64,000 nucleotides of DNA from Oleisolibacter albus (GTDB lineage: Bacteria > Pseudomonadota > Alphaproteobacteria > Azospirillales > Azospirillaceae): the NCBI RefSeq assembly GCF_003336875.1, contig NZ_QGNJ01000003.1, forward strand, positions 186,001 through 250,000, given 5' to 3'. The notes beneath the pieces were generated by a model that saw only the letters and a program-made list of their open reading frames with translations, was not told where the DNA came from and made no database searches. Of this stretch, positions 1 through 64,000 are shown piece after piece (positions within the stretch are counted from its first letter, which is position 1; the number at the start of each line of letters is the position of its first letter). The translations under genes and the position numbers were made by a program.

Positions 1-735
1 CGGGACAACCGGGCGGCCCTGCGCGGCCTGTGGCTGGCGCTGGCGCCGCATCTGCCGCCGGGCCTGCACCGGCAGCTACGTCGGCTGGCCGGGCGGCATG
101 CCATCGGGAGTACCAGCCAGTTCAGTATGCTGGTACCGGAGTTCGCGGCGGCGTCCGGCCTGGAGCGCCTGTATGACCAGAAGGGTTACCGCCGCTTCAG
201 CGATCCGCCGCCAGCCGATGGCTGGACTGTGCGGAAACAGTGCTTTCAGCGCATTGATCCCGGCCCCTATGTCGCTGCCGACGCCGCGCTGGCAGGGATC
301 GACCGCCGCAACCCGCTGCTTGACCGGCAGCTGCTGGAATTCTGCCTGTCGGTGCCGGAGCGCCACTATATCGATGGCGGCCGCCGCGCTGCCCTGCTGC
401 GCGATGCCATGGCGGGATTGCTGCCGCCGGCCCTGCTGCGCCGGCGCTGCCGAGGCCTGCAGGCTGCCGACTGGTACGAGGGGGTCGTCGCCGCCCGCGA
501 CGAACTGGCCGAGGAGGTGCAGCGCCAGGCCCGGTCCGGTCTGGCCGGCCGTGCCCTGGATGTCGCCCGGATGCAGGATCTGGTGGACAGCCTGCCCGCT
601 GCCGACACGCCGACGGCCGACTTGGCGGCCATGGGCTGGAACCAGTCGGTACTGAACGATCAATACCGGGCGGCCCTGCTGCGCGGCATTGGCGTCGGAC
701 GCTTCCTGCGCCGGGTGGAGGGCGGCAACGCCTGA
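1..735 (+). CDS. Asparagine-synthase-like protein, C-terminal part (5' truncated)
   Basis: The frame is open from base 1 to a TGA at 733-735, so only the last 244 residues are visible. The signature NPLLDRQLLEFCLSVP, followed by a glycine-rich turn and then LLRDAM and LLPPALLRRR, is the typical C-terminal end of the asparagine synthase (AsnB-type amidotransferase) domain, where a substrate acid is adenylated and then amidated or cyclised. The PP-loop and any N-terminal glutaminase domain lie outside the window. Candidate roles are true AsnB, a polysaccharide amidotransferase or a lasso-peptide cyclase; the fragment alone cannot separate them. It converges on the giant adhesin gene with a strong hairpin between them. 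A second relative lies at 23294. Confidence 0.8.
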   Translation, partial: RDNRAALRGLWLALAPHLPPGLHRQLRRLAGRHAIGSTSQFSMLVPEFAAASGLERLYDQKGYRRFSDPPPADGWTVRKQCFQRIDPGPYVAADAALAGIDRRNPLLDRQLLEFCLSVPERHYIDGGRRAALLRDAMAGLLPPALLRRRCRGLQAADWYEGVVAARDELAEEVQRQARSGLAGRALDVARMQDLVDSLPAADTPTADLAAMGWNQSVLNDQYRAALLRGIGVGRFLRRVEGGNA

Positions 736-845
736 CCCGGCGCCCCTTCCGGTTCAGCCTGGCACGGCTGCCGGCCCGTCAAGCCATTCCCCTGATCCCC
801 CGCCCGCGCTCGGCCCATGCCATGCCCGGTGCCCGGCAGCAGCCC

Positions 846-876
846 GGGGCGCACCCGGCTCCCCCGGGTGCGCCCC
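846..876. terminator. Bidirectional hairpin terminator between convergent genes
   Basis: A perfect 13-bp inverted repeat (GGGGCGCACCCGG at 846-858, its complement at 864-876) with the 5-base loop CTCCC sits 7 bp beyond the stop of the giant adhesin and 110 bp beyond the stop of the truncated gene at the left edge. There is no T-run on either side, so it may act with Rho or as a 3' stabiliser of the very long adhesin mRNA. Confidence 0.7.
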
Positions 877-882
877 GCCGGC

Positions 883-3800
883 TCATTGCAGGGTGCTGTC
901 CTTGTCGTCCTTCGGGTCGTCCACCAGTTCCAGCAGCAATTCAGTGCGGGTGGTGGGGCGGTCGCGGCTGGTCAGCTCCTTCACCGCCGCATCCACTGCC
1001 GCCGTGGCGCCCAGGGACTGGACCTGGACACTGTTGCTGATGCCACCCTGGGCGACCATCCCGAAGCTCGGGCCGGAGACATCGAAGTTGGCGGCGTTGG
1101 CCACTGCCGCGGCGGCGATGGACAGGGTGCCGCGCACCCGCACGCCGGCATCGCCGGCATCCACCGTACCGCGCGGGGCCAGCAGGGCCACCGAGGGCAC
1201 CTGATCATCCTCCGTGTCCGGATCGAAGGCACCGATGCCGGCGCCGCTGGTGCCGGCTTGGGCATCCACCAGATAGACCGGGCCGGGCTGGGTGGTGATG
1301 GTCACCGGCGGATAGTTGGCGCTGGTCTTGGGTCCCTGGCCGGCATTGAGGTCGCCATTGGAGGACCAGAGGATGATGTTGTCGCCGGCCTGGGTGAACA
1401 GGCGCGACTGGTTCAGCACCAGACTGCCGTCGGTGAAGCTGTAGATGCTGCCACCGCGCAGGCTGAGGATCCCCTCGAGGCCGGAGGGGATGGAGATGAT
1501 GGTGCTGGTGTAGACCGTATTCTGTCCGGGAATGCCGGAGATGAAATCGTCCGTCCGCGGCCGGCCCAGCAGCAGGTTGGTCAGCGCACTGTTGCGGCGC
1601 TGGATCTGCTGATCGGTGCGCACGGTGGAGCCGGCCAGGATTCGGCCGCCAGGGCCGAGGATGCGGATATCGCCGCCCCAGCCGGTCTGGATCGTGGCCA
1701 GGCGCAGATCGAGATCACCGGTGGATTTCGTCTCGCCCACGGCCCCCAGCCCGCCGCTCAGGCCGTTCTGGGTGTAGCCCAGGCTGGCCGGGAACAGCAG
1801 GTTCACGGCGGTATAGCCACGGGAATATTGCAGGTAGGAATTGCCCTTGGGATCGGCCGCCGCTCCCAGCTCGTTGAAATAGACCTTGTCGATCAGGAAG
1901 CGGCGCTGCGTCAGCACATCCAGGCTGGTGAAGGCCTCATAGGCCTGCTGGAAGCTGGGGCTCTGGCCGGCGGCCACGCCCTTGGCCGCCAGTGCCTCGG
2001 GATGCTCGGCCTGCATCCAGGCGATGAGGATGGGGGCATAGAGCGGCTTGTCGCGGAAGACCTCCGTTTCCTCCACGGTGAAGCCGGCGACGGTGCGGAC
2101 CGTGCGCTTCTGCTCGAACAGATCATCCTCCAGCTTGTCGAGATTGGCCGGGTTCAGATAGGTCTCGCGCAGCGCGCTCCAGTCGGCGCCGTTGCCGACA
2201 CCGAAGAAGGTATAGAGGTCGGTGCCGCCGGCCGCAGCCACCAGGCTTTGCAGATAGGGGTTCATCTCGGCCCCGACCGAGAGGATACCGCCGCCCAGGT
2301 TCATGTTGGACGTGGACCAGGAGTTCCCGGATCCGTTCGACAGGAAAAGACCGATCTCGGCACTGGAGGCGAAGGGTCCCAGATCGCGCCCGGCTTCCAG
2401 GAACAGGGCGCCGGAGCCGCCGATCATGAACAGGTTGCCGGCCACGGTGGGGCGATAGTCGCCCGTGACCACGGCACCGTTGCTGTTGACCAGCCCATAA
2501 GGCGAGCGCCGCGCCAGGACGGAGCTGGCGGTGATATCGCGGCCAGCGGTGATACGGCTGATATCGTCAGCGCCGAGATTCTGGCCGATGAAGACCATGT
2601 TGACGATGTCGTTTCCGGCGCTGATCCGGGCCTGCTTCGGCAGGAACAGCGACAGGTTGCTGATATCGCCGCCGGCCGCCATCCGCACCGGGCTGTTGTC
2701 GCGGTTGGTCAGGAGAAATTCACTGTGGTTGTAGCGCTTCTGCGCCTCGCTCTGGCCCGGCAGGATATAGGGCAGTCCCCATTGCCGGCCGTTGGGGGTG
2801 GGATTGCTGCTGGCATTGCTGAACAGGACGTTGGAGAACAGGCCGGGCAGATAGCCGGGATCGCTGTCCTCCATATTGATCACCACGGCGCCGATGTTGC
2901 CACCGGCCAGGACCTGCAACTGGCCCGTGGCGTCAGGATAGAGGGTCAGGTGCCGAGTTCTGCCGGCTTCAGGCATGGAATAGAGGTCGACATCTCCGGT
3001 TACCGACAGCACCGACAAGCTGCCGGGCAGCAGATCGTAGGTCTTGCTGGATTCGCTTTCATACGCTTGATAAGCGACATCTCCGTTGGCGCGGAGGTCG
3101 AGGCTGGCGCCGGGGGCATAGGTGAAATCCAGGTTTTCCGTATTGTTGTTGTCACTGGCGGTATAGGTTGCCACCTCCGACAGGAACAGACTGCCGCCGG
3201 CGCTGACAGTGACATCGGCATCATAGAGGCGCAGACGCAGACCGTTGGTGACCGGCGGGAAAGCACTGCCAGTTGCCGATGCAGTAGCGACATTGCCCAG
3301 CGCGCTTAGGTCGGCCCGGCCAGACGCTACGTCCACCCGATTGCCCAGCAGTGACTTGCCAGCGCTGGCTGTGACATCTCCTCCGCCGAACAGGTACAGC
3401 AGGTTGGTACTGCCAGCACTGGATTTAACGGTGCTGGCCGCGGCGACCAGGGTGACGTCGGATATATTGCCGTTGGCTACCACGGAAATATCCCCGCCGC
3501 CGAGCGCGCCAAAGCCCTCAGGAAAGCCCATCAGCGCGCAGGCGAGGCTGGTACAGGTCGCGTTGACCACAGCACCAGCCTGGATTGTGCCCTGGGTCGT
3601 CTGATAAGCGGAGCCGCCCAAACCGTAAGTGGAGCTTTGACTGTTCACCCGCACACTTAGCACATCGCCACCTGCGGTCACGCGGATATCGCCACCGTCA
3701 GTCAAATAGTAGCTGCCAGCCGCAGGTGTAAGGCGGAAGGCTGGGAGGTTAACCACGGCGCCGGTCAGCGGGTCGGACAGGGTCCGTGCCGGCAGCGATG

Positions 3801-6800
3801 TCAGCTGCCGTCCCGCCGTATAGACCGCGGACCCGCCCAGGGTCCGAGTGTTGCTGCCTTCACGGAAGGTGGGCAATGCCGTGCTGGGATCATAGAGCTG
3901 AACATTGCCGGCGGCGCCCAGGCGGATCGTTCCAGTTCCCGTGCGCACGAAAGTCTGCGCCGTATAATAGTTGGTGGTTCCGGAAATGCTCCAATTGACC
4001 CGCGACAATAGCGAGACGCCATTGCTGGTCAGGTCCGTGCGGGTCAGCAGCCCGGCCAGAATGCCGATGGGAACATTGCCGACCTGGGTGATCGTGAAGT
4101 TCAGGCCGTAGGCCGCATAAGCATTGGTATAGGCTGCGCGCTCGGTTGCCGACAGTTGGTTGCCATTATAGTTGAGTGCGACCCTGGCATTCGTGCCGTA
4201 GGTGGCGGCATACCAAGCGGCCCATGCGTTCAGAGCCAAACCACCGGTCGGCAGACCGGTCGCACTTGTAGTATCGAACAGCACATCGCCGGTGAAGCTG
4301 GCCGCAGGGGTTGTCACCGTCCCGGATGTGGCTCCGCTTATCATCAGCCGGCCTGTGGAGACAGGCAGAGTACGATCCGGTGCCGTGCTGTCACTGGCTC
4401 CGGCCACCAGCCGATAGGACCAGCTGTCGGCCGCGCTGCCGTCGCCCAGAGAGGGGAACAGTTGGGCGGCATTGAAGGGGCGGGCACTGTCCGTCGGCGA
4501 AACGGCATTGGCATCGGCCGTCAACCGGACCGGGTTGTAGATGGCAGGTGGATTCGCACTATCGTTGTTGACGAGCACCAGCGTCGTTCCCGTCAGCGGG
4601 ATGATGCGGTTACCGGTCTGGCCGCGCAGATAGGTTAGATTCTCTCCATCGGCGAAGGTGAAGAAGCCATCATTCACAGCCTTGTTGATGTTCACGTCCC
4701 CGCCGGCGCGCAGGGCCAGGATACCGGCTGCCCCCCCGACCGTGCCGTCGACGCGGTAGAGCAGGCCCGTATGCCGGGAGAAGATGTCACCTTCGCGGCC
4801 GCTGACGGCCACATGGGTGCCGTCAGCCAGACGGGTGATGGAGCCGTCGGCAACACCGGCGGCATAGTCCACGGCACCGGCGGCCAGGTTCCAGGGCGCA
4901 TCCAGACTGATGCTGCCGCTGTAGGACAGTTCCACGCCCGGCGCGGCGGTGAAGTTGGTCAGCCGGGCGAGGCTGCCGATGGAGCCGGAGACATCGAAAT
5001 CCTGGACGAAGCTGACCATGGTCTCGTGTCTGCCGCTGGCGTCGCGGTCGGCCAGGAAGTTCAGCCCGCCCCGGACATCATAGCTGAAGCCGGTGCTGTC
5101 GCTGTAGCGCAGCCCGTCCTGGCCGGTGGCCGGGTTCAGGCTGGCGGTGCCATTGCTGATGGTGACACCGGTATAGGTGCCGCTGGCGGCAACCTGGGCC
5201 AGATCCCAGCGGCGGTACCCTTCGAGCACCACACTGGCAGCGCCGCGGATGCTGCCGACGGCATCGGCCACGGCGACATTGACACTGCCGGATCCGGCGC
5301 TGCCGATAACGGGCGTGCGCAGATGCACGCTGCCGCCCCGGTCGCCGGTGACCACCTGATAATTGACCACGCCGGCGCGCACGATGCGCACCAGCCGGTC
5401 GCCCGGCCGTCTGGCCGAGACATCGATGACGGCGCCGCTGTCGATGCGGATGGCGCCGCTGCGGCCGCTGATGGCACCGTCGGCATCGGTGCTGGTGCTG
5501 CCGGCCAGGAAGTCGGTGCCCAGGGTGACGGTGCCGCCGCTGGCGCTGCGGCTGTCGTCATTGCGGCCCACCGTGTCGCTGCCATAGCCCTTGGCCGACG
5601 CATCGATGATGGCGGTGGAGTCCAGCGTGACGCCGCTGCGGCCATAGAGGCTGACATCGCCGCCATTGATGCCGGAGGTGTCGATGGTTCCGGCGATGCG
5701 GATAGCGCCGCCGTCGGCGGTCAGGGACAGGCTGCCGGTCTTGACGCTCTGCCCGGCCTCCAGCACCAGATCACCGCTGCCGCTGCGCAGGCTGATGCTC
5801 TTGTCGAAGCCGGCCGCGGTGCCGGAGCGGACGAGGGCGGACACGTCCAGGGCCGCCCCGCTGTCGATGGCAAGGCGGGCGCCGCCCTCCGGGGCCTTGC
5901 CGTCGATCCGCCCGTCCAGGGCCACGCTGCCGCCGGCGCTGAGCGACAGGCTGCCACCCGCCCCGCTGCTGCCGCCCACGGACAGGGTGCCGCTGCTGCC
6001 GAGCCGGATCGTGCCGGTGACGGCGGTCAGGCTGAGGCTGCCACCGGGCGCCGTAGCGTTGACCTGGTCATCGCTGGCTCCGAACCGGGCGGTGAAGCCG
6101 GGCGTCTCCACCACGGCGCCATCGCCGATACGGATGTCGCCACGGGTGGCCTTGATATCCAGCTTGCCGGCGGTGGCACGCACGCGGCTGCCGCTGATAT
6201 CGACGCTGGCACCGCTGAGGGCCAGGGACGATCCGGACAGGCCCGCGGGCAGGGTGATGCTGCCGGCCCCGGCCGTGTCGATCGACAGGGCGGCCAGGCT
6301 GGTCAGGCTGGCCTGGGGGGCGACATCGGCGCCGGCCGCTGTCTGCTCGTCGCGGTCGCCGAGATAGGGGGTATGCAGGCGCAGGTCGGCCAGGCCGGCA
6401 GCCAGGCCACCGCTGCCGCGGGTGAAGAGGCCCGCGCTGGCGCTGAGATCAAGGCCGCCGCCGAAGCCGGCCTGGGTCACCATGCCGGGGCCGACGACGA
6501 TCTCCTTCGCCGTCAGGGCCAGCTGGCCGCTGCCGCAATCGGCGCTGCACACGGCGGCGGCGCTGTTGACATTGCCCAGGGTCAGGCGGTCGGCGCTGAT
6601 GCTGACGCTGCCGCCATCGAGACTGCGCAGGGTGGGCGCGTCCAGGCGCAGCGTGCCGAAGCTGTAGCTACCGGAGGCCAGATCGATGCTGCTGCGGGCA
6701 TTGAGGGTCAGGGCCCGGCCGGTCAGCGTGGCCTGCAACGCCGGTGTCAGCACGATCCCGGTGCTGGCGCTGGCTCCCAGGGTGATGCGGTCGGCCCCCA

Positions 6801-9800
6801 GCGCCACGCTCTTGACCTCCGACAGGCGGACATCGCTGGACAGGCTGAAGCCGCCGCTGCTGTCCAGCAGAAGGCTTTGGCCGGCCAGACTGGCAGCGCC
6901 GACGCTGAGCATGGCGGTGCCGGCCACGGTGCCGTTGCGCGCCAGCAGACGCTCCGGCCCGTTGGCGATGCGGACCAGGGCACCGGTGCCGGCGATGGCC
7001 GCATTCGCGCTGTCGGCGGCGCGGCCGACGACGTAGTTGGTCGTGCGACTGTCGGCCAGGGTCCCGGTGGCAGCAATGGCGGCGCCGTCGGCCAGGGTGA
7101 TGCTGCCGCTGGCCAGCAGCAGCACTTCGCCTGCCGTCAGCACATGGGCGGCATCATTGGCGATGGTGATGCGGCTGGCGATGACGGGGGTATAGATCTC
7201 GACGGGCGGGGCGGCGGAGTTGGAGGGGCGGGTGGTCCGGCTGGCGCCCAGCAGGGTGGAGCCGTCGGACTGCTCCACCCGGGTGCCGCCGATCAGCAGG
7301 CTGTCGGCCTTCAGGGCGGACAGCGTACCGGCGGTGAGCACCAGCCTGTCGCTGGCCGGGGTGGCCGGCAGGGTGGAGACGATGTCGATGACCGCGGCGG
7401 AGAGATCGACCTGGCTGCCGCGTCCGCCCTCGGCGGCCGCGGTCAGCATGTTGCCGTTGACGGTCAGGCTTCGGGTCGGGGCCAGGATCAGCCGGCCTGC
7501 ATCGCGGGCCAGCTGCGGCACGGTCGTAGAGTTATGCGCGGCCTGTTTGGCGAAATAGTCGTTGCCGGTGGTCAGGACGATCTTCGAGTATTTCAGGAAC
7601 ACGTCCTGGCTCTGCACGTCGAAGGCGCGCAGCGTATGGTCGGTGCCGGTGAGGGTGCCGAGTTGTCCGGCCACGGTGACGGTGCCGTCCAGCGAACCGC
7701 TGTGGAAATCAGGGGCGATCTTGCCGGCCAGTTCGGTGCGTTCCACCACGCGGACGCCGCCAGGCAGCATGGCGTACTTGGCCGGCAACAGCGTGTACCA
7801 GCCGGCGGCGAGGCCGGGCACGTCGCTGAGATAGACACGCTGGCCGACCAGGCTGCCGCTATAGAGGTTGGCATAATCGGCGGAATAGATCGGATCATAG
7901 GCGCCGGCCACGGCCGCGTCGGACAGGCCGGGGACGATGGCATAAACCTGACGGCCGTCGGGATAGAGGTAGCCGTTGCCACTGCTGTAGCGGTCGGCAT
8001 TGTAGCGGTCCAGCACGTCGCGCGTGCCGGTGTTGCCGGGCACGAATTCATAGGCATAGACATCGCCGCCGCCGGAGATGTCAACGGTGGCGCCGGTCTG
8101 GATATCCACGGTGCTGCCGTTGATGGTCAGCCGTTTCTCCGGCGGGGCCACCAGGGCGCTGCCGCCGGTGGGCGTGAAATACCATTCCACCCCGTCGGTG
8201 GTGGTGCCATAGGGGATCTTCAGCCCGTTGGCGGAGACGGAGGTCTGGCTGCCATCACGCAGGGTCACCGCGCCGGTGGCGTTGAAGGTCAGGCTGCCCA
8301 GAGGAGCACGCAGCACGCCACCCTGGACAATGTCCTTGGCGGTCAGCGTCAGGCTGGACCCGGCCGAATAGGGCGTGGCCGGCAGGACCGCCGTGGTCCG
8401 GCCCAGGGTGATGGTGCGGCCGGGAGCGCTGAGATTGAAGCTGGTTCCGGTGGTGGCGTAGATCTGGGCAGCGCTGAGGTTGAGATCGCCGGTGACCGAG
8501 AGGGTGCCGCCCAGAACCCCGTCGGTGCCAAGAGAGCGTATCTGGACGGAATAGGGGGCGCCGATCAGGCGCAGGTCGCCGTCGCTGATCAGGGCCAGAT
8601 TGCCGGTGGCGCGGATGCCACCCGCCACATCCACAAGGCCGCCATGCAGGGTGATGCTGCCACTGCCGCCGAGGGTCGCGCTGGAGGCGGTCTGGGCGGC
8701 ACTTTCCAGCCGGACATAGGCGGCGTCAATGCGCAGGGTACCATCACCGGCACGCAGCCAGCTGTTGATGCCGCCGGCGGGATAGTTGACGTCGGCAGCG
8801 GTGATGCCGGTCAGGGTGAAGCGGCCGGGCAGGCTCAACTGCACATTGCCCGTGGCCGTCAACGTGCCGACGGCGGTGAAATTGACGAAACCGGCCGCGG
8901 TGATGGCGTCGGCGGCCAGGGGGCCGGTGGACTGGCTGAGGGTCGGATCGCGCACCAGCAGACTGCCGCCGCTGGCGCCGCCGCCACCGCCGCCGGCAGA
9001 GATGCGGGCACCGTTCCCCAGGTCCAGGCCGCCATAGGCGGAGAGTGTGCCGCCATTGCTCCAGACCGGTGACAACTCGTAGGCGGAGCGCTGCACCAGG
9101 CCGCTGCCGCGGCCCAGCTGGTCATAGCGGTCGCTGCTGCCGCGCAGATCGAGCACGGCGCCCGATTGGACCGTGCCGTCGTCGGCGGTCCGGGTCCCCT
9201 CGATGGTGATGTGGAACCCGCGGCCCGTCCCGCCAAGGGTCTGGCCCACCACGGGGGCCGCGGCTTCCAGGGTGCCGCCGGCATAGATCCGTCCCTGGGT
9301 CAGCGCGGAATAGACGCCGTTCTTCAGGCCGAACGCGCGGGGATTATGCAGGCTGATGCCGCTGAGGTCGGTGGTGCTGCCGGCGGCCAGGACGATGCCG
9401 TCCATGGCCCCCAGTTCGCCGAGCAGATAATAGCCTGTCTCCATCGTGTTGTTGGTGCCGAAGATTTCGGCATTGGTGGCCAAGCGGAAGCTGTTCGCCC
9501 CTGTCACCTTGATCAGGACGCCGCCTGTGTTGGTCCGGGTCTCGCAGCGGTTGCTGGTGATGCAGCCGGCATCGAGATTCAACAGCCGGGTGATGTCCTG
9601 CCCCTCGACCTGGATGCCCCGGATCAGGCGGGCGTCCAATGTGTCGAGCGTGCCATAGCTGAACAGGGACGCGGATTGGGTAATGGTGCCGCCATGGATG
9701 ACAATGCTGCCCGCATTCAGCAGGCGGCCCACGGTCAGCCGGCTGCCGGCATCGCCCAGGATGGCTCCGCCGGAGCTCACAACCAGCTCCAGCGATCCGC

Positions 9801-12800
9801 CCAGGGCCAGGCTGGTGCTCTCCCGGTCATAGGCATCCGTGGGAATGGCGGCGGTGAGGACGCTGTAGACATTGCCACCGCTGGCCAGATCGCGCAGGGC
9901 CGTTGCCTGGTCAGCCGTCAACAGCGCGGCCCCGGGCAGGGCGGTGTGGGTCAGGCGCAGCGTCTGCCCCTCGCCGATCTCCAGCGTCTGGGTGGCCAGC
10001 ATGGCATGATAGCCGCCCAGATTGTTCAGCGTGTTCGCGAACAGCGCGGTCTTGTTGGAGGTGATGGTGTAGGTGGCGAAGCCATGGGTCGCCAGGAAAT
10101 CCAGCGGCAGCTGTGTGCCCGTCTGTGCGGCCACGCCGTCGCCGAACGAGAATTCCGGTGTGACCAGGGAGAAGCTGCCGCCACCGGCGAAGCCGTCGCT
10201 GCGGATGCGGGCTGCCGGGGCGATCAGCACCCGTGCCCGCACCTTGTCCGGGTTCCTGGGCAAATTGCCGTCGTCCGGTCCGGTCGCCACGCCTGTCGAT
10301 GTCTGGCTGGTCCGTGCACCCTGGCTGGTTGCCCCCGTAAAATAGGCCGTGTCGGCGGAGAGGCTGAGATTGCCGCCCCTGCCGGACAGGTCGAACCCGG
10401 CATCGGCCAGGACCCGGCCGCCGGCCGACAGGTCCAGCAGGGCGGTTTCGTTGACCAGCACACTGCCGCTGACATCGACATACTCGCCGGTCCGTGAGAG
10501 GCCGACGGTGGCCGCTTCCGTTCCCGCCTTGGGGGCGACGACATTGGCAGCGGCGGTGATGGTGATGCTGCCGCCATCGAGATAGGCACCGCCAGTGACG
10601 TCCTCGTTGCTGCGGTCCCGCAGCAGATTGACCCAGCGCCCGGCCACCGACAGCGCGCCATCGACGATGACATCATAATCGCCGGCCATGGGCAGATTGC
10701 CTCTGGTCGGATTACGCAGTGGCTCGAAGATCGAGCCGGTGGCTCCGATCGCGTTTCCAGCCAGAGGCGTGTCGTTGACAGCGGTGTAGTAGGTGCCCAG
10801 CCGCGCCGTCTTCAGCAAGATCTCGCCGGAGGGGGCGGTGATCGCGGCGCCCTTGGCGATGGTGATGGTCTGGCCGGCCAGCACGTCGAGGATGCCGCCA
10901 TAGCCCAGCCGCACATGGGCGCCGTCGGCGATGGTGAAGGTTCCGTTGGTGGTGACGGAGACCTGCCCCAGCCCCGTCAGCATGGAGTCCGACAGGGTGA
11001 CCACGCGCAGGCGGGCGTCGAGCGCCGCCTGCTGCTCGGCATTGCGCGTCGGCGCCGTCAGGGTCACGGTCCCGGTGGCGGCATCCATGCTCACGGTCTG
11101 CAGCAGCGGCAGATCGCCGGCCAGGGCGCCGTAAGCGCCCGCCGCGACGATCTCCACATCGCCACCGCCGGGATAGGGGTTCCCGGTGCCGGAGCCGCGG
11201 CCCAGATCGTTGATGACCAGCAGGGCATCGGCCGGCAACTCGTCGCTGCTGCCCTGCATGTGCCGCCGATCACCCGTCAGGCCGGATCTGGCCGTCCCCT
11301 CCTTGCCCAGGCTGGCCTGGATACGGCCGGCATAGGCTTCGCCATAGAGAGTCCCGTCCAGCACTTGGCTGGAGCCATAGATCAGCACGGCACCGGCGTC
11401 GGCGCCCAGGGCATAGGGGCTGGTCTGGCGATAGATGTTGCTGAGCGGATCACCATAGGTGGTGCTGACGCCCCAGCGCGGCTGGGTGACGGTGGTGCCG
11501 GTATAGATGCCGACATACTGCACGTTGGGATCAGCGCTGCCGATATCGACAATGCTGCCGTCGGCGGCGATCAGCTTGGTGGTGCGGACCGGCCCGCCTT
11601 CGAACCGGGTCCAGCCGCCGGAAACATCCAGGCTGGCGCCCTGCTTGATCACCACGCCGGGGCCGGGGGTCAGGCCATTGGCCGGACGGCTGCCGGAGGT
11701 GGGAACCGTGCCACCGGCGATGGTGATGGTCCCGCCACTGGTCATCAGTTCGGCTGCTGTTGCGCCCACCTGCTCGGCATAGGCGGCGGCATCGATCAGC
11801 GGTGAGCCGACCCAGCGGGTGCCGTCGGCGCGCACACCCGACAGCCGCGGGTCCACATAGACGGTGGCGCCCTTCAGGACACTGCCATCGCGGTAATTGG
11901 GGGTGTTGGCCAGATCATTGCCGGTCACCGGGCTGATCTTGATCAGGTTGCGGCTGGCCGGAATAGTCACGTCCTTCAGGCCGGACGCATCGATCACGGC
12001 GCCGCTGTCGATCAGCACCTGGCCGCCGCTGATGGCGGACTGGGACACCGTGTCGAATGCGTCCGTGCTGGCACCGCCGGTGGTGGTGTTGAAGCCGATG
12101 CGGATATCGGCTGACGGGGCGTAGATCAGGCTGCCACCGGCGATCTCCACGCCGACGGTGGTTTTGTCGACCCCCGTGGTGGTGGGGGTGCCGTCGATCT
12201 GGATGAAGGACGGGCGGAAATTGGCCAGCGAGGTGCTGTCGGTGGGCAGGGCGGTGGGGCTGCTGTCGGGCAGGATGCTGATGACGCTGTTGGACAGCAG
12301 CGACACGATGGGGGCGCTGAGCTTGATGGCGCCGTTGCGCGATACCGAGGTGCTGGACAGCAGAACACCGTTATTGACGACCACACCCGCTTCCTGATCC
12401 AGCTGACCGGTTCGGGTGTTATAATTGGCCTTGCCGGCCAGCATCTGGATGGACCCGCGGGCGGATTCGATCAGGCCGGTGTTGGTGGCCACACCACCGA
12501 GGCCGGTGGTGCTGGTGTTCGTGCTGGCGGCGCGGAAGGTCAGCCCATGGAAATTCTGGCTTTCCGTGGAACTGAGCTTGATGTCGTTGGGATTGGCCTC
12601 GTTGGTATCGCTTTTATTGACACCGATATAGGCCGTTCCAGCCAGAAGCCCGATATCGCCATTGGCCGCGGACAGGCTGCCGGCATTCTTCACGGTCATG
12701 CCGGACAGGACCAGATAGCCGTCGCCGGTGCTGGTCAGGCGCGCCCCGGCGGCCACCTCCACCGTGCCGGTTCTGGTGGTGGGGGCGGTTTCCAGCTGCA

Positions 12801-13653
12801 GCCGGGTCATGCCATCCAGGAATTCCTGGCTGCGCTCCACCAAGGTGCGCTGGACCTGCACATTGTTGACGGTCTTGGTCCGGGCACCGATCTCCAGGGT
12901 GGAGGCCACCAGCGAGCGGGTGTTGACCTGGGACGAGCCGGTGAACAGCACGCCATTCTGATTGAGGATCATCACCAGCCCGTCGGCCTTGATCGAACCG
13001 GCGATGGTGCTGGGAGCGGTGGAGCCGACAACGCGGTTCAGCACGCTCCAGTCGCTGTTGCCCTTCTGGTCGAAGACCAGGGTGGTGTTGCTGCCGACAT
13101 TGAAGCTGTTCCAGGACAGCACGGCGCGCGACTGGGTCTGGTCCACCGTGACGGTGGTCTTGCCGTCGCTGGTGCTGCTCTTGACCTGTTCGGCGGCGCC
13201 ATCCCAGGTCAGCAGCCCTTCGAGATTGGTCGGGTCATTGTTGCGGCGTTTGTCGGTGACCGGCATCAGGCCGCCGGTGGCGATCCCGTCGGGAATACCC
13301 GAACCCGCGGCGATGGCAGCAGCCCGTGCCGCGGCCTGCGCCTGGCGGGCAAGATCGGCGGAGGCACCCACGCGGCCCTGGATCTGGATCTGCCGCAGCA
13401 TGGCATTCTGCTGCGCTCCGGTCAGCACGGCGGAGCTGCCGGCCCCGGCGGGCAGGGCGGCGGCCATGGCCTTGCCCTGCCCGCGCACGCTGGACAGGCT
13501 CTGCGCCGCGGCCGGTCCGGACGGCACCATGCCTGCCATCAGCGCCAGCGACCCCAGGGCCAGAGTGCGGGCCAGGGCCGCACGGCTGGTTCCTCCCAGC
13601 AGTCCGCGCTTGAAGGGGGAGCACGGGCGGATCAAGGCGGTGGTGCCGGACAT
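883..13653 (-). CDS. Giant filamentous-haemagglutinin-type two-partner secretion exoprotein (TpsA)
   Basis: This 4,256-residue protein is predicted to be secreted and to form a long right-handed beta-helix fibre acting as an adhesin. An extended signal region with a hydrophobic stretch at about 26-50 ends in PAAAQS. The TPS/haemagglutinin N-terminal domain follows at about 140-260, with SWNSFNVG (180-187), VLNRVVG and NQNGVLF (231-237), a variant of the usual NPNG motif. Thousands of Gly/Ser/Thr-rich residues in short repeated strands follow (GGSL, LSAGG and VDISGG types), then a distinct C-terminal quarter resembling the conserved end of FHA-family outer-membrane proteins. The start is an ATG with GGAG 7 bp upstream. 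It is the last gene of a six-gene operon with its transporter, ExbB/ExbD/TonB and a porin. Size and layout recall PdtA of Pseudomonas aeruginosa. The ligand is unknown. Large open frames on the opposite strand are shadows. Confidence 0.93.
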   Translation of the reverse strand: MSGTTALIRPCSPFKRGLLGGTSRAALARTLALGSLALMAGMVPSGPAAAQSLSSVRGQGKAMAAALPAGAGSSAVLTGAQQNAMLRQIQIQGRVGASADLARQAQAAARAAAIAAGSGIPDGIATGGLMPVTDKRRNNDPTNLEGLLTWDGAAEQVKSSTSDGKTTVTVDQTQSRAVLSWNSFNVGSNTTLVFDQKGNSDWSVLNRVVGSTAPSTIAGSIKADGLVMILNQNGVLFTGSSQVNTRSLVASTLEIGARTKTVNNVQVQRTLVERSQEFLDGMTRLQLETAPTTRTGTVEVAAGARLTSTGDGYLVLSGMTVKNAGSLSAANGDIGLLAGTAYIGVNKSDTNEANPNDIKLSSTESQNFHGLTFRAASTNTSTTGLGGVATNTGLIESARGSIQMLAGKANYNTRTGQLDQEAGVVVNNGVLLSSTSVSRNGAIKLSAPIVSLLSNSVISILPDSSPTALPTDSTSLANFRPSFIQIDGTPTTTGVDKTTVGVEIAGGSLIYAPSADIRIGFNTTTGGASTDAFDTVSQSAISGGQVLIDSGAVIDASGLKDVTIPASRNLIKISPVTGNDLANTPNYRDGSVLKGATVYVDPRLSGVRADGTRWVGSPLIDAAAYAEQVGATAAELMTSGGTITIAGGTVPTSGSRPANGLTPGPGVVIKQGASLDVSGGWTRFEGGPVRTTKLIAADGSIVDIGSADPNVQYVGIYTGTTVTQPRWGVSTTYGDPLSNIYRQTSPYALGADAGAVLIYGSSQVLDGTLYGEAYAGRIQASLGKEGTARSGLTGDRRHMQGSSDELPADALLVINDLGRGSGTGNPYPGGGDVEIVAAGAYGALAGDLPLLQTVSMDAATGTVTLTAPTRNAEQQAALDARLRVVTLSDSMLTGLGQVSVTTNGTFTIADGAHVRLGYGGILDVLAGQTITIAKGAAITAPSGEILLKTARLGTYYTAVNDTPLAGNAIGATGSIFEPLRNPTRGNLPMAGDYDVIVDGALSVAGRWVNLLRDRSNEDVTGGAYLDGGSITITAAANVVAPKAGTEAATVGLSRTGEYVDVSGSVLVNETALLDLSAGGRVLADAGFDLSGRGGNLSLSADTAYFTGATSQGARTSQTSTGVATGPDDGNLPRNPDKVRARVLIAPAARIRSDGFAGGGSFSLVTPEFSFGDGVAAQTGTQLPLDFLATHGFATYTITSNKTALFANTLNNLGGYHAMLATQTLEIGEGQTLRLTHTALPGAALLTADQATALRDLASGGNVYSVLTAAIPTDAYDRESTSLALGGSLELVVSSGGAILGDAGSRLTVGRLLNAGSIVIHGGTITQSASLFSYGTLDTLDARLIRGIQVEGQDITRLLNLDAGCITSNRCETRTNTGGVLIKVTGANSFRLATNAEIFGTNNTMETGYYLLGELGAMDGIVLAAGSTTDLSGISLHNPRAFGLKNGVYSALTQGRIYAGGTLEAAAPVVGQTLGGTGRGFHITIEGTRTADDGTVQSGAVLDLRGSSDRYDQLGRGSGLVQRSAYELSPVWSNGGTLSAYGGLDLGNGARISAGGGGGGASGGSLLVRDPTLSQSTGPLAADAITAAGFVNFTAVGTLTATGNVQLSLPGRFTLTGITAADVNYPAGGINSWLRAGDGTLRIDAAYVRLESAAQTASSATLGGSGSITLHGGLVDVAGGIRATGNLALISDGDLRLIGAPYSVQIRSLGTDGVLGGTLSVTGDLNLSAAQIYATTGTSFNLSAPGRTITLGRTTAVLPATPYSAGSSLTLTAKDIVQGGVLRAPLGSLTFNATGAVTLRDGSQTSVSANGLKIPYGTTTDGVEWYFTPTGGSALVAPPEKRLTINGSTVDIQTGATVDISGGGDVYAYEFVPGNTGTRDVLDRYNADRYSSGNGYLYPDGRQVYAIVPGLSDAAVAGAYDPIYSADYANLYSGSLVGQRVYLSDVPGLAAGWYTLLPAKYAMLPGGVRVVERTELAGKIAPDFHSGSLDGTVTVAGQLGTLTGTDHTLRAFDVQSQDVFLKYSKIVLTTGNDYFAKQAAHNSTTVPQLARDAGRLILAPTRSLTVNGNMLTAAAEGGRGSQVDLSAAVIDIVSTLPATPASDRLVLTAGTLSALKADSLLIGGTRVEQSDGSTLLGASRTTRPSNSAAPPVEIYTPVIASRITIANDAAHVLTAGEVLLLASGSITLADGAAIAATGTLADSRTTNYVVGRAADSANAAIAGTGALVRIANGPERLLARNGTVAGTAMLSVGAASLAGQSLLLDSSGGFSLSSDVRLSEVKSVALGADRITLGASASTGIVLTPALQATLTGRALTLNARSSIDLASGSYSFGTLRLDAPTLRSLDGGSVSISADRLTLGNVNSAAAVCSADCGSGQLALTAKEIVVGPGMVTQAGFGGGLDLSASAGLFTRGSGGLAAGLADLRLHTPYLGDRDEQTAAGADVAPQASLTSLAALSIDTAGAGSITLPAGLSGSSLALSGASVDISGSRVRATAGKLDIKATRGDIRIGDGAVVETPGFTARFGASDDQVNATAPGGSLSLTAVTGTIRLGSSGTLSVGGSSGAGGSLSLSAGGSVALDGRIDGKAPEGGARLAIDSGAALDVSALVRSGTAAGFDKSISLRSGSGDLVLEAGQSVKTGSLSLTADGGAIRIAGTIDTSGINGGDVSLYGRSGVTLDSTAIIDASAKGYGSDTVGRNDDSRSASGGTVTLGTDFLAGSTSTDADGAISGRSGAIRIDSGAVIDVSARRPGDRLVRIVRAGVVNYQVVTGDRGGSVHLRTPVIGSAGSGSVNVAVADAVGSIRGAASVVLEGYRRWDLAQVAASGTYTGVTISNGTASLNPATGQDGLRYSDSTGFSYDVRGGLNFLADRDASGRHETMVSFVQDFDVSGSIGSLARLTNFTAAPGVELSYSGSISLDAPWNLAAGAVDYAAGVADGSITRLADGTHVAVSGREGDIFSRHTGLLYRVDGTVGGAAGILALRAGGDVNINKAVNDGFFTFADGENLTYLRGQTGNRIIPLTGTTLVLVNNDSANPPAIYNPVRLTADANAVSPTDSARPFNAAQLFPSLGDGSAADSWSYRLVAGASDSTAPDRTLPVSTGRLMISGATSGTVTTPAASFTGDVLFDTTSATGLPTGGLALNAWAAWYAATYGTNARVALNYNGNQLSATERAAYTNAYAAYGLNFTITQVGNVPIGILAGLLTRTDLTSNGVSLLSRVNWSISGTTNYYTAQTFVRTGTGTIRLGAAGNVQLYDPSTALPTFREGSNTRTLGGSAVYTAGRQLTSLPARTLSDPLTGAVVNLPAFRLTPAAGSYYLTDGGDIRVTAGGDVLSVRVNSQSSTYGLGGSAYQTTQGTIQAGAVVNATCTSLACALMGFPEGFGALGGGDISVVANGNISDVTLVAAASTVKSSAGSTNLLYLFGGGDVTASAGKSLLGNRVDVASGRADLSALGNVATASATGSAFPPVTNGLRLRLYDADVTVSAGGSLFLSEVATYTASDNNNTENLDFTYAPGASLDLRANGDVAYQAYESESSKTYDLLPGSLSVLSVTGDVDLYSMPEAGRTRHLTLYPDATGQLQVLAGGNIGAVVINMEDSDPGYLPGLFSNVLFSNASSNPTPNGRQWGLPYILPGQSEAQKRYNHSEFLLTNRDNSPVRMAAGGDISNLSLFLPKQARISAGNDIVNMVFIGQNLGADDISRITAGRDITASSVLARRSPYGLVNSNGAVVTGDYRPTVAGNLFMIGGSGALFLEAGRDLGPFASSAEIGLFLSNGSGNSWSTSNMNLGGGILSVGAEMNPYLQSLVAAAGGTDLYTFFGVGNGADWSALRETYLNPANLDKLEDDLFEQKRTVRTVAGFTVEETEVFRDKPLYAPILIAWMQAEHPEALAAKGVAAGQSPSFQQAYEAFTSLDVLTQRRFLIDKVYFNELGAAADPKGNSYLQYSRGYTAVNLLFPASLGYTQNGLSGGLGAVGETKSTGDLDLRLATIQTGWGGDIRILGPGGRILAGSTVRTDQQIQRRNSALTNLLLGRPRTDDFISGIPGQNTVYTSTIISIPSGLEGILSLRGGSIYSFTDGSLVLNQSRLFTQAGDNIILWSSNGDLNAGQGPKTSANYPPVTITTQPGPVYLVDAQAGTSGAGIGAFDPDTEDDQVPSVALLAPRGTVDAGDAGVRVRGTLSIAAAAVANAANFDVSGPSFGMVAQGGISNSVQVQSLGATAAVDAAVKELTSRDRPTTRTELLLELVDDPKDDKDSTLQ

Positions 13654-13700
13654 GGGCGGGCTCCTACGGATCAGGTCGGGTCGGCGTGGCGGACGGATGG

Positions 13701-13730
13701 GACAGCCGGGGGTCGGACAGCCGGGGATCG
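13701..13730. repeat. Two-copy 15-bp tandem repeat in the porin-tpsA spacer
   Basis: GACAGCCGGGGGTCG (13701-13715) is followed directly by GACAGCCGGGGATCG (13716-13730), 14 of 15 identical. It lies in the 128-bp gap between the porin stop and the tpsA start, next to a hairpin. Confidence 0.6.
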
Positions 13731-13736
13731 CGGACT

Positions 13737-13773
13737 GGGACGGGTGGGGCGGCCGGTCGGCGCGCCCCGTCCC
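13737..13773 (-). other. GC-rich stem-loop after the porin gene
   Basis: GGGACGGG at 13737-13744 can pair with the CCCCGTCCC end of the 13763-13773 segment. A further GGCG/CGCC pairing is possible through a 3-base bulge. It begins about 9 bp downstream of the porin stop on the minus strand and has no T-run. It may be a partial terminator or RNA-processing site setting the ratio of porin to the 12.8-kb tpsA transcript. The function is inferred. Confidence 0.4.
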
Positions 13774-13781
13774 GCCACGGT

Positions 13782-15554
13782 TCAGAACTTGGCGTTGAGG
13801 TCGATCTGCAGCACATCGACCGAGAAGGGCAGGTTGTTGACCTCATCGGCGCTGAGCCAACGGGCGTTCAGCCAGACATTGTGGAACAGGCCCAGATTGC
13901 CGCTGACCGTGTAGCCCTTGGCGTTGGTGCCGCCCAGGTGGAAGTCGCTGTCGGTGAAGGCGTCCAGCACGGCATCGGACTCCAGCCGGCGGTAGGAGGC
14001 CGACAGGTTCCATTGGAACGGCTCGGTGGTGCTGGGGTGTCCGACCGTGGCCCGCACCATCCAGCCAGTATCGCCGCCGTAATAACGGTCCGGGTCGGCG
14101 GTGTTGACATTGGTGACCGGGACATAGAACTGCCCGCTGGTCGGGGCCTTGCGCTGGCTGAAGCCCAGATTCTTGACATAGTCGCCGCGCAGATTGACGA
14201 CGCGGCCCTGGCCGATCGAGGCTTCGCCCTCCAGGCCGAGATTGAGGATATGGAAATCCTGCGACAGGCCGAAATACTGGACCTGCTTCTGCTGATCCGG
14301 GTTGGTGGCCGTGGGGAACAGCAGATTACGCAGCAGGAACAGCGTATTGCCCTTCTGCATGAAGCCGGGGCGCGTGCCGTCGGTGGCGCAATAGCTCTTT
14401 TCCGGCGTGATCTCACAGGCCGGGTCCAACCGGCCGCGCACCCCGTCGAAGAAGAAGTAACCGGCAGCCCCCTTGACTCGCCAGTGGTTCTTCTCCTCCC
14501 AACTGGCACCCAGCTGTCCGGCCCAGAGCCAGCGGTTCTCATTGTCCACCGTGGGCTTGTCAGCGGCCACGGACGGGCTATTGTTCGAGCGGAAATCCAG
14601 CGGGAAGGCGCCGGCGGTGGCGAACAGCTTGGCCCCGCCCAGCGGCACGGTGCCGGACACCGCCATTCCGTCGAAGTTCAGATCGTCGTCGAACATCAGC
14701 TCGGTGGTGAAGAAGGGGTTGGGCAGCCGGCCCACCGCCACCGTCACCGCGTCGATCGGCTTCATCTCCACATAGGCGCGGTCGAGCCAGATCTCCTTCT
14801 TGCTGAGACCACCGCCGAGCGTCTGGTTGGTGGAAACCGGGCTGCCGTCGGAGCCGGTGGCCAGACGGATGGTGGCGGTGACATTCTCCGCCACATCGGC
14901 GCTGACGGCCAGCCGCGCCCGCAGCCGGGCCACGGCTTCGCGGTCGTTCCGCGTGTTCAGCGTCGCGCCACCAGCCGGATTGGTCACCGGGTTCACATCG
15001 AGACCGCCGCCATTGTTGATGGCGTTGAAATCCAGGTAGCCGGCGAAATTGCCGGAATCATAATATTGGCTTTCCAGGCGGGCGCGCAGATCGCCGCTCC
15101 AGCGGATGCGGCGGACCCAGTCGGGGAAGCCGGGCGCGGCCCAGCCTTCCTCCTTGGCCTGCTGCATGACCTCGCCGCGCACCTCGTTCTTGATCTCGTC
15201 GCGCACGGTCTGTGGGATATAGGGCACGCGCACCGCGCCAGGGGCCACCGCCGCAGCCGCCGGAGCCGGCGGCTGCCCCTGGGGAGCAGCCCGCGCCGCC
15301 TCGGCCTTGGCCTGGGCCAGCAGGGCATCGGCGTCGGACTGGTCCAGCACGCCGCGGGCCACCAGACGCTGGATCAGCTTGTCGACAACGGCCATTTCCG
15401 GCGAGGTCTGCTGGGCCAGGGCCGGGGCGGCCGTCATGGCCAGCAGCACGGCCGCGGAGACGCCGCCGATGAGCCGGGCGCGCCGGGCGGTGCGGGACAC
15501 GCGATCCGGTCCCGCCATGGCTGCGGAGCGCAGCGACGCAACGTGAGCAACCAT
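13782..15554 (-). CDS. Putative outer-membrane porin with N-terminal coiled coil
   Basis: The chosen ATG at 15554 has AAGGAAG six bases upstream; an ATG at 15560 and a GTG at 15578 are alternatives. The product is about 590 residues. A long, Arg-containing N-terminus leads to a hydrophobic segment and ALAQQ, a plausible signal-peptidase site. A helical stretch (VVDKLIQRLVARGVLDQSDA, then an AEAARAA-rich segment and a Pro/Ala linker) follows, then a long beta-rich region with alternating aromatic strands and a terminal Phe (DLNAKF), as expected of an outer-membrane barrel. It resembles the 'putative porin' (Porin_5) family. It sits between tonB and tpsA in one transcription unit, 4 bp from the GTG alternative start to the tonB stop. 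It may be an outer-membrane partner of the TonB motor or an accessory to the exoprotein; neither is proven. Confidence 0.8.
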   Translation of the reverse strand: MVAHVASLRSAAMAGPDRVSRTARRARLIGGVSAAVLLAMTAAPALAQQTSPEMAVVDKLIQRLVARGVLDQSDADALLAQAKAEAARAAPQGQPPAPAAAAVAPGAVRVPYIPQTVRDEIKNEVRGEVMQQAKEEGWAAPGFPDWVRRIRWSGDLRARLESQYYDSGNFAGYLDFNAINNGGGLDVNPVTNPAGGATLNTRNDREAVARLRARLAVSADVAENVTATIRLATGSDGSPVSTNQTLGGGLSKKEIWLDRAYVEMKPIDAVTVAVGRLPNPFFTTELMFDDDLNFDGMAVSGTVPLGGAKLFATAGAFPLDFRSNNSPSVAADKPTVDNENRWLWAGQLGASWEEKNHWRVKGAAGYFFFDGVRGRLDPACEITPEKSYCATDGTRPGFMQKGNTLFLLRNLLFPTATNPDQQKQVQYFGLSQDFHILNLGLEGEASIGQGRVVNLRGDYVKNLGFSQRKAPTSGQFYVPVTNVNTADPDRYYGGDTGWMVRATVGHPSTTEPFQWNLSASYRRLESDAVLDAFTDSDFHLGGTNAKGYTVSGNLGLFHNVWLNARWLSADEVNNLPFSVDVLQIDLNAKF

Positions 15555-15582
15555 GTGCATCTTCCTTACGCTGTTCACTTGT

Positions 15583-16290
15583 TCATCCCCCCACGGCCCG
15601 TCCGGTCAGCATGACGGTGCGCGGAAAGCGCATGCTGGCGGGGGGCGGCTGATCGAGCGTGACCTTGGTCAGGACGGCCACCAGGGCCTCGTCCATGTCG
15701 GCAGTGCCGGATGAATCCGCCAGCTGGACCCGGGTGATCCGGCCGGCGGCGTCCAGCCACAGGGAAAAGCGGAGCTGGCCGCGGAAATTGGCGGTGCGTG
15801 GGTCCGCCTCCAGCGCCTGCTTCATCACGGCGGTCAGATAACGGCCATAGGTGCCTTCGAAGAAACCTGTGCCGGCGCCGGTACCCCCGGCCGTGCCGCT
15901 GCCCATACCGCCGCCGCCGCTGCCGGCGGCGATATCGAAACTGTCCCCGCCGGCCTGGGCCGGCGCATCCATGGTCATGCGGTTGCCGGCCGGGGGCGAG
16001 GGCGCCGGTTTCGGCGCTTCTGCCGGCTTCGGTGCGGCGCTGGGCTTCGGCGGGGGGATGGCGGTTGGCTTCTGTGGTTCGGGTTCCGGCTTGGGCTGCT
16101 GCTGCGGTGGAGGCGTCGGCGGCGGCGGGGGCGTCACCGGCAGGATGGCGGACAGCATGGTCCGCTGCCGTGTCCGGGTTGTCTCCTCCCCGGACAGCGA
16201 CCACAGCAGCGCGCCGACACCCAGCAGGACCAGGAGCACCACGCCCCGTTTCAGCCAGGTCCGGCCCCGATGAGGATGATGGGGGCTCAT
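15583..16290 (-). CDS. tonB: TonB-type energy transducer of the TPS locus
   Basis: This 235-residue protein couples an ExbB/ExbD motor in the inner membrane to an outer-membrane partner. One N-terminal membrane anchor (about 13-31, GVVLLVLLGVGALLWSL) is followed by a Pro/Lys/Glu-rich spacer (about 50-110) able to span the periplasm, a Gly-rich patch, and a TonB C-terminal domain from about 150 (YGRYLTAVMKQAL, FRGQLRFSLWLDAAGRI). It starts 25 bp after exbD in the same operon. The Gly-rich insert before the C-terminal domain is not typical of iron-uptake TonB and suggests a dedicated partner. Confidence 0.88.
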   Translation of the reverse strand: MSPHHPHRGRTWLKRGVVLLVLLGVGALLWSLSGEETTRTRQRTMLSAILPVTPPPPPTPPPQQQPKPEPEPQKPTAIPPPKPSAAPKPAEAPKPAPSPPAGNRMTMDAPAQAGGDSFDIAAGSGGGGMGSGTAGGTGAGTGFFEGTYGRYLTAVMKQALEADPRTANFRGQLRFSLWLDAAGRITRVQLADSSGTADMDEALVAVLTKVTLDQPPPASMRFPRTVMLTGRAVGG

Positions 16291-16315
16291 GGTCTGTGCC
16301 TTCGCATGGGGGGCG

Positions 16316-16732
16316 TCAGGACCCGGCCGGCGGCGGTTGCAGCTTGCCGGTGGCCAGCCCGACCTTGGTCAGTTCCAGCTTGCGCAGCAGGTCCAGCACC
16401 TCGACGACGCGGTAATAGGGCACGCCGCCGCTGCCCTTCACCACCACCGGGAATTCCGGTGTCAGCGCCTGCTGCACGCGCAGGCGCTGTTCCAGCACCT
16501 CCAGCGTGACGGGGACGGCTTCATAGAAGATGTCCCCGGCATCGTTGATGGTGATGGCCTTGGTCTGGGATTCGATCTGGGCCGCGGTGCTGGCCTTGGG
16601 CAGATCGACCTTGATCCCCTGGACCGACGCGGTGGTCATGATGATGAAGATCACCAGCAGCACGAATGCCAGATCCAGCATCGGCGTGATGTTGATCTCG
16701 TCGTAGCGCTTGCCCTTGCCCTGGACGTTCAT
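16316..16732 (-). CDS. exbD: ExbD-type biopolymer transport protein
   Basis: The 138-residue protein begins MNVQGKGKRYDEINITPMLD, the canonical cytoplasmic lead of ExbD/TolR. The single membrane helix LAFVLLVIFIIMTTA carries the essential Asp (D20) just before it. A periplasmic domain ends in VVEVLDLLRKLELTKVGLAT, also family-typical. With the ExbB-like protein encoded 10 bp upstream it forms the proton-driven stator that energises TonB. The same frame remains open upstream over the exbB gene, but homology begins only at this ATG. Confidence 0.94.
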   Translation of the reverse strand: MNVQGKGKRYDEINITPMLDLAFVLLVIFIIMTTASVQGIKVDLPKASTAAQIESQTKAITINDAGDIFYEAVPVTLEVLEQRLRVQQALTPEFPVVVKGSGGVPYYRVVEVLDLLRKLELTKVGLATGKLQPPPAGS

Positions 16733-16742
16733 GGCGGCCCCC

Positions 16743-18587
16743 TTACTCACCGGCTTGGGGGATGGCACCGAGACCGTTGCGGCGGTGCAGTTCGGCCAGA
16801 CGCCCCACCAGCCGGTCGGAGAAGACCTGCAGGCGGTTGCTGACGCTGTTGGCGCGGGTTGACAGGTAATTGTAGCCGAACAGGGCCGGGATGGCGACGG
16901 CCAGACCGGCCACGGTGGCGGCCAGGGCCGCGGCGACACCGGGGGCGATGGCGTTGACATTGACGTCACCGGCCAGGGAGATGGCGGCGAAGGTGATCAT
17001 CACACCCAGCACCGTGCCCAGCAGGCCGATGAAGGGGCCGCCGGCGATGGCGATGGTCAGCAGCACCATCCAGCGGTCCAGCCCCTCGGTCTCCTCGACC
17101 CGGGCTGCATCGATGGCGCCGCGGATCGATTCCACAGCCTCGTCCGACAGGTGCGGGTTGTGCTCTTCAGCATGTCGGTCCAGCAACTCGGCCAGTCCGC
17201 TGCGATAAATGCGGAAGAGGGCGGAGTGGCGCAGTTCGGACTGCTCGTTGGCGCTCAGCGTGCTGAGGTCGCCGCGCCGCTCGCGGAACAGCTCCTGGAA
17301 ATATTCGTCTGCCTCGACCGTGCGGTTGATGTAGCGGCTCTTGGCGCCCATCACGATCCAGGAGATCACGGCCATGATCCCCAGGACGATGATGATGGCG
17401 ACGGCATCGACGGTCAGGTTCTTCCAGATCACGCCGAAATAGCCGAAGCCGCCGGCGGCCAGCTCCTCGTCGGCGCCGAAGCGCAGCAGCGGCGTGCCGG
17501 TGCCCTGGCTGAGGCGAACGGCCTGGAAATAGGCGGCGCTGCGGGCCGTGTTCGACAGGCGCAACTCGTCGACCTCGCCGACGAAGCCGGGGATGACGGC
17601 CGGGGGCGCTGCCGCGGGATCGCTTCCGGTCGTGGGAGCACTGCCGGCGGACGTGCCGGTGACAGGAGCCGCCGGGAGCGGGGCCGGGGCGCCGCCGAGA
17701 ATGGCTGTGCCGGTCAGGACCGGTACGGCCTCGGCCAGGGTGGCGACCGCCTGGCCGTTGACATAGAGGATCAGGGCGCTGGTAGTGCCGGTGACGGCCA
17801 GATGCGTCCAATCGCTGCCCAGCGGGCCAGTGCTGGCGATGCGCTTGGGCGCGACGCCAGGCAGCTGCAGTTCGGCATAGGGGATGCCGGCGGCCAGACC
17901 CAGGGTCAGAGTTCCGGCATCGTTGCGCAGAGCATAGAGGATGGCGTCGCCGGGCGTGGCCTGGGGCTTGGCCCACATTTCCACGGTGAAGCCGTCCGGC
18001 TGGGTGATGCTGGCAGCCGGGGCCGGAATGGTCAGCGGCGCCGTGCCGGTCAGCCGCAGATCGCGTCCGGCGATGCCGGCCGTGCCGAAAGCGGCGGCAC
18101 CGTCCAGCGGCGTGCGGTTGGCCGTGGCATCCTCGGTGGTGCCGGGGAAATGGTAGACGGCCCGGTAGAGCGGATCATAGGTGCGCGCCGGAGTTCCGGC
18201 CGCCGCCGCATCCTTGTTGCCGAAATAGAGCCAGAGCTTGGTCTGGCCCGCCGGCAGCAGCTCCGGCAACTCGACCCAGATCATAGCCAGCCCGGCTCCG
18301 GGATCGTAGCTCTCGATGCGGAACGACAGCGGGGTCTTGTCGTCGGCGGCGATGAAGCGCAGGTCCTTGCCACTGGGGTCGGCGTCGGCGAAGGCGAAGG
18401 CCGCGCTGTCGAGCCGGACCAGCAGCGGAAAGCGGCGGACCGTATCCGGCAGCTGGCTGCCGGCCGCGGCCGTATCCACAGTGATTTCCTTGCGGAAGGT
18501 CCAGGCCTGGTCCCACCAGGCCTTCGCCGGGCCGGGCCCAAGCAGGCACAAGGCTGCCAGGAGAAGGGGGAGGATTCGCAGGGACAT
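16743..18587 (-). CDS. ExbB/MotA/TolQ proton channel fused to periplasmic DUF2341 and LamG-like domains
   Basis: The 614-residue protein starts at ATG 18587, chosen because it begins a clean signal peptide ending PAKA (1-23); the frame is open 22 codons further upstream. A DUF2341 domain lies at about 70-145 (DLRFIAADDKTPLSFRIE, WVELPELLPAGQTKLWLYF). A LamG/concanavalin-like domain lies at about 190-370 (TVEMWAKPQ, WTHLAVTG, LYVNGQ, GFVGEVDELRLSNTARS). The ExbB core follows: a helix at 391-414, a cytoplasmic stretch, and helices at about 506-535 and 546-572 (GPFIGLLGTVLGVMITF, AALAATVAGLAVAIPALF). Ordinary ExbB has only the last part (about 240 residues). The periplasmic part could bind a glycan or the passing adhesin and gate proton flow; that is inference. 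It lies 25 bp after tpsB and 10 bp before exbD. Confidence 0.92.
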   Translation of the reverse strand: MSLRILPLLLAALCLLGPGPAKAWWDQAWTFRKEITVDTAAAGSQLPDTVRRFPLLVRLDSAAFAFADADPSGKDLRFIAADDKTPLSFRIESYDPGAGLAMIWVELPELLPAGQTKLWLYFGNKDAAAAGTPARTYDPLYRAVYHFPGTTEDATANRTPLDGAAAFGTAGIAGRDLRLTGTAPLTIPAPAASITQPDGFTVEMWAKPQATPGDAILYALRNDAGTLTLGLAAGIPYAELQLPGVAPKRIASTGPLGSDWTHLAVTGTTSALILYVNGQAVATLAEAVPVLTGTAILGGAPAPLPAAPVTGTSAGSAPTTGSDPAAAPPAVIPGFVGEVDELRLSNTARSAAYFQAVRLSQGTGTPLLRFGADEELAAGGFGYFGVIWKNLTVDAVAIIIVLGIMAVISWIVMGAKSRYINRTVEADEYFQELFRERRGDLSTLSANEQSELRHSALFRIYRSGLAELLDRHAEEHNPHLSDEAVESIRGAIDAARVEETEGLDRWMVLLTIAIAGGPFIGLLGTVLGVMITFAAISLAGDVNVNAIAPGVAAALAATVAGLAVAIPALFGYNYLSTRANSVSNRLQVFSDRLVGRLAELHRRNGLGAIPQAGE

Positions 18588-18612
18588 TGTCTTCCTCGAC
18601 TTGGCGGGCGGT

Positions 18613-20259
18613 TCAGAATTGGGAGCGGAGATTGAAGTGCAGCCGCGGGTCATGGGCTTGAGTCACAGTGCTGTCCCGCAGTGGCCAGGCCACATCCAGG
18701 CCGCCCTGCAGATAGCGCTGCAGTTCCAGGGTGGCGCCGACGCCCACGGCGGCCAGGTCATAGCGCGCGACCTGTTCCGGCAGCGGGTCCTTGAGCCAGA
18801 CGCGCCCACCCTCCACGAAGATATGGAGCCGGGCATCGCGGATGATGTCGGGCCAGAGCGGGGCGGCGGAGGGACTCCGCAGTTCGACGGCGCCGAGCAT
18901 GCCGTCATCGCCCAGGGCCTCGGCCGAAAGATAGCCACGCACGCTGGATGCACCGCCCAGCGCGAACTGTTCATTGGAGATCAGGGGGCCGTCGGCCAGC
19001 TGGCCCGACAGGCGCGAGACCAGCTGCAGATCCCAGGGCAGCGTCAGCGTCTGCCCATAGTTCAGGGCGGCATAGACGAAGTTGGTGCGGGCATAGGCGC
19101 GCTTGTTGGCGAACTCGTCGCTGTCGCTGCCCAGCCCGCGCGTGCCCATGGTGACGCTGAGCAGCGCCGAGCCCGACCAGTCGTCAATGGCCCAGGCCGC
19201 GCTGTAGCCCGCCGTCACCGGCCAATAACGCACGGGCGAGCCGATGCTGTCCGGGCCGTAGCCCAGCTTCTCCTTGAAATCCTTGTAATCCGCCCCGATC
19301 AGGAAGGTCTGGGCGACGTCGCGGGCGTCGGGCAGCTGGTAATAGGCTCGAAGCGACACGGCACCGCCGTCGCCGACCACGGTGGCCCCGGCCAGGGTGG
19401 CGACATTGCTGTTGGAGATATAGCCGGACAGGTCCAGGCTCCAGCCGCTGCCCGGGAACGGCGCCCGGTAGGAGGCGGCGAACAGTTCGGATTCCTTGCG
19501 GTCCTTCGGCGCGACCACATAGGTCAGCGAGGCCGTGTGGCCGAGATTCCACAGATCGGCGTAGCTGATCGTGGCGCTGGCCCGCAGGGCCGTGGTGTCC
19601 TGCCCGTGGTCGTTGTTGAGATCGGCGGCGACGGACAGCGGGTTCTCGTCCTTGACGACAAGATCGACATCGATCTCGCCCGGAGCCGAACCCGGCTTCG
19701 GCACCGGCTGGATCTGGCGGCCGGGTTGTCCGTTCAGCTCGGCCAGTTCCTGCTGGGCCTGGGTGAAGTTGGGAACCGTGCCTTCCCGCAACGCCGGCAC
19801 GCCGGCCTTGATGGCATCGCCGTCGTAATATTGCGCCCCGCTGACCGTCAGCCGACCGATCCGCCCTTCGGTCACAGACAGATGGATGACACCGGCGACC
19901 ACCCGTTGCTGCGGGATCTCCACCAGCACAGTCTGGTATCCCGCCTGATGATAGGCTTCCTCCAGCGCGGCGCGCGCGGCATCGAGGTCCGCGAAACTGC
20001 GGCCCGGGCCGACATGGGGCAGGATGGCGCGCTCGATGCTGCGCACATCCAGCACGCTGTTGCCGTCCACCACGATCTCATTGATGTCGAAGGTGCGCAC
20101 GGCGGCCGGTGCGGGCGTATCGGCCCGCGCCTCCACGGCTATGGCAGCCTGCGCCAGCGTCCCCAGGCCGAACACACAGCCGAGAAGCATCCGTCGCTGC
20201 CAACGCGGCAGCGGCTTGCAACCCCAAACGCGCATCACGCGAACCCCCGTCGTCACCAT
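18613..20259 (-). CDS. TpsB/FhaC/ShlB-type outer-membrane transporter
   Basis: This is the outer-membrane channel of two-partner secretion, expected to recognise the TPS domain of the giant exoprotein and thread it outwards. From ATG 20259 (about 548 residues) a signal region ends near EARA. Two POTRA domains follow at about 56-131 (FDINEIVVDGNSVLD, EEAYHQAGYQTVLVEIPQ, IHLSVTEGRIG) and 132-205. A 16-strand-type barrel carries the family motif GGASSVRGYLSAEALG and ends in Phe (HFNLRSQF). The start is uncertain: the frame is open to 20454, and ATG 20235 is also possible; ribosome-binding sites are weak in each case. It is the first gene of the TPS operon and the promoter should lie upstream, in 20260-20800. 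Confidence 0.92.
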   Translation of the reverse strand: MVTTGVRVMRVWGCKPLPRWQRRMLLGCVFGLGTLAQAAIAVEARADTPAPAAVRTFDINEIVVDGNSVLDVRSIERAILPHVGPGRSFADLDAARAALEEAYHQAGYQTVLVEIPQQRVVAGVIHLSVTEGRIGRLTVSGAQYYDGDAIKAGVPALREGTVPNFTQAQQELAELNGQPGRQIQPVPKPGSAPGEIDVDLVVKDENPLSVAADLNNDHGQDTTALRASATISYADLWNLGHTASLTYVVAPKDRKESELFAASYRAPFPGSGWSLDLSGYISNSNVATLAGATVVGDGGAVSLRAYYQLPDARDVAQTFLIGADYKDFKEKLGYGPDSIGSPVRYWPVTAGYSAAWAIDDWSGSALLSVTMGTRGLGSDSDEFANKRAYARTNFVYAALNYGQTLTLPWDLQLVSRLSGQLADGPLISNEQFALGGASSVRGYLSAEALGDDGMLGAVELRSPSAAPLWPDIIRDARLHIFVEGGRVWLKDPLPEQVARYDLAAVGVGATLELQRYLQGGLDVAWPLRDSTVTQAHDPRLHFNLRSQF

Positions 20260-20803
20260 CTCCGCCGCGGCTGCCGGCGCTGCCATCCCTGCCTGCGCCC
20301 TCTTTGCCGCAGATGCTGCGGGGCAGACAGAAACACCGCGCGGGGTGGAGGGAGTGAAGATGATCACACCCGATACCCTGCGCGATTGGTAAGAAAACAA
20401 CCTGGATGGGTGGTGCTTATTGCACAGATGGTGGGCTCCCGGAACCAAATTCACGAGTAATCATTGCTAAAGTTTCGTGAACCTCGGCTCCGGCCGAGTC
20501 GATGTGAAACAAAATCTAAAAAGAACAATATATTGTTTTATGCGTACTCGTGAATGGCTTTGTATTCATCGTTTGACTGCGGCCACGTGTTTTGCCCCTC
20601 AATGTATGCGCTGTGCGTGCCGTGGGGATGATCGGCCCGGCCATGGGGGGATTGGTTTCATCTTTTCTTCTCGTGTGCGTCTAGGACTCCTGCAGTTCTG
20701 TTCTGTGTCCCCTTGCGCTGGGCGTCGGTTCTGACGCGGCGTTGCCGATCTGTATCCATCTGCTGCGAACGGTCTTAGGATGGCGGGCGAGGAGCATTGA
20801 TCC
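20260..20803. other. Divergent intergenic region upstream of the TPS operon
   Basis: About 540 bp separate tpsB (minus) from the 20804 gene (plus). No convincing gene is visible. The 20461-20580 part is strikingly AT-rich for this genome. It holds a small hairpin (CTCGGC/GCCGAG, 20483-20498) and the palindrome at 20524-20537. It is the likely site of the TPS promoter and its regulation. I saw no good Pho box or Fur box by eye. Confidence 0.6.
20524..20537. promoter_or_regulatory. Perfect 14-bp AT-rich palindrome, candidate operator
   Basis: AACAATATATTGTT is a perfect inverted repeat in an AT-rich patch about 265 bp upstream of tpsB and 265 bp upstream of the divergent gene. Its symmetry suggests a dimeric repressor or activator site for the TPS operon. 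The regulator is unknown. Confidence 0.4.
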
Positions 20804-21490
20804 ATGGCCTGTTCCCCTGCCGATCTGCCGCTAATGGCCGATATGTCCACCAACAGCATCGAGCGCTTGGCCGCTGCTGTCGGCTTGCGTAGCGGCAGCC
20901 ATGCGGCGGCCGATGTCGTCCGGCTGGCCGCTTATGCGCGCATCGCCAGCCAGTGGGCCAAGCGCCACCGGCTTGAGGGGCGGGAGGACGAGGCCGGGCG
21001 TTTCTATGCCTTGAAGAATGCCGCCTTGCGGAAGCTCTCCCGCACCGGGTTTGCCCAGGTGTCCGTACTTCGGGCGCTGCCGCGCGACGAGGTGCTGCTC
21101 TGCCCGGCCCATCAGGCGATCTATGCTGCCGATGCCGCTGCCAGTCGGGGGGCGACGGGCGATCCGCTGCCGGAGGGTCAATGGCTGCTGTGGAACCGGG
21201 GCCTTATCGACGACTGTCCAGACTGTCAGATCTATCCGGTCGGGGATTACAACGACCTTTACGATATCCAGGTGCGGGTGGAGCGGCTGCGCTTCGGCTT
21301 TCACCTGCCCCTGCGCGAGGGTGAGGGGTTCCTGCCGCCGCCCGATTACCTGCCGGACCGGCAGGAGCGCCCTGGGCGCGGCACACGGCCGGGACGCTTC
21401 CGCTTCGGTTCCGCCATTTCCCCGCGCGATGCCCGCCGCTTCCCGGCGGCGCTGGTGGCGGCACGGATCGAAGCCTTGACCTGCACCTGA
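20804..21490 (+). CDS. Hypothetical protein with CxxH...CxxC putative zinc site
   Basis: This 228-residue protein is not recognised. ATG 20804 has GGAG about 10 bp upstream. No signal peptide or membrane segment is seen, so it is probably cytoplasmic. The N-terminal half is alpha-helical and Ala/Arg-rich. C100-x2-H103 (CPAHQ) and C138-x2-C141 (CPDC) are spaced like a zinc ribbon or treble-clef site. The aromatic stretch QWLLWNRGLIDD precedes the second pair. The last 60 residues are Pro/Arg-rich. It precedes the GcvR-like gene by 65 bp on the same strand. Codon use looks native. A function cannot be assigned. Confidence 0.7.
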   Translation: MACSPADLPLMADMSTNSIERLAAAVGLRSGSHAAADVVRLAAYARIASQWAKRHRLEGREDEAGRFYALKNAALRKLSRTGFAQVSVLRALPRDEVLLCPAHQAIYAADAAASRGATGDPLPEGQWLLWNRGLIDDCPDCQIYPVGDYNDLYDIQVRVERLRFGFHLPLREGEGFLPPPDYLPDRQERPGRGTRPGRFRFGSAISPRDARRFPAALVAARIEALTCT

Positions 21491-21555
21491 AGTCCGCTTG
21501 GCAGCCGCGGTGGCCGGGTCCATCCTGTCCACGGCCAATACAGGGAGGCGCCCCC

Positions 21556-22086
21556 GTGACAAGCACCGTGATCCTGACTGTGGTCGGCAGTGACCGGCCC
21601 GGCCTCGTCGAAACCCTGGCCGATGCCGTGCTGGCGGCCGGCGGCAACTGGCTTGAAAGCCACCTGTCCCATCTGGCCGGCCGCTTCGTCGGCGCCGTGC
21701 TGGTGGAGGTGCCGGCCACGGCGCTGGACGGGCTGCGGCAACGTCTTCAGCAGGCGGACTCCGCCGGTCTGACGGTGACCCTGGTGGAGGCCGGACCGAC
21801 GCCTGAATCCGTGGCAACGCCGATCCAGCTGGATCTTGTCGGCCAGGATCGTCCGGGTATCGTGCGGGAGGTGACGCGCGTCCTGGCCGGTCTTGGAGTC
21901 AACATCGAGTCCTTCACCACCGAATTGGCGCACGGCGCCTGGTCCGGGGAACGGCTGTTCAGGGCGCGGGCGGCGTTGCTGATCCCCGACAGCCTGAAGC
22001 TGGATCAACTCCAGGCCGCGCTGGAGGATCTGTCGGGCGAGATCATGGTAGACATACGGCTGGGGGTTCCCGACAGGCGCGGTTGA
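21556..22086 (+). CDS. Double-ACT-domain protein, GcvR-like
   Basis: The 176-residue protein consists of two tandem ACT domains. The first (about 4-80) opens VILTVVGSDRPGLVETLADA; the second (about 92-170) opens IQLDLVGQDRPGIVREVTRV. This is the glycine cleavage system repressor (GcvR) / formyltetrahydrofolate-deformylase-regulator pattern, in which DRPG loops bind small ligands such as amino acids. There is no DNA-binding domain, so it should act through a partner protein. The start is a GTG preceded by GGGAGG 8 bp upstream. It converges on the DUF1289 gene with a 10-bp gap. The ligand and partner are not determined. Confidence 0.85.
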   Translation: MTSTVILTVVGSDRPGLVETLADAVLAAGGNWLESHLSHLAGRFVGAVLVEVPATALDGLRQRLQQADSAGLTVTLVEAGPTPESVATPIQLDLVGQDRPGIVREVTRVLAGLGVNIESFTTELAHGAWSGERLFRARAALLIPDSLKLDQLQAALEDLSGEIMVDIRLGVPDRRG

Positions 22087-22096
22087 TGGTGGAGGG

Positions 22097-22393
22097 TCAT
22101 CCGCCACCCATCAAGGCTGCCCGCTTGATGCGGGCCTTGTCCAGCCGCGCCGTCAGCTTGGCGATCTTGCGGTCCAGCGTCTTCAGCCGCTTGGCCCGTT
22201 TGCGGCCGCCCCTGTCCATTGCCGCCGCTGTCATCAGCGGCCGCACCCGGCGGTTGATGGCGATGCGCTGCTCCCGGCTCAGCTGTTTCCAGCCCTTCAC
22301 CTCGCTCCGGCTGCGATGGCAACCCAGGCAGATGCCTTCCGGGCTGAAGCGGCAGATCTTGATGCAGGGATTATAAGGCTCATCCGTGGTCAT
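22097..22393 (-). CDS. DUF1289 protein, small cysteine-rich
   Basis: The 98-residue protein begins with the DUF1289 signature: NPCIKICRFSPEGICLGCHR has cysteines 10, 14, 22 and 25 in a C-x3-C-x7-C-x2-C arrangement suited to metal or Fe-S binding. It continues GWKQLSREQRIAI, also family-typical. The C-terminal half is a highly basic helix (RGGRKRAKRLKTLDRKIAKL) that could bind nucleic acid. It lies 5 bp downstream of the TonB-like gene on the same strand, so the two are probably co-transcribed. No function is established for the family. Confidence 0.88.
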   Translation of the reverse strand: MTTDEPYNPCIKICRFSPEGICLGCHRSRSEVKGWKQLSREQRIAINRRVRPLMTAAAMDRGGRKRAKRLKTLDRKIAKLTARLDKARIKRAALMGGG

Positions 22394-22398
22394 GGGCC

Positions 22399-23049
22399 TC
22401 AGGAAGTGCTGCGGGGGCCGAAGGTGATGGGCATGGTGACGCTGAAGGTCTGTCCGGCCAGCGCGGGCGGTACCGGCGGCAGCGGTGAGGCCAGCCGCAG
22501 CAGCCGCAACGCTTCCTGGTCCAGATCGGCGGCGCCGGAACTGCGTTCGACCGCCACGCTCTGCACGCGGCCGCCGCGGTCGATGGAAAAGCGCACATAG
22601 ACCAGACCAGTGTCGGTGCGGCGGCGGAAATTGTCGAGATGGGCCTGGATCCGGGCGATGTAATCATCCCGGCCGCTGCGGCCGGCCACCTGTGCGGCCG
22701 GCGTCATGACCAGGCTGCCGTGCGCGGCTGTGGAGGCCAGACGGATGGTCGGTACGGCCAGCCGCACCGGCGGTGCAGTCACCATCGGTACGGGGGGGGG
22801 CGTGATGGCCACCGCCTGGATCCGAACCGGTTGTCCGTCCTCCGGCCCCAGTACCCGCACCAACGTGCTGACCACGGGGGCGCCGTCGAGCTGTATGGCG
22901 CGCCAGCCGCCGGTCTGCAACAGTCCGGCCAGCCCCACTTGCACCAGCACGGCCACCATGGCGCCGACGAACCGCCGGCGGTTCCCAGCCGGATACCGAT
23001 CCGGCGGCAGGCAGGGCAGGGCGGGGCTAAAACGGGTGGTCCGGTCCAC
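22399..23049 (-). CDS. Second TonB-like energy transducer
   Basis: The 216-residue protein starts at GTG 23049, with AGGAG about 10 bp upstream. One membrane segment at about 25-45 (RRFVGAMVAVLVQVGLAGLL) is followed by a Pro/Val linker (about 80-105) and a TonB C-terminal domain from about 125 (YIARIQAHLDNFRRRTDTG, VYVRFSIDRGGRVQSVAVER, ADLDQEALRLLRLASPLPPV). Unlike the TPS-linked tonB there is no ExbB/ExbD neighbour; it would have to borrow a motor. It is followed immediately by DUF1289 and lies divergent from the asparagine-synthase-like gene. The outer-membrane receptor it serves is not in this window. Confidence 0.85.
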   Translation of the reverse strand: MDRTTRFSPALPCLPPDRYPAGNRRRFVGAMVAVLVQVGLAGLLQTGGWRAIQLDGAPVVSTLVRVLGPEDGQPVRIQAVAITPPPVPMVTAPPVRLAVPTIRLASTAAHGSLVMTPAAQVAGRSGRDDYIARIQAHLDNFRRRTDTGLVYVRFSIDRGGRVQSVAVERSSGAADLDQEALRLLRLASPLPPVPPALAGQTFSVTMPITFGPRSTS

Positions 23050-23293
23050 CGGAACGGCACTCCTGGGCGACGGAAACGGCGAAGGCGAAACGGTGTGGTT
23101 CTAGCGCAGGAGATGGGGGCTGGTGTCGAGGATCGCCAGTCGGAAATCCGGACCCGGATCTGCACTGCGCGAAGATCCCGGCTGAACGGCCCGTTCATTT
23201 CCAACACACGGATGGGGGGCGATCCCACCCATTCGGGGAGGGACTGCACCGCGCCTGCGACCACTGCGCCAGCCGGATGCGCCGGGAGCAACG

Positions 23294-24844
23294 GTGTTTC
23301 CGGATGTTAAGCAAGCCACCCTCCCACCGGACAGATCGATGACGATGTCCCCTCTTCATCGCCGGCAGTTTCTGATCAGCCCGCCGGGGTCTGCCGCACC
23401 CGCCGGCTGGCGCCGGGTCCCGCTTCAGAACAGTCTGGAGCTGGCCTGCTGTCCCTGGCTGGAGCTGGAGAGATTGCCGGACGGCAATGGCGGGGAAGCG
23501 CTGCTGCTGGGTATCGCGGTGAACATCGATCCCGACAGCCCGCCGGGTCTGCGTCTCGGCCCCTGGTCGACGCCGGAGCAACTGGCGCGGCAGACCTATG
23601 CCTGGTCGGGCCGCTGGTGCCTGATTGCCGGTGGCGTCGTCTTGACCGACCCGTCCGGCCTGCTCGGCCTGTTCCTGACATCGTCGGCCTGTGGTCAGTC
23701 CGTACTGGTCAGTCCCAGTCTGGCATTGCTGCATGGGCTACGGCCCGACCTGCCGCTTCACCCCCGCCGGCTCGGCTGGTATGGGGCCAACTGGTTTCCG
23801 CCGCCCGGCTCCCGCATCAAGGGTGTGGACAAGCTGTTGCCCGACCAGGCTCTGGATCTCCGCTCGGGCGATATTCACCGGGCGGAGCGCTGGCAGCCGA
23901 CGCGGTTCCGGGGGATGGGGGAGGCGGCTCTGGCGGCCATGCTGCTGTCCAGCCTGTCATGCTTCATGCGGGTCATGGCTGCCCGCTACGACCGGCTGGT
24001 GCTGGGCCTGACCGCGGGGCTGGACAGCCGGACGCTCCTGGCCGCTGCCCTGGCGTCGGGGGTCGAGGTGGACTGCGTCACCCATGCCGTGCCGCAGATC
24101 AGCCGGGCAGACAGAGACCTGCCGCCAACCATCGCGGCCAAGGCCGGCGTCTCCCACCGGTTGATCCGCCCGGGCCGCCTGGACCCGGAGCGGCAGCGCC
24201 AGTTCCAGCAGCATTGTTTCGGCAATGTTGCCGATGCTGACAACGGGTTATGGCCACGTGGCGGTTACGCCAACCTGAAATCGGGCGAGGTGCTGCTGCG
24301 CGGCGGCGGATTCGAGATCGGCCGCGACCGCATGGAGGACCGGCTCCGGGGACTGGACTGGGAGCAGGCTTTGACAGAACCGGAACGGCTGTTCACGTCC
24401 TATGACAGCTTCGGCAGTACCCGGCTGCTGGGCCGGCAGGCGGCGCGCTGGCTTGGCTGGGCAGCCCGTGGCAGCCGCGCTTATTCCCTGGGCGATCACT
24501 TCTACCGTGACCAGCGCATGGCCGGCTGGCTGTCGGCGGTGGAGCAGGGGGTCGACCTTCTGGATGGTCGCTGTGTCCAGGTGCTGAACAGTGCCTATCA
24601 GCATGATCTCATGCTGGCGGCCACGCCCGAGGCCCGTCGCAGTGGCGCCCTGCAACACCGGATCATCGCCCTGGCCGCACCGGGCCTGGCGGCAATGCCT
24701 GTCAATCCCGCCCTCGACAGCCGTCATCGGCGCCGTGTCCAGCGCTGGGCCTTGAAGCTGCGCCGCTGGCGGGGTGAACTGGCCAACCTGCCTTTCGACC
24801 GGCTGTCGGCCAGCTTGGCGCCGTTGATGCTCCTGGCTCCCTGA
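23294..24844 (+). CDS. Asparagine-synthase-like amidotransferase without glutaminase cysteine
   Basis: The roughly 516-residue protein has the AsnB ATP-pyrophosphatase fold: LGLTAGLDSRTLLAAAL is a variant of the SGGxDS PP-loop that binds ATP. The preceding region resembles the class-II amidotransferase N-terminus (WCLIAGGVVLTDPSGLLGLF), but there is no Cys immediately after the start, so glutamine hydrolysis is unlikely. The start is uncertain: GTG 23294 has GGGAG 6 bp upstream; ATG 23339 and ATG 23345 are alternatives. It ends 5 bp before the convergent FkbM methyltransferase gene of the polysaccharide island, which suggests a role in amidating a sugar acid of surface glycan. A lasso-type cyclase is less likely because no precursor or cysteine protease gene is adjacent. 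Confidence 0.82.
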   Translation: MFPDVKQATLPPDRSMTMSPLHRRQFLISPPGSAAPAGWRRVPLQNSLELACCPWLELERLPDGNGGEALLLGIAVNIDPDSPPGLRLGPWSTPEQLARQTYAWSGRWCLIAGGVVLTDPSGLLGLFLTSSACGQSVLVSPSLALLHGLRPDLPLHPRRLGWYGANWFPPPGSRIKGVDKLLPDQALDLRSGDIHRAERWQPTRFRGMGEAALAAMLLSSLSCFMRVMAARYDRLVLGLTAGLDSRTLLAAALASGVEVDCVTHAVPQISRADRDLPPTIAAKAGVSHRLIRPGRLDPERQRQFQQHCFGNVADADNGLWPRGGYANLKSGEVLLRGGGFEIGRDRMEDRLRGLDWEQALTEPERLFTSYDSFGSTRLLGRQAARWLGWAARGSRAYSLGDHFYRDQRMAGWLSAVEQGVDLLDGRCVQVLNSAYQHDLMLAATPEARRSGALQHRIIALAAPGLAAMPVNPALDSRHRRRVQRWALKLRRWRGELANLPFDRLSASLAPLMLLAP

Positions 24845-24849
24845 TGCCG

Positions 24850-25671
24850 TTACCCTAACGCCTGTCGAAGCCGGTCGAGGCCCTGCGCCCGCCCGGGATG
24901 CACGAAGAAGAAGTTATGGACATAGTCCGGAGTGTAGCCGCCCTGGCCGGGCGGTTTCGCCAACTCCGGCCGCTGGTGCCGCTCGACATGGAATTCGGCG
25001 ATGGGCGTCAGCCGCCCATGATCCAGGAACCAGCCGCCATAGCCCAGCCCCTCCAGGAACGTGCGGATACGATCCCGGGCGCCGGGAACATGCCGCTCCT
25101 CGCTGCCGACCATCAGGGTGGGATGGCTGCGGGCGATGGTCTGTTCCGCACCGCGCAGCACCGGATATTCATGACCCTCCACATGCACCTTCATGAAGGC
25201 CACATCTCTCAGGTCATAATTGTCCAGCCGGCGCACGGGCACGGTCAGGGTCCGGCGCGGGAATTCGGTGTTCACACCGCTTTCCAGGGTGCCGCGCGTG
25301 GGCAGGTCGCCGCCGCCATGCTGGGGGACAGCCAGCACGGCCTCCCCTTCCCGGTCGGAGAGGGCACAAGCCTCCACCCTCACCTTGGGGCCGAACTCCT
25401 GGCGCAGGCGGTCGGCCAGATCGGGAAAGGGCTCGAACGCCAGCACGGCGCGCGACCCGCGTGCCAGTTGCCAGGTGTAGAGGCCGCGATTGGCCCCGAC
25501 ATCCACGGCCAACCCCTGCGGGTCGCACAGCAGATGCACCAGGGGCAGCTCGATCTCGGCTGTCGCCAGGGCCTTGCGCATGCGGAACGACTGGCGCCAG
25601 GACCGGGGCACCAGCGGCTTCAGCAACTGCTTCGCCGCCGTAAGGGCAGAGGAAGTCATGGGCATCACCAT
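24850..25671 (-). CDS. FkbM-family SAM-dependent methyltransferase
   Basis: The 273-residue protein carries the Rossmann motif AVDVGANRGLYTW (motif I, about 54-66), the acidic end of strand 2 (LAFEPFP) and the FkbM hallmark FMKVHVEGHEYPVLRGA. The family O-methylates hydroxyls, often on sugars. It is the last gene of a minus-strand run (C-methyltransferase, cytidylyltransferase, PIG-L deacetylase, FkbM), overlapping the PIG-L stop by 7 bp. ATG 25665, forming a TGATG overlap, and ATG 25659 are alternative starts. The acceptor is probably the sugar made by this operon. Confidence 0.88.
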   Translation of the reverse strand: MVMPMTSSALTAAKQLLKPLVPRSWRQSFRMRKALATAEIELPLVHLLCDPQGLAVDVGANRGLYTWQLARGSRAVLAFEPFPDLADRLRQEFGPKVRVEACALSDREGEAVLAVPQHGGGDLPTRGTLESGVNTEFPRRTLTVPVRRLDNYDLRDVAFMKVHVEGHEYPVLRGAEQTIARSHPTLMVGSEERHVPGARDRIRTFLEGLGYGGWFLDHGRLTPIAEFHVERHQRPELAKPPGQGGYTPDYVHNFFFVHPGRAQGLDRLRQALG

Positions 25672-26327
25672 AGGGAAAGGTTCAGTTTCTCGGCATGGAA
25701 TCCTTCCGCCAGCCCGGTGGGGGAGGCTGCCTGCACACCGCGCAGACGCATCAGGCCATGGAAGGTGTCGGGGCTGAACCAGCCCTTGCTGCGCTGGCTG
25801 CCGAAGCCGGCCATCAGCGCGTCGATCTTGGCCTGGGCCGTCTCGGCCGTCACCGGCACGAACAGGTTGGGATTGCCCAGATCGCCGTCATATTTCGGGA
25901 TCTCATAGGCCAGCAGCAGATGGTCGCGGAAGGTGTTCCAGCTCAGTTCCGCCAGCAGCCGGTGGTCCTGGTGTCGGTCGCCGCGCCAATGGGTCAGCAC
26001 CAGATCCGGGCTGGACCAGCGCTTGAGATCCTCGAACGCTTCCTTGATTCCGCTGAAGTCGGCCGGGAAAAAGCCGTCACGGAAGCCACGCAGGCGCGTG
26101 CGCACGGCTGCGGCTCCGCGCAGGAGGGCCGATGCGCTCTCCGCCGCCTCGCGCCCGCGGTCCCCGGCAGCGGCGAACACCACCCAGTCCACCGTCACCG
26201 GCTGCGGTCCGGCCAGCAGTCGCAGCAGCGTGGCGCCGCAGCCGATCTCGATGTCGTCGGAATGGGCGCCGATGCACAGCAGGCGCAGCGGTCGTCCCAG
26301 ATCCCTCCCCGGCAGCAACGACAGCAT
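25665..26327 (-). CDS. PIG-L/LmbE-family N-acetylglucosamine-type deacetylase
   Basis: The 220-residue zinc hydrolase has GAHSDDIEIGCG (20-31), a variant of the AHPDD motif that supplies metal ligands and the catalytic Asp. HWRGDRHQDHRLL supplies the second metal-binding His pair. Family members remove acetyl groups from GlcNAc-containing substrates. It starts 6 bp after the cytidylyltransferase gene, with GGCGGAG 9 bp upstream of the ATG. In this context it probably deacetylates an amino sugar in the surface glycan or its precursor. Confidence 0.88.
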   Translation of the reverse strand: MLSLLPGRDLGRPLRLLCIGAHSDDIEIGCGATLLRLLAGPQPVTVDWVVFAAAGDRGREAAESASALLRGAAAVRTRLRGFRDGFFPADFSGIKEAFEDLKRWSSPDLVLTHWRGDRHQDHRLLAELSWNTFRDHLLLAYEIPKYDGDLGNPNLFVPVTAETAQAKIDALMAGFGSQRSKGWFSPDTFHGLMRLRGVQAASPTGLAEGFHAEKLNLSLW

Positions 26328-26333
26328 GGGGTG

Positions 26334-27155
26334 TCACTCCGCCGCCGGTGCCAGGGCGCGCAGCGGGGGCGCCATCGTGGGACGCCGCCACAGTTCCCAG
26401 GGCGCGGGACCGCGCTGCACCGCGCTTTCCAGGGTCTGCAGATCCTTGAAGGTGTCGCACCCGCGCCAGAACCCGTCATGCCGATGGGTCACCAGCCGGC
26501 GGGCGGCAATCAGCCGGGAGAAGGGCTCCTCCACCAGTTCCTCGCCCGGTCGGATGAAATCGAAGATCTCCTGCCGGAAAGCGAAGTAGCCGGCGTTGAC
26601 CCAGAGATCGGCCGATTGCACATCCTCAACGCCGCAGACCGTGCCATCGGCATCCTGCTGCACGAAATGGAAGCTGGTATTGGGACGGGCGGCCATGAAG
26701 GCGCCCACCACCTCCGGCCGGTCCAGCCGCGCCAGCACCCGCGGCAGCGGACAGTCCGTCAGCCCGTCGCTGTAATTGGCCAGGAATATCTCCTCCCCCT
26801 CCAGGAAGGGACGGACCGCCAGCAGCCGCTCGCCGATATTGGCGTTCAGACCGGTCTCGACGAAGGTGATGCGCCAATCGTCGATGTCGCGGGACAGCAG
26901 ATCCACGCGCCGCCCGCCATCGGACAGGACGAAGTCGTTGGAAATGCACTCATTGTAATTGAGGAAAAATTCTTTGATGGCATGGCTCTTGTGGCCCGTA
27001 CACAGGATGAAATCCGTATGCCCGTAATGGGCATAATACTTCATCACATGCCAAAGGATCGGACGGTTTCCCAGCGGGACCATCGGCTTCGGTATCGTCT
27101 CCGAGTAATCCCGCATGCGCAGCCCCAGGCCGCCGCAGAACAGAACCACCTTCAT
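26334..27155 (-). CDS. rfbF: Glucose-1-phosphate cytidylyltransferase-like sugar nucleotidyltransferase
   Basis: The 273-residue protein starts at an ATG with AAAGGAG 6 bp upstream. The nucleotide-binding loop FCGGLGLRM and IPKPMVPLGNRPILWHVMKY at the N-terminus, then HYGHTDFILCTGHKSHAIKE, match the RfbF/DdhA class, which makes CDP-glucose from CTP and glucose-1-phosphate. VNAGYFAFR and FWRGCDTFKD are conserved near the C-terminus. CDP-glucose 4,6-dehydratase, the next usual step, is not in the window. The adjacent C-methyltransferase fits a CDP-linked branched or deoxy sugar. Substrate specificity is inferred from family resemblance only. Confidence 0.85.
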   Translation of the reverse strand: MKVVLFCGGLGLRMRDYSETIPKPMVPLGNRPILWHVMKYYAHYGHTDFILCTGHKSHAIKEFFLNYNECISNDFVLSDGGRRVDLLSRDIDDWRITFVETGLNANIGERLLAVRPFLEGEEIFLANYSDGLTDCPLPRVLARLDRPEVVGAFMAARPNTSFHFVQQDADGTVCGVEDVQSADLWVNAGYFAFRQEIFDFIRPGEELVEEPFSRLIAARRLVTHRHDGFWRGCDTFKDLQTLESAVQRGPAPWELWRRPTMAPPLRALAPAAE

Positions 27156-27188
27156 GGGTGACTCCTTTGATCAGAAGTGCGCAACGGA

Positions 27189-28475
27189 TCAGTCCAGCAC
27201 TGTCGGCACCGGGACCGGAACGATGAAGCGGCAGCCCCAGCTCCGGACCTCGGCCAGCTGGGCCATGATCTCGTCCTTGAGGTTCCAGGGCAGGATCAGG
27301 ATGGCGTCCGGCTTCGCTTCCAGCAGGCGCTCCGGCGCATGGATGGGGATGCGGGTTCCTGGCAGGTACCGCCCGTGCTTGTACGGGTTGCGGTCCACTG
27401 TGAAGTCCAGCAGGTCGGTGCGGATACCGCAGTAGTTCAGCAGCGTGTTGCCCTTGCCCGGGGCCCCGTAGCCGACCACGCGCTTGCCCCGGCGCTTCAG
27501 GTCGATCAGCAGGTCCAGCAGCCGGAATTTGGTTTCCGCCACGGCGCGGCCGAAGGCGGCATAGGTTTCCGCCTGGAACAGTCCGGCCCCTTCTTCCCGC
27601 GCCAGCAGTGCGGCGACTGCGGGCATTGTGGCCCAACGCCCCTGCTCCCGGCAGGCGAAGACGCGCAGTGAGCCGCCATGGCTCCACAGCTCGTCCACGT
27701 CGAAGACGCGCAGCCCGTGGGCGGCCAGCAGACGCCGCACCGTGCCCAGTGAGAAATAGCTGAAATGCTCGTGGTAGATGGTGTCGAACTGGTTTTCCGC
27801 CAGCAGCCGGGCCAGATGCGGGAACTCCAGCGTCAGCACCCCGTCGGGCTTCAACAGCCGGGCCAGCCCGGCCACGAAATCGTTGAGATCCGGCACCTGG
27901 GCCAGCACATTGTTGCCGGTGATCAGGTCGGCTTGCCGCCCCATGGCCGCCAGTTCTGTTGCCAGATCGCGCCCGAAGAACCGCACCAGCGTGTCCACGC
28001 CCACATCGGCCGCCGCCCGCGCCACATTGGCCGCCGGCTCAATGCCCAGGCAGGGAATGCCGCGCTCGACAAAGCTGCGCAGCAGATAGCCGTCATTGGA
28101 TGCCACCTCGACCACGAAGCTGCCGGCGTCCAGACCCAGGCGCCCGACCATGATTTCGGTATAGTGGCGTGCATGCTCCAGCCAGGCCTGCGAGTAGCTG
28201 GAGAAGTAGGCGTATTCACTGAAGATCTCCTCCACCGCCACATACTCGCCCAGCTGCGCCAGCCAACAGGCGGGACAGACTTTCACATCCAGGGGGTGAA
28301 ACTGTTCGCCATGCCCCAGCGCCTGTGCCGGCACGAAGCTTTCACACAGGGGAGAGAGGCCGAGATCGACGAAGGGCAGCAGGCCCGCGTGACCGCAGGC
28401 CCGGCAGACCGTGCGTCCACGCCCCTCCGTCCGTCCGTCCGCCGTCACGATCGGATCGGGCAGAATCGAATCCAC
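27189..28475 (-). CDS. NDP-sugar C-methyltransferase with N-terminal zinc domain
   Basis: The GTG at 28475 is chosen because AGGAGG sits exactly 6 bp upstream; the frame stays open to 28646. The product is 428 residues. C24-x2-C27 (CRACG) and C67-x2-C70 (CPAC) form the zinc-binding domain of the Methyltransf_13 type. EVASNDGYLLRSF (123-135) is the SAM-binding motif. The last 170 residues hold VVGYGAPGKGNTLLNYCGI, the second Rossmann-like domain of TylC3/NovU-type C-methyltransferases, which add a methyl to a keto-sugar carbon. It is the first gene of the minus-strand sugar operon, 33 bp before the cytidylyltransferase. Confidence 0.9.
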   Translation of the reverse strand: MDSILPDPIVTADGRTEGRGRTVCRACGHAGLLPFVDLGLSPLCESFVPAQALGHGEQFHPLDVKVCPACWLAQLGEYVAVEEIFSEYAYFSSYSQAWLEHARHYTEIMVGRLGLDAGSFVVEVASNDGYLLRSFVERGIPCLGIEPAANVARAAADVGVDTLVRFFGRDLATELAAMGRQADLITGNNVLAQVPDLNDFVAGLARLLKPDGVLTLEFPHLARLLAENQFDTIYHEHFSYFSLGTVRRLLAAHGLRVFDVDELWSHGGSLRVFACREQGRWATMPAVAALLAREEGAGLFQAETYAAFGRAVAETKFRLLDLLIDLKRRGKRVVGYGAPGKGNTLLNYCGIRTDLLDFTVDRNPYKHGRYLPGTRIPIHAPERLLEAKPDAILILPWNLKDEIMAQLAEVRSWGCRFIVPVPVPTVLD

Positions 28476-28923
28476 TTGCGCCTCCTTGCACCTTGGCCCC
28501 ACAGGTCCGCCGCACATCTGCGGATAGTGTGAGGGTGCTGCACCGCGGCGTTGAGCGCAAATTCCCCAAAGGAGAATTCTGGAACAGTCGTATTGCCCGG
28601 AAGAGGTGTCGAACAATTGCCGGCCGTTTCCGTTAGAATCTGACATCGATACCGAAAATGTCCGCCCCGGATACGGCCCGCATCAATTGTGCGGCGGGCA
28701 GGTTCATTACTTCTCAGAACCGGCAAGATCGTCCAATTGATGAAGTGTCAGATTGGTGGTGCTGCCACCGGGTGCGAGAACGTGCAGGTGGGTCGCCGGT
28801 CGTGGTAGCCCAATGCCCTGTGGTGTAAGGCCCCCTGGACTGCTTCCGGTGTGCCGCTGGCTCTGGCAGCTTGGTTCCGGCAATGCGGGAACGCAGCGTG
28901 GGGATGGGGGAGTGATCGCCATC
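28476..28923. other. Divergent intergenic region of the sugar island
   Basis: About 450 bp separate the C-methyltransferase (minus) and glycosyltransferase (plus) genes. Apart from the nested inverted repeats listed separately, it holds an imperfect AATTC repeat around 28560-28580 and a small GGTGG/CCACC hairpin at 28755-28769. No gene is convincing in it. Confidence 0.55.
28637..28754. repeat. Two nested perfect 9-bp inverted repeats
   Basis: The outer arms are AATCTGACA (28637-28645) and TGTCAGATT (28746-28754). The inner arms are CATCAATTG (28681-28689) and CAATTGATG (28734-28742). The arms nest so that both could pair in one structure. It lies in the leader region of the glycosyltransferase gene and upstream of the divergent operon. 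It could be a structured leader, paired operators, or the end of a decayed element. Confidence 0.5.
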
Positions 28924-29838
28924 ATGCCGTTGGTTTCCATCGGGTTGCCCGTCTTTAACGGTGAGGCGTATCTGGAGCGGGCCGTCCGCGCCATCCTGGC
29001 GCAGAGCTTTACCGATTTTGAACTGGTGGTCTGCGACAATGCTTCCACCGACCGGACACCGGAGATCCTGGCGCGGCTGGCCGCCGACGATGTGCGTCTG
29101 CGGGTGCACCGCAATGCGGAGAATATCGGGGCGGCGCCGAACTGGAACCGCGTCTTCACCTTGTCGCGTGGCCGCTATTTCAAATGGGCCGCGTCTGATG
29201 ACGTGCATGAACCCACCTTTCTGGAGCGGACCGTTGCCGCTCTTGAGGCCGATCCCGGTGTGGTCTTGGCCCACAGCCGGACGCGGCTGGTGGATGAGAA
29301 CGAGCATGATCTGGTCTTCGATTCGCTGTCGGGCTGTTATCGGGACCGGGCCGGCAACCTAAGGGTTGGTCCGCCGCCGGCCGGACGGGCCAGTTCCGAT
29401 GATCCGGTGGAGCGTTTCACGGACCTGTTCCTGCGCACCATCCGTTGCACCGACATTTTCGGCCTCATCCGGGCCGACGTGTTGCGTCAGACGCCCTTGC
29501 ACCGGTCCTACTACAGCTCGGACAAGGCGCTGCTGACCGAACTGGCCCTGCGCGGGCGGTTCCATGAGGTGCCGGAGCCGCTGTTCATGAAGCGCGATCA
29601 CGACCGTACCTCGCTGACTCTGTCGGCGGAGGAACAGCGGCGCTGGATCGACACCCGGGCCGAGGTGTCCCGCTGGTCGCCCAAACGGCAGCAGTATCTG
29701 CAGATCCTGGGGGCTTGCCTGCGGGTGCCCGGCCTCGGCCCAGCCCAGCGCCTGCACTGCGCCGCCGTGGTTCTCGGGCGGGTGGACTGGGTCCATTTCG
29801 TGAAGAGCCGGGTCGGTGTCCACCCCCTCCACGCCTGA
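28924..29838 (+). CDS. GT2-family glycosyltransferase
   Basis: The start is ATG 28924, with a GGGGGA tract about 12 bp upstream; an in-frame GTG at 28912 is an alternative. The 304-residue protein opens VSIGLPVFNGEAYLERAV and continues ELVVCDNASTDRTPEIL, the GT-A nucleotide-binding core. KWAASDDVHEPTFLERTV holds the metal-binding DxD-type element. There is no membrane segment. It would transfer a nucleotide-activated sugar to a growing surface glycan from the cytoplasmic face. It precedes a methyltransferase gene by 30 bp, probably one operon. Donor and acceptor are unknown. Confidence 0.9.
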   Translation: MPLVSIGLPVFNGEAYLERAVRAILAQSFTDFELVVCDNASTDRTPEILARLAADDVRLRVHRNAENIGAAPNWNRVFTLSRGRYFKWAASDDVHEPTFLERTVAALEADPGVVLAHSRTRLVDENEHDLVFDSLSGCYRDRAGNLRVGPPPAGRASSDDPVERFTDLFLRTIRCTDIFGLIRADVLRQTPLHRSYYSSDKALLTELALRGRFHEVPEPLFMKRDHDRTSLTLSAEEQRRWIDTRAEVSRWSPKRQQYLQILGACLRVPGLGPAQRLHCAAVVLGRVDWVHFVKSRVGVHPLHA

Positions 29839-29868
29839 GCCGATGCGCCGATCGAGGAGCATGGTCCC

Positions 29869-31056
29869 GTGAACACCCGATCCTCCCAGGACTGTCCCTG
29901 TTGCGGGACGGTGGCGGAACTTTTTTTCGATGGCGGCCAGCTGCCAGTCAACAGCACCACGCTGATGCGTAGCCGCCCCGCGGCTCTGGCGGAGCCGCGG
30001 GGACGCCTGCGTCTGTGCGTCTGCCCCGGTTGCGGCTTCCTCTTCAACAGTGCCTTCGATCCGGCCCGGATCCGCATGGACACGGATCTGGAGGAAACCC
30101 AGGGATTCTCTCCCACCTTCGTGCGCTTCCACGAAGCGTTGGCCGCAGATCTGGTCCGGCGCCACCGGCTGCGGGGTCGGCGTATCGTGGAGATCGGCTG
30201 CGGCAAGGGGGAGTTCCTGGCGCTGCTGGCCCGGATGGCCATGGGCAGCGGCCACGGCTTCGATCCCGCCTTCGTCCCCGGCCGCGCTGGTCCGGGTCAG
30301 GATCGCATCCGGGTGGAGCCGATCCTGTTCGGGTCGGCGGAGGCGGACAGGGTTCGGGGTGATCTGTTCGTCTGCAAGATGACGCTGGAGCATATCCAGT
30401 ACCCGCCGGACTTCCTGGACCTGATCGGCCGGGCGGCACGGGCCAGCGGGAACGCCCCCCTTGTGCTCATGGTGCCGGAAACCCTGGTCATTCTCGACCG
30501 GCTCCAGGTCTGGGACCTGTATTACGAGCATTGCAGCAACTTCACACCAGGGTCACTGGCCCGGCTGTTCCGTGCCCACGGGCTGGCGCCCACGGTCCTG
30601 CGCACGGCCTTTGACGGCCATTACCTCATCATCGAAGCGATGCCGGACGCGGCCGGGGCGATCACGGCACTGGATCTGCCGGAGGAGAAGCCGCAGCAGG
30701 TGGTGGATGCCGCCCGGCGGTTCGGGGATGCGGCCCGGTTGAGGCTGGACGGCTGGCGCGACCGGATGGAACGCTGGGGACAGGCGGGACGGAAAGTCGT
30801 GCTCTGGGGCAGCGGTTCCCGTGCTACGGCCCTGGCCAACATGGTCGGACTGGATGATCGCGTCCAGGCCGTCGTCGACATCAATCCCCACCGGCGCGGC
30901 AGCTATGTGGCCGGGACCGGCCATCCCGTGGTCGGTCCCGCCGATCTGGCCGAGATCCGGCCGGATGTGGTGGTGGTGATGAACCCGGTCTACCGCGATG
31001 AGATCGCAGCGCTCCTGCGGCAGCAGGGGCTGTCGCCGGTCCTGGAAGCCGTCTGA
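29869..31056 (+). CDS. SAM-dependent methyltransferase with zinc-binding N-terminus
   Basis: The 395-residue protein starts at GTG 29869 with GAGGAG about 11 bp upstream. Paired cysteines (CPCC at 9-12, CVCPGC at 50-55) form a zinc knuckle. VEIGCGKGEFL (107-117) is the SAM motif. A C-terminal domain with KVVLWGSGSRATALANMV and VVVVMNPVY matches the sugar C-methyltransferase architecture. It is thus a paralogue of the 27189 protein in domain order, transcribed the other way with the GT2 gene. It probably methylates a nucleotide sugar or glycan unit of the same surface polymer. Confidence 0.85.
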   Translation: MNTRSSQDCPCCGTVAELFFDGGQLPVNSTTLMRSRPAALAEPRGRLRLCVCPGCGFLFNSAFDPARIRMDTDLEETQGFSPTFVRFHEALAADLVRRHRLRGRRIVEIGCGKGEFLALLARMAMGSGHGFDPAFVPGRAGPGQDRIRVEPILFGSAEADRVRGDLFVCKMTLEHIQYPPDFLDLIGRAARASGNAPLVLMVPETLVILDRLQVWDLYYEHCSNFTPGSLARLFRAHGLAPTVLRTAFDGHYLIIEAMPDAAGAITALDLPEEKPQQVVDAARRFGDAARLRLDGWRDRMERWGQAGRKVVLWGSGSRATALANMVGLDDRVQAVVDINPHRRGSYVAGTGHPVVGPADLAEIRPDVVVVMNPVYRDEIAALLRQQGLSPVLEAV

Positions 31057-31174
31057 TCTTTCCCCGCCCGCCCCGGCAGCGACACCCTGCGCCGTGACAA
31101 GCCCCGCACCGCTCACCTACGGTCGGCATCGGACCAGCAGCGGCGTGGCACGGCGCCGGAAGGGACGGGAAGTC

Positions 31175-33367
31175 ATGATGGGCGCGCGGATTGTATTGTC
31201 GACAGTGGGAATGGGCCTGGCGCTGATGGCGGGTTCCGCCGCGGCGGGTGAGGCGTGGCGCGACCCGTCGCTCTCCCCCGACGAGCGGGCGCGTCTGCTG
31301 GATGCCGCGCTGACCCTGGAGGAGCGCATCGGCCTGCTGCACGGCCCCATGGCACTCAGCCTCGACGGCAAGCCGCTGCCGGCCGGCGCCTTGGGCGGGG
31401 CCGGGTTCATTCCCGGCGTGCCGCGCCTGGGGATTCCCGCATTGCAGGAGACCGACGCCAGCCTGGGCGTGACCAATCCCGCCAATGTGCGGCCGGGCGA
31501 TACGGCCACGGCCCTGCCGGCCAGCCTGGCCCTGGCTGCCAGCTTCAATCCCCGCCTCGCCTATGAGGGTGGGGCCATGATCGCGCGCGAGGCGGTATCC
31601 AAGGGCTTCAATGTGCTGCTGGCCGGCGGGGCCAATCTGGCCCGCGACCCCCGCAACGGCCGCAATTTCGAATATCTGGGCGAGGACCCCTGGCTGGCTG
31701 GCATCATGGCCGGGGAGAGCATCCGCGGGATCCAGAGCCAGGGTATGATCTCCACCGTCAAACATTTCAGTCTCAACGGGCAGGAGACCGGCCGCTTCGT
31801 CGCCAACGCGGTCATCGACGAGGCGGCACACCGCGAAAGTGACCTGCTGGCCTTCCAGATCGCCATCGAACGCGGACGGCCCGGTGCCGTCATGTGCGCT
31901 TACAACCAGGTCAACGGTGCCTATGCCTGCGGCAACGAGCATCTGTTGAACGGTGTGCTGAAGGGCGACTGGGGCTATCCCGGCTGGGTCATGTCCGATT
32001 GGGGCGCGGTGAAAGCGACGGACTTCGCGCTGAAGGGGCTGGACCAGCAATCGGGCGAGCAGTTGGACGGTCAGGTCTGGTTCGGCCCGGCGCTGAAACA
32101 GGCCGTTGCCGCTGGTACGGTGCCGGAGGACCGGCTGTCGGACATGGCGCGGCGCATCCTGCGCTCCATGTTTGCCGCCGGCCTGTTCGATGCCGGGCCT
32201 GCCCGACCGCCCGTTGATCTGGCGGCCCATGGCGCCATCGCCCGGCAGGTGGCGGACGAGGGGATCGTGCTGCTGGCCAATCCCAAGGGGCTGCTGCCGT
32301 TGGCACCGGCGGTGAAGCGCATCGCCGTGATCGGTGGCCATGCCGATGCCGGTGTGCTGTCCGGCGCTGGGTCGTCCCAGGTCACCGGCATCGGCGGCGA
32401 TGCCCGTTCGGTTCCCGTCGGTGGGGAAGGTGCGCTGGCCTTCTGGGGGCGCATGGTTTTCCACGCTTCGTCACCGCTGAAAGCCCTGCGCGCCCGGCTG
32501 CCCGGTGCCAGCGTGACGTTCGACGACGGGCGCTATCCCGCGGCGGCAGCGGCCCTGGCCCGGGCGTCGGACGTGGTCATCGTCTTCGCCAACCAGTGGA
32601 TGGCTGAGGGACAGGACGCCTACGACCTGACCCTGCCCGAAGGACAGGACGCACTGATCGAGGCGGTGGCTGCGGCCAATTCCAATTGCATCGTCGTCCT
32701 GCAGACGGGCGGACCGGTGCTGATGCCCTGGCTGGGTCGGGTGGGGGCGGTGCTGTCGGCCTGGTACAGCGGCCAGCAGGGTGGGGAAGCCATCGCCGAT
32801 GTGCTGACCGGCGCCGTCAATCCGTCGGGCCGGCTGCCGATCACCTTCCCGGCCGGGGCCGACCAGGTCCCGCGCCCACAGCTGCCGGGCTGGGGGCTGC
32901 TGCCCACGCAGCCTTTCGACGTGGTCTATGACGAGGGTGCCGATGTGGGCTATCGCCGCTACGCGGCCAAGGGGCTGACGCCGCTGTTCCCCTTCGGCCA
33001 TGGCCTGTCCTACACGACGTTCAGCTATGGCGGGCTGACGGTCACCGGTGGCGAGACGCTGACCGTCCGTTTCCAGGTCACCAACACCGGCAAACGCGCC
33101 GGACAGGATGTGCCCCAGGTCTATCTGGCCGGGATCGGCGGCCAGCCGCTGCGGCGCCTGATCGGTTTCGAGAAACTGGCGCTGGATCCGGGGGAGCGCC
33201 GCACGGTGACGTTGCGCGCCGATCCGCGGCTGCTGGCCCGGTTCGACGAGGCCGGACGCCGCTGGCGCATCGATGGCGGCCCTTACCGTGTGGTGGTCGG
33301 CCCCTCGGCGGCCGAGGCCGTCCTGACCGGGACGGCGGCTGTGACGCCGCGGACAATGGCCCCCTGA
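31175..33367 (+). CDS. Exported GH3 beta-glucosidase
   Basis: The roughly 730-residue protein starts at ATG 31175 (or 31178), after which a signal peptide ends GSAAAG. The GH3 N-terminal barrel has FEYLGEDP, TVKHFSLNGQE (K196-H197) and GWVMSDWGA with the nucleophile Asp at 275. The C-terminal alpha/beta sandwich follows with VVIVFANQWMAEGQD, then the fibronectin-type-III-like tail (TNTGKRAGQDVPQVYLAG). It should release glucose from beta-glucosides or short cellulose-type oligomers in the periplasm or outside the cell. The open frame extends further upstream, but homology and the signal peptide place the start here. A hairpin terminator follows. Confidence 0.93.
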   Translation: MMGARIVLSTVGMGLALMAGSAAAGEAWRDPSLSPDERARLLDAALTLEERIGLLHGPMALSLDGKPLPAGALGGAGFIPGVPRLGIPALQETDASLGVTNPANVRPGDTATALPASLALAASFNPRLAYEGGAMIAREAVSKGFNVLLAGGANLARDPRNGRNFEYLGEDPWLAGIMAGESIRGIQSQGMISTVKHFSLNGQETGRFVANAVIDEAAHRESDLLAFQIAIERGRPGAVMCAYNQVNGAYACGNEHLLNGVLKGDWGYPGWVMSDWGAVKATDFALKGLDQQSGEQLDGQVWFGPALKQAVAAGTVPEDRLSDMARRILRSMFAAGLFDAGPARPPVDLAAHGAIARQVADEGIVLLANPKGLLPLAPAVKRIAVIGGHADAGVLSGAGSSQVTGIGGDARSVPVGGEGALAFWGRMVFHASSPLKALRARLPGASVTFDDGRYPAAAAALARASDVVIVFANQWMAEGQDAYDLTLPEGQDALIEAVAAANSNCIVVLQTGGPVLMPWLGRVGAVLSAWYSGQQGGEAIADVLTGAVNPSGRLPITFPAGADQVPRPQLPGWGLLPTQPFDVVYDEGADVGYRRYAAKGLTPLFPFGHGLSYTTFSYGGLTVTGGETLTVRFQVTNTGKRAGQDVPQVYLAGIGGQPLRRLIGFEKLALDPGERRTVTLRADPRLLARFDEAGRRWRIDGGPYRVVVGPSAAEAVLTGTAAVTPRTMAP

Positions 33368-33375
33368 CAGCTGGA

Positions 33376-33409
33376 CCGCGGATCTGTCCTCACCGGGTCA
33401 GGTCCGCGG
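33376..33409 (+). terminator. Hairpin terminator after the GH3 gene
   Basis: CCGCGGATCTG (33376-33386) pairs with CAGGTCCGCGG (33399-33409), 11 bp with one G-T wobble and a 12-base loop, starting 9 bp after the GH3 stop. The following TTCCTCT is only weakly T-rich. Confidence 0.6.
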
Positions 33410-33527
33410 GTTCCTCTCACGACTGGCGGTACGGCTGCGGGGCATGCGGCTTCAGGGCGATTCTGTGGCGGCGGAACCCGGGGTGGCCCCCTGTCGTTGA
33501 TGGCAGGACGCCACAACGTGGAGACCC

Positions 33528-34067
33528 ATGATGACACGGATGATTCCGGCTTTCGCCCTCGGTCTTGGTCTGATGCTGACGGCCCCGGTCGCCTTCGCCG
33601 CCCCGGACAAGGAGGACGCCCAGGCGCTGCGCAGCGCGTCGGTGTCGCTGACTCAGGCCATCGAGACGGCGGAGAAGCAGGGCAAGGGCAAGGCCCTGGA
33701 AGCTGAGTTCGATACAGAGAACGGGGCCGGCCGATATGAAATTAAGGTCCTGGCCGGTCAGACGGTGACGGAATATGCCATCGATGCCCGCTCCGGTCAG
33801 GTGGTCGGTTCCGAGCAGCAGACCCTGGAAAGCTGGGCCAAGGATCTGGGCCTGGGGGCCGACGCCTCCAGTCTGAATACCGCCCGCACCACACTGAGCC
33901 AGGCCATTGGCGTCGCCGAGCAGCGCGCCGGCGGCAAAGCCTATGAGGTGGATGTGGAAAGCAATGACGGGGCCATCCAGTACGAGGTATCGGTGCTGAA
34001 GGGCGACCAGGCCCAGACCGTCCGTGTGGACGGCAACAACGGTACGGTGGTGTCGGCCAGCCGCTGA
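33528..34067 (+). CDS. Exported protein with two PepSY domains
   Basis: The 179-residue protein starts at ATG 33528 with GGAG about 6 bp upstream. A signal peptide ends APVAFAA. Two repeated units follow at about 38-95 and 115-175, each with the PepSY pattern of an initial helix (SLTQAIETAEKQGKGKALEA; TLSQAIGVAEQRAGGKAYEV), a YEIKVL / YEVSVL strand, and a terminal DARSGQVV / DGNNGTVV hairpin. PepSY domains often inhibit or chaperone secreted peptidases, or act as periplasmic binding modules; the partner here is unknown. A strong palindromic terminator follows, so it is probably monocistronic. Confidence 0.88.
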   Translation: MMTRMIPAFALGLGLMLTAPVAFAAPDKEDAQALRSASVSLTQAIETAEKQGKGKALEAEFDTENGAGRYEIKVLAGQTVTEYAIDARSGQVVGSEQQTLESWAKDLGLGADASSLNTARTTLSQAIGVAEQRAGGKAYEVDVESNDGAIQYEVSVLKGDQAQTVRVDGNNGTVVSASR

Positions 34068-34097
34068 CACCTGCCCGCTCCCGCCGCGGAACAATAC

Positions 34098-34121
34098 CCC
34101 CGGGACCGATCGGTCCCGGGG
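34098..34121 (+). terminator. Perfect 24-bp palindromic terminator
   Basis: A 12+12 bp perfect inverted repeat, CCCCGGGACCGA and its complement, is followed by TTTGCATTT. It starts 30 bp after the PepSY gene stop. Confidence 0.8.
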
Positions 34122-34298
34122 TTTGCATTTGACGTGCCTGCAAAGCGTGCAGCCCGGCTGCCCATGGCAGGAGCAACAGCGGCATCCGCCGCATCCGGGG
34201 CGCATCGCGGGGCCGCAGACCCTGCGGTTCCCGGCTGGTCCGGCCTTTGCTACCCCTACCGCCGGTGCCCCCGTCGGCACCGGCCAGGGGGAAGGATC

Positions 34299-35213
34299 AT
34301 GCGGCTGTTTCTCTGTCTGATGCTGTTGCTTCTACCGGTGGGACCGGCTGTTGCGGCCGGCCGGCTCGACCCGACGCCGCGGGTGGCGGTGATGTCGGCA
34401 TTCGCGCCCGAACTGGCGCGGCTGCTGGAGGCGACGGAGCAGCCGCAGCGTTTCAGCGAGAACGGCATCGACTTCACCACGGGCCGCCTGGGTGGACAGC
34501 CCGTGGTTCTGGTGCTCAGTGGCATCAGCATGGTCAATGCCGCCATGACCACGCAGATGCTGCTGGACCGGTTCCAGGTCACGGCCCTGGTGTTCAGCGG
34601 CATCGCCGGGGGCGTCGATCCCGCGCTGATGGTCGGCGATGTGGCCGTGCCCCGCCAATGGGGCCAGTTCATGGAAAGCTACATGGCGCGGGAGGAACAG
34701 GGGCGCTTCAAGCCGCCGGTCTGGGCGACCACGCCCTACCCCAATTTCGACATGCTGTTCCCGGCGCCGGTCACCATGCGCAGCACCGCCAGGCCCGCCG
34801 GTGAGAAGCAGTTCTGGTTCGCGGCCGATCCGGCCCTGCTGGCGGTGGCGGAGCGTGTCGCGCCCCAGGTGCCGTTGGAGCGCTGCAACGGCCCGGACCA
34901 TTGCCTCGACCATGCGCCGGCGGTTCGGGTGGGGGGCAATGGCGTCACGGGACCGGCCTTTGTCGACAATGCCCGGCTGCGCGCCTATCTCTTCTCCACC
35001 TTCCAGGCCCGGGTGGTCGATATGGAAAGTGCTGCCGTCGCCATGGTCGCGCAGCAGAACGGTGTGCCCTTCATCGCTTTCCGCAGCCTGTCCGATCTGG
35101 CCGGGGGCGATCAGGACGAGAACCGCATGTACACCTTCCTGTCCCTGGCCGCGGGCAATGCCGCCCGCGTGGTCGTCGCTTTCCTGCAGGCCCTGCCGCC
35201 GCCGGTGCGCTGA
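34299..35213 (+). CDS. Exported nucleoside-phosphorylase/MTA-SAH-nucleosidase-like protein
   Basis: The 304-residue protein starts at ATG 34299 with GAAGGA just upstream. A clear signal peptide (MRLFLCLMLLLLPVGPAVAA) is unusual, because most of this superfamily is cytoplasmic. The fold markers are present: VAVMSAFAPELARLL at the start, VFSGIAGGVDPALMVGDV, VVDMESAAVAMVA (the glutamate that contacts ribose), and FRSLSDLAGG with the expected catalytic Asp at 266. An insert at about 120-170 and a Cys pair (C196, C202) suit a periplasmic location with a possible disulfide. It may salvage or degrade nucleosides outside the cytoplasm; the substrate is not known. Confidence 0.85.
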   Translation: MRLFLCLMLLLLPVGPAVAAGRLDPTPRVAVMSAFAPELARLLEATEQPQRFSENGIDFTTGRLGGQPVVLVLSGISMVNAAMTTQMLLDRFQVTALVFSGIAGGVDPALMVGDVAVPRQWGQFMESYMAREEQGRFKPPVWATTPYPNFDMLFPAPVTMRSTARPAGEKQFWFAADPALLAVAERVAPQVPLERCNGPDHCLDHAPAVRVGGNGVTGPAFVDNARLRAYLFSTFQARVVDMESAAVAMVAQQNGVPFIAFRSLSDLAGGDQDENRMYTFLSLAAGNAARVVVAFLQALPPPVR

Positions 35214-35410
35214 CGGGCTTCTTTCCCCAGGCGGGCTGCCCATGCCAGTGCCGCATCACGGCCAGGACATGCGTTGGGGCAGCAGCGCCGCCCGATCTCT
35301 GCTATGCCTTGTCGGCCTGCCCAACCGCTCCCAGCTTTCCAGCACAGCGGCAGGCCCGGCGGCCGACGCCGGCCGGTGGAGGTCAGGGAGGCCAGCCAGT
35401 GGAGACGAAG

Positions 35411-36259
35411 ATGAGTGAACGCGGCCGGTTGTCCCAGGACCAGACCTCGCCCCTGATGCAGCTCGACCCGGTCTGGGCCCGCCTGCGCCGGGAAGCGGAA
35501 GAGGCGGTGCGGCAGGAGCCGATGCTGGCCACGTTGCTCTATGGTGCCATCCTCAGCCGCGGGTCGCTGGAAGAGGCGGTGATCCACCGCATCGCCGCCC
35601 GGCTCGATCACCCCGACCTGCCCGGCGACCTGCTGGTGCAGGCCTTTGTCCAGTCCCTGGCCGGTGACCCCGGTATCGGCGAGGCCATGCGCGCCGACAT
35701 CAGCGCCGTCTATGACCGCGACCCTGCCTGCACCCGCTATCTGGAGCCGGTGCTGTTCTTCAAGGGCTTCCACGCGCTGCAGACCCATCGTCTGGCCCAT
35801 CAGCTCTGGCAGGCCGGCCGCCGCGACATGGCCTATTACCTGCAAAGCCGCGCCTCGGTGGTGTTCGCCATCGACATCCACCCTGCCGCCCGCTTCGGCC
35901 GCGGCGTGATGATCGACCATGGCACCGGCGTCGTCGTCGGCGAGACCGCTGTCGTGGGCGATGGGGTTTCCATGCTGCACGGGGCCAATCTGGGCGGCAA
36001 CGGCAAGGAGACGGGTGACCGCCATCCCAAGGTCGGCTCCAACGTGCTGATCGGCGCCTATGCCAAGATCCTGGGCAATATCCAGGTGGGCAGCGGCTCG
36101 CGCATCGCTGCCGGCTCGGTGGTGCTGAAGCCGGTGCCGCCCTGCGTCACCGTGGCCGGGGTGCCGGCCCGCATCGTCGGTCAGGCCGGCTGTGCCGACC
36201 CGGCCCGCAGCATGGACCATCTGTTCGGGGATTTCCTGGACGCCGGCGCCGACATCTGA
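35411..36259 (+). CDS. cysE: Serine O-acetyltransferase
   Basis: The 282-residue protein starts at an ATG with GGAG 6 bp upstream. An N-terminal helical domain (1-145) is followed by a left-handed beta-helix of hexapeptide repeats from about 150. IDIHPAARFGRGVMIDHGTG contains the catalytic His and Asp of CysE. ANLGGNGKETGDRHPKVG and the C-terminal VAGVPARIVG are also diagnostic. It makes O-acetylserine from serine and acetyl-CoA, the entry step of cysteine synthesis, and its tail usually docks with cysteine synthase. It is 71 bp upstream of purT. Confidence 0.95.
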   Translation: MSERGRLSQDQTSPLMQLDPVWARLRREAEEAVRQEPMLATLLYGAILSRGSLEEAVIHRIAARLDHPDLPGDLLVQAFVQSLAGDPGIGEAMRADISAVYDRDPACTRYLEPVLFFKGFHALQTHRLAHQLWQAGRRDMAYYLQSRASVVFAIDIHPAARFGRGVMIDHGTGVVVGETAVVGDGVSMLHGANLGGNGKETGDRHPKVGSNVLIGAYAKILGNIQVGSGSRIAAGSVVLKPVPPCVTVAGVPARIVGQAGCADPARSMDHLFGDFLDAGADI

Positions 36260-36330
36260 CAAACAGCGGCGCGAGGTCCCGCCGCCACCGGGTTCGGACA
36301 GGGCGGGTGCAGACAGGGGAAGCCGCCATC

Positions 36331-37506
36331 ATGACCGTCACCGCCAAGATCCTGCTGCTCGGCTCCGGCGAGCTGGGCAAGGAGTTCGTCATTTCGGCCA
36401 AGCGCCTGGGCTGCCATGTCGTGGCCTGCGACAGCTATGCCGGGGCGCCGGCCATGCAGGTGGCCGACGCCTGCGAGGTCTTCCCCATGCTCGATGCCGG
36501 GCTGCTGCGCACCGCCATCGAGCGGCACAAGCCGGACTTCATCGTGCCGGAGGTGGAGGCCATCCGCACCGAGGTGCTGCAGGAGATGGAGGAGCGGGGC
36601 TACACCGTCGTGCCCTCTGCCCGCGCCACGGTCATGACCATGAACCGCGACCGCATCCGTGAGGTGGCGGCCACCGAGCTGGGCCTGCGCACCTCGCGCT
36701 ACCGCTATGCCGAAAGCCTGGAGCAGGTGCGGGCCGCCGTGGCCCATACCGGCCTGCCCTGTGTCATCAAGCCGGTCATGTCCTCCTCCGGCAAGGGCCA
36801 GAGCACGGTCCGGGACGAGGCCGGGCTGGAGGCGGCCTGGGACTATGCCGTGGCCAACATGCGCGGTGACCGCCGCAAGGTCATCGTCGAGGAATTCATC
36901 GCCTTCGATTACGAGATCACCCTGCTGACCGTGCGCGGCCGCGACGGCGTGGTGTTCTGCCCGCCCATCGGGCATCGGCAGGAGCGCGGGGATTATCAGG
37001 AATCCTGGCAGCCCGTCCCCATGGCGCCGGCCCTGCTGGCCCAGGCCGAGGATATGGCGCGCAAGGTTGTCGACAATCTGGGCGGCTACGGCATTTTCGG
37101 CGTGGAGTTCTTCGTCACCCGTGACGCCGTGATCTTCTCCGAACTGTCGCCGCGCCCCCATGACACCGGCATGGTGACGCTGCGGTCCCAGACCCTGTCG
37201 GAGTTCGACCTGCACGCCCGCGCCATCCTGGGGCTGCCGATTCCCGCGATCGCCGTGCCCCAGCCGACCGCTTCGGCCGTGATCCTGGCCGACCGGGGAT
37301 CGGAGCGGTTCCGCATCACCGGTCTGGCCGAGGCCCTGTCCGTCGGTCGGCCGGAGCAGGAGGTGGATGTGCGTCTGTTCGGCAAGCCGGCCACACGCCC
37401 CTACCGCCGCATGGGCGTGGCCCTGGCCAAGGGTGCCAACACCGACGAGGCCCGCGCCACGGCCCGCGAGGCCGCCGCCCGTATCCGCATCCAGTATGAG
37501 GATTGA
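36331..37506 (+). CDS. purT: Formate-dependent phosphoribosylglycinamide formyltransferase
   Basis: The 391-residue protein, close to the family's 392, is a PurT ATP-grasp enzyme: it uses formate and ATP to formylate glycinamide ribonucleotide in purine synthesis. ILLLGSGELGKEFVISAKRL (N-terminal), IVPEVEAIRTEVL, CVIKPVMSSSGKGQS (ATP-binding), VIVEEFIAFDYEITLLTVR and VIFSELSPRPHDTGMVTL are all characteristic. ATG 36331 has GGGGAAG about 9 bp upstream; an in-frame GTG at 36307 is less likely. No terminator is obvious in the 204 bp before the convergent SDR gene. Confidence 0.96.
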   Translation: MTVTAKILLLGSGELGKEFVISAKRLGCHVVACDSYAGAPAMQVADACEVFPMLDAGLLRTAIERHKPDFIVPEVEAIRTEVLQEMEERGYTVVPSARATVMTMNRDRIREVAATELGLRTSRYRYAESLEQVRAAVAHTGLPCVIKPVMSSSGKGQSTVRDEAGLEAAWDYAVANMRGDRRKVIVEEFIAFDYEITLLTVRGRDGVVFCPPIGHRQERGDYQESWQPVPMAPALLAQAEDMARKVVDNLGGYGIFGVEFFVTRDAVIFSELSPRPHDTGMVTLRSQTLSEFDLHARAILGLPIPAIAVPQPTASAVILADRGSERFRITGLAEALSVGRPEQEVDVRLFGKPATRPYRRMGVALAKGANTDEARATAREAAARIRIQYED

Positions 37507-37710
37507 GGCGTCGACCAGGGTGATGACTCGGGGAGGGGATGATGGCTCGGTGTGAGCAGGCCCGGTCCCGAGGTCCAGTCGATTCGGTTCGCGTGCGGGG
37601 AGGTGCTGACCATCTGGTGTGCCGGCGGCTTGTGCCGCTTCCTGATGGACGCGATCCGGGCGTCGGCACCCGGCCTCCGACGGACCCGGGACCGCCCCAA
37701 TGAGGAAGGC

Positions 37711-38604
37711 TCAGGCCCCGAAATAGCCCGTCTGCCCGATATCGTCGATGAGGCCGATCTCGCGGGGCGACCAGTTCAGGTGCGCGCGGGTGCGTGCGCT
37801 GGATGTCGGGCAGTCAAGGCCGGCGAACCGGCTGAACCAGCCGAAATGATCTGCTGCCGCAACCGGTGCGATGGACACCACCGGCAGATCCAATTGCCGC
37901 CCGATGGCCTCGGCGATCCGGCGCATGGGAACGCCCTCTTCGGCAATGGCATGGAAGGGGCCGCCCCGGGCACCCGCCTCCAGCGCCAGACGGTACAGTC
38001 GCGCCGCATCCCGGCGGTGGACCGCCGGCCAGCGGTTCTCGCCGTCGCCGATATAAGCCGAGACGCCGGTGCGCCGGGCGATGTCATGGAGGATGCGGGC
38101 GAAGCCGTGATCGCCGACGCCATGGGTGGAGGGCGGCAGGCGGACGACCCCGACGCGGACATTGTGGGCCGCGAGATCCGCCGCGGCGACCTCGGACAGG
38201 CGGGGCAGGGACTCGGAGGGCGGCCGGTGGGGATCCTCCTCGTCGGCCACAGGCCCGCGGGCCTGGAGGGTTGCCCCCGTTGTCACCAGCAGCGGCCGGT
38301 CCGAACCGGAGAGGACTTCGCCCATAGCCAGGATCGCCGCCCAATCCTGCTGGCAGTTGGCGGCATAGCGGGAGAAGTCATGGTTGAAGGCGGTATGGAT
38401 GACCCCGTCGGCCAGGGCGGCGCCGCGCCGCAGGCTGTCGAGATCCTCCAGACTGCCACGGTGGACAGCGGCACCGGCGGCGGTCAGCACGGCGGCCTTG
38501 GCCTCCGTGCGGGCAAGCCCCAGGACCTGGTGGCCGGTGGCGATCAGCTCCTGCACGATGGCGGAGCCGACGAACCCTGTGGCACCGGTGACAAAGACGC
38601 GCAT
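37711..38604 (-). CDS. NAD-dependent epimerase/reductase (extended SDR)
   Basis: The 297-residue protein starts at ATG 38604 with AGAGG 6 bp upstream. The Rossmann signature is GATGFVG (7-13). VIHTAFNHDF and a long sugar- or flavonoid-binding type C-terminus follow. The usual YxxxK catalytic motif is not evident, and the TTGATL stretch at the expected Ser position suggests an atypical member (NmrA or SDR-a5 type). It is transcribed away from an XRE regulator with a 101-bp shared promoter region, a common arrangement for a reductase controlled by that regulator. The substrate is unknown. Confidence 0.85.
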   Translation of the reverse strand: MRVFVTGATGFVGSAIVQELIATGHQVLGLARTEAKAAVLTAAGAAVHRGSLEDLDSLRRGAALADGVIHTAFNHDFSRYAANCQQDWAAILAMGEVLSGSDRPLLVTTGATLQARGPVADEEDPHRPPSESLPRLSEVAAADLAAHNVRVGVVRLPPSTHGVGDHGFARILHDIARRTGVSAYIGDGENRWPAVHRRDAARLYRLALEAGARGGPFHAIAEEGVPMRRIAEAIGRQLDLPVVSIAPVAAADHFGWFSRFAGLDCPTSSARTRAHLNWSPREIGLIDDIGQTGYFGA

Positions 38605-38705
38605 GACGAACCTCTGGAAGGAAGGGGGCGACTTCCACTGTTCGTGCACGCACTATCCTAGTAAAGTAGTGATGTTATCATGGTATAGAAAACAACAGGA
38701 TCGGC
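38605..38705. promoter_or_regulatory. Shared promoter region of SDR gene and XRE regulator
   Basis: 101 bp between divergent starts. The 38651-38690 part is AT-rich against its surroundings, and contains loosely symmetrical CTAT...ATAG arms around GATGTTATC. It probably holds both promoters and the regulator's operator. No exact consensus is recognised. Confidence 0.45.
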
Positions 38706-39533
38706 ATGTCGGCGACAGTAGAGAACTGGCTGGGCAGTTTCCTGAAGGACCGCCGGACGAGGCTGGACCCGGTCGCCTTCGGATTCCCCGCTGGTCGGCG
38801 GCGCACACCCGGCCTGCGCCGGGAGGAGGTGGCCCAGCGCGCCAATATCAGCGCCACCTGGTACACCTGGCTCGAACAGGGTCGTGGCGGTTCGCCCTCG
38901 GCCGATGTGCTGGATCGCATCGCGCGGGCGTTGATGCTGACCGATGCGGAGCGGGAGCATCTGTTCCTGCTCGGGCTGGGCCGCCCGCCAGAGGTCCGCT
39001 GTTCCGTGGGTGAGGATGTGACGCCGCGCCTGCAGCGCGTCTTGGATGCCCTGAACCCCAACCCGGCTCTGATCAAGACCGTGACCTGGGATGTGGTGGC
39101 CTGGAACCGGGCGGCCGCGGCAGTCCTGACCGACTATGGCACCCTGCCACCTGGGCGGCGCAACATTCTGCGGCAGATCTTCTGCGATTCCCGCGTGCGG
39201 GCTGCCCAGTTCGATTGGGAAAGCGTGGCGCGTTTTGTCGTCGGCGCCTTCCGCGCCGACGCTGCCCGTGCCGACGCCACCCATGCAGGAGCCGAGGTGC
39301 AGAGTCTGATCGCGGACCTGTCACGGCAGAGCCCGGACTTCGCCCGCTTGTGGGCGTCCAACGATGTCCGCAACTTCGGTGAAGGCACGAAGCATCTCCA
39401 CCACCCGCAACTGGGGAATCTGGCCCTGGAATATTCCGCCTTCGCCGTTGATGGACGGCCGGATCTGATGATGCTGGTCTATATCCCGGCAGCGCCCGAC
39501 GATGCCGCCAAGATCCGCGCGCTCATCGCGTGA
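38706..39533 (+). CDS. XRE-family regulator with MmyB-like ligand-binding domain
   Basis: The 275-residue protein has an N-terminal helix-turn-helix (about 10-80). RRRTPGLRREEVAQRANIS is the lead typical of actinobacterial and proteobacterial MmyB-type regulators, followed by WYTWLEQGRGGSPSADVLDR. A PAS-like C-terminal domain (about 105-275) carries TWDVVAWNRAAAAVL, NILRQIFCD and HHPQLGNLALEYSAF, the MmyB ligand-binding pattern. It probably controls the divergent SDR gene. The ligand is unknown; some relatives bind fatty acids. Confidence 0.92.
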   Translation: MSATVENWLGSFLKDRRTRLDPVAFGFPAGRRRTPGLRREEVAQRANISATWYTWLEQGRGGSPSADVLDRIARALMLTDAEREHLFLLGLGRPPEVRCSVGEDVTPRLQRVLDALNPNPALIKTVTWDVVAWNRAAAAVLTDYGTLPPGRRNILRQIFCDSRVRAAQFDWESVARFVVGAFRADAARADATHAGAEVQSLIADLSRQSPDFARLWASNDVRNFGEGTKHLHHPQLGNLALEYSAFAVDGRPDLMMLVYIPAAPDDAAKIRALIA

Positions 39534-39747
39534 TGCGCGGACAACCATGCGTCAGTCGCAGACAGGACCCAGCGGGTCGCATTCTGGACCAACTCTTCAA
39601 TGCCAGCGAATTTCGGAGAATGTCGGATGGAACCCGGAGGTCGCGGCACCATACCGGTGCCGCGGAACCCGGGAGGTGAGGGCCGTGCCGATTTCGGCTC
39701 CGACCCGACCACTGCACCTTCCCGGGCGTTTGCTCCCTAAACTCAGG

Positions 39748-39768
39748 AGCCGCTTAAGAGCGGCTTTT
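39748..39768 (+). terminator. Intrinsic terminator after the XRE regulator
   Basis: AGCCGCT (39748-39754) pairs with AGCGGCT (39759-39765) around the loop TAAG, followed by TTT. It lies about 215 bp beyond the regulator stop and insulates the MFS leader. Confidence 0.75.
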
Positions 39769-39908
39769 CTGGATGGCCTGATCCTATGCCAAGCCGTGCC
39801 GGTTTGCCACAGGAATAATTGCTACGCGTTTTCTGCATTCCCACGGTAATTCGCATACCGGATTTATGAAAGGGCGCCCGACGTGCCGGGCGGGCAGCAT
39901 CCATGCAA

Positions 39909-39952
39909 GCTCTGCGCTTCCCGCAGAGCATTCTCATTTCTTAATGCAGAGC
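39909..39952 (+). promoter_or_regulatory. Leader with alternative hairpins upstream of the MFS gene
   Basis: GCTCTGCG (39909-39916) forms a perfect 8-bp hairpin with CGCAGAGC (39922-39929), followed by ATTCTCATTTCTT. A second copy of GCAGAGC lies at 39946-39952, abutting the AGGA before the start codon at 39957. The first arm could pair with either copy, and the second pairing would bury the ribosome-binding region. This is a possible translational or attenuation switch. Confidence 0.4.
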
Positions 39953-39956
39953 AGGA

Positions 39957-41207
39957 ATGGCACCGGAACAGGGCGGGATGATGGGCGTACAGCAGCAAGG
40001 CGAGGCCGGCCCGATGATCGAGGCCGGGACGGCCGGTTTCCGCCGCATCACGCTGGCCGTGGCCGCAGCCGGCTTCTCCACCTTCGCGCTGCTGTACCAT
40101 GTGCAGCCACTGCTGCCGCTGTTCGCACAGGAATTCGGCGTCAGTGCCGCGGCCAGCGCTTTGTCCCTATCGCTGGCCACGGGATTGCTGTCGGTCTCGC
40201 TGCTGCTGGCCGGGTCGCTGTCCGATGTCTGGGGCCGCAAACCGGTCATGGTCGCGTCACTGATGGCCTCGGCCCTGCTGACGCTGGCCTCCGCCGGTGT
40301 GTCGTCCTGGCATGCCTTCCTGCTGATGCGGGCGCTGGCCGGCATCACCCTCAGCGGACTGCCGGCCGTGGCCATGGCCTATCTGGGGGAGGAGATGCAT
40401 CCCCGGGCCATCGGTCTGGCCATGGGACTCTACATCTCCGGCACGGCGCTGGGCGGCATGGCCGGTCGGCTGGTCACCGGCGTCGTGGCCGATCATGTCC
40501 CCTGGCAGGTGGCGACCCTGGCCATCGGCATGGGCGGACTGCTGTCGGGATTGGCTTTGGCCCGCTGGCTGCCGGCTTCACGTCAGTTCCAGCCTCAGCC
40601 CTTGCGCCTGGGGCTGCTGCTGCGCGGATTGGGGGCACAGTTCCGCGATCGCGGCTTGCGCCTGTTGTTCCTGTCCGCCTTCCTGGTCATGGGCAGCTTC
40701 GTCACCGTCTATAACTATATCGGGTTCCAGCTGCTGGGGCCGCCCTTCGATCTCAGCCAGACCCAGGTCGGCCTCATCTTCAGCGCCTATCTGCTGGGCA
40801 TGGGCAGTTCGGCCTGGATCGGCAATCTGGCCGGTCGGTTGGGGCGCGGACTGATGCTGGGGGGCATGGTGCTGCTGATGCTGCTGGGAACGGTCCTGAC
40901 GCTGCTGCCCTGGCTGCCGGCGGTGGTGGCCGGCATCGCCGCCCTGACCTTCGGTTTCTTCGGTGCCCATTCCGTGGCCAGCAGTTGGGTCGGGCGTAGG
41001 GCCGGGGCGGCCAAGGCGCAAGCGTCGTCGCTCTATCTGTACTTTTATTACATGGGATCGAGTCTGGCCGGTGGGTTCGGCGGCGTCCTCTTCGGATGCT
41101 GGCACTGGACCGGTGTCGTCGGTCTGGTGCTGCTGCTGCTGCTTGCCGCGCTGATCGTCGCCGGCCACTTGCGCCGGATGGAGCGGCGCGAAGCAATAAC
41201 ACTTTGA
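39957..41207 (+). CDS. ynfM: YnfM-like MFS exporter
   Basis: The 416-residue protein has 12 predicted membrane helices and follows the E. coli YnfM/AraJ-type drug-efflux pattern closely: GFSTFALLYHVQPLLPLF in helix 1, SLSDVWGRKPVMVASL (the MFS loop 2-3 motif), MRALAGITLSGLPAVAMAYL, MGLYISGTALGGMAGRLVTG and AHSVASSWVGRRAGAAKAQA. It should export a hydrophobic compound or sugar in exchange for protons. The start could also be ATG 39978 or 39981, which have AGGGCGGG just upstream. The leader contains competing hairpins. Confidence 0.9.
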   Translation: MAPEQGGMMGVQQQGEAGPMIEAGTAGFRRITLAVAAAGFSTFALLYHVQPLLPLFAQEFGVSAAASALSLSLATGLLSVSLLLAGSLSDVWGRKPVMVASLMASALLTLASAGVSSWHAFLLMRALAGITLSGLPAVAMAYLGEEMHPRAIGLAMGLYISGTALGGMAGRLVTGVVADHVPWQVATLAIGMGGLLSGLALARWLPASRQFQPQPLRLGLLLRGLGAQFRDRGLRLLFLSAFLVMGSFVTVYNYIGFQLLGPPFDLSQTQVGLIFSAYLLGMGSSAWIGNLAGRLGRGLMLGGMVLLMLLGTVLTLLPWLPAVVAGIAALTFGFFGAHSVASSWVGRRAGAAKAQASSLYLYFYYMGSSLAGGFGGVLFGCWHWTGVVGLVLLLLLAALIVAGHLRRMERREAITL

Positions 41208-41214
41208 ATATAAA

Positions 41215-41290
41215 GAAAAAGGCCGCCCGGAGGCGGCCTGAGTTTAGGGAGGAAACGCCCAAGAAGTGCGTTACAGCACGTGTGCTGCAC
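41215..41290 (-). ncRNA. Candidate MmgR/suhB (alpha-r8) family small RNA
   Basis: On the minus strand a short transcript would carry CTTGGGCGTTTCCTCCC, an exposed anti-Shine-Dalgarno-like segment. It would end in the perfect 8-bp hairpin AGGCCGCC/GGCGGCCT (41220-41239) and TTTTTCTTT. The core and layout match my memory of the alphaproteobacterial suhB/MmgR sRNA (about 75-80 nt, Hfq-dependent, limiting polyhydroxybutyrate accumulation in Sinorhizobium). The 5' end is approximate; no conserved protein is encoded. The hairpin also lies just beyond the MFS stop and could end that mRNA. A covariance-model search would decide. Confidence 0.6.
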
Positions 41291-41294
41291 TGCA
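41283..41294. promoter_or_regulatory. Candidate PhaR/AniA operator at the sRNA promoter
   Basis: TGCTGCACTGCA has the CTGC-N3-GCA core of PhaR/AniA sites found before phasin genes. It sits at the presumed 5' end of the sRNA. Known regulation of Sinorhizobium mmgR by AniA (negative) and NtrC (positive) makes this position meaningful. The match is by eye. Confidence 0.45.
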
Positions 41295-42112
41295 AAGACT
41301 AAGGGCAGGCGCCGGGCGATGCAATAGTGATATTTTTACCGAAATATCTTGACATGCGCATTGTGCGAGCAAAAAGCCTAAAAAATAGGCCATTTCGGCG
41401 TGACGCGGCCTTTGTTGTAGTTTAATTACCTCAGACAAAGAATTATAATTTCGTATCTGCTGGAGCTTGTCTGCAAATCTGTCTCTGGTCGGCGCCGGTG
41501 CGGGGGCTGGCATGCGTCTTTCGTTTGGATCTCGCCGGCTCTTGCCTAGAATGCGGGCAGGAAGAAGGGCTGCCATCGGAAGGGGCAGGGCCGCCCCGCA
41601 GGGCACCAGCACTCGGCCGGCCGCCGATATGATCCCGCTGTTCTGGTCCTGACCGCGGACGTAATGCACCGTAAAGGCAACCCCAAGCTGACGGTAAGGT
41701 GACAAACATGACCCTAAGCTGACATGGTGGCGGGGGATGTCGCCTTGCATGGTCTTGTAAATATAGGATTATTATCTTTAATGCGACAAACGTAACGCAT
41801 TTCCAGACCCGGTCGCCTTGCCCATGTCGAGGTGGTTTCCGCAATCACGGGAATGGGTCTCCATGCGCTCATGAGAGAGCTGCAGAGCAGCCCTTTGCCG
41901 CACGATCTGCCGCTCATGGGACTGTCGCGTCGGTGACATGAGTGACAGACGCTGCGTCGGCCATACCTTGCTGTTGACCGTGTCCAAGAACCCGGCCCCT
42001 TGGGAGCCAGGAACATGCGAGCATAAAATAGGACTTTTGTCCATATGTGGCGTTCGGTGCTCGGCCTTCCGATGGCCCGCTCGGGCATGCAGGCCATGGC
42101 CTGCCGCCAAAG
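41295..42112. other. Gene-poor stretch with possible transposon-end remnant
   Basis: No frame here shows a recognisable protein. 41330-41460 is AT-rich and has a small GCCTA/TAGGC hairpin (41377-41391). At 41681-41722 two close copies of CCCwAAGCTGAC lie 29 bp apart, like the multiple terminal repeats at IS21-type element ends. The 41800-41960 part shows short clustered repeats of GTGACA and GAGTGACA type. It may be a decayed mobile-element end. Confidence 0.35.
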
Positions 42113-42163
42113 AAAAGGGCCGGGTGGCTGACCGCGGGATACCCCGCGGACGCCACCCGGCCC
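42113..42163 (-). terminator. Large bipartite hairpin terminator of the RND operon
   Basis: GGGCCGGGTGGC (42117-42128) pairs with GCCACCCGGCCC (42152-42163), 12 bp perfect. An inner 7-bp stem CCGCGGG/CCCGCGG (42132-42149) lies inside. On the minus strand it is followed by TTTTCTTT. It starts 23 bp after the RND permease stop. Confidence 0.88.
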
Positions 42164-42185
42164 GGACGTCCCCGTGGCCGGCGGA

Positions 42186-45100
42186 TTATTCGCCCGGCAC
42201 GGGGACCGGCTCCGGCGCCTTCCGGAAGCGCTGGGTGGCCCGCATGACCGCGACGTAGAAGACCGGCACGAACAGGATGGCCAGGACCGTGGCCGAGATC
42301 ATCCCGCCCATGACGCCGACACCGATGGCGTTCTGGCTTTCGGCGCCGGCCCCGTTGGCGATGGCCAGCGGCAGCACGCCCAGGATGAAGGCCAGCGACG
42401 TCATCAGGATCGGGCGCAGGCGCTGGCGGGCCGCCATCACCGTCGCCTCGACCAGATCCATCCCTTCCTCATGCAGCAGCTTGGCGAACTCCACGATCAG
42501 AATGGCGTTCTTTGCCGCCAGGCCGATGGTGGTCAGCAGGCCGACCTGGAAATAGACGTCGCTGGGCAACCCGCGCAGCGTGGCCGCCGCCACGGCGCCG
42601 ATAACGCCCAGCGGCACCACCAGCATCACCGCAAACGGGATCGACCAGCTCTCGTACAGGGCTGCCAGGCAGAGGAACACCACCAGCATGGCCAGGGCAT
42701 AGAGCGGGGCGGCCTGGGCACCGGAGGCGCGTTCCTCGTAGGACAGGCCGGTCCATTCATACCCCACGCCCGGCGGCAGCTTGGCGACCAGCTCCTCCAT
42801 CACCTGCATGGCCGTGCCGGAGCTGACGCCCGGTGCCGGTCCGCCCTGGATATTCAGCGATGGCACGCCGTTGTAGCGTTCCAGCTTGGGCGAGCCATAG
42901 GACCAGTGCGAGGTGCTGAAGGCGGAGAAGGGCACCATGCCCCCTTCGGCATTGCGTACATACCAGCGGTCGAGATCGCTGGGCAGCATGCGGAACGGTG
43001 CATCGGCCTGGACGTAGACGCGCTTCACGCGACCATTCTCGATATAGTCGTTGATGTAGGACGAGCCCCAGGCCGCCGACAGGGTGCGGTTGATGTCGGA
43101 CAGGGCCACACCCAGGGCGCGCGCCTTCTCGCGGTCGATGTCGATGCGGTATTCCGGCGTGTCCTCCAGCCCGTTGGGGCGGACACCGGCCAGACGCGGG
43201 TCCTGGGCTGCCATGCCCAGGAGCTGGTTGCGCGCGGCCACCAGCTTCTCATGGCCCAGGCCACCACGGTCCACCAGCTGCAGGTCGAAGCCGGTGGCAT
43301 TGCCCAGGCCCGGAACCGACGGCGGCAGGATGGTGAAGATCATGGCGTCACGTACACTGGCCAGGGTGCGCATGGCCCGGCCGGCGATGGCTGTGGCGCT
43401 GTGCGCGCTTCCCTTGCGCTCGGACCAGTCCTTCAGGCGGATGAAGGCCATGCCGGCATTCTGGCCGCGACCGGAGAAGCTGAAACCGTTGATGGCGAAC
43501 AGGCCTTCAACCGAGTCCTTTTCCTGGTCAAGCAAGTAGTCCTCGACCGTATAGGTGGTCTCCAGCGTGCGCTCGTTGGTGGCGCCCGGCGGCGTACTCC
43601 ACAGCACGAACAGCTGGCCGCGGTCCTCGGTCGGAAGGAAGGCCGTGGGCATCCTGGCGAACAGGAAGCCCAGACCGGCCAGGATCAGCACATAGGCGAG
43701 GCCATAGCGGCCCATGCGGGCCAGGGCGCCGCGCACACCGCGCTGGTACGCCGTGTTGCCACGATCGAAGTTGCGGTTGAACCAGCCGAAGAAGCCCCGC
43801 CGCGGCTCGTGTCCGTGGGCGCCCGGCTTCAGCAGGGTGGCGCACAGCGCCGGGGTCAGCACCAGCGCCACCAGCACCGACAGCGCCATGGCCGAGACGA
43901 TGGTGATGGAGAACTGGCGGTAGATCACACCGGCGGAGCCGCCGAAGAAGGCCATGGGCACGAACACCGCGGCCAGCACCAGGGCGATGCCCACCAGCGC
44001 ACCGGTGATCTGGTCCATGGATTTGCGCGTGGCTTCCTTGGGAGGCAGCTTCTCCTCATCCATCACGCGTTCGACGTTCTCCACCACGACGATGGCGTCA
44101 TCGACCAGCAGGCCGATGGCCAGCACCATGGCGAACATGGTCAGCACGTTGATGGTGAAACCGAAGGCCGAGAGCACACCGAAGGTGCCCAGCAGCACCA
44201 CCGGCACGGCGATGGTGGGGATCAGCGTTGCCCGGAAGTTCTGCAGGAAGACATACATCACCACGAAGACCAGGACGATGGCCTCCAGCAGCGTCTTCAC
44301 CACCTCTTCGATCGACAGCCTTACGAAGGGCGTGCTGTCATAGGGGTAGATGACCTCCAGCCCTTGCGGGAAGAAAGGCTTCAGCTCCTCGATGCGGGCC
44401 TTGACCGCGTCGGCGGTATTCAGAGCGTTGGCGCCGGTCGCCAGTTTGATGCCCAGACCGCCGGCAGGCTTGCGGTTGTAGCGGGCTTCGACGGCATAGC
44501 TTTCCTGGCCGACCTCGATACGGGCCACATCGCGCAGGCGCAGCTGCGACCCGTCGGTGTTGACGCGCAGCAGGATGTTGCCGAACTCCTCGGCCGTCTG
44601 CATGCGGGTCTGGGCCACGATGGTGGCGTTCAGCTCCTGCTTCGGCGCGGCCGGCAGGCCGCCCAGCTGGCCGGCGGAAACCTGGGAGTTTTCCGTCTCG
44701 ATGGCGCCGGTGATGTCGGTGATGGTCAGGCCGAAGCTGGTCAGCTTGTCCGGGTCCAGCCAGATGCGCATGGCATGCTGCGGGCCGAAGACGTTGACCT
44801 CGCCGACGCCGTTGACGCGGCTGATCGGGTCCTGGACGTTGGAGGCCACATAGTCGGCGATGTCGCCGCGGTTCATGCTGCCATCGGCGGAGACGAAGCC
44901 GATGATCATCAGGAAGTCGTTGGTGGACTTCGTGACGGTCAGGCCCAGCGCCTGCACTTCCTGCGGCAGCTGCGGGGTGGCCAGCTGCAGCTTGTTCTGC
45001 ACCTGCACCTGGGCGATGTCGGGATCGGCCTCCGGCTCGAAGGTCAGCGTGATGCTGACATTGCCGGCGGAGTCACTGGACGACGACATGTAGCGCAGAT

Positions 45101-45320
45101 AGTCGATGCCGGTCATCTTCTGCTCGATGACCTGTGTGACCGTCTGTTCCAGCGTGCTCGCCGAGGCGCCGGGATAGGAGGCGGTGATGGTCACCGCCGG
45201 CGGGGCGATCTTCGGGTACTGCTCGATCGGCAGCGCCCGGATCGACAGAAGACCCGCCAGCATGATGACGATGGCGATGACCCATGCGAACACGGGTCTG
45301 TCGATAAAGAACCTGGCCAT
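42186..45320 (-). CDS. HAE1-family RND multidrug efflux permease
   Basis: The 1,044-residue inner-membrane proton antiporter is of AcrB/MexB type. [20 protein letters not shown] is the classical first helix. The porter domains contain [20 protein letters not shown] and NNFL-like [12 protein letters not shown]. Helix 4 has [20 protein letters not shown] with the paired aspartates that carry protons. The second half repeats the fold and ends [14 protein letters not shown]. It exports hydrophobic or amphiphilic drugs from the periplasm through a trimeric pump. The adaptor gene is 21 bp upstream in the same operon. No outer-membrane channel gene is present, so a TolC-like protein from elsewhere is needed. 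Confidence 0.96.
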
Positions 45321-45341
45321 GGGATCTATCCTTCCGGGGCC

Positions 45342-46526
45342 TTAGCGGGCCGCAGCCGGCGGGGTCGTCTGGTTGGCGGCCTGCTGTCCCTCGACGGGGG
45401 TCGGCTTGACCGGAACGCCAGGGCGGATCTTCTGCAGCCCGTCCACCACCACCTTCTCACCGGGCTTCAGCCCGTCGGTGATCAGCCAGTCGGTACCGGC
45501 GGCCAGCGCCGTCTTCACCGGGCGGGCCTGGACCGTGCCGTCCTGCCCCACCACCCAGACCTGGGCGCCGCCGTCGGGCCGGCGGGTCACGGCGCGCTGC
45601 GACACCAGGATGGCGTTCTCGCGCGCACCCTGCTGCACCTTGGCACGGACGAACAGGCCCGGCAGCAGCTCATGGTTGGGGTTGGGGAACACGGCGCGCA
45701 GCTGCACCGAGCTGGTGGTCGGGTCGACCGTGACTTCGGCGAACTGCAGTTCGCCGGTCTGGCCGTAGGGCTGGCCCTGCACGTCCAGCGTCACCGTGGC
45801 ACGCCCCTCCACCGTCTGGATGCGGCCCTCGGCCACGTCGCGGCGCAGCTGCATCAGCTGCGTGGTGGACTGGTTGATATCGACATAGATCGGGTCGATC
45901 TGCTGCACCGTGGCCAGGGCCGTGGCCTGGTTGGCGGTCACCAGCGCGCCCTCGGTGACCGAGGATTTGCCGATGATGCCGCCGATGGGCGAGAAGACCT
46001 TGGTGTAGTCCAGGTTGATCTGGGCCGTCTCGATGGCGGCCTTGGCCGCGGCCACCTGGGCGACGCCCTGGCCGGCGGCGGCGATGGCGTCGTCATAGGA
46101 CTGGCGGCTGACAGTGCTGTTCTTCACCAGATCCTTGTAGCGCTCGGCCTTGGCCTGCAGCGCCTTCAGGTTGGCCTCGGCCTCGGCCAGCTGGGCCCTG
46201 GCGCTGGCCAGGGCCGCCTCGTAGGGGGCGGGATCGATCTGATAGAGCTGCTGGCCGGCCTTGACCAGTCCGCCTTCCTGGAACAGGCGCTTCTGGATGA
46301 TGCCGTTGACCTGCGGCCGGACCTCGGCGACGCGGTAGGCCGAGGTGCGTCCCGGCAGCTCGGTCGTCACATCGAGGCGGCGGGGCTGGATTTCCACCAC
46401 CCCCACTTCCATCGGACCCTGCGGGCCACCCGCCTGCTTCTGACTGTTCTCACCACAGCCCGCGACGGACAGCGCGACCGTCGTCAGAGCCATGAGGCCC
46501 ATCATCCTGTTCAGCTTCGACATCAT
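45342..46526 (-). CDS. RND efflux periplasmic adaptor lipoprotein
   Basis: The 394-residue protein starts at ATG 46526 (or 46523), directly after a GGGAAGAG tract. A lipoprotein signal ends LSVAGC with the acylated Cys at 24. GRTSAYRVAEVRPQVNGII and FQEGGLVKAGQQLYQIDPAPYE are the membrane-fusion-protein lipoyl half-motifs. An alpha-helical hairpin follows at about 85-165, then the second lipoyl half (TKVFSPIGGIIGKS) and a beta-barrel domain. It links the permease to an outer-membrane channel. It is divergent from the TetR-family gene, whose product probably represses it through the operator in between. Confidence 0.94.
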   Translation of the reverse strand: MMSKLNRMMGLMALTTVALSVAGCGENSQKQAGGPQGPMEVGVVEIQPRRLDVTTELPGRTSAYRVAEVRPQVNGIIQKRLFQEGGLVKAGQQLYQIDPAPYEAALASARAQLAEAEANLKALQAKAERYKDLVKNSTVSRQSYDDAIAAAGQGVAQVAAAKAAIETAQINLDYTKVFSPIGGIIGKSSVTEGALVTANQATALATVQQIDPIYVDINQSTTQLMQLRRDVAEGRIQTVEGRATVTLDVQGQPYGQTGELQFAEVTVDPTTSSVQLRAVFPNPNHELLPGLFVRAKVQQGARENAILVSQRAVTRRPDGGAQVWVVGQDGTVQARPVKTALAAGTDWLITDGLKPGEKVVVDGLQKIRPGVPVKPTPVEGQQAANQTTPPAAAR

Positions 46527-46611
46527 CTCTTCCCTGGCCTTCCCTGGACACACCGTCGGGCCTTCGCCATCCACGCTATCGCAACGATATTTAGCAGGCG
46601 GCAGCGACGCT

Positions 46612-46654
46612 TTGCGACTGTACTGACGGATACACTGTACTGTACGGTACGCAA
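46612..46654. promoter_or_regulatory. Candidate operator of the TetR regulator and RND operon
   Basis: Imperfect inverted repeats bounded by TTGCG (46612-46616) and CGCAA (46650-46654) enclose the inner arms TGTACTG and ACTGTAC. The site ends 29 bp before the TetR start and lies 85 bp upstream of the adaptor start, in the only spacer of the divergent pair. Confidence 0.55.
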
Positions 46655-46683
46655 ATGCCGGGGGCTCGGCAAGGAGGGAAAGA

Positions 46684-47349
46684 ATGTCGGGGGAGAGCAG
46701 CAGGAATGCGCCGATGCTGGGACCGCGCGGTCAGGCCCGGCGCCGGGCCCTGCTGGATGCGGCGGCAAAGCTGTTCGTGGAAAAGGGGTTCGAGAAGACG
46801 ACGCTCAGCGACATCGTCCATCTGGCCGGCGGGTCGCGCGCGACGCTTTATGAGCAGTTCGGCGACAAGGAAGGGCTGTTCCGGGCCGTCATGGAGGAGA
46901 ACAACCGCCGCATCAGCGAACAGATGGCGGCGGCCCACGCCAACAGCTGGCGCGGCCCCGAGGCGGCGCTGACCAGTTTCGGCCTTCGCTTCGTCTGGGC
47001 TCTGATGGACGAGCAGATCTTCGCCGTGCTGCGCATCCTTATCACCGAGGCCGAGCGCCTTCCGGCCGTGGCCGAAGCCTTCTGGGAAATCGGGCCGGAC
47101 ACCGGCGTGCAGCGGGTGGCCGACTATCTGCGTCATGCCGCGGCCAGCGGGCAGCTGCGGGTCGAGGATCCGCTGATGGCGGCCCATGCCTTCATTGCCA
47201 TGATCACCACCAACATGATCATGCGGCGGCTGATGCTGCCGCAGGCACCCGTGGACATGGCGGCCGTGGAGACCATGGTGCGCGCGTCTGTCCGTCTGTT
47301 CCTGGACGGGGTACGAATGCCGTCCTGTCCGCAAGAAGCCACACCCTGA
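46684..47349 (+). CDS. TetR-family repressor of the RND pump
   Basis: The 221-residue protein has the TetR helix-turn-helix at about 18-65: ALLDAAAKLFVEKGFEKTTL, then SDIVHLAGGSRATLYEQFGD with the family-typical recognition helix, and KEGLFRAVMEE. The C-terminal ligand-binding domain is of the AefR/AcrR-like TetR_C type (AFWEIGPDTGVQRVADYL). It is divergent from the RND adaptor gene with a 157-bp spacer that carries palindromic elements, the standard layout for a drug-responsive local repressor. The inducers are unknown. Confidence 0.93.
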   Translation: MSGESSRNAPMLGPRGQARRRALLDAAAKLFVEKGFEKTTLSDIVHLAGGSRATLYEQFGDKEGLFRAVMEENNRRISEQMAAAHANSWRGPEAALTSFGLRFVWALMDEQIFAVLRILITEAERLPAVAEAFWEIGPDTGVQRVADYLRHAAASGQLRVEDPLMAAHAFIAMITTNMIMRRLMLPQAPVDMAAVETMVRASVRLFLDGVRMPSCPQEATP

Positions 47350-47405
47350 GCCGGACCGTCCGCACTACGGTCCCGCTGTGAAACGGCTTTGCGGCGGGGG
47401 AAACG

Positions 47406-47561
47406 ATGTTCCGGTTGGGCACGAAGGTCCGGTTCAAAGGACGGGAAGGGACGGTGGTCGGGCGCGTGCTGTCGGGCGAACCCAGCTACGACATCCGCCT
47501 CCAGGACGGGACCATCGTCAAATATGTGGCGGAAGCCGATCTGGAGCCAGTGCCAGCCTGA
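47406..47561 (+). CDS. Small 51-residue beta-rich protein
   Basis: A short frame with ATG 47406, preceded by GGGGGAAAC, encodes 51 residues beginning MFRLGTKVRFKGREGTVVGR and ending DLEPVPA. The pattern VRFKGREGTVVGRV...YDIRLQDGTIVKYVAEADLEPV is that of a KOW/SH3-like small barrel, as in many short 'hypothetical' proteins that bind nucleic acid or ribosomes. It lies 56 bp after the TetR gene on the same strand and may be read through. It is too short for most gene callers' confidence limits, but the composition is clearly protein-like. Confidence 0.7.
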   Translation: MFRLGTKVRFKGREGTVVGRVLSGEPSYDIRLQDGTIVKYVAEADLEPVPA

Positions 47562-47563
47562 GA

Positions 47564-47866
47564 TCAGCCCTCGTCGATCCGGTCCGGGTGACCAGCCGCA
47601 GACGGGACGGTGGCTGCGGGGATCTGCCCGTCTGGCCGTTCGGCGGGCTGTTCCGGTGGGGCGGTGACAGTGGGAAACTCTGGGGTCGCAGCGTCGCCCG
47701 GCGGAGACACCGCCGTGGCCAGGGTCTTGTCGTCCCCGGCTTTCAGGCGGGCCGGCAGCACGGGGGCCAGAACGGCGAAGATGATGGCGGCAAACAGCAG
47801 CAGCACATCACCTGGATCGCGCCGTGTCGGGGAATCATGCAGCGCCATGGGGTTTTCCGCTTCCAT
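47564..47866 (-). CDS. Hypothetical single-pass membrane protein
   Basis: This 100-residue frame starts at ATG 47866, or ATG 47848. It has one convincing membrane segment (DVLLLFAAIIFAVLAPVLPA), then a low-complexity Pro/Ala/Thr-rich tail of about 55 residues. The tail could be an extended periplasmic segment. The stop is 2 bp from the stop of the 51-residue gene, a tight convergent pair. There is no known family. The hydrophobic core supports a real gene, but the ribosome-binding site is weak. Confidence 0.5.
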   Translation of the reverse strand: MEAENPMALHDSPTRRDPGDVLLLFAAIIFAVLAPVLPARLKAGDDKTLATAVSPPGDAATPEFPTVTAPPEQPAERPDGQIPAATVPSAAGHPDRIDEG

Positions 47867-47977
47867 TCGGCTTTATAAGTCTCCGCCACATCTACCCCGG
47901 ATTGCGATGCCGTTCCCCTGCACAGAGGAAGTGATCCCTCTGTCCAAGGGCGGGGTGCCGGATGAGCGGGACAGCCG

Positions 47978-48256
47978 TCAGTCGTAGTCCCAGTCGGGGC
48001 CGTGCAGCAGGTTCAGCCCCTGGTCGCGCAGGCTGTCATGCAGATGGCGGATCATCTCGCCTTTCTCCTGCAACAGCTGCTCCTGGGGCACGGAGCGCTG
48101 CCCCTGCACCAGGTCCGCCAATTGCCGGGCCGTTCGGCCCAGTGGCGGCAGCGCACGGCCGATCCGCCGCACCTCATCCCGGTAATCGGGGCGGGTCACG
48201 TTGGGGTACAGGCGGTCGATGCGATCCAGGGCATCGGCAAGCTGGGCCTTGTTCAT
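47978..48256 (-). CDS. Hypothetical small helical protein
   Basis: The 92-residue frame starts at ATG 48256 and reads MNKAQLADALDRIDRLYPNV, then RPDYRDEVRRIGRALPPLG and a Gln/Glu-rich helix (GQRSVPQEQLLQEKGEMIRH). Composition is like a soluble, all-alpha protein with regular charged spacing, unlike an antisense shadow. No family is recognised. It is 39 bp from the NUDIX gene and on the same strand. Confidence 0.6.
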   Translation of the reverse strand: MNKAQLADALDRIDRLYPNVTRPDYRDEVRRIGRALPPLGRTARQLADLVQGQRSVPQEQLLQEKGEMIRHLHDSLRDQGLNLLHGPDWDYD

Positions 48257-48295
48257 CCAAGTCGATCCGGCAGGAGGGTCGGGCCGCGGACCATA

Positions 48296-48793
48296 TCATC
48301 CGCCGGCCGGCCGCATGCAAGCCCCGGCATCGGTCCACGGGAATGGCAGGGTGATGCCCAGGGACAGCACCCGCTGCAGCGGCGTGAACAAGGGCGACGG
48401 CAGGGACTGCAGGCCGAACCAGCCCAGCGCGTCGGCCTTGTCCGGTTCCATGATGCGGGCCTGCGCTCCGGCGGGGCAGGGGGCGGAGCAGAACACATCG
48501 ACGAAATGACGCCCCTCCACCGGCCAATAATCGGTGATGGTCGGACCGATGCGCACCTCGGTCGGGTCGATGCTGATGCCGGTCTCCTCCCGCAGTTCGC
48601 GGGCGGCGCAGGCGGGCAGGCTTTCGCCGAAATCCACCTTGCCGCCGGTGAGCCCCCATTGCCCCGCCCCATGCGCCCCCCGGCGGCGCAGCAGCAGCAC
48701 CCGCCCCTGGCGATCATGGAGGAAGAGGCCGACGGCGCCCCGGGCAATCCCCGTCGGGGCGGGGCGGGGTGTGGCAGTGTGGGGCAGGGGCAT
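48296..48793 (-). CDS. NUDIX hydrolase
   Basis: From ATG 48793 (about 165 residues) the exact NUDIX box G-x5-E-x7-RELREETGI runs at 51-73 (GKVDFGESLPACAARELREE), which binds Mg and hydrolyses nucleoside diphosphates linked to another group. GAVGLFLHDRQGRVLLLRR and GQWGLTGG precede it, as in MutT-type members. FVDVFCSAPCPAG and DALGWFGLQSLPSPLF follow. Upstream in-frame ATGs extend the frame but show no homology. The substrate cannot be told. Confidence 0.9.
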   Translation of the reverse strand: MPLPHTATPRPAPTGIARGAVGLFLHDRQGRVLLLRRRGAHGAGQWGLTGGKVDFGESLPACAARELREETGISIDPTEVRIGPTITDYWPVEGRHFVDVFCSAPCPAGAQARIMEPDKADALGWFGLQSLPSPLFTPLQRVLSLGITLPFPWTDAGACMRPAGG

Positions 48794-48895
48794 GACAGGG
48801 AGATCCAGGTGTCGGCGCGGCGGCGAACAGGACGTCGCGCGCGGGCCTGTGCCTATAGGGCGTTGCGCCGGCATCGGCAATGGCCGGGCCAGCGG

Positions 48896-49789
48896 TCAGT
48901 CGCGGTGACGCAGCGCCTCCAGCAGCAGGGAGAAGGCCGGAGCCGGATGGCGGCGGCTGGGATAATAGAGATGATAGCCGGGGAAGGGCGGGCACCAATC
49001 CGCCAGCACCCGGAGCAGACGGCCGGCTGCGATCTCGGCCCGTACCTGATCCTCGGGCAGGAAGGCCAGTCCGAACCCGTCCAGGGCGGCACGCTGGCAG
49101 AAGGCGAGACTGTCGAAGGTCAACTGCCCCTCGACCCGCACCCGCACTTCCCGCCCGTCCTTTTCGAATTCCCAGGCATAAAGGCCGCCCGACGTGGGCA
49201 GGCGCAGATTGATGCAGTCGTGGCCGGTAAGGTCCTGGGGTGTCTGTGGCGGGGAGCGGCGGGCGAAATAGGCCGGCGCCCCCACCAGGGCGAAGCACAC
49301 ATCCGGGCCGATGCGCACAGCCACCATGTCCTTGTCCACCTGTTCCCCCAGGCGCACCCCGGCATCGAAGCGCCGGGCCACGATGTCGGTCAGGCCCTGG
49401 TCGATGGACAGTTCCACCCGGATGTCCGGATAAAGCGGCAGGAACCGCTGCAGCTTGGGCCAGAGCACGAAGGCTGCCGCATGTTCGCCCGTGGTGATGC
49501 GGATGGTGCCCGCCGGCTTGTCACGCAGCGCGCTGAGCGCCTCCAACTCGCCTGCGATGGCGTCGAGCCTGGGTTCAATGCCGCGGAACAGCCGATCCCC
49601 GGCTTCGGTCAGGGCCACGCTGCGGGTGGTGCGCGTCAGCAGGCGCAGGCCCAGCCGCTCCTCCAGCCCGCGCATGGTGTGGCTGAGGGCCGACGGGGAA
49701 ACACCCAGCCGGGCGGCGGCGCGGGTGAAGCTGCGGTCCCGCGCCACGGCCAGGAACGCCAGAAGGTCACCCAGGGTTTCGCGTGCCAT
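48896..49789 (-). CDS. LysR-family transcriptional regulator
   Basis: From ATG 49789 the 297-residue protein has an N-terminal winged helix-turn-helix (LLAFLAVARDRSFTRAAARL, GVSPSALSHTMRGLEERLG, RLLTRTTRSVALTEAG). A periplasmic-binding-protein-like effector domain runs from about 90 to 297. A GTG at 49807 is an alternative start. It is divergent from an aldo/keto reductase and alcohol dehydrogenase pair, which it probably activates. Inverted repeats lie in the shared promoter region. The effector is unknown. Confidence 0.93.
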   Translation of the reverse strand: MARETLGDLLAFLAVARDRSFTRAAARLGVSPSALSHTMRGLEERLGLRLLTRTTRSVALTEAGDRLFRGIEPRLDAIAGELEALSALRDKPAGTIRITTGEHAAAFVLWPKLQRFLPLYPDIRVELSIDQGLTDIVARRFDAGVRLGEQVDKDMVAVRIGPDVCFALVGAPAYFARRSPPQTPQDLTGHDCINLRLPTSGGLYAWEFEKDGREVRVRVEGQLTFDSLAFCQRAALDGFGLAFLPEDQVRAEIAAGRLLRVLADWCPPFPGYHLYYPSRRHPAPAFSLLLEALRHRD

Positions 49790-49796
49790 TTGCTGA

Positions 49797-50898
<1,102 letters not shown>

Positions 50899-51001
50899 TC
50901 CGGGGTCGGGTAATCCGACCTTCCCCCGCGCGGTCGCTTGGATTTCCCGTCCGGGCGGCCGATCTATCCCGCGTTGTTCCTGTTTTCACGGAGTTCCCGG
51001 C

Positions 51002-52066
51002 ATGAAGACCATCGGTTATGCGGCCCAGGCCGCGGAAAGCCCGCTGGCCCCGTTCACCTTCGAGCGGCGCGCCCTGCGGCCGGACGATGTGGCCATCGAC
51101 GTGCTCTATTGCGGCGTCTGCCATTCGGATCTGCACATGTCCCGCAATGACTGGGGTTTCAGCCGCTATCCGCTGGTACCCGGACACGAGATCGTCGGCC
51201 GCGTCGCCGCCGTCGGCGCGGATGTCACCGGATTCAAGGTCGGTGATGCCGTGGCCGTGGGCTGCATGGTGGACAGCTGCCAGGATTGCGACATGTGCCA
51301 TGCCGGCGAGGAGCAGTTCTGCCGCAACCTCATGACGCAGACCTACAATGACCGCGACCGGATCACCGGCGCGCCGACCATGGGCGGCTATTCCAAGCAT
51401 CTGGTGGTGCGGGAGGCGTTCGTGCTGGCGGTGCCGGAGGGGCTGGAGCTGTCGCGGGTGGCGCCGCTGCTGTGCGCCGGCATCACCACCTATTCGCCGC
51501 TGCGCACCTGGGGTGTCGGCCCGGGCAGCCGTGTCGGCGTCATCGGCCTGGGCGGGCTGGGCCATATGGCGGTGAAGCTGGCCGTGGCTCTGGGGGCCGA
51601 GGTGACGGTGCTGAGCCGGACCAAGGACAAGGAGGCCGATGCGCTGGACCTGGGCGCCGACCGGCTGCTGGTGTCCAGCGATCAGGACGCCATGAAGGCC
51701 GCGACGGCCAGCTTCGACGTCATCATCGACACCGTTCCGGTGAAACATGACGTCACCCCCTATATGCCGCTGCTGGATGTGGACGGCACGCTGGTCATCG
51801 TCGGTCAGGTCGGCCCGCTGAACGAGCCGCTGACCGTGCCCTTCATCATGGGCCGCCGCCGCGTGGCCGGGTCGCTGATCGGCGGCATCGCCGAGACGCA
51901 GGAGATGCTGAATTTCTGCGCCCGCATGAACATCCTGCCGGAATGCGAGATGATCGGCATGGCCGAGATCAACGATGCCTTCACCCGCATGGAGCGGGCC
52001 GATGTGCGCTATCGCTTCGTCATCGACATGGCCTCGCTGCCGGCCCCGGCGGGAGCGGCGTTCTGA
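51002..52066 (+). CDS. Zinc-dependent alcohol dehydrogenase (YahK/CAD type)
   Basis: The 354-residue protein has C40 in CGVCHSDLH and H62-E63 in VPGHEIVG as catalytic zinc ligands. C93, C96, C99 and C107 bind the structural zinc. VGVIGLGGLGHMAVKLAVALG binds NAD(P). It resembles the YahK/cinnamyl-alcohol-dehydrogenase group, usually NADPH-dependent and active on aldehydes. It follows the aldo/keto reductase gene. Its transcript should end at the perfect hairpin 9 bp downstream. Confidence 0.94.
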   Translation: MKTIGYAAQAAESPLAPFTFERRALRPDDVAIDVLYCGVCHSDLHMSRNDWGFSRYPLVPGHEIVGRVAAVGADVTGFKVGDAVAVGCMVDSCQDCDMCHAGEEQFCRNLMTQTYNDRDRITGAPTMGGYSKHLVVREAFVLAVPEGLELSRVAPLLCAGITTYSPLRTWGVGPGSRVGVIGLGGLGHMAVKLAVALGAEVTVLSRTKDKEADALDLGADRLLVSSDQDAMKAATASFDVIIDTVPVKHDVTPYMPLLDVDGTLVIVGQVGPLNEPLTVPFIMGRRRVAGSLIGGIAETQEMLNFCARMNILPECEMIGMAEINDAFTRMERADVRYRFVIDMASLPAPAGAAF

Positions 52067-52074
52067 CTGGTGGA

Positions 52075-52098
52075 CCGGGAGGCGGCGACGCCTCCCGG
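52075..52098. terminator. Bidirectional terminator between adh and ccdB
   Basis: A perfect 10-bp stem, CCGGGAGGCG with its complement, closed by the GNRA-type loop GCGA, lies between the convergent stops of the dehydrogenase gene and ccdB. It has only a short TT on the plus side. Confidence 0.75.
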
Positions 52099-52114
52099 TT
52101 CCGGCGCCGGGGGC

Positions 52115-52432
52115 TCAGCGATAGGCGCGCGACAGCAGCAGGTCGAGCGCGGCACTGATGGCATCGCCCTGATCCTCGATGTTCTCGACCGGTGGTGTCA
52201 GACGTGCAGCCGGGATGGCGAAGATCTGCAAGGGGTCCATGACGACGCTGGCGCCCTGCACATGCAGGCGGACATGGAAGCCCGGATCGGGCTGGCGGAA
52301 CAGGTCCGCCCGGAAGAGCGGCACCACCACGCGGGAGGCCGAGCGGTTGAACAGAGACGACTGCACGACGAGCAGGTAGGGTGCTGCATCCTGCGCGCGG
52401 CCGACATTGCGATGAACATCATACTGTGGCAT
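52115..52432 (-). CDS. ccdB: CcdB-family gyrase-poisoning toxin
   Basis: The 105-residue protein opens MPQYDVHRNVG and continues PYLLVVQSSLFNRSASRVVV, the CcdB fold start, and later HVQGASVVMDPLQIFAIPA. CcdB traps DNA gyrase on DNA. The family's C-terminal hydrophobic-Trp-Gly-Ile region that contacts gyrase is not conserved here (the tail is SAALDLLLSRAYR), as is usual in chromosomal relatives. Its start overlaps the ccdA stop (ATGA), so translation is coupled. Confidence 0.93.
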   Translation of the reverse strand: MPQYDVHRNVGRAQDAAPYLLVVQSSLFNRSASRVVVPLFRADLFRQPDPGFHVRLHVQGASVVMDPLQIFAIPAARLTPPVENIEDQGDAISAALDLLLSRAYR

Positions 52433-52683
52433 CAGGCGAAGCGCCCGTCGTTGAAATCCTCGCCGACCAGCCCGTGGTTTTCCATCAGGGCATTGGACTC
52501 ATCGATGCTGGCGGCAAGGGCCGCGCGGCGCATCGCCTCGGTCTCCAGATCGCGGGCCAGTAAGCGTTCGACCCGTTCCGACAGGCTGCCGCCCATGGCG
52601 CGGACTTTGGCCACCAGATCCTGGTTCAGGCTGAGGTTGGTCGGCCGCTTGGCGGCAGTCGGGTCATAGAGGCGGTGATCCAT
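52432..52683 (-). CDS. ccdA: CcdA-family antitoxin
   Basis: From ATG 52683, with GGGGA 6 bp upstream, an 83-residue protein has the ribbon-helix-helix DNA-binding N-terminus KRPTNLSLNQDLVAKVRAMG and a C-terminal toxin-neutralising tail (DESNALMENHGLVGEDFNDG). Frames opening further upstream lack family similarity. It should bind CcdB and, with it, repress its own promoter through the triple repeat just upstream. Confidence 0.92.
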   Translation of the reverse strand: MDHRLYDPTAAKRPTNLSLNQDLVAKVRAMGGSLSERVERLLARDLETEAMRRAALAASIDESNALMENHGLVGEDFNDGRFA

Positions 52684-52708
52684 GGTCCATCCCCGGACGC
52701 AGCAGTGA

Positions 52709-52738
52709 ATGCGCATTTAATGCGCATATCATGCGTAT
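52709..52738 (-). promoter_or_regulatory. Triple 11-bp-spaced ccdAB operator
   Basis: Three palindromic 8-mers, ATGCGCAT (52709-52716), ATGCGCAT (52720-52727) and ATGCGTAT (52731-52738), start exactly 11 bp apart, about one helical turn. They lie 26 bp upstream of the ccdA start and match the multi-site operators used by ribbon-helix-helix antitoxins. Confidence 0.75.
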
Positions 52739-52961
52739 TAAGCCATGGCCGCGAGAGGTCGGCAACCCCGCATCCAGGCCGTTACCGGAGAGGATGCTGG
52801 CGGCATGGGGATCGTCGGTTGCGGCCAAGCGTCACGCAGTCAGGCACATACGGACAAAATCTTGTCTTTATTTCATGATCCCTTGACCGTCCTGGTTTAG
52901 TCCTGTCCCGGAATGGGGTTCGCCTTTACGGACGGTGACGATCTTATGGATGGAGTCTTGG

Positions 52962-53768
52962 ATGTCGCCTTTTAAGATGGTTCTCCTTGCTGGCGTCCTG
53001 GTAACAAGTCAGCAGGCTGCCGCCGCCGATCTGGTTATCGAGCCGCAGAAGACGACGGAGCCTGTCAGCCGGACCTTTCCGGGCCGTAATGTCGACATTG
53101 TCGGGCTTTCCAGCGGTATGACACTGCAGGAGGTCACGGCCAAGTTGAAGGCCGACATGCCTGACGCCAGTATCCGCACCAACATGCTGACGGTCGGGCT
53201 GAACTACAAAGGGGCGACGGTCAAGTTCCAACAGTACACCGGCGGCCTCCTTGTCAATGGTGGCGACGCCAATGGCCTGATTTCTCTCTTTTTCGGCAGC
53301 CCCGCTTCGGGAAACCAGCTGACCAGTCTGCTGCGCAATGTCGACTACCGTGACCCGTTCAAGGCGCCGACGCGGGAGGATGTGGTGGCCGCGCTGACGG
53401 CCAAGTACGGTAAGCCGTCGGGGCAGTCGCAGAGTGAGAAGCTCATGACTCTGACTTGGCTGGTGAAGGATGCCGGCGATTATGTCTGTCCGGTTGACCC
53501 CGGGCGGAAAGTGCCGATGTGCCCGGTGACGGTTGCGTCCAACCGGGACAGCCCCGATGTGGCGGAACGGGCGATGAAGGCCGGATTCAAGGTTGGGATC
53601 AGTGCGTTACTTTACACCAAGGCCGATTCGAACAAGCTCACCTCTCTGGTCGTGACCATCGAGGATTATGAGAACACCGTGGTAGCGACCAATGCCGCCG
53701 ATACTCAGCTGAAGGAAGCGGTGGACAAGCAGTTCTCCAACTCCTCCTCCGCCAAGCCGAAGCTGTAA
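52962..53768 (+). CDS. Hypothetical exported protein
   Basis: From ATG 52962, with GGAG 7 bp upstream, the 268-residue protein has a signal peptide ending SQQAAAAD. No family is recognised. An early segment SGMTLQEVTAKLKADMPDAS resembles the helix of SmpA/BamE-like or PepSY-like small domains. TREDVVAALTAKYGKPSGQS and WLVKDAGDYVCPV follow, with two cysteines (CPVDP, MCPV) 13 apart that may form a disulfide. It faces the gluconokinase gene with only 7 bp between stops. The upstream 220 bp contain an AT-rich patch near 52850-52880 suitable for a promoter. Confidence 0.75.
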   Translation: MSPFKMVLLAGVLVTSQQAAAADLVIEPQKTTEPVSRTFPGRNVDIVGLSSGMTLQEVTAKLKADMPDASIRTNMLTVGLNYKGATVKFQQYTGGLLVNGGDANGLISLFFGSPASGNQLTSLLRNVDYRDPFKAPTREDVVAALTAKYGKPSGQSQSEKLMTLTWLVKDAGDYVCPVDPGRKVPMCPVTVASNRDSPDVAERAMKAGFKVGISALLYTKADSNKLTSLVVTIEDYENTVVATNAADTQLKEAVDKQFSNSSSAKPKL

Positions 53769-53775
53769 GACCCAT

Positions 53776-54342
53776 TTATCCGGCCGCGGGCCGCCAGAGG
53801 GAGGCGGCCCCGACCACGATCTCCGCCACGGGCCGGGCGATATCGGCCATGAGCGGGTGTTCGTCGGGAGTGGGCGGTTCCAGCGCGGCGAACTGGCTGT
53901 CCAACAGGCCGGGCGGCATGAAGTGTCCTGTGCGGCCGGCGAGACGGGCGCGGATCAGATCGGGGCTGCCGGCCAGATACAGCAGCCGCAGATCCGGGGC
54001 GGCGGCGCGCAGCCGGTCCCGGTACCGCCGTTTCAGGGCGGAGCAGGCCACGATCAGACCGGCTCCCGCGCGCCGGGCCTGGTCCAGCCGGTCGGCGATG
54101 CTGTCCAGCCAGCCCCGGCGATCGGCGTCGGTCAGCGCGATGCCGGCCGCCATGCGGGCGATGTTCTCCGGCGGATGCAGCGCATCGCCTTCCAGGAAGG
54201 GCAGGTCCAGCGCCAGGGCCAGGGCGGCCCCGACGCTGGATTTGCCGCAACCGCTGACGCCCATGACCAGGATGGTCAGGGGACGGGCGGCGGGTCGGGC
54301 CGGACCCGGCCTGCCCTTCGTCTGCAATGCATCTTGTGTCAT
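53776..54342 (-). CDS. gntK: Gluconokinase
   Basis: From ATG 54342 the 188-residue protein has the P-loop GVSGCGKSSVG (28-38), FLEGDALHPPENIARMAAG and LTDADRRGWLDSI, VACSALKRRYRD, and GHFMPPGLLDSQFAALEPP, all aligned with GntK. It phosphorylates gluconate to 6-phosphogluconate for the Entner-Doudoroff or pentose-phosphate pathways. It is the last gene of a minus-strand unit after the GH13 gene (31-bp gap). With the membrane glucose dehydrogenase gene at the right edge it could complete a periplasmic route for glucose. Confidence 0.94.
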   Translation of the reverse strand: MTQDALQTKGRPGPARPAARPLTILVMGVSGCGKSSVGAALALALDLPFLEGDALHPPENIARMAAGIALTDADRRGWLDSIADRLDQARRAGAGLIVACSALKRRYRDRLRAAAPDLRLLYLAGSPDLIRARLAGRTGHFMPPGLLDSQFAALEPPTPDEHPLMADIARPVAEIVVGAASLWRPAAG

Positions 54343-54373
54343 GCCGTGTCCGACCGCCCGTATCTGCGGTCCA

Positions 54374-56008
54374 TCAGCGGTCAAGCACGGCATGGAAGAT
54401 CCCATGGCCGGGCAGCAGCACGCTGCCATTCTCCAGCCGGCCCTGCAGGCCATGGGCGGCCGCTCCGGTGTCCAGTGGCGTCAGGGCCACCGCGGGCGGG
54501 GTCCAGCGGGCCGGATCGGCCCCCAGATTGAACAGGCAGAGCAGCCGCTCGCCCGCAGTCTTGCGCTCGAAGGCCAGCAGCGGCTCCGGCGTATCGAAAA
54601 AGCTGGCCCGGCCATGGATCAGGGCCGGGCGGGTCTTGCGCCAGCGCAGGAAGCTGCGGGCGAAGGCCAGGGGCGAGGCGGGGTCGCCCTCCTGCCGGGA
54701 GACGGCACGCTCCAGATGGGCCGGCACGACCGGCAGCCAGGGCTTGCCGGTGCTGAAGCCGCCGGCGGGCGCGTCATGCTGCCAGGGCATCGGCGTGCGG
54801 CAGCCGTCGCGGCCCTTGAAGACCGGCCAGAATTCGATGCCGTAGGGATCCTGCAGATCCTCGAACGCGATCTCCGCCTCCGGCAGGGCCAGTTCCTCCC
54901 CCTGATAGAGGAAGGGGGTACCGGGCAGGCTGGTCAGCAGGGCCAGCAACTGCTTGGCCAGAGCCGCCGAGGCCCCGGCCGGGCTGTCGCCGCCCCAACG
55001 GGTGACGGCACGGATGACGTCATGGTTGGAGAAGGCCCAGGCCGGCCAGCCACCGCCCGGCTCGTCGAAGAAGGCGGTGACGGCCCCGCGGATCTTGGCG
55101 GCGCTGAAGCCGGGGCTCAGCAGGTCGAAGCTGTAGGCCGTGTGCAGCAGGTCGTTGCCGGCGCAATATTCGGCGATGCGCTTCACCCCGGCATCGCACG
55201 CCACCTCCCCCACGGTCATGCGGTCGGGATAGCGGTCCAGCACCCGGCGCAGCTTGCGCAGGAACTCCAGATTCTCCGGCCGCGACTTGTCATAGACATG
55301 GTACTGCCGGCCATAGGGGTTGGTCAGCGGCACGTCCGGCGCGTTGCCGGCGCTGGGCGGCCGGGGCGGGTTGTCGCGCAGTTGCGGGTCGTGCAGATAG
55401 AAATTGGCGGTGTCCAGGCGGAAGCCGTCCACGCCGCGGTCCAGCCAGAAGGCCACGGCGTCGAACACCGCGTCGACGACATCCGGGTTGTGCAGGTTGA
55501 GGTCGGGCTGGCTGGCCAGGAAATTGTGCAGATAATATTGCTGGCGGCGCGTGTCCCACTGCCAGGAGGAGCCGCCGAAGACCGAAAGCCAGTTGTTGGG
55601 CGGCGTGCCGTCTGGCTTTGCATCGGCCCAGACATACCAGTCGGCCTTGGCAGTGCCACGGCTGGCGCGGCTTTCCTGGAACCAGGGATGCCGGTCGCTG
55701 GTGTGGCTCAGCACCATGTCCATGATGACCTTGAGCCCGCGGTCATGGGCGGCCCGCAGCAGCCGGTCGAAATCGTCCAGCGTGCCGAACAGCGGATCGA
55801 CGTCGCAATAGTCGGAGACGTCGTAGCCGAAATCCTTCATCGGCGATTTGGCGAAGGGGGACAGCCAGATCCCGTCCACGCCCAGTCCCGCCACATAGTC
55901 CAGGCGCGCGGTGATGCCGGCCAGGTCGCCGATGCCGTCGCCATTGGTATCGAGGAAGCTGCGCGGATAGATCTGGTACATCACCGCGCCACGCCACCAC
56001 TCCGCCAT
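54374..56008 (-). CDS. GH13 oligo-alpha-glucosidase
   Basis: The 544-residue protein starts at ATG 56008 with GGGAGG 6 bp upstream. The frame stays open for 449 more codons over the MFS gene, but that part is a shadow. WWRGAVMYQIYPRSFLDTNG and DYVAGLGVDGIWLSP begin the barrel. The catalytic triad is D199 (DGFRLDT), E268 (VGEVACD) and D330 (FSNHD). FGGSSWQWD and YYLHNFLASQPDLNL also fit oligo-1,6-glucosidase / TreC-MalL type enzymes, which act on isomaltose, maltose or trehalose phosphate. No signal peptide: cytoplasmic. It presumably hydrolyses sugars brought in by the upstream MFS transporter. Confidence 0.94.
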   Translation of the reverse strand: MAEWWRGAVMYQIYPRSFLDTNGDGIGDLAGITARLDYVAGLGVDGIWLSPFAKSPMKDFGYDVSDYCDVDPLFGTLDDFDRLLRAAHDRGLKVIMDMVLSHTSDRHPWFQESRASRGTAKADWYVWADAKPDGTPPNNWLSVFGGSSWQWDTRRQQYYLHNFLASQPDLNLHNPDVVDAVFDAVAFWLDRGVDGFRLDTANFYLHDPQLRDNPPRPPSAGNAPDVPLTNPYGRQYHVYDKSRPENLEFLRKLRRVLDRYPDRMTVGEVACDAGVKRIAEYCAGNDLLHTAYSFDLLSPGFSAAKIRGAVTAFFDEPGGGWPAWAFSNHDVIRAVTRWGGDSPAGASAALAKQLLALLTSLPGTPFLYQGEELALPEAEIAFEDLQDPYGIEFWPVFKGRDGCRTPMPWQHDAPAGGFSTGKPWLPVVPAHLERAVSRQEGDPASPLAFARSFLRWRKTRPALIHGRASFFDTPEPLLAFERKTAGERLLCLFNLGADPARWTPPAVALTPLDTGAAAHGLQGRLENGSVLLPGHGIFHAVLDR

Positions 56009-56109
56009 GCGTTCCTCCCGTCGCTGTGGGGTCACCGGCCCCGGCATCCTGACCCGGATCGGACGCTCAGACAACGCCGGCTGTCGCCGTCCTGATCCGT
56101 TCGCCTGCG

Positions 56110-57357
56110 TCAGCGATGCGGCCGGGGGGGAAGCGGGGCCCTCGGGTCCAGCGGCGCGGCCACCGGGGTCGTCTGCGGCAGGGTCTGATAGGGCGACTGG
56201 CGTTCGCCCGGCTGCGGCGGCCGCATCAGCATGCGCCAGAGGCCGAACAGGGCCGCCAGCAGGCCCATGCCGGCACTGAACAGGAACAGCCCGCCGGGAC
56301 CGGCGCTGTCGATGACCAGGCTGGCGGCGAAGGGGCCGGCGGCGGCCCCGATGGAGTAGCCCAGCACCAGCCCGCCGCTGGCCGGCACGATGTCGGCGGG
56401 CCGCAGCCAGTCGTTGGTATGGGCCACCGAGACGGGATAGAGGGTGAAGATGATGCCGCCGAACAGCACCCCGCCCGTCAGCATCAGCCCGAAGCCGGCC
56501 TCCACCGTCAGCGCCATGGACATGCCCATGACAGCCAGCGCGATGAAGAGGGAGACCAGGACCGTGCGCCGGTCGAACAGGTCGGACAGCCGCCCCAGCG
56601 GCCATTGCAGCAGCACCCCGCCCAGGATCACGGCGCTCATGAACAGGGCGGTGTCGCCGACGCTGCGGCCGGATTGCACGAGCACCACCGGCGCCATATT
56701 GACCACGGCACCGCCGACCAGACCCGCGGCCACCACCCCGGCCAGCCCCAGGGGGGAAGCCTGGTAGAGCCGGCTGAGCCCGAACGAGACGATATCCGGC
56801 AGCGTCGGCGGTGTCTGCCGGGTCAGCGTCACCGGCAGCATGGTCAGGGACAGGAGCACCGACAGGGCGAGGAAGATGGTCGGCCCCTGGCCATCCTCCA
56901 GCAGCAGCAGCGTCTGACCGCTGGCCTGACCGGCATAGAGGGCGATCATGTAGAAGGCCAGGATCTGGCCGCGGCTGTCGCTGGCGGCCTTCTGGTTCAG
57001 CCAGCTTTCCATGCAGACGAAGACGCCGGCCATGCAGACACCTTCGACCAGACGCAGCACGCCCCAGGCCGCGGCGCCAGGGATCATCGCATGCAGAAGC
57101 GTGGCGGCGGAGATCGCCGCCACCGCCGCGCCGAAGCAGCGGATATGGCCGACACCCTTGATCAGCCGGCCGGTGTAAACCGATCCGATGGTCAGACCGG
57201 CCCAATAGGCCCCCATCACCAGCCCGATCACCAGGGTGGAGGAGCCGGTGGCAACCAGACGGATGCCAAGCACCGTGGCCAAGGTGCCCATGCCGGCCAT
57301 CATCATGAACGCCGCCACCAGCACAACCAGGATGGGACGCAGCAGGGCGAAACACAT
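56110..57357 (-). CDS. MFS transporter (YcaD-like)
   Basis: From ATG 57357 the 415-residue protein has about 12 membrane helices: LLRPILVVLVAAFMMMAGMG, VIGLVMGAYWAGLTIGSVYT, then GVLRLVEGVCMAGVFVCMES, and LQWPLGRLSDLFDRRTVLVS, the MFS loop motif. The sequence type matches YcaD and related permeases of unknown substrate. A cytoplasmic Pro-rich tail ends the protein. It is followed by the GH13 gene (101-bp gap). It may import the oligosaccharide that GH13 splits, but YcaD relatives are not proven sugar transporters. Confidence 0.9.
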   Translation of the reverse strand: MCFALLRPILVVLVAAFMMMAGMGTLATVLGIRLVATGSSTLVIGLVMGAYWAGLTIGSVYTGRLIKGVGHIRCFGAAVAAISAATLLHAMIPGAAAWGVLRLVEGVCMAGVFVCMESWLNQKAASDSRGQILAFYMIALYAGQASGQTLLLLEDGQGPTIFLALSVLLSLTMLPVTLTRQTPPTLPDIVSFGLSRLYQASPLGLAGVVAAGLVGGAVVNMAPVVLVQSGRSVGDTALFMSAVILGGVLLQWPLGRLSDLFDRRTVLVSLFIALAVMGMSMALTVEAGFGLMLTGGVLFGGIIFTLYPVSVAHTNDWLRPADIVPASGGLVLGYSIGAAAGPFAASLVIDSAGPGGLFLFSAGMGLLAALFGLWRMLMRPPQPGERQSPYQTLPQTTPVAAPLDPRAPLPPRPHR

Positions 57358-57810
57358 GATGGAACCAGTCCTGGGCACGAAATCAGTGGCAACGGGGCCG
57401 GGCCGCCACGGTAGCAGGTGCCGGGCCGCGCGACCGGGGCCGCGTCGTCGCACCGGGGTTTCCGTTCAGACTGCCGGCCTGGGCCGGCGGCCACTGACTG
57501 CAGCCTGGGCCGCCGGCTGTCCGCCGGGGATTGCCCTTTGCACAGTCCTGGTCTGCTCAAGGGGCGGCGGCCCGGTGTCACGAGGCCGCACTCCACCGGC
57601 CCGCGGGCACGGGCGCGCCGAATTCGTCCGTTGTTTCAAAGGGCTGGGAATCGCCGGAGCGCGCCCTGCCGGTGGCTGGCGGGCGCGGGCGCATCCCGAC
57701 GGCCGCGGATGGCCACGGATTCCATTTGTTTCATTTTTATGACAGTGATAGAAGCCAGCGCTTACCCCTTGCCGGGCCAGCGCACGGAGCCTGGGTGACC
57801 CGGCCCGCCG
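57358..57810. promoter_or_regulatory. Divergent promoter region before the DUF47-PiT operon
   Basis: About 450 bp, mostly GC-rich, with an AT-rich patch at 57720-57760 that probably holds the promoter for the phosphate operon. ATGACAG (57739-57745) is the exact complement of a Pho-box half-site (CTGTCAT); no good second half-site lies 11 bp away. No gene is convincing in this stretch. Confidence 0.35.
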
Positions 57811-58473
57811 ATGACGAGTTCTGCCGCAATGCCGCTGTCCCTGTTCCGCCGTCTTATGCCCAAGGAAGAACGGTTTGTCACCCAGTTTGCCGCCCATGCG
57901 GGGCTGCTGGTGGAAGCAGCCGAAGCCTTGCAACAGCTGATGGCGGCGCCCGCGGCCGAGCATGAGGACCGCCAGAAGGGGCTGGCCGCCATCGAGGAAC
58001 GGGCGGACGAGGTGTGCCGCGATGTTACGCGCGGCCTGCACCGCTCGTTCATCACGCCGTTCGACCGCTCCGACATTCTGGCGCTGATCAATGCGCTGGA
58101 TGACGCCGTCGACCTGATCTACGACGTGCCGCGCCAGGCCGCGCTCTATGGCATCAGCGAGTTCGACACGCCCATGCGCGAACTGGCGGCTCTGTCGCGG
58201 GAGGGCGCCCGGGTTCTGGCGGAGATCATCCCGATGCTGGGCAATGTGGCCGCCAACGCGACGCGCATCGCCGCCCTGTGCGCCCGGGTGGATGAGATCG
58301 AGACAGCGGCCGACGAGGTGCTGCGCCGGGCGCTGAAGGCGCTGATCGCCACCCGGCCGGACGCCATCGCCTTCTTCGGCACCCGCGAGCTCTATGACAA
58401 GCTGGAAGGCATCACCGACTGCTGCCAGGACGCCGCGGACCTGATCCAGGGCATCGTCCTCGACCACGCCTGA
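57811..58473 (+). CDS. DUF47 (PhoU-like) phosphate transport accessory protein
   Basis: The 220-residue all-helical protein is of the DUF47/PhoU-like family: RRLMPKEERFVTQFAAHAGL, HRSFITPFDRSDILALINAL, DDAVDLIYDVPRQAALYG and DKLEGITDCCQDAADLIQGI. It is encoded 14 bp before the PiT gene, the usual pairing (called orfA-pit in Sinorhizobium), and it modulates PiT activity or links it to phosphate sensing. ATG 57829 is an equally possible start; both have weak ribosome-binding sites. Confidence 0.93.
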   Translation: MTSSAAMPLSLFRRLMPKEERFVTQFAAHAGLLVEAAEALQQLMAAPAAEHEDRQKGLAAIEERADEVCRDVTRGLHRSFITPFDRSDILALINALDDAVDLIYDVPRQAALYGISEFDTPMRELAALSREGARVLAEIIPMLGNVAANATRIAALCARVDEIETAADEVLRRALKALIATRPDAIAFFGTRELYDKLEGITDCCQDAADLIQGIVLDHA

Positions 58474-58487
58474 GGACGCGCATTCCC

Positions 58488-59495
58488 ATGGACGCGGCAC
58501 AACTCGCCCTGCCGGCGCTGGCCCTCATCATTCTGGTGGCGCTGGCGTTCGATTTCATCAACGGCCTGCACGACGCGGCGAACTCCATCGCAACGGTCGT
58601 CTCCACCCGTGTGCTGCCGCCGAAGCTGGCCGTCGTCTGGGCCGCCTTCTTCAACTTCATCGCCTTCCTGTTCTTCGGCCTGCATGTGGCCCAGACGGTG
58701 GGGACCGGCATCATCACGCCCGATGTGGTTGACCCGGCGGTGATCCTGGCGGCCCTGCTGGGCGCCATCGGCTGGAACCTGTTCACCTGGTGGAAGGGCT
58801 TTCCCTCGTCCAGCTCGCACGCCCTGGTGGGCGGACTGGCCGGGGCCGGCATCGCCAAGGCGGGCACCGGGGCCATCGTCGCCAGCGGCTTCCAGAAGAC
58901 GACGGCGGCCATCGTGCTGTCGCCGACCATCGGGCTGTTTCTCGCCATGCTGATGGTGCTGCTGCTGTCCTGGCTGGTGCGGCGGGCGACACCCTTCGCG
59001 GTGGACCGGCGCTTCCGCCATCTGCAGCTGTTGTCGGCCGGGCTCTATTCCCTGGGCCATGGCGGCAATGATGCCCAGAAGACCATGGGCATCATTGCCG
59101 TTCTGCTCTATTCCCAGGGGCATCTGGGGTCGGAGTTCCACGTCCCGCTGTGGGTTGTGCTGTCGGCGCAGACGGCCATGGGGCTTGGCACGCTGATGGG
59201 GGGTTGGCGCATCGTCCGCACCATGGGCTCCCGCATCACCGATCTGCGCCCGTTCCAGGGCTTCTGTGCCGAGACGGCGGGCGCGGCCTGCCTGTTCGGG
59301 GCGACCTGGCTGGGCGTGCCGGTCTCCACCACCCACACCATCACCGGCGCCATTGTCGGTGTCGGCTCGGCCCGCCGGGCCTCGGCCGTGCGCTGGAGCC
59401 TGGCCGGGCGTATCGTCTGGGCCTGGGTCCTGACCATCCCGGCGGCGGGGGCGGTGGGCTGGGCGGCCTATCACGCCTGCCGGCTTGTGCTTTAG
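58488..59495 (+). CDS. pit: PiT-family inorganic phosphate transporter
   Basis: The 335-residue protein has about 10 membrane helices and the two PiT signatures: FINGLHDAANSIATVVSTR near the N-terminus and SLGHGGNDAQKTMGIIAV in the middle. KGFPSSSSHALVGGLAGAG and GVPVSTTHTITGAIVGVG are the inverted-topology loop motifs. It imports metal-phosphate with protons at low affinity and is paired with the DUF47 gene. In relatives the operon is repressed by PhoB under phosphate starvation. Confidence 0.96.
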   Translation: MDAAQLALPALALIILVALAFDFINGLHDAANSIATVVSTRVLPPKLAVVWAAFFNFIAFLFFGLHVAQTVGTGIITPDVVDPAVILAALLGAIGWNLFTWWKGFPSSSSHALVGGLAGAGIAKAGTGAIVASGFQKTTAAIVLSPTIGLFLAMLMVLLLSWLVRRATPFAVDRRFRHLQLLSAGLYSLGHGGNDAQKTMGIIAVLLYSQGHLGSEFHVPLWVVLSAQTAMGLGTLMGGWRIVRTMGSRITDLRPFQGFCAETAGAACLFGATWLGVPVSTTHTITGAIVGVGSARRASAVRWSLAGRIVWAWVLTIPAAGAVGWAAYHACRLVL

Positions 59496-59560
59496 ATTCC
59501 GACACATCCATGGATGACCGGCCGGGGACACCATCCCCTATCCGGCGCTTTTGAGAAGGT

Positions 59561-59992
59561 ATGGCGAAGAACAAGAAGAAATCCGACCGGCAGTTCGCAG
59601 CGCTGCCCTACCGGCTGGGCCCGCAAGGCCTGCAGGTGCTCCTGGTGACCTCGCGGGAGACCCGGCGCTGGCTGGTGCCCAAGGGCTGGGCTGAGTCCGG
59701 CGTGCCGCCGCATGAGCTGGCGGCGCTGGAGGCCTTCGAGGAGGCGGGCGTGGTGGGGGAGATCGATCCCACCCCCTTCGGCCGCTACCGCTATGAGAAG
59801 CGGCTGGCCGACGGGACGCTGGTGCCGCTGGAGGTCGATGTCTACCCGTTGGCCGTGACCCGCATCCTGGAGGACTGGCCGGAGAAGGGGCAGCGTGAAC
59901 GGCGCTGGATGACCCCCGGCCAGGCGGCCATGACCACCGGCGAGGCCGGGCTGGTGGAGATCCTGCTGCGCCTGGGTCTGGCCGGAGCCTGA
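59561..59992 (+). CDS. NUDIX hydrolase of diphosphoinositol-phosphohydrolase type
   Basis: The 143-residue protein begins MAKNKKKSDRQFAALPYRLG. RWLVPKGWAESGVPPHELAA and LEAFEEAGVVGEI cover a degenerate NUDIX box, in which the usual Arg-Glu is replaced but the glutamates (EEAG) that bind metal remain. DIPP-like relatives hydrolyse dinucleoside polyphosphates or diphosphoinositol phosphates. It lies 65 bp after the phosphate transporter gene on the same strand, perhaps in the same unit, which suits a phosphate-linked role. Confidence 0.86.
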   Translation: MAKNKKKSDRQFAALPYRLGPQGLQVLLVTSRETRRWLVPKGWAESGVPPHELAALEAFEEAGVVGEIDPTPFGRYRYEKRLADGTLVPLEVDVYPLAVTRILEDWPEKGQRERRWMTPGQAAMTTGEAGLVEILLRLGLAGA

Positions 59993-60026
59993 CGGCCAGG
60001 CGCAGCGTCCGGTTCTCCGCCGCCGC

Positions 60027-61691
60027 TCAATGCCCGGAATGGATCACCATGTCGGTGAAGGGCGGCACATAGGCCTGCAGCATGACCACCAGCCCCACCA
60101 GACAGGCCAGCGCGATGGAGTGGATGAAGACATAGCGCAGGATGGTGCCTTCCTGGTTGGTGAAGCCGGTGGCCGTGGCGGCCACCACGATGGACTGGGC
60201 GTCGATCATCTTGCCCATGACCCCGCCGGAGCTGTTGGCCGCCGCCATCAGGGTGGGCGACAGGCCCAGCTGCTCGGCACTGATGCGCTGCAGACTGCCG
60301 AACAGCACGTTGCTGGCCGTATCGGAACCGGTCAGCGCCACGCCCAGCCAGCCCAGCAGCGTGCCGAAGAAGGGATAGAGGAAGCCCGCCTGGGCAAAGG
60401 CCAGCCCCAGCGTGGCGTCCAGGCCGGAATAGCGGGTGGTGTAGCCCAGCGACAGCATGGCGGCGATGGTCAGCAGGCTGAACCGTACCGTGTACAGCGT
60501 GCGGCCATAGACCCGCAGCATGCCCAGGGGGCTGAAGCCCATCAGCAGGCCGGCGATGATGGCGGAAACCAGAATGCCGGTGCCGGTCATCGATAGGAGG
60601 TTGAACTTAAAGATGGCCGCTTCCGGTGTCGGTGCCGCCACCACCGGCGGCACGCGCTGCACCATCCTGTCCAGACCTTCGAACGGGATGGACGGGGCGA
60701 AGATCCCGTCCAGCGCCGCCTTGACCTGGGGAATGCCCCAGAGGAACACCAGCACCGACAGGATCAACCAGGGCGCCCAGGCACGCATGACCAGGCCGGT
60801 GTCATGGCCGTGATTGCCGGGTGCCGCCACCGCCGGGGCGGCATCGGGGGCGGCGCCATGGGGCGACGTCCAGACCTGGGCCGGCCTCCAGACCTTGAGG
60901 AAGGCGGTCAGGCAGAGGATGGAGACGATGGCCGCCACCACATCCACCAGCCAGGGACCGTGATAGTTGGAAACCAGGAACTGCGGAATGGCGAAGGACA
61001 CACCGGCCACCAGGATGGCCGGCCAGATCTGCACCATGCCGCGGAAGCCGGCGAAGGCCACGATCAGCCAGAAGGGCACCAGCACGCTGAAGAAGGGAAG
61101 CTGACGGCCGATCATGGCCGACAGATCCTCCAGCGGCAGCTGGGTGACGCCGGCCAGGGCGATGACCGGCGTTCCCAGCGCGCCATAGGCCACCGGCGCC
61201 GTATTGGCGATCAGCGATAGGCCCGACGCCGCCAGGGGCGAGAAGCCCAGCCCGATCAGGATGGCGCCGGTCACGGCCACCGGCGTGCCGAACCCCGCCG
61301 CCCCCTCGAAGAAGGCGCCGAAGGAGAAGGCGATCAGCAGCAGTTGCAGCCGGCGGTCCACGGTGATGCCGGTGATGCTTTCCTGCAGGACCTTGAACAG
61401 GCCCCGTTCCTCCGTGAGCTTGTAGAGGAAGATAATGTTCAGCACGATCCAGCCGATGGGGAACAGCCCGTAGGCCGCGCCGAACAGCGCCGTTTCGCCG
61501 GCCATCCCGGCCGGCATGCCGAAGACCAGGACAGCAACCCCCAGGGCGGAGGCGAGGCCGAGCAGGGCGGCCACATGCGCCTTCATATGGAAGAAGCCGA
61601 GACCGCCCAGCAGCACCAGAACGGGAATGGCGGCCAACAGGGTTGAAAGCCACGGATTTCCAAGGGGATCGTAGATCTGTGACCAGGGCAT
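60027..61691 (-). CDS. lldP: L-lactate permease
   Basis: The 554-residue protein has about 12-14 membrane helices and follows LldP/GlcA throughout: MPWSQIYDPLGNPWLSTLLA, FKVLQESITGITVDRRLQLL, FSFGAFFEGAAGFGTPVAVT, and GSDTASNVLFGSLQ with NSSGGVMGKMIDAQSIVVAA. It imports L-lactate, D-lactate or glycolate with protons. The length matches E. coli LldP (551). There is no lactate dehydrogenase gene nearby. It converges on the NUDIX gene (34-bp gap). Confidence 0.95.
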   Translation of the reverse strand: MPWSQIYDPLGNPWLSTLLAAIPVLVLLGGLGFFHMKAHVAALLGLASALGVAVLVFGMPAGMAGETALFGAAYGLFPIGWIVLNIIFLYKLTEERGLFKVLQESITGITVDRRLQLLLIAFSFGAFFEGAAGFGTPVAVTGAILIGLGFSPLAASGLSLIANTAPVAYGALGTPVIALAGVTQLPLEDLSAMIGRQLPFFSVLVPFWLIVAFAGFRGMVQIWPAILVAGVSFAIPQFLVSNYHGPWLVDVVAAIVSILCLTAFLKVWRPAQVWTSPHGAAPDAAPAVAAPGNHGHDTGLVMRAWAPWLILSVLVFLWGIPQVKAALDGIFAPSIPFEGLDRMVQRVPPVVAAPTPEAAIFKFNLLSMTGTGILVSAIIAGLLMGFSPLGMLRVYGRTLYTVRFSLLTIAAMLSLGYTTRYSGLDATLGLAFAQAGFLYPFFGTLLGWLGVALTGSDTASNVLFGSLQRISAEQLGLSPTLMAAANSSGGVMGKMIDAQSIVVAATATGFTNQEGTILRYVFIHSIALACLVGLVVMLQAYVPPFTDMVIHSGH

Positions 61692-61972
61692 GCGTGTGAG
61701 CCTCCCGCTGGACCTGTTGTTCGTTGACGGCGGAACGTCGGGACGGCAGCCACAGTTGCCGCCGCCGACGGCGGTACGGCGGATACACCGGGAACACAGC
61801 CGGTGGGGGAGTGGCGCAGGACCAGAAAATAGGAATAAGCACCGTTAGCGGCTGTGCCCTTCCGGTGTCTTGCCGGGATATAGGGCCTGTGATGGCGGTC
61901 TATGTCCGCAGCGATAAGGACAAAAAACCCATTACCTGCTAATGATCCCTCTCAACACGGGGAGAGTGGACT

Positions 61973-62107
61973 ATGCGCAAGACCGACCGGCGGCCCGGAC
62001 GGTGGACAGGACGGTGGACCGCCCGCCTGCGGGAGATCACGGCCCTGATCCTGGCCATTGCCACCCTGCTGGCCGCCTTGACCGAATTGCTGAAGGCCGC
62101 AACCTGA
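61973..62107 (+). CDS. Small 44-residue membrane peptide
   Basis: A short frame starts at ATG 61973 with GGGGAGAG 7 bp upstream. It has a basic N-terminus (MRKTDRRPGRWTGRWTARLR) and one hydrophobic helix (EITALILAIATLLAALTELL). It lies between divergent lldP and the glucose dehydrogenase gene, 134 bp before the latter. Single-helix peptides of this sort often modulate a membrane complex; an association with the dehydrogenase is inferred only from position. It is below the length most annotation pipelines report. The 281 bp between lldP and this start contain AT-rich promoter-like DNA and no other gene. Confidence 0.65.
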   Translation: MRKTDRRPGRWTGRWTARLREITALILAIATLLAALTELLKAAT

Positions 62108-62241
62108 CAACCGGTGCCTGCTTTTGTTTCTAATGAATACCCGCAGACATGGGAGGTGCGCGTATCGCGCAAGGGCGCAATCGGCAGCCCGCTTGTTCGA
62201 CAACCATCGGTATTCCCGTGACATATTTGGGGTCGGGACTG

Positions 62242-64000
62242 ATGGTCGTCTCTTTCCTGCTTCTGCTGATCGCCGGTCTGTTCCTGGGGATCGGCGGCGC
62301 CTGGCTGATCACCCTGGGCGGCAGCTGGTATTATCTGCTGGCCGGCATCGCCTTTCTGGTGACGGCCTTCCTGGTGCTGCGGCGTCACAGGCTGGCGCGT
62401 CCGCTCTACGCCGTCATCATCATCGTCACCCTGGCCTGGGCCGTGTGGGAAGTCGGGTTCGACTGGTGGCCCCTGGGCACGCGCGGCGGCCTCATCGTGC
62501 TGCTGGGCATCTGGCTGCTGACCCCCTGGGCCGTGCGCGAGGAGACGCCCTGGCGGCCCGGACGGGCGGCCCTGGCCCTGGCGGTGGTGCTGTCCATTCT
62601 GGTGGCGGGGGCAGCCCTGATCCGCGATCCCCATGACCGGAACGGTCGGTTGAACGACCAGCGGGTGGCCGGTGCCACGGCGGACAGTCCGGTGCCACCC
62701 GGCGAATGGCACCATTACGGACGCACGCTGAAGGCTCAGCGCTATTCGCCGCTGGACCAGATCACACCGCAGAATGTGGGGCAGCTGGAACAGGTCTGGA
62801 CCTACCGCACAGGAGACATGAAGCGCCCCACCGACGTGACCGAGACCACCTATCAGGTCACGCCGCTGAAGGTGGATGATCTTCTCTATCTCTGCACGCC
62901 GCACAATCTGGCCATCGCCATCGACGCGACCACGGGGCAGGAGCGCTGGCGTTTCGACCCCAAGGTCGGTATGGAGCAGAACCGGCAGCACCAGACCTGC
63001 CGTGGCGTCTCCTATTATGCCGATCCGGCCCTGACCGGGCAGAGCTGCGGGGCACGGATCTATCTGCCCACCTCGGATGCGCGGCTGATCGCGCTGGATG
63101 CCAGAACCGGCAGCATCTGCCCTGGCTTCGGGGAGGGCGGTACGGTCAATCTCTGGACCAACATGCCGAACCAGAAGGCCGGTTTCTATTATTCGACCTC
63201 GCCGCCCGTGGTGGCGCAGGGCCTGATCATCGTCGGCGGCGCCGTCAACGACAACTACGCGGTGGAGGCGCCGTCCGGCGTCATCCGCGCCTATGACATC
63301 GACAGCGGTGTCCTGGTCTGGAACTGGGATTCCGGCAATCCAGACCGGACGGAGCCGCTGGGGCCGGGGGAGACCTACACGCCCAATTCCCCCAACAGCT
63401 GGTCGATCATGAGCGCGGACCAGGATCTCGGCCTGCTCTATGTGCCGCTGGGCAACCGCACGCCGGACCAGCTGGGCATGGGCCGCAGTGCGGCGGTGGA
63501 GCGCTTCTCTTCCTCCATCACGGCGCTGGACCTGCGCACGGGACAGGTGCGCTGGGTGTTCCAGGGCGTGCATCATGACCTCTGGGACATGGACGTGCCG
63601 AGCCAGCCTTCACTGCTGGATCTCGACACCCCCGACGGGGTGGTTCCGGCGCTGGTGCAGCCGACCAAACAGGGCGAGGTGTTCGTGCTCGACCGCCGTA
63701 CCGGCCAGCCCATCCTGCCGGTGAAGGAGGTCCCGGCGCCCACGGGGACCATTCCGGAGGATTTCAGTGCGCCGACACAGCCCGTGTCGAGCCTGAGTTT
63801 CAACCCGCCGGCGCTGCGCGAGTCAGACATGTGGGGCGTCAGCCTGTTCGACCAGCTGGCCTGCCGCATCAAGTTCCGCTCCCTGCGTTATGAGGGGCGG
63901 TACACGCCGCCGTCCCTGCAGGGGACGCTGGTCTATCCCGGCAATTTCGGTGTGTTCAACTGGGGGTCGGTCGCCGTCGATCCGGTGCGGCAGGTGATGT
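62242..64000 (+). CDS. gcd: Membrane-bound PQQ-dependent glucose dehydrogenase (3' truncated)
   Basis: 586 codons are visible before the window ends; the full enzyme is about 800. From ATG 62242, with GGGGTCGGGA upstream (GTG 62218 is an alternative), five membrane helices occupy about 1-135: GGAWLITLGGSWYYLLAG and WAVWEVGFDWWPL are the quinone-binding anchor of Gcd. The eight-bladed PQQ propeller begins at about 150 (HHYGRTLKAQRYSPLDQIT, TYQVTPLKVDDLLYLCTPHN, ARLIALDARTGSICPGFG). VHHDLWDMDVPSQPSLLD is a docking motif. It oxidises glucose to gluconolactone in the periplasm and passes electrons to ubiquinone. No PQQ synthesis genes are visible here. Confidence 0.95.
   Translation, partial: MVVSFLLLLIAGLFLGIGGAWLITLGGSWYYLLAGIAFLVTAFLVLRRHRLARPLYAVIIIVTLAWAVWEVGFDWWPLGTRGGLIVLLGIWLLTPWAVREETPWRPGRAALALAVVLSILVAGAALIRDPHDRNGRLNDQRVAGATADSPVPPGEWHHYGRTLKAQRYSPLDQITPQNVGQLEQVWTYRTGDMKRPTDVTETTYQVTPLKVDDLLYLCTPHNLAIAIDATTGQERWRFDPKVGMEQNRQHQTCRGVSYYADPALTGQSCGARIYLPTSDARLIALDARTGSICPGFGEGGTVNLWTNMPNQKAGFYYSTSPPVVAQGLIIVGGAVNDNYAVEAPSGVIRAYDIDSGVLVWNWDSGNPDRTEPLGPGETYTPNSPNSWSIMSADQDLGLLYVPLGNRTPDQLGMGRSAAVERFSSSITALDLRTGQVRWVFQGVHHDLWDMDVPSQPSLLDLDTPDGVVPALVQPTKQGEVFVLDRRTGQPILPVKEVPAPTGTIPEDFSAPTQPVSSLSFNPPALRESDMWGVSLFDQLACRIKFRSLRYEGRYTPPSLQGTLVYPGNFGVFNWGSVAVDPVRQVM

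Follow-up and report, generated by a model that had tools for sequence, protein, structure and literature searches.

The stretch of Oleisolibacter albus DNA analysed here (64,000 nucleotides; the window) encodes a TPS pair together with a private ExbB–ExbD–TonB motor and a Porin_5 protein, and this motor belongs to one class of TpsA exoproteins, not to TPS generally. What is new is a strict coincidence: module ExbB, DUF3739 TpsA, and full-length Porin_5 occur in the identical 14 of 398 Pseudomonadota genomes. Computation establishes that these three co-occur with no exception among the sampled genomes, that the module is conserved, and that the identity of a short C-terminal TpsA box tracks the motor set. 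These results suggest a motor-assisted form of a pathway thought to be motor-free. The reading that we favour, with about even confidence, is a motor-equipped TPS with a motor set that recognises the tail of TpsA, probably via TonB.

Layout and parts of the gene unit

Six tightly packed genes on the minus strand encode, in order, TpsB, DUF2341-LamG-ExbB, ExbD, TonB, Porin_5, and TpsA (Table 1), and reading frames and Pfam matches confirm the order and coordinates given in the original prediction. Neighbouring genes overlap or are separated by no more than about 25 bp, with the sole exception of porin and TpsA (128 bp). The window is even in GC content and thus gives no sign of foreign origin. 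The window has five pho box matches at ≤3 mismatches, which is not above chance (3.5 expected); pho box control of the unit was dropped, the match count being near expectation.

Table 1. Features of the unit and its surroundings in the window.
Feature	Position	Strand	Basis or remark
TpsB transporter, POTRA_2 and ShlB	18613..20259	-	Pfam; open frame extends to 20454
ExbB carrying DUF2341 and a LamG-like domain at its N-terminus	16743..18653	-	Pfam; C-terminal part matches TolQ/ExbB in PDB
ExbD, membrane Asp retained (TPMLD)	16316..16732	-	Pfam; ATG set from translation
TonB-like protein with hydrophobic and Pro-rich stretches and C-terminal domain	15583..16290	-	Profile comparison
Porin_5, predicted 16-stranded barrel and N-terminal helical hairpin	13782..15578	-	Pfam; AlphaFold2 pLDDT 78.9
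Conserved porin segment (VRVPYIPQ and helix) between flexible linker and barrel, presumably periplasmic	15144..15233	-	Alignment
TpsA exoprotein, 4256 aa	883..13653	-	Reading frame, Pfam
TPS secretion domain of TpsA (residues 151-391)	12481..13203	-	Pfam
Helical insertion, C-terminal beta-helix of TpsA	1795..2181	-	AlphaFold2, residues 146-274 of modelled piece
DUF3739 of TpsA (residues 4090-4199)	1057..1386	-	Pfam
Degenerate equivalent of the TpsA C-terminal box, RTELLLELVDDP, in disordered tail	913..948	-	Alignment; tail pLDDT ~30 (AlphaFold2)
Second TonB-like gene, upstream of unit	22399..23049	-	Membership of unit uncertain

In Pfam, TpsB matches POTRA_2 (1.4e-15; a single POTRA called) and ShlB (4e-18), and TpsA matches the TPS domain (3.6e-20) and DUF3739. 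The AlphaFold2 model of C-terminal TpsA, built with six sequences (pLDDT 62.8), has repeated short strands that are read as a beta-helix. The pair therefore has the features of type Vb secretion, namely an ShlB-type TpsB and a TpsA with a TPS domain and beta-helix (Pfam; model).

ExbB matches DUF2341, Laminin_G_3, and MotA_ExbB, and the signal-peptide-like beginning of the protein points to a start codon near 18587. PMC12505986 lists DUF2341, with no function assigned, among the additional N-terminal domains of ExbB/TolQ-type channels; a term search of the main text of that paper found neither "two-partner" nor "hemagglutin". The MotA/TolQ/ExbB-type channel is paired with an ExbD that has the membrane Asp; 87 of 93 ExbD frames read PMLD or PLVD around it, and the remaining six were unmatched by the regular expression. 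ExbB is without the Glu of the third TM segment of TolQ/ExbB, with APGIAAAL and similar motifs versus APGIAEAL in TolQ/ExbB (87 of 94 frames matched; seven unreadable by the regular expression). This missing Glu is counted against the favoured reading.

The TonB of the window is under the Pfam cut-off (TonB_C, 19.3 bits vs. 24.6). It nevertheless has a hydrophobic N-terminal stretch, a Pro-rich stretch, and a C-terminal part conserved across 32 sequences, and in the profile of these sequences this last part matches HasB (6.6e-4), TonB (4.6e-3), and TolA (0.028) in PDB, below better-scoring low-complexity matches to unrelated proteins. Judged by these profiles, the protein has a predicted TonB C-terminal domain.

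The porin matches Porin_5 at 2e-177, and a profile search of PDB yielded no convincing match for it. Tyr120 and Pro122 of its conserved segment are invariant in 38 sequences; the segment is present in motor-linked porins and absent from five motorless relatives.

Distribution of the module

Of the 80 named loci nearest to this one, 79 have all five module genes; the one miss (L058) runs out at a contig edge, and in another locus (L064) the TpsB and porin frames are broken. The arrangement of the module genes is not due to chance. TpsB is found in 165 of the 398 Pseudomonadota genomes, compared with 14 for module ExbB (in one of these, G284, the match lies only beyond its contig edge), and module ExbB is absent from 152 of the 165 TpsB-bearing genomes. 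The copy number of full-length Porin_5 equals that of the motor, one to one, and DUF3739 is present in 47 of 48 motor genomes searched (drawn from 50 of the 80 loci). A Caulobacter strain (locus L073, genome G442) carries three such systems. The original prediction had tied the motor to the exoprotein and proposed a survey of co-occurrence. The coincidence of module ExbB and DUF3739 TpsA upholds that tie; conservation of the TpsA class without motor genes, which had been named as the contrary case, was sought among the 398 genomes and none was found.

The distribution is patchy, with the module in 1 of 82 genomes from this order, and module copies are also found on plasmids, as would be expected if the genes merely travelled together and were co-inherited without a shared function. 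This seems scarcely credible, because the genes co-occur even on different contigs (G268) and TpsA paralogues on contigs apart from the motor hold a shared box (see below).

Some relatives carry regulatory genes nearby: a Dyella and a Bradyrhizobium encode STN+TonB_2 proteins upstream of the unit, the Dyella sigma and FecR genes are confirmed by Pfam, and a similar gene set lies upstream of the unit on a Klebsiella plasmid. TonB-type proteins might accordingly signal the state of export to an ECF sigma factor, with a VreA-like STN-TonB protein and an anti-sigma factor of the FecR type as intermediates. Such signalling is very unlikely to be the role of the motor, as profiles of the relatives' sigma and FecR genes match nothing in the window, and VreA, sigma, and FecR matches lie within 10 kb in 42, 45, and 60 of the 80 loci, respectively, whereas the motor is there throughout.

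The TpsA tail, its box, and the motor set

DUF3739 TpsAs have a C-terminal low-complexity tail, disordered in the model of the window protein, that carries a short hydrophobic box. The box pattern was built from DUF3739 TpsA tails and afterwards scored on those same tails; one tail (L277) was left out of scoring because its open frame stopped before the tail, in L235 the pattern chose a second, downstream motif, and the two boxes of G155 (L113, L119) were placed by hand. The box of the window TpsA is degenerate and fails the pattern, and that of G426 is weak; both, like the scoring of the pattern on its own source tails, are counted against the favoured reading.

Box identity follows the motor set. 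In one-motor genomes, 18 pairs of TpsA paralogues have an identity of 0.96 in the box, compared with 0.44 in the core and 0.26 and 0.25 in the nearby flanks (12-residue pieces starting two residues off the box). Paralogous TpsAs encoded on contigs other than that of the motor retain the shared box, and synonymous codons are unlike at 197 of 546 compared codons (counts over pairs), which argues against recent gene conversion. Two genomes with boxes no more alike than expected were later found to hold two and three motors with differing scores, and G155 has two motors and two unlike boxes; unlike boxes thus characterise three multi-motor genomes. The 15 genomes of this comparison are not independent, since six of the 12 one-motor-type genomes are Bradyrhizobium, so that the figure of 1 in 455 is rough only, and taxon was not matched in the between-genome comparison. 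Identical boxes in two TpsAs of the Klebsiella plasmid were discounted as evidence, the tails before the box being near-identical too.

Partial correlations with the box are 0.29 for TonB, 0.26 for ExbD, 0.23 for ExbB, 0.20 for TpsB, and 0.00 for the porin; the best co-variation windows reach 0.44 in ExbB, 0.43 in TpsB, 0.43 in TonB, and up to 0.36 in the porin N-terminus. TonB is slightly ahead, yet is not singled out as the box reader, a point counted against the favoured reading. TpsB or the porin had been proposed as the partner of TonB; the porin, by virtue of its segment absent from five motorless relatives, stays a second candidate, but the evidence points at least equally to the TpsA tail, which the proposal did not name.

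That segment, the one-to-one match of Porin_5 and motor, and the induction of the P. aeruginosa locus by phosphate starvation as reported in PMC7035377 and PMC4971064 speak for nutrient uptake, in which TonB would energise the porin via its N-terminal segment and import something captured by surface TpsA, in the style of haem transfer from HxuA to HxuC. We regard this as unlikely: Pfam finds in the unit neither a plug domain nor a TonB-dependent receptor, its outer-membrane proteins being ShlB and Porin_5; the box that follows the motor sits on TpsA and is uncorrelated with the whole porin, though not with the porin N-terminus; and the pho box is not above chance in the window.

The motor could instead act on the POTRA domains of TpsB, opening or gating the transporter. 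TpsB adjoins ExbB in most relatives, and in both quick trees that were built (SH-aLRT support only) the motor-linked TpsBs group together on the same side of a branch. Their stretch before POTRA has a median of 25 residues versus 53.5, as delimited by a hydrophobicity rule and not by a signal-peptide program, so many of them seem to be without the plug-helix region. Gating is nevertheless quite unlikely, given that TpsA sits between TpsB and the motor in G019 and G360, that TpsB and the motor are on separate contigs in G268, and that the nearest-scoring plain TpsB (L204) is equally of the short type.

According to the favoured reading of tail recognition, TpsB would export the giant DUF3739-class TpsAs N-terminus first, as in classical TPS, a step deduced from the protein families. 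The flexible TpsA tail with its short beta-strand-like box would stay in the periplasm, where the motor set may recognise the box, most likely via the TonB C-terminal domain in TonB-box fashion. The private ExbB–ExbD–TonB motor would thereby act on the same TpsA substrate, and proton motive force might finish, secure, release, or pull the exported filament. Porin_5 would be a dedicated outer-membrane partner, tied to the machinery through its conserved N-terminal segment. A bolder version, which we advance tentatively and with less than even confidence, is that a peptide box at the C-terminus directs a Ton-type motor to an exported type V substrate and that proton motive force is applied mechanically to the surface filament through the cell envelope, with one motor serving up to seven box-bearing TpsAs (G437) and multi-motor genomes separating the pairs by box sequence.

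Known systems

The gene string is already in print for P. aeruginosa, where the motor is uncharacterised (pdtB-exbB2-exbD2-tonB4-PA0696). The locus is given as pdtA-phdA-pdtB-exbB2-exbD2-tonB4-PA0696..PA0699 and belongs to the PUMA3/VreI regulon, with PA0697, YbjN, and PpiC after the putative outer-membrane porin (PMC7035377), and its genes are transcribed with pdtB (PMC4971064). The window has the same TpsB-ExbB-ExbD-TonB-porin order, judged by the printed gene order (PMC7035377); it differs in that TpsA comes after the porin, the relatives' sigma, FecR, and PPIase profiles match nothing, and no pho box stands above chance. The original prediction of a distinct subclass, also represented by pdt, agrees with these published accounts (PMC7035377, PMC2729926, PMC4971064). 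In a zebrafish test with VreI overexpression, the virulence of P. aeruginosa tpsA, tpsB, tonB-homologue, and PA0696 mutants was undiminished (PMC2729926), a result counted against the favoured reading.

Classical TPS (FhaC/FhaB and the like) shares with the window a TpsB with POTRA and an ShlB barrel and a TpsA with an N-terminal TPS domain, but here TpsA has DUF3739 and, in relatives, the C-terminal box. Type V secretion is described as having no energy source, and reconstituted type V translocation has worked with no energy supplied (PMC5422565); the reconstitution is also counted against the favoured reading. HxuCBA of Haemophilus influenzae likewise adds to its TPS pair a third component, an outer-membrane protein linked to TonB (PMC5422565), but HxuC is a TonB-dependent transporter, whereas the third protein of the window is Porin_5 and the motor is encoded in the unit.

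An exoprotein subclass never found without a private motor is a natural system for testing motor action on a type V substrate. With the survey, three families that had no assigned role (DUF3739, Porin_5, and the DUF2341 of ExbB) become probable components of a single machine, and the uncharacterised exbB2-exbD2-tonB4 genes gain a proposed substrate. In type IX secretion a PorLM/GldLM motor works alongside outer-membrane proteins, and the substrates bear a C-terminal signal. Its likeness to the window is by analogy only: the outer-membrane proteins here are ShlB and Porin_5, and Pfam finds no SprA-type translocon or PorV among the proteins of the unit. Neither PPIase nor Skp-like genes lie in the window; among the 80 loci they are found near 41 and 6, respectively, which is counted for the favoured reading.

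The TPS locus and its module in relatives

The six genes of the window locus are encoded on one strand and transcribed in the order TpsB, ExbB, ExbD, TonB-like, Porin_5 and TpsA, and the original prediction of this two-partner secretion (TPS) locus, with its ExbB–ExbD–TonB motor and porin, was right (see table). The C-terminal part of the TonB profile matches the structures of HasB, TonB and TolA. DUF2341, which is fused to ExbB, is described in an excerpt as an N-terminal domain of unknown function (PMC12505986). In the third transmembrane segment of this ExbB family, the Glu of ExbB/TolQ is replaced, with APGIAAAL and similar sequences in place of APGIAEAL. The host genome contains two further TpsA–TpsB pairs, in both of which TpsA adjoins TpsB in a short locus, and a single match to module ExbB, the window copy. 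A second TonB-like gene lies about 2 kb upstream of TpsB, a TonB_C gene is likewise upstream of the unit in Sphingomonas sp. QA11, and an asparagine synthase domain protein is encoded directly past the TpsA end.

Features of the window locus and of loci of relatives (L numbers)
Feature	Position	Strand	Basis or placement
TpsB	18613-20259	-	open frame, Pfam
ExbB with DUF2341 and LamG domains	16743-18653	-	open frame, Pfam
ExbD	between ExbB and TonB-like in order	-	open frame, Pfam
TonB-like	between ExbD and Porin_5 in order	-	below Pfam cut-off alone; profile of 32 sequences
Porin_5	13782-15578	-	open frame, Pfam
TpsA, 4256 aa	883-13653	-	open frame, Pfam
Second TonB-like gene	22399-23049	-	upstream of TpsB
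Asparagine synthase domain protein	127-735	+	past TpsA end
TonB_C gene, Sphingomonas sp. QA11	L004:5107-5736		upstream of unit
VreA-like/sigma/FecR set	L024:5517-7839; L063:4326-7985; L290:939-3238		upstream of unit
Type II secretion gene set, Cupriavidus plasmid	L291:1398-15800		beside module
Shorter motorless Porin_5 relative	L185:4166-5504		beside pst-like genes

The module is a class wider than one locus. A scan for fused ExbB in genome contigs from 84,980 species gave at least 552 relatives, of which the best 80 were retained; TpsB is present in all 80, and ExbD, TonB and Porin_5 are present in 79, on one strand and in the order TpsB–ExbB–ExbD–TonB–porin, the sole miss (L058) being a contig end. 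Hosts among these 80 include Burkholderia, Paraburkholderia, Dyella, Luteibacter, Bradyrhizobium, Caulobacter, Magnetospirillum and Acinetobacter. In many relatives, a VreA-like protein, an ECF sigma factor and a FecR/DUF4880 protein, which are absent from the window, are encoded ahead of the unit (matches within 10 kb of the 80 loci: VreA, 42; sigma, 45; FecR, 60), and the VreA-like proteins of L024 and L063 contain STN and TonB_2 by Pfam. A Cupriavidus plasmid has a type II secretion gene set beside the module; Hxc genes similarly lie beside the Pseudomonas aeruginosa locus, according to an excerpt of PMC2729926.

The proposed kinship with the P. aeruginosa pdt locus is borne out by a list in an excerpt of PMC7035377, in which pdtB, exbB2, exbD2, tonB4 and the putative porin PA0696, a string like that of the window from TpsB to porin, are followed by PA0697, YbjN PA0698 and PpiC PA0699, and the exbB2–exbD2–tonB4 Ton system is termed uncharacterised. 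Excerpts of other papers report a single promoter for phdA, pdtB, exbB2D2, tonB4 and PA0696–PA0701 (PMC4971064), the occurrence of tpsB together with exbBD in other genera and the retained virulence in zebrafish of tpsA, tpsB, tonB-homologue and PA0696 mutants (PMC2729926), and type V translocation powered by no energy source (PMC5422565). Among the matches listed, from a library without bioRxiv preprints or the majority of subscription journals, no title or opening of an abstract describes a motor-driven TPS.

Co-occurrence of the motor with DUF3739 exoproteins

The motor belongs to DUF3739 exoproteins. In a survey of co-occurrence, 398 Pseudomonadota genomes were drawn evenly and independently of the module; module ExbB (E ≤ 1e-50), DUF3739 and full-length Porin_5 (E < 1e-100) were each found in 14, and these are the identical 14 genomes, spanning 12 genera and 8 families. 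In one of them (G284), a contig start confines the ExbB match to the last half of the profile. Porin copies equal ExbB copies throughout (two each in G155, one each elsewhere). ShlB-type TpsB occurs in 165 genomes, including 13 of the 14 (all except G284), and thus 152 genomes have TpsB without the motor. A DUF3739 TpsA without the motor, the case that would argue against this tie, was looked for and found in none of the 398 genomes. In a DUF3739 search aimed at 50 of the 80 named loci, 47 of the 48 genomes covered were positive, the miss being a MAG. Loci in which the unit is split are instructive: the gene order is TpsB–TpsA–ExbB–ExbD–TonB–porin in G019 and G360, and in G268 the motor is on a different contig from TpsB, porin and TpsA. 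Within the window's order, DUF3739 is found in 1 of 82 genomes, the window's own, and module ExbB is present on 11 plasmid records, one rated conjugative, suggesting spread of the unit as a block.

The C-terminal box of TpsA and its candidate reader

Past DUF3739, the TpsAs have a low-complexity linker and a short box (approximately P-S-[IV]-I-x-V-[EQ]-V-L-G-[FY]-G), to which most add a variable tail. The pattern, which was derived from the same 79 tails of DUF3739 TpsAs that were scored, is matched at 9 or more of 11 positions in 77 of them, and at 8 in G426 and 7 in the window, where the counterpart, RTELLLELVDDP, is degenerate and the tail has a pLDDT of about 30 in a six-sequence model. 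Many tails (e.g., L106, L109, L268) contain, downstream of the box, a second motif (xVQVLGxG and like) and behind it an LT..E segment.

That this box follows the motor set is the most useful new fact; the mechanism itself is a proposal. Boxes were compared in 14 genomes with at least two such TpsAs (54 within-genome and 3027 between-genome pairs). In twelve, they are on average more alike than between-genome pairs at equal core identity, the excess being slight in G418, whose TpsAs are near copies; there is none in G398 and G442, nor in single pairs of G439. Motor counts, looked up only after this comparison, are two ExbB matches in G398 and three in G442, with differing scores and each 15–18 kb from a DUF3739, one in eleven of the other genomes, and two of equal score in G433. 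The two boxes of G155, a genome with two motors, are also unlike. Box identity averages 0.83–1.0 where there is one motor type (12 genomes) and 0.25–0.53 where there are several (three genomes). In 18 pairs with core identity below 0.55 from one-motor-type genomes, means are 0.44 for the core, 0.96 for the box, and 0.26 and 0.25 for the 12 residues upstream and downstream of it.

The codons behind identical residues often differ (at 197 of the 546 compared, and at 126 of 323 fourfold sites), which makes recent gene conversion an unlikely source of box identity. The F/Y position of the Bradyrhizobium box is constant within each of six genomes, but the TpsA tree requires three changes at it, two or more of which are forced by well supported branches. 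Given this pattern, the tracking of the motor by box identity and the codon differences, the box is probably read by something common to paralogous TpsAs, namely the module.

Partial rank correlations of box with component distance across 46 modules are 0.288 for TonB, 0.263 for ExbD, 0.225 for ExbB, 0.197 for TpsB and 0.002 for the porin. The best TonB windows (0.43) are in the C-terminal domain; other windows are equally high (ExbB, 0.44; TpsB, 0.43), and the porin N-terminus reaches up to 0.36. TonB domains are known to pair with flexibly tethered short strand peptides, and it is for this reason, not because of the correlation figures, that TonB is the preferred candidate reader.

Motor-linked TpsB and Porin_5

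In each of two quick trees, one branch separates motor-linked from plain TpsBs (43 versus 33 and 23 versus 29 rows, respectively). The stretch from signal peptide to POTRA has a median of 25 residues in motor-linked TpsBs (n = 43) versus 53.5 in plain ones (n = 52), which suggests that many motor-linked TpsBs lack the plug-helix region; it is also short in 4 of the 52 plain TpsBs, including the best-scoring one (L204).

Motor-linked porins contain a segment, V-R-V-x-Y-V-P-[EQ], that lies between a variable-length linker and a conserved helix. Of 92 frames, 88 match a strict regex for this segment, the misses being L002, cut off before the segment, and L156 (YVPA), L157 (YISQ) and L164 (FVPV), in which it is altered. 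Shorter Porin_5 relatives occur in five genomes that lack the module, and the segment is found in none of these five relatives. The AlphaFold2 model of the porin (38 sequences; pLDDT 78.9, pTM 0.72) has a helical hairpin, a low-confidence linker, the conserved segment leading into helix 123–143, and 16 long strands. By eye, the motorless relative in L185 lies beside genes resembling pstS and pst permeases, and the neighbours of that in L188 look unlike these.
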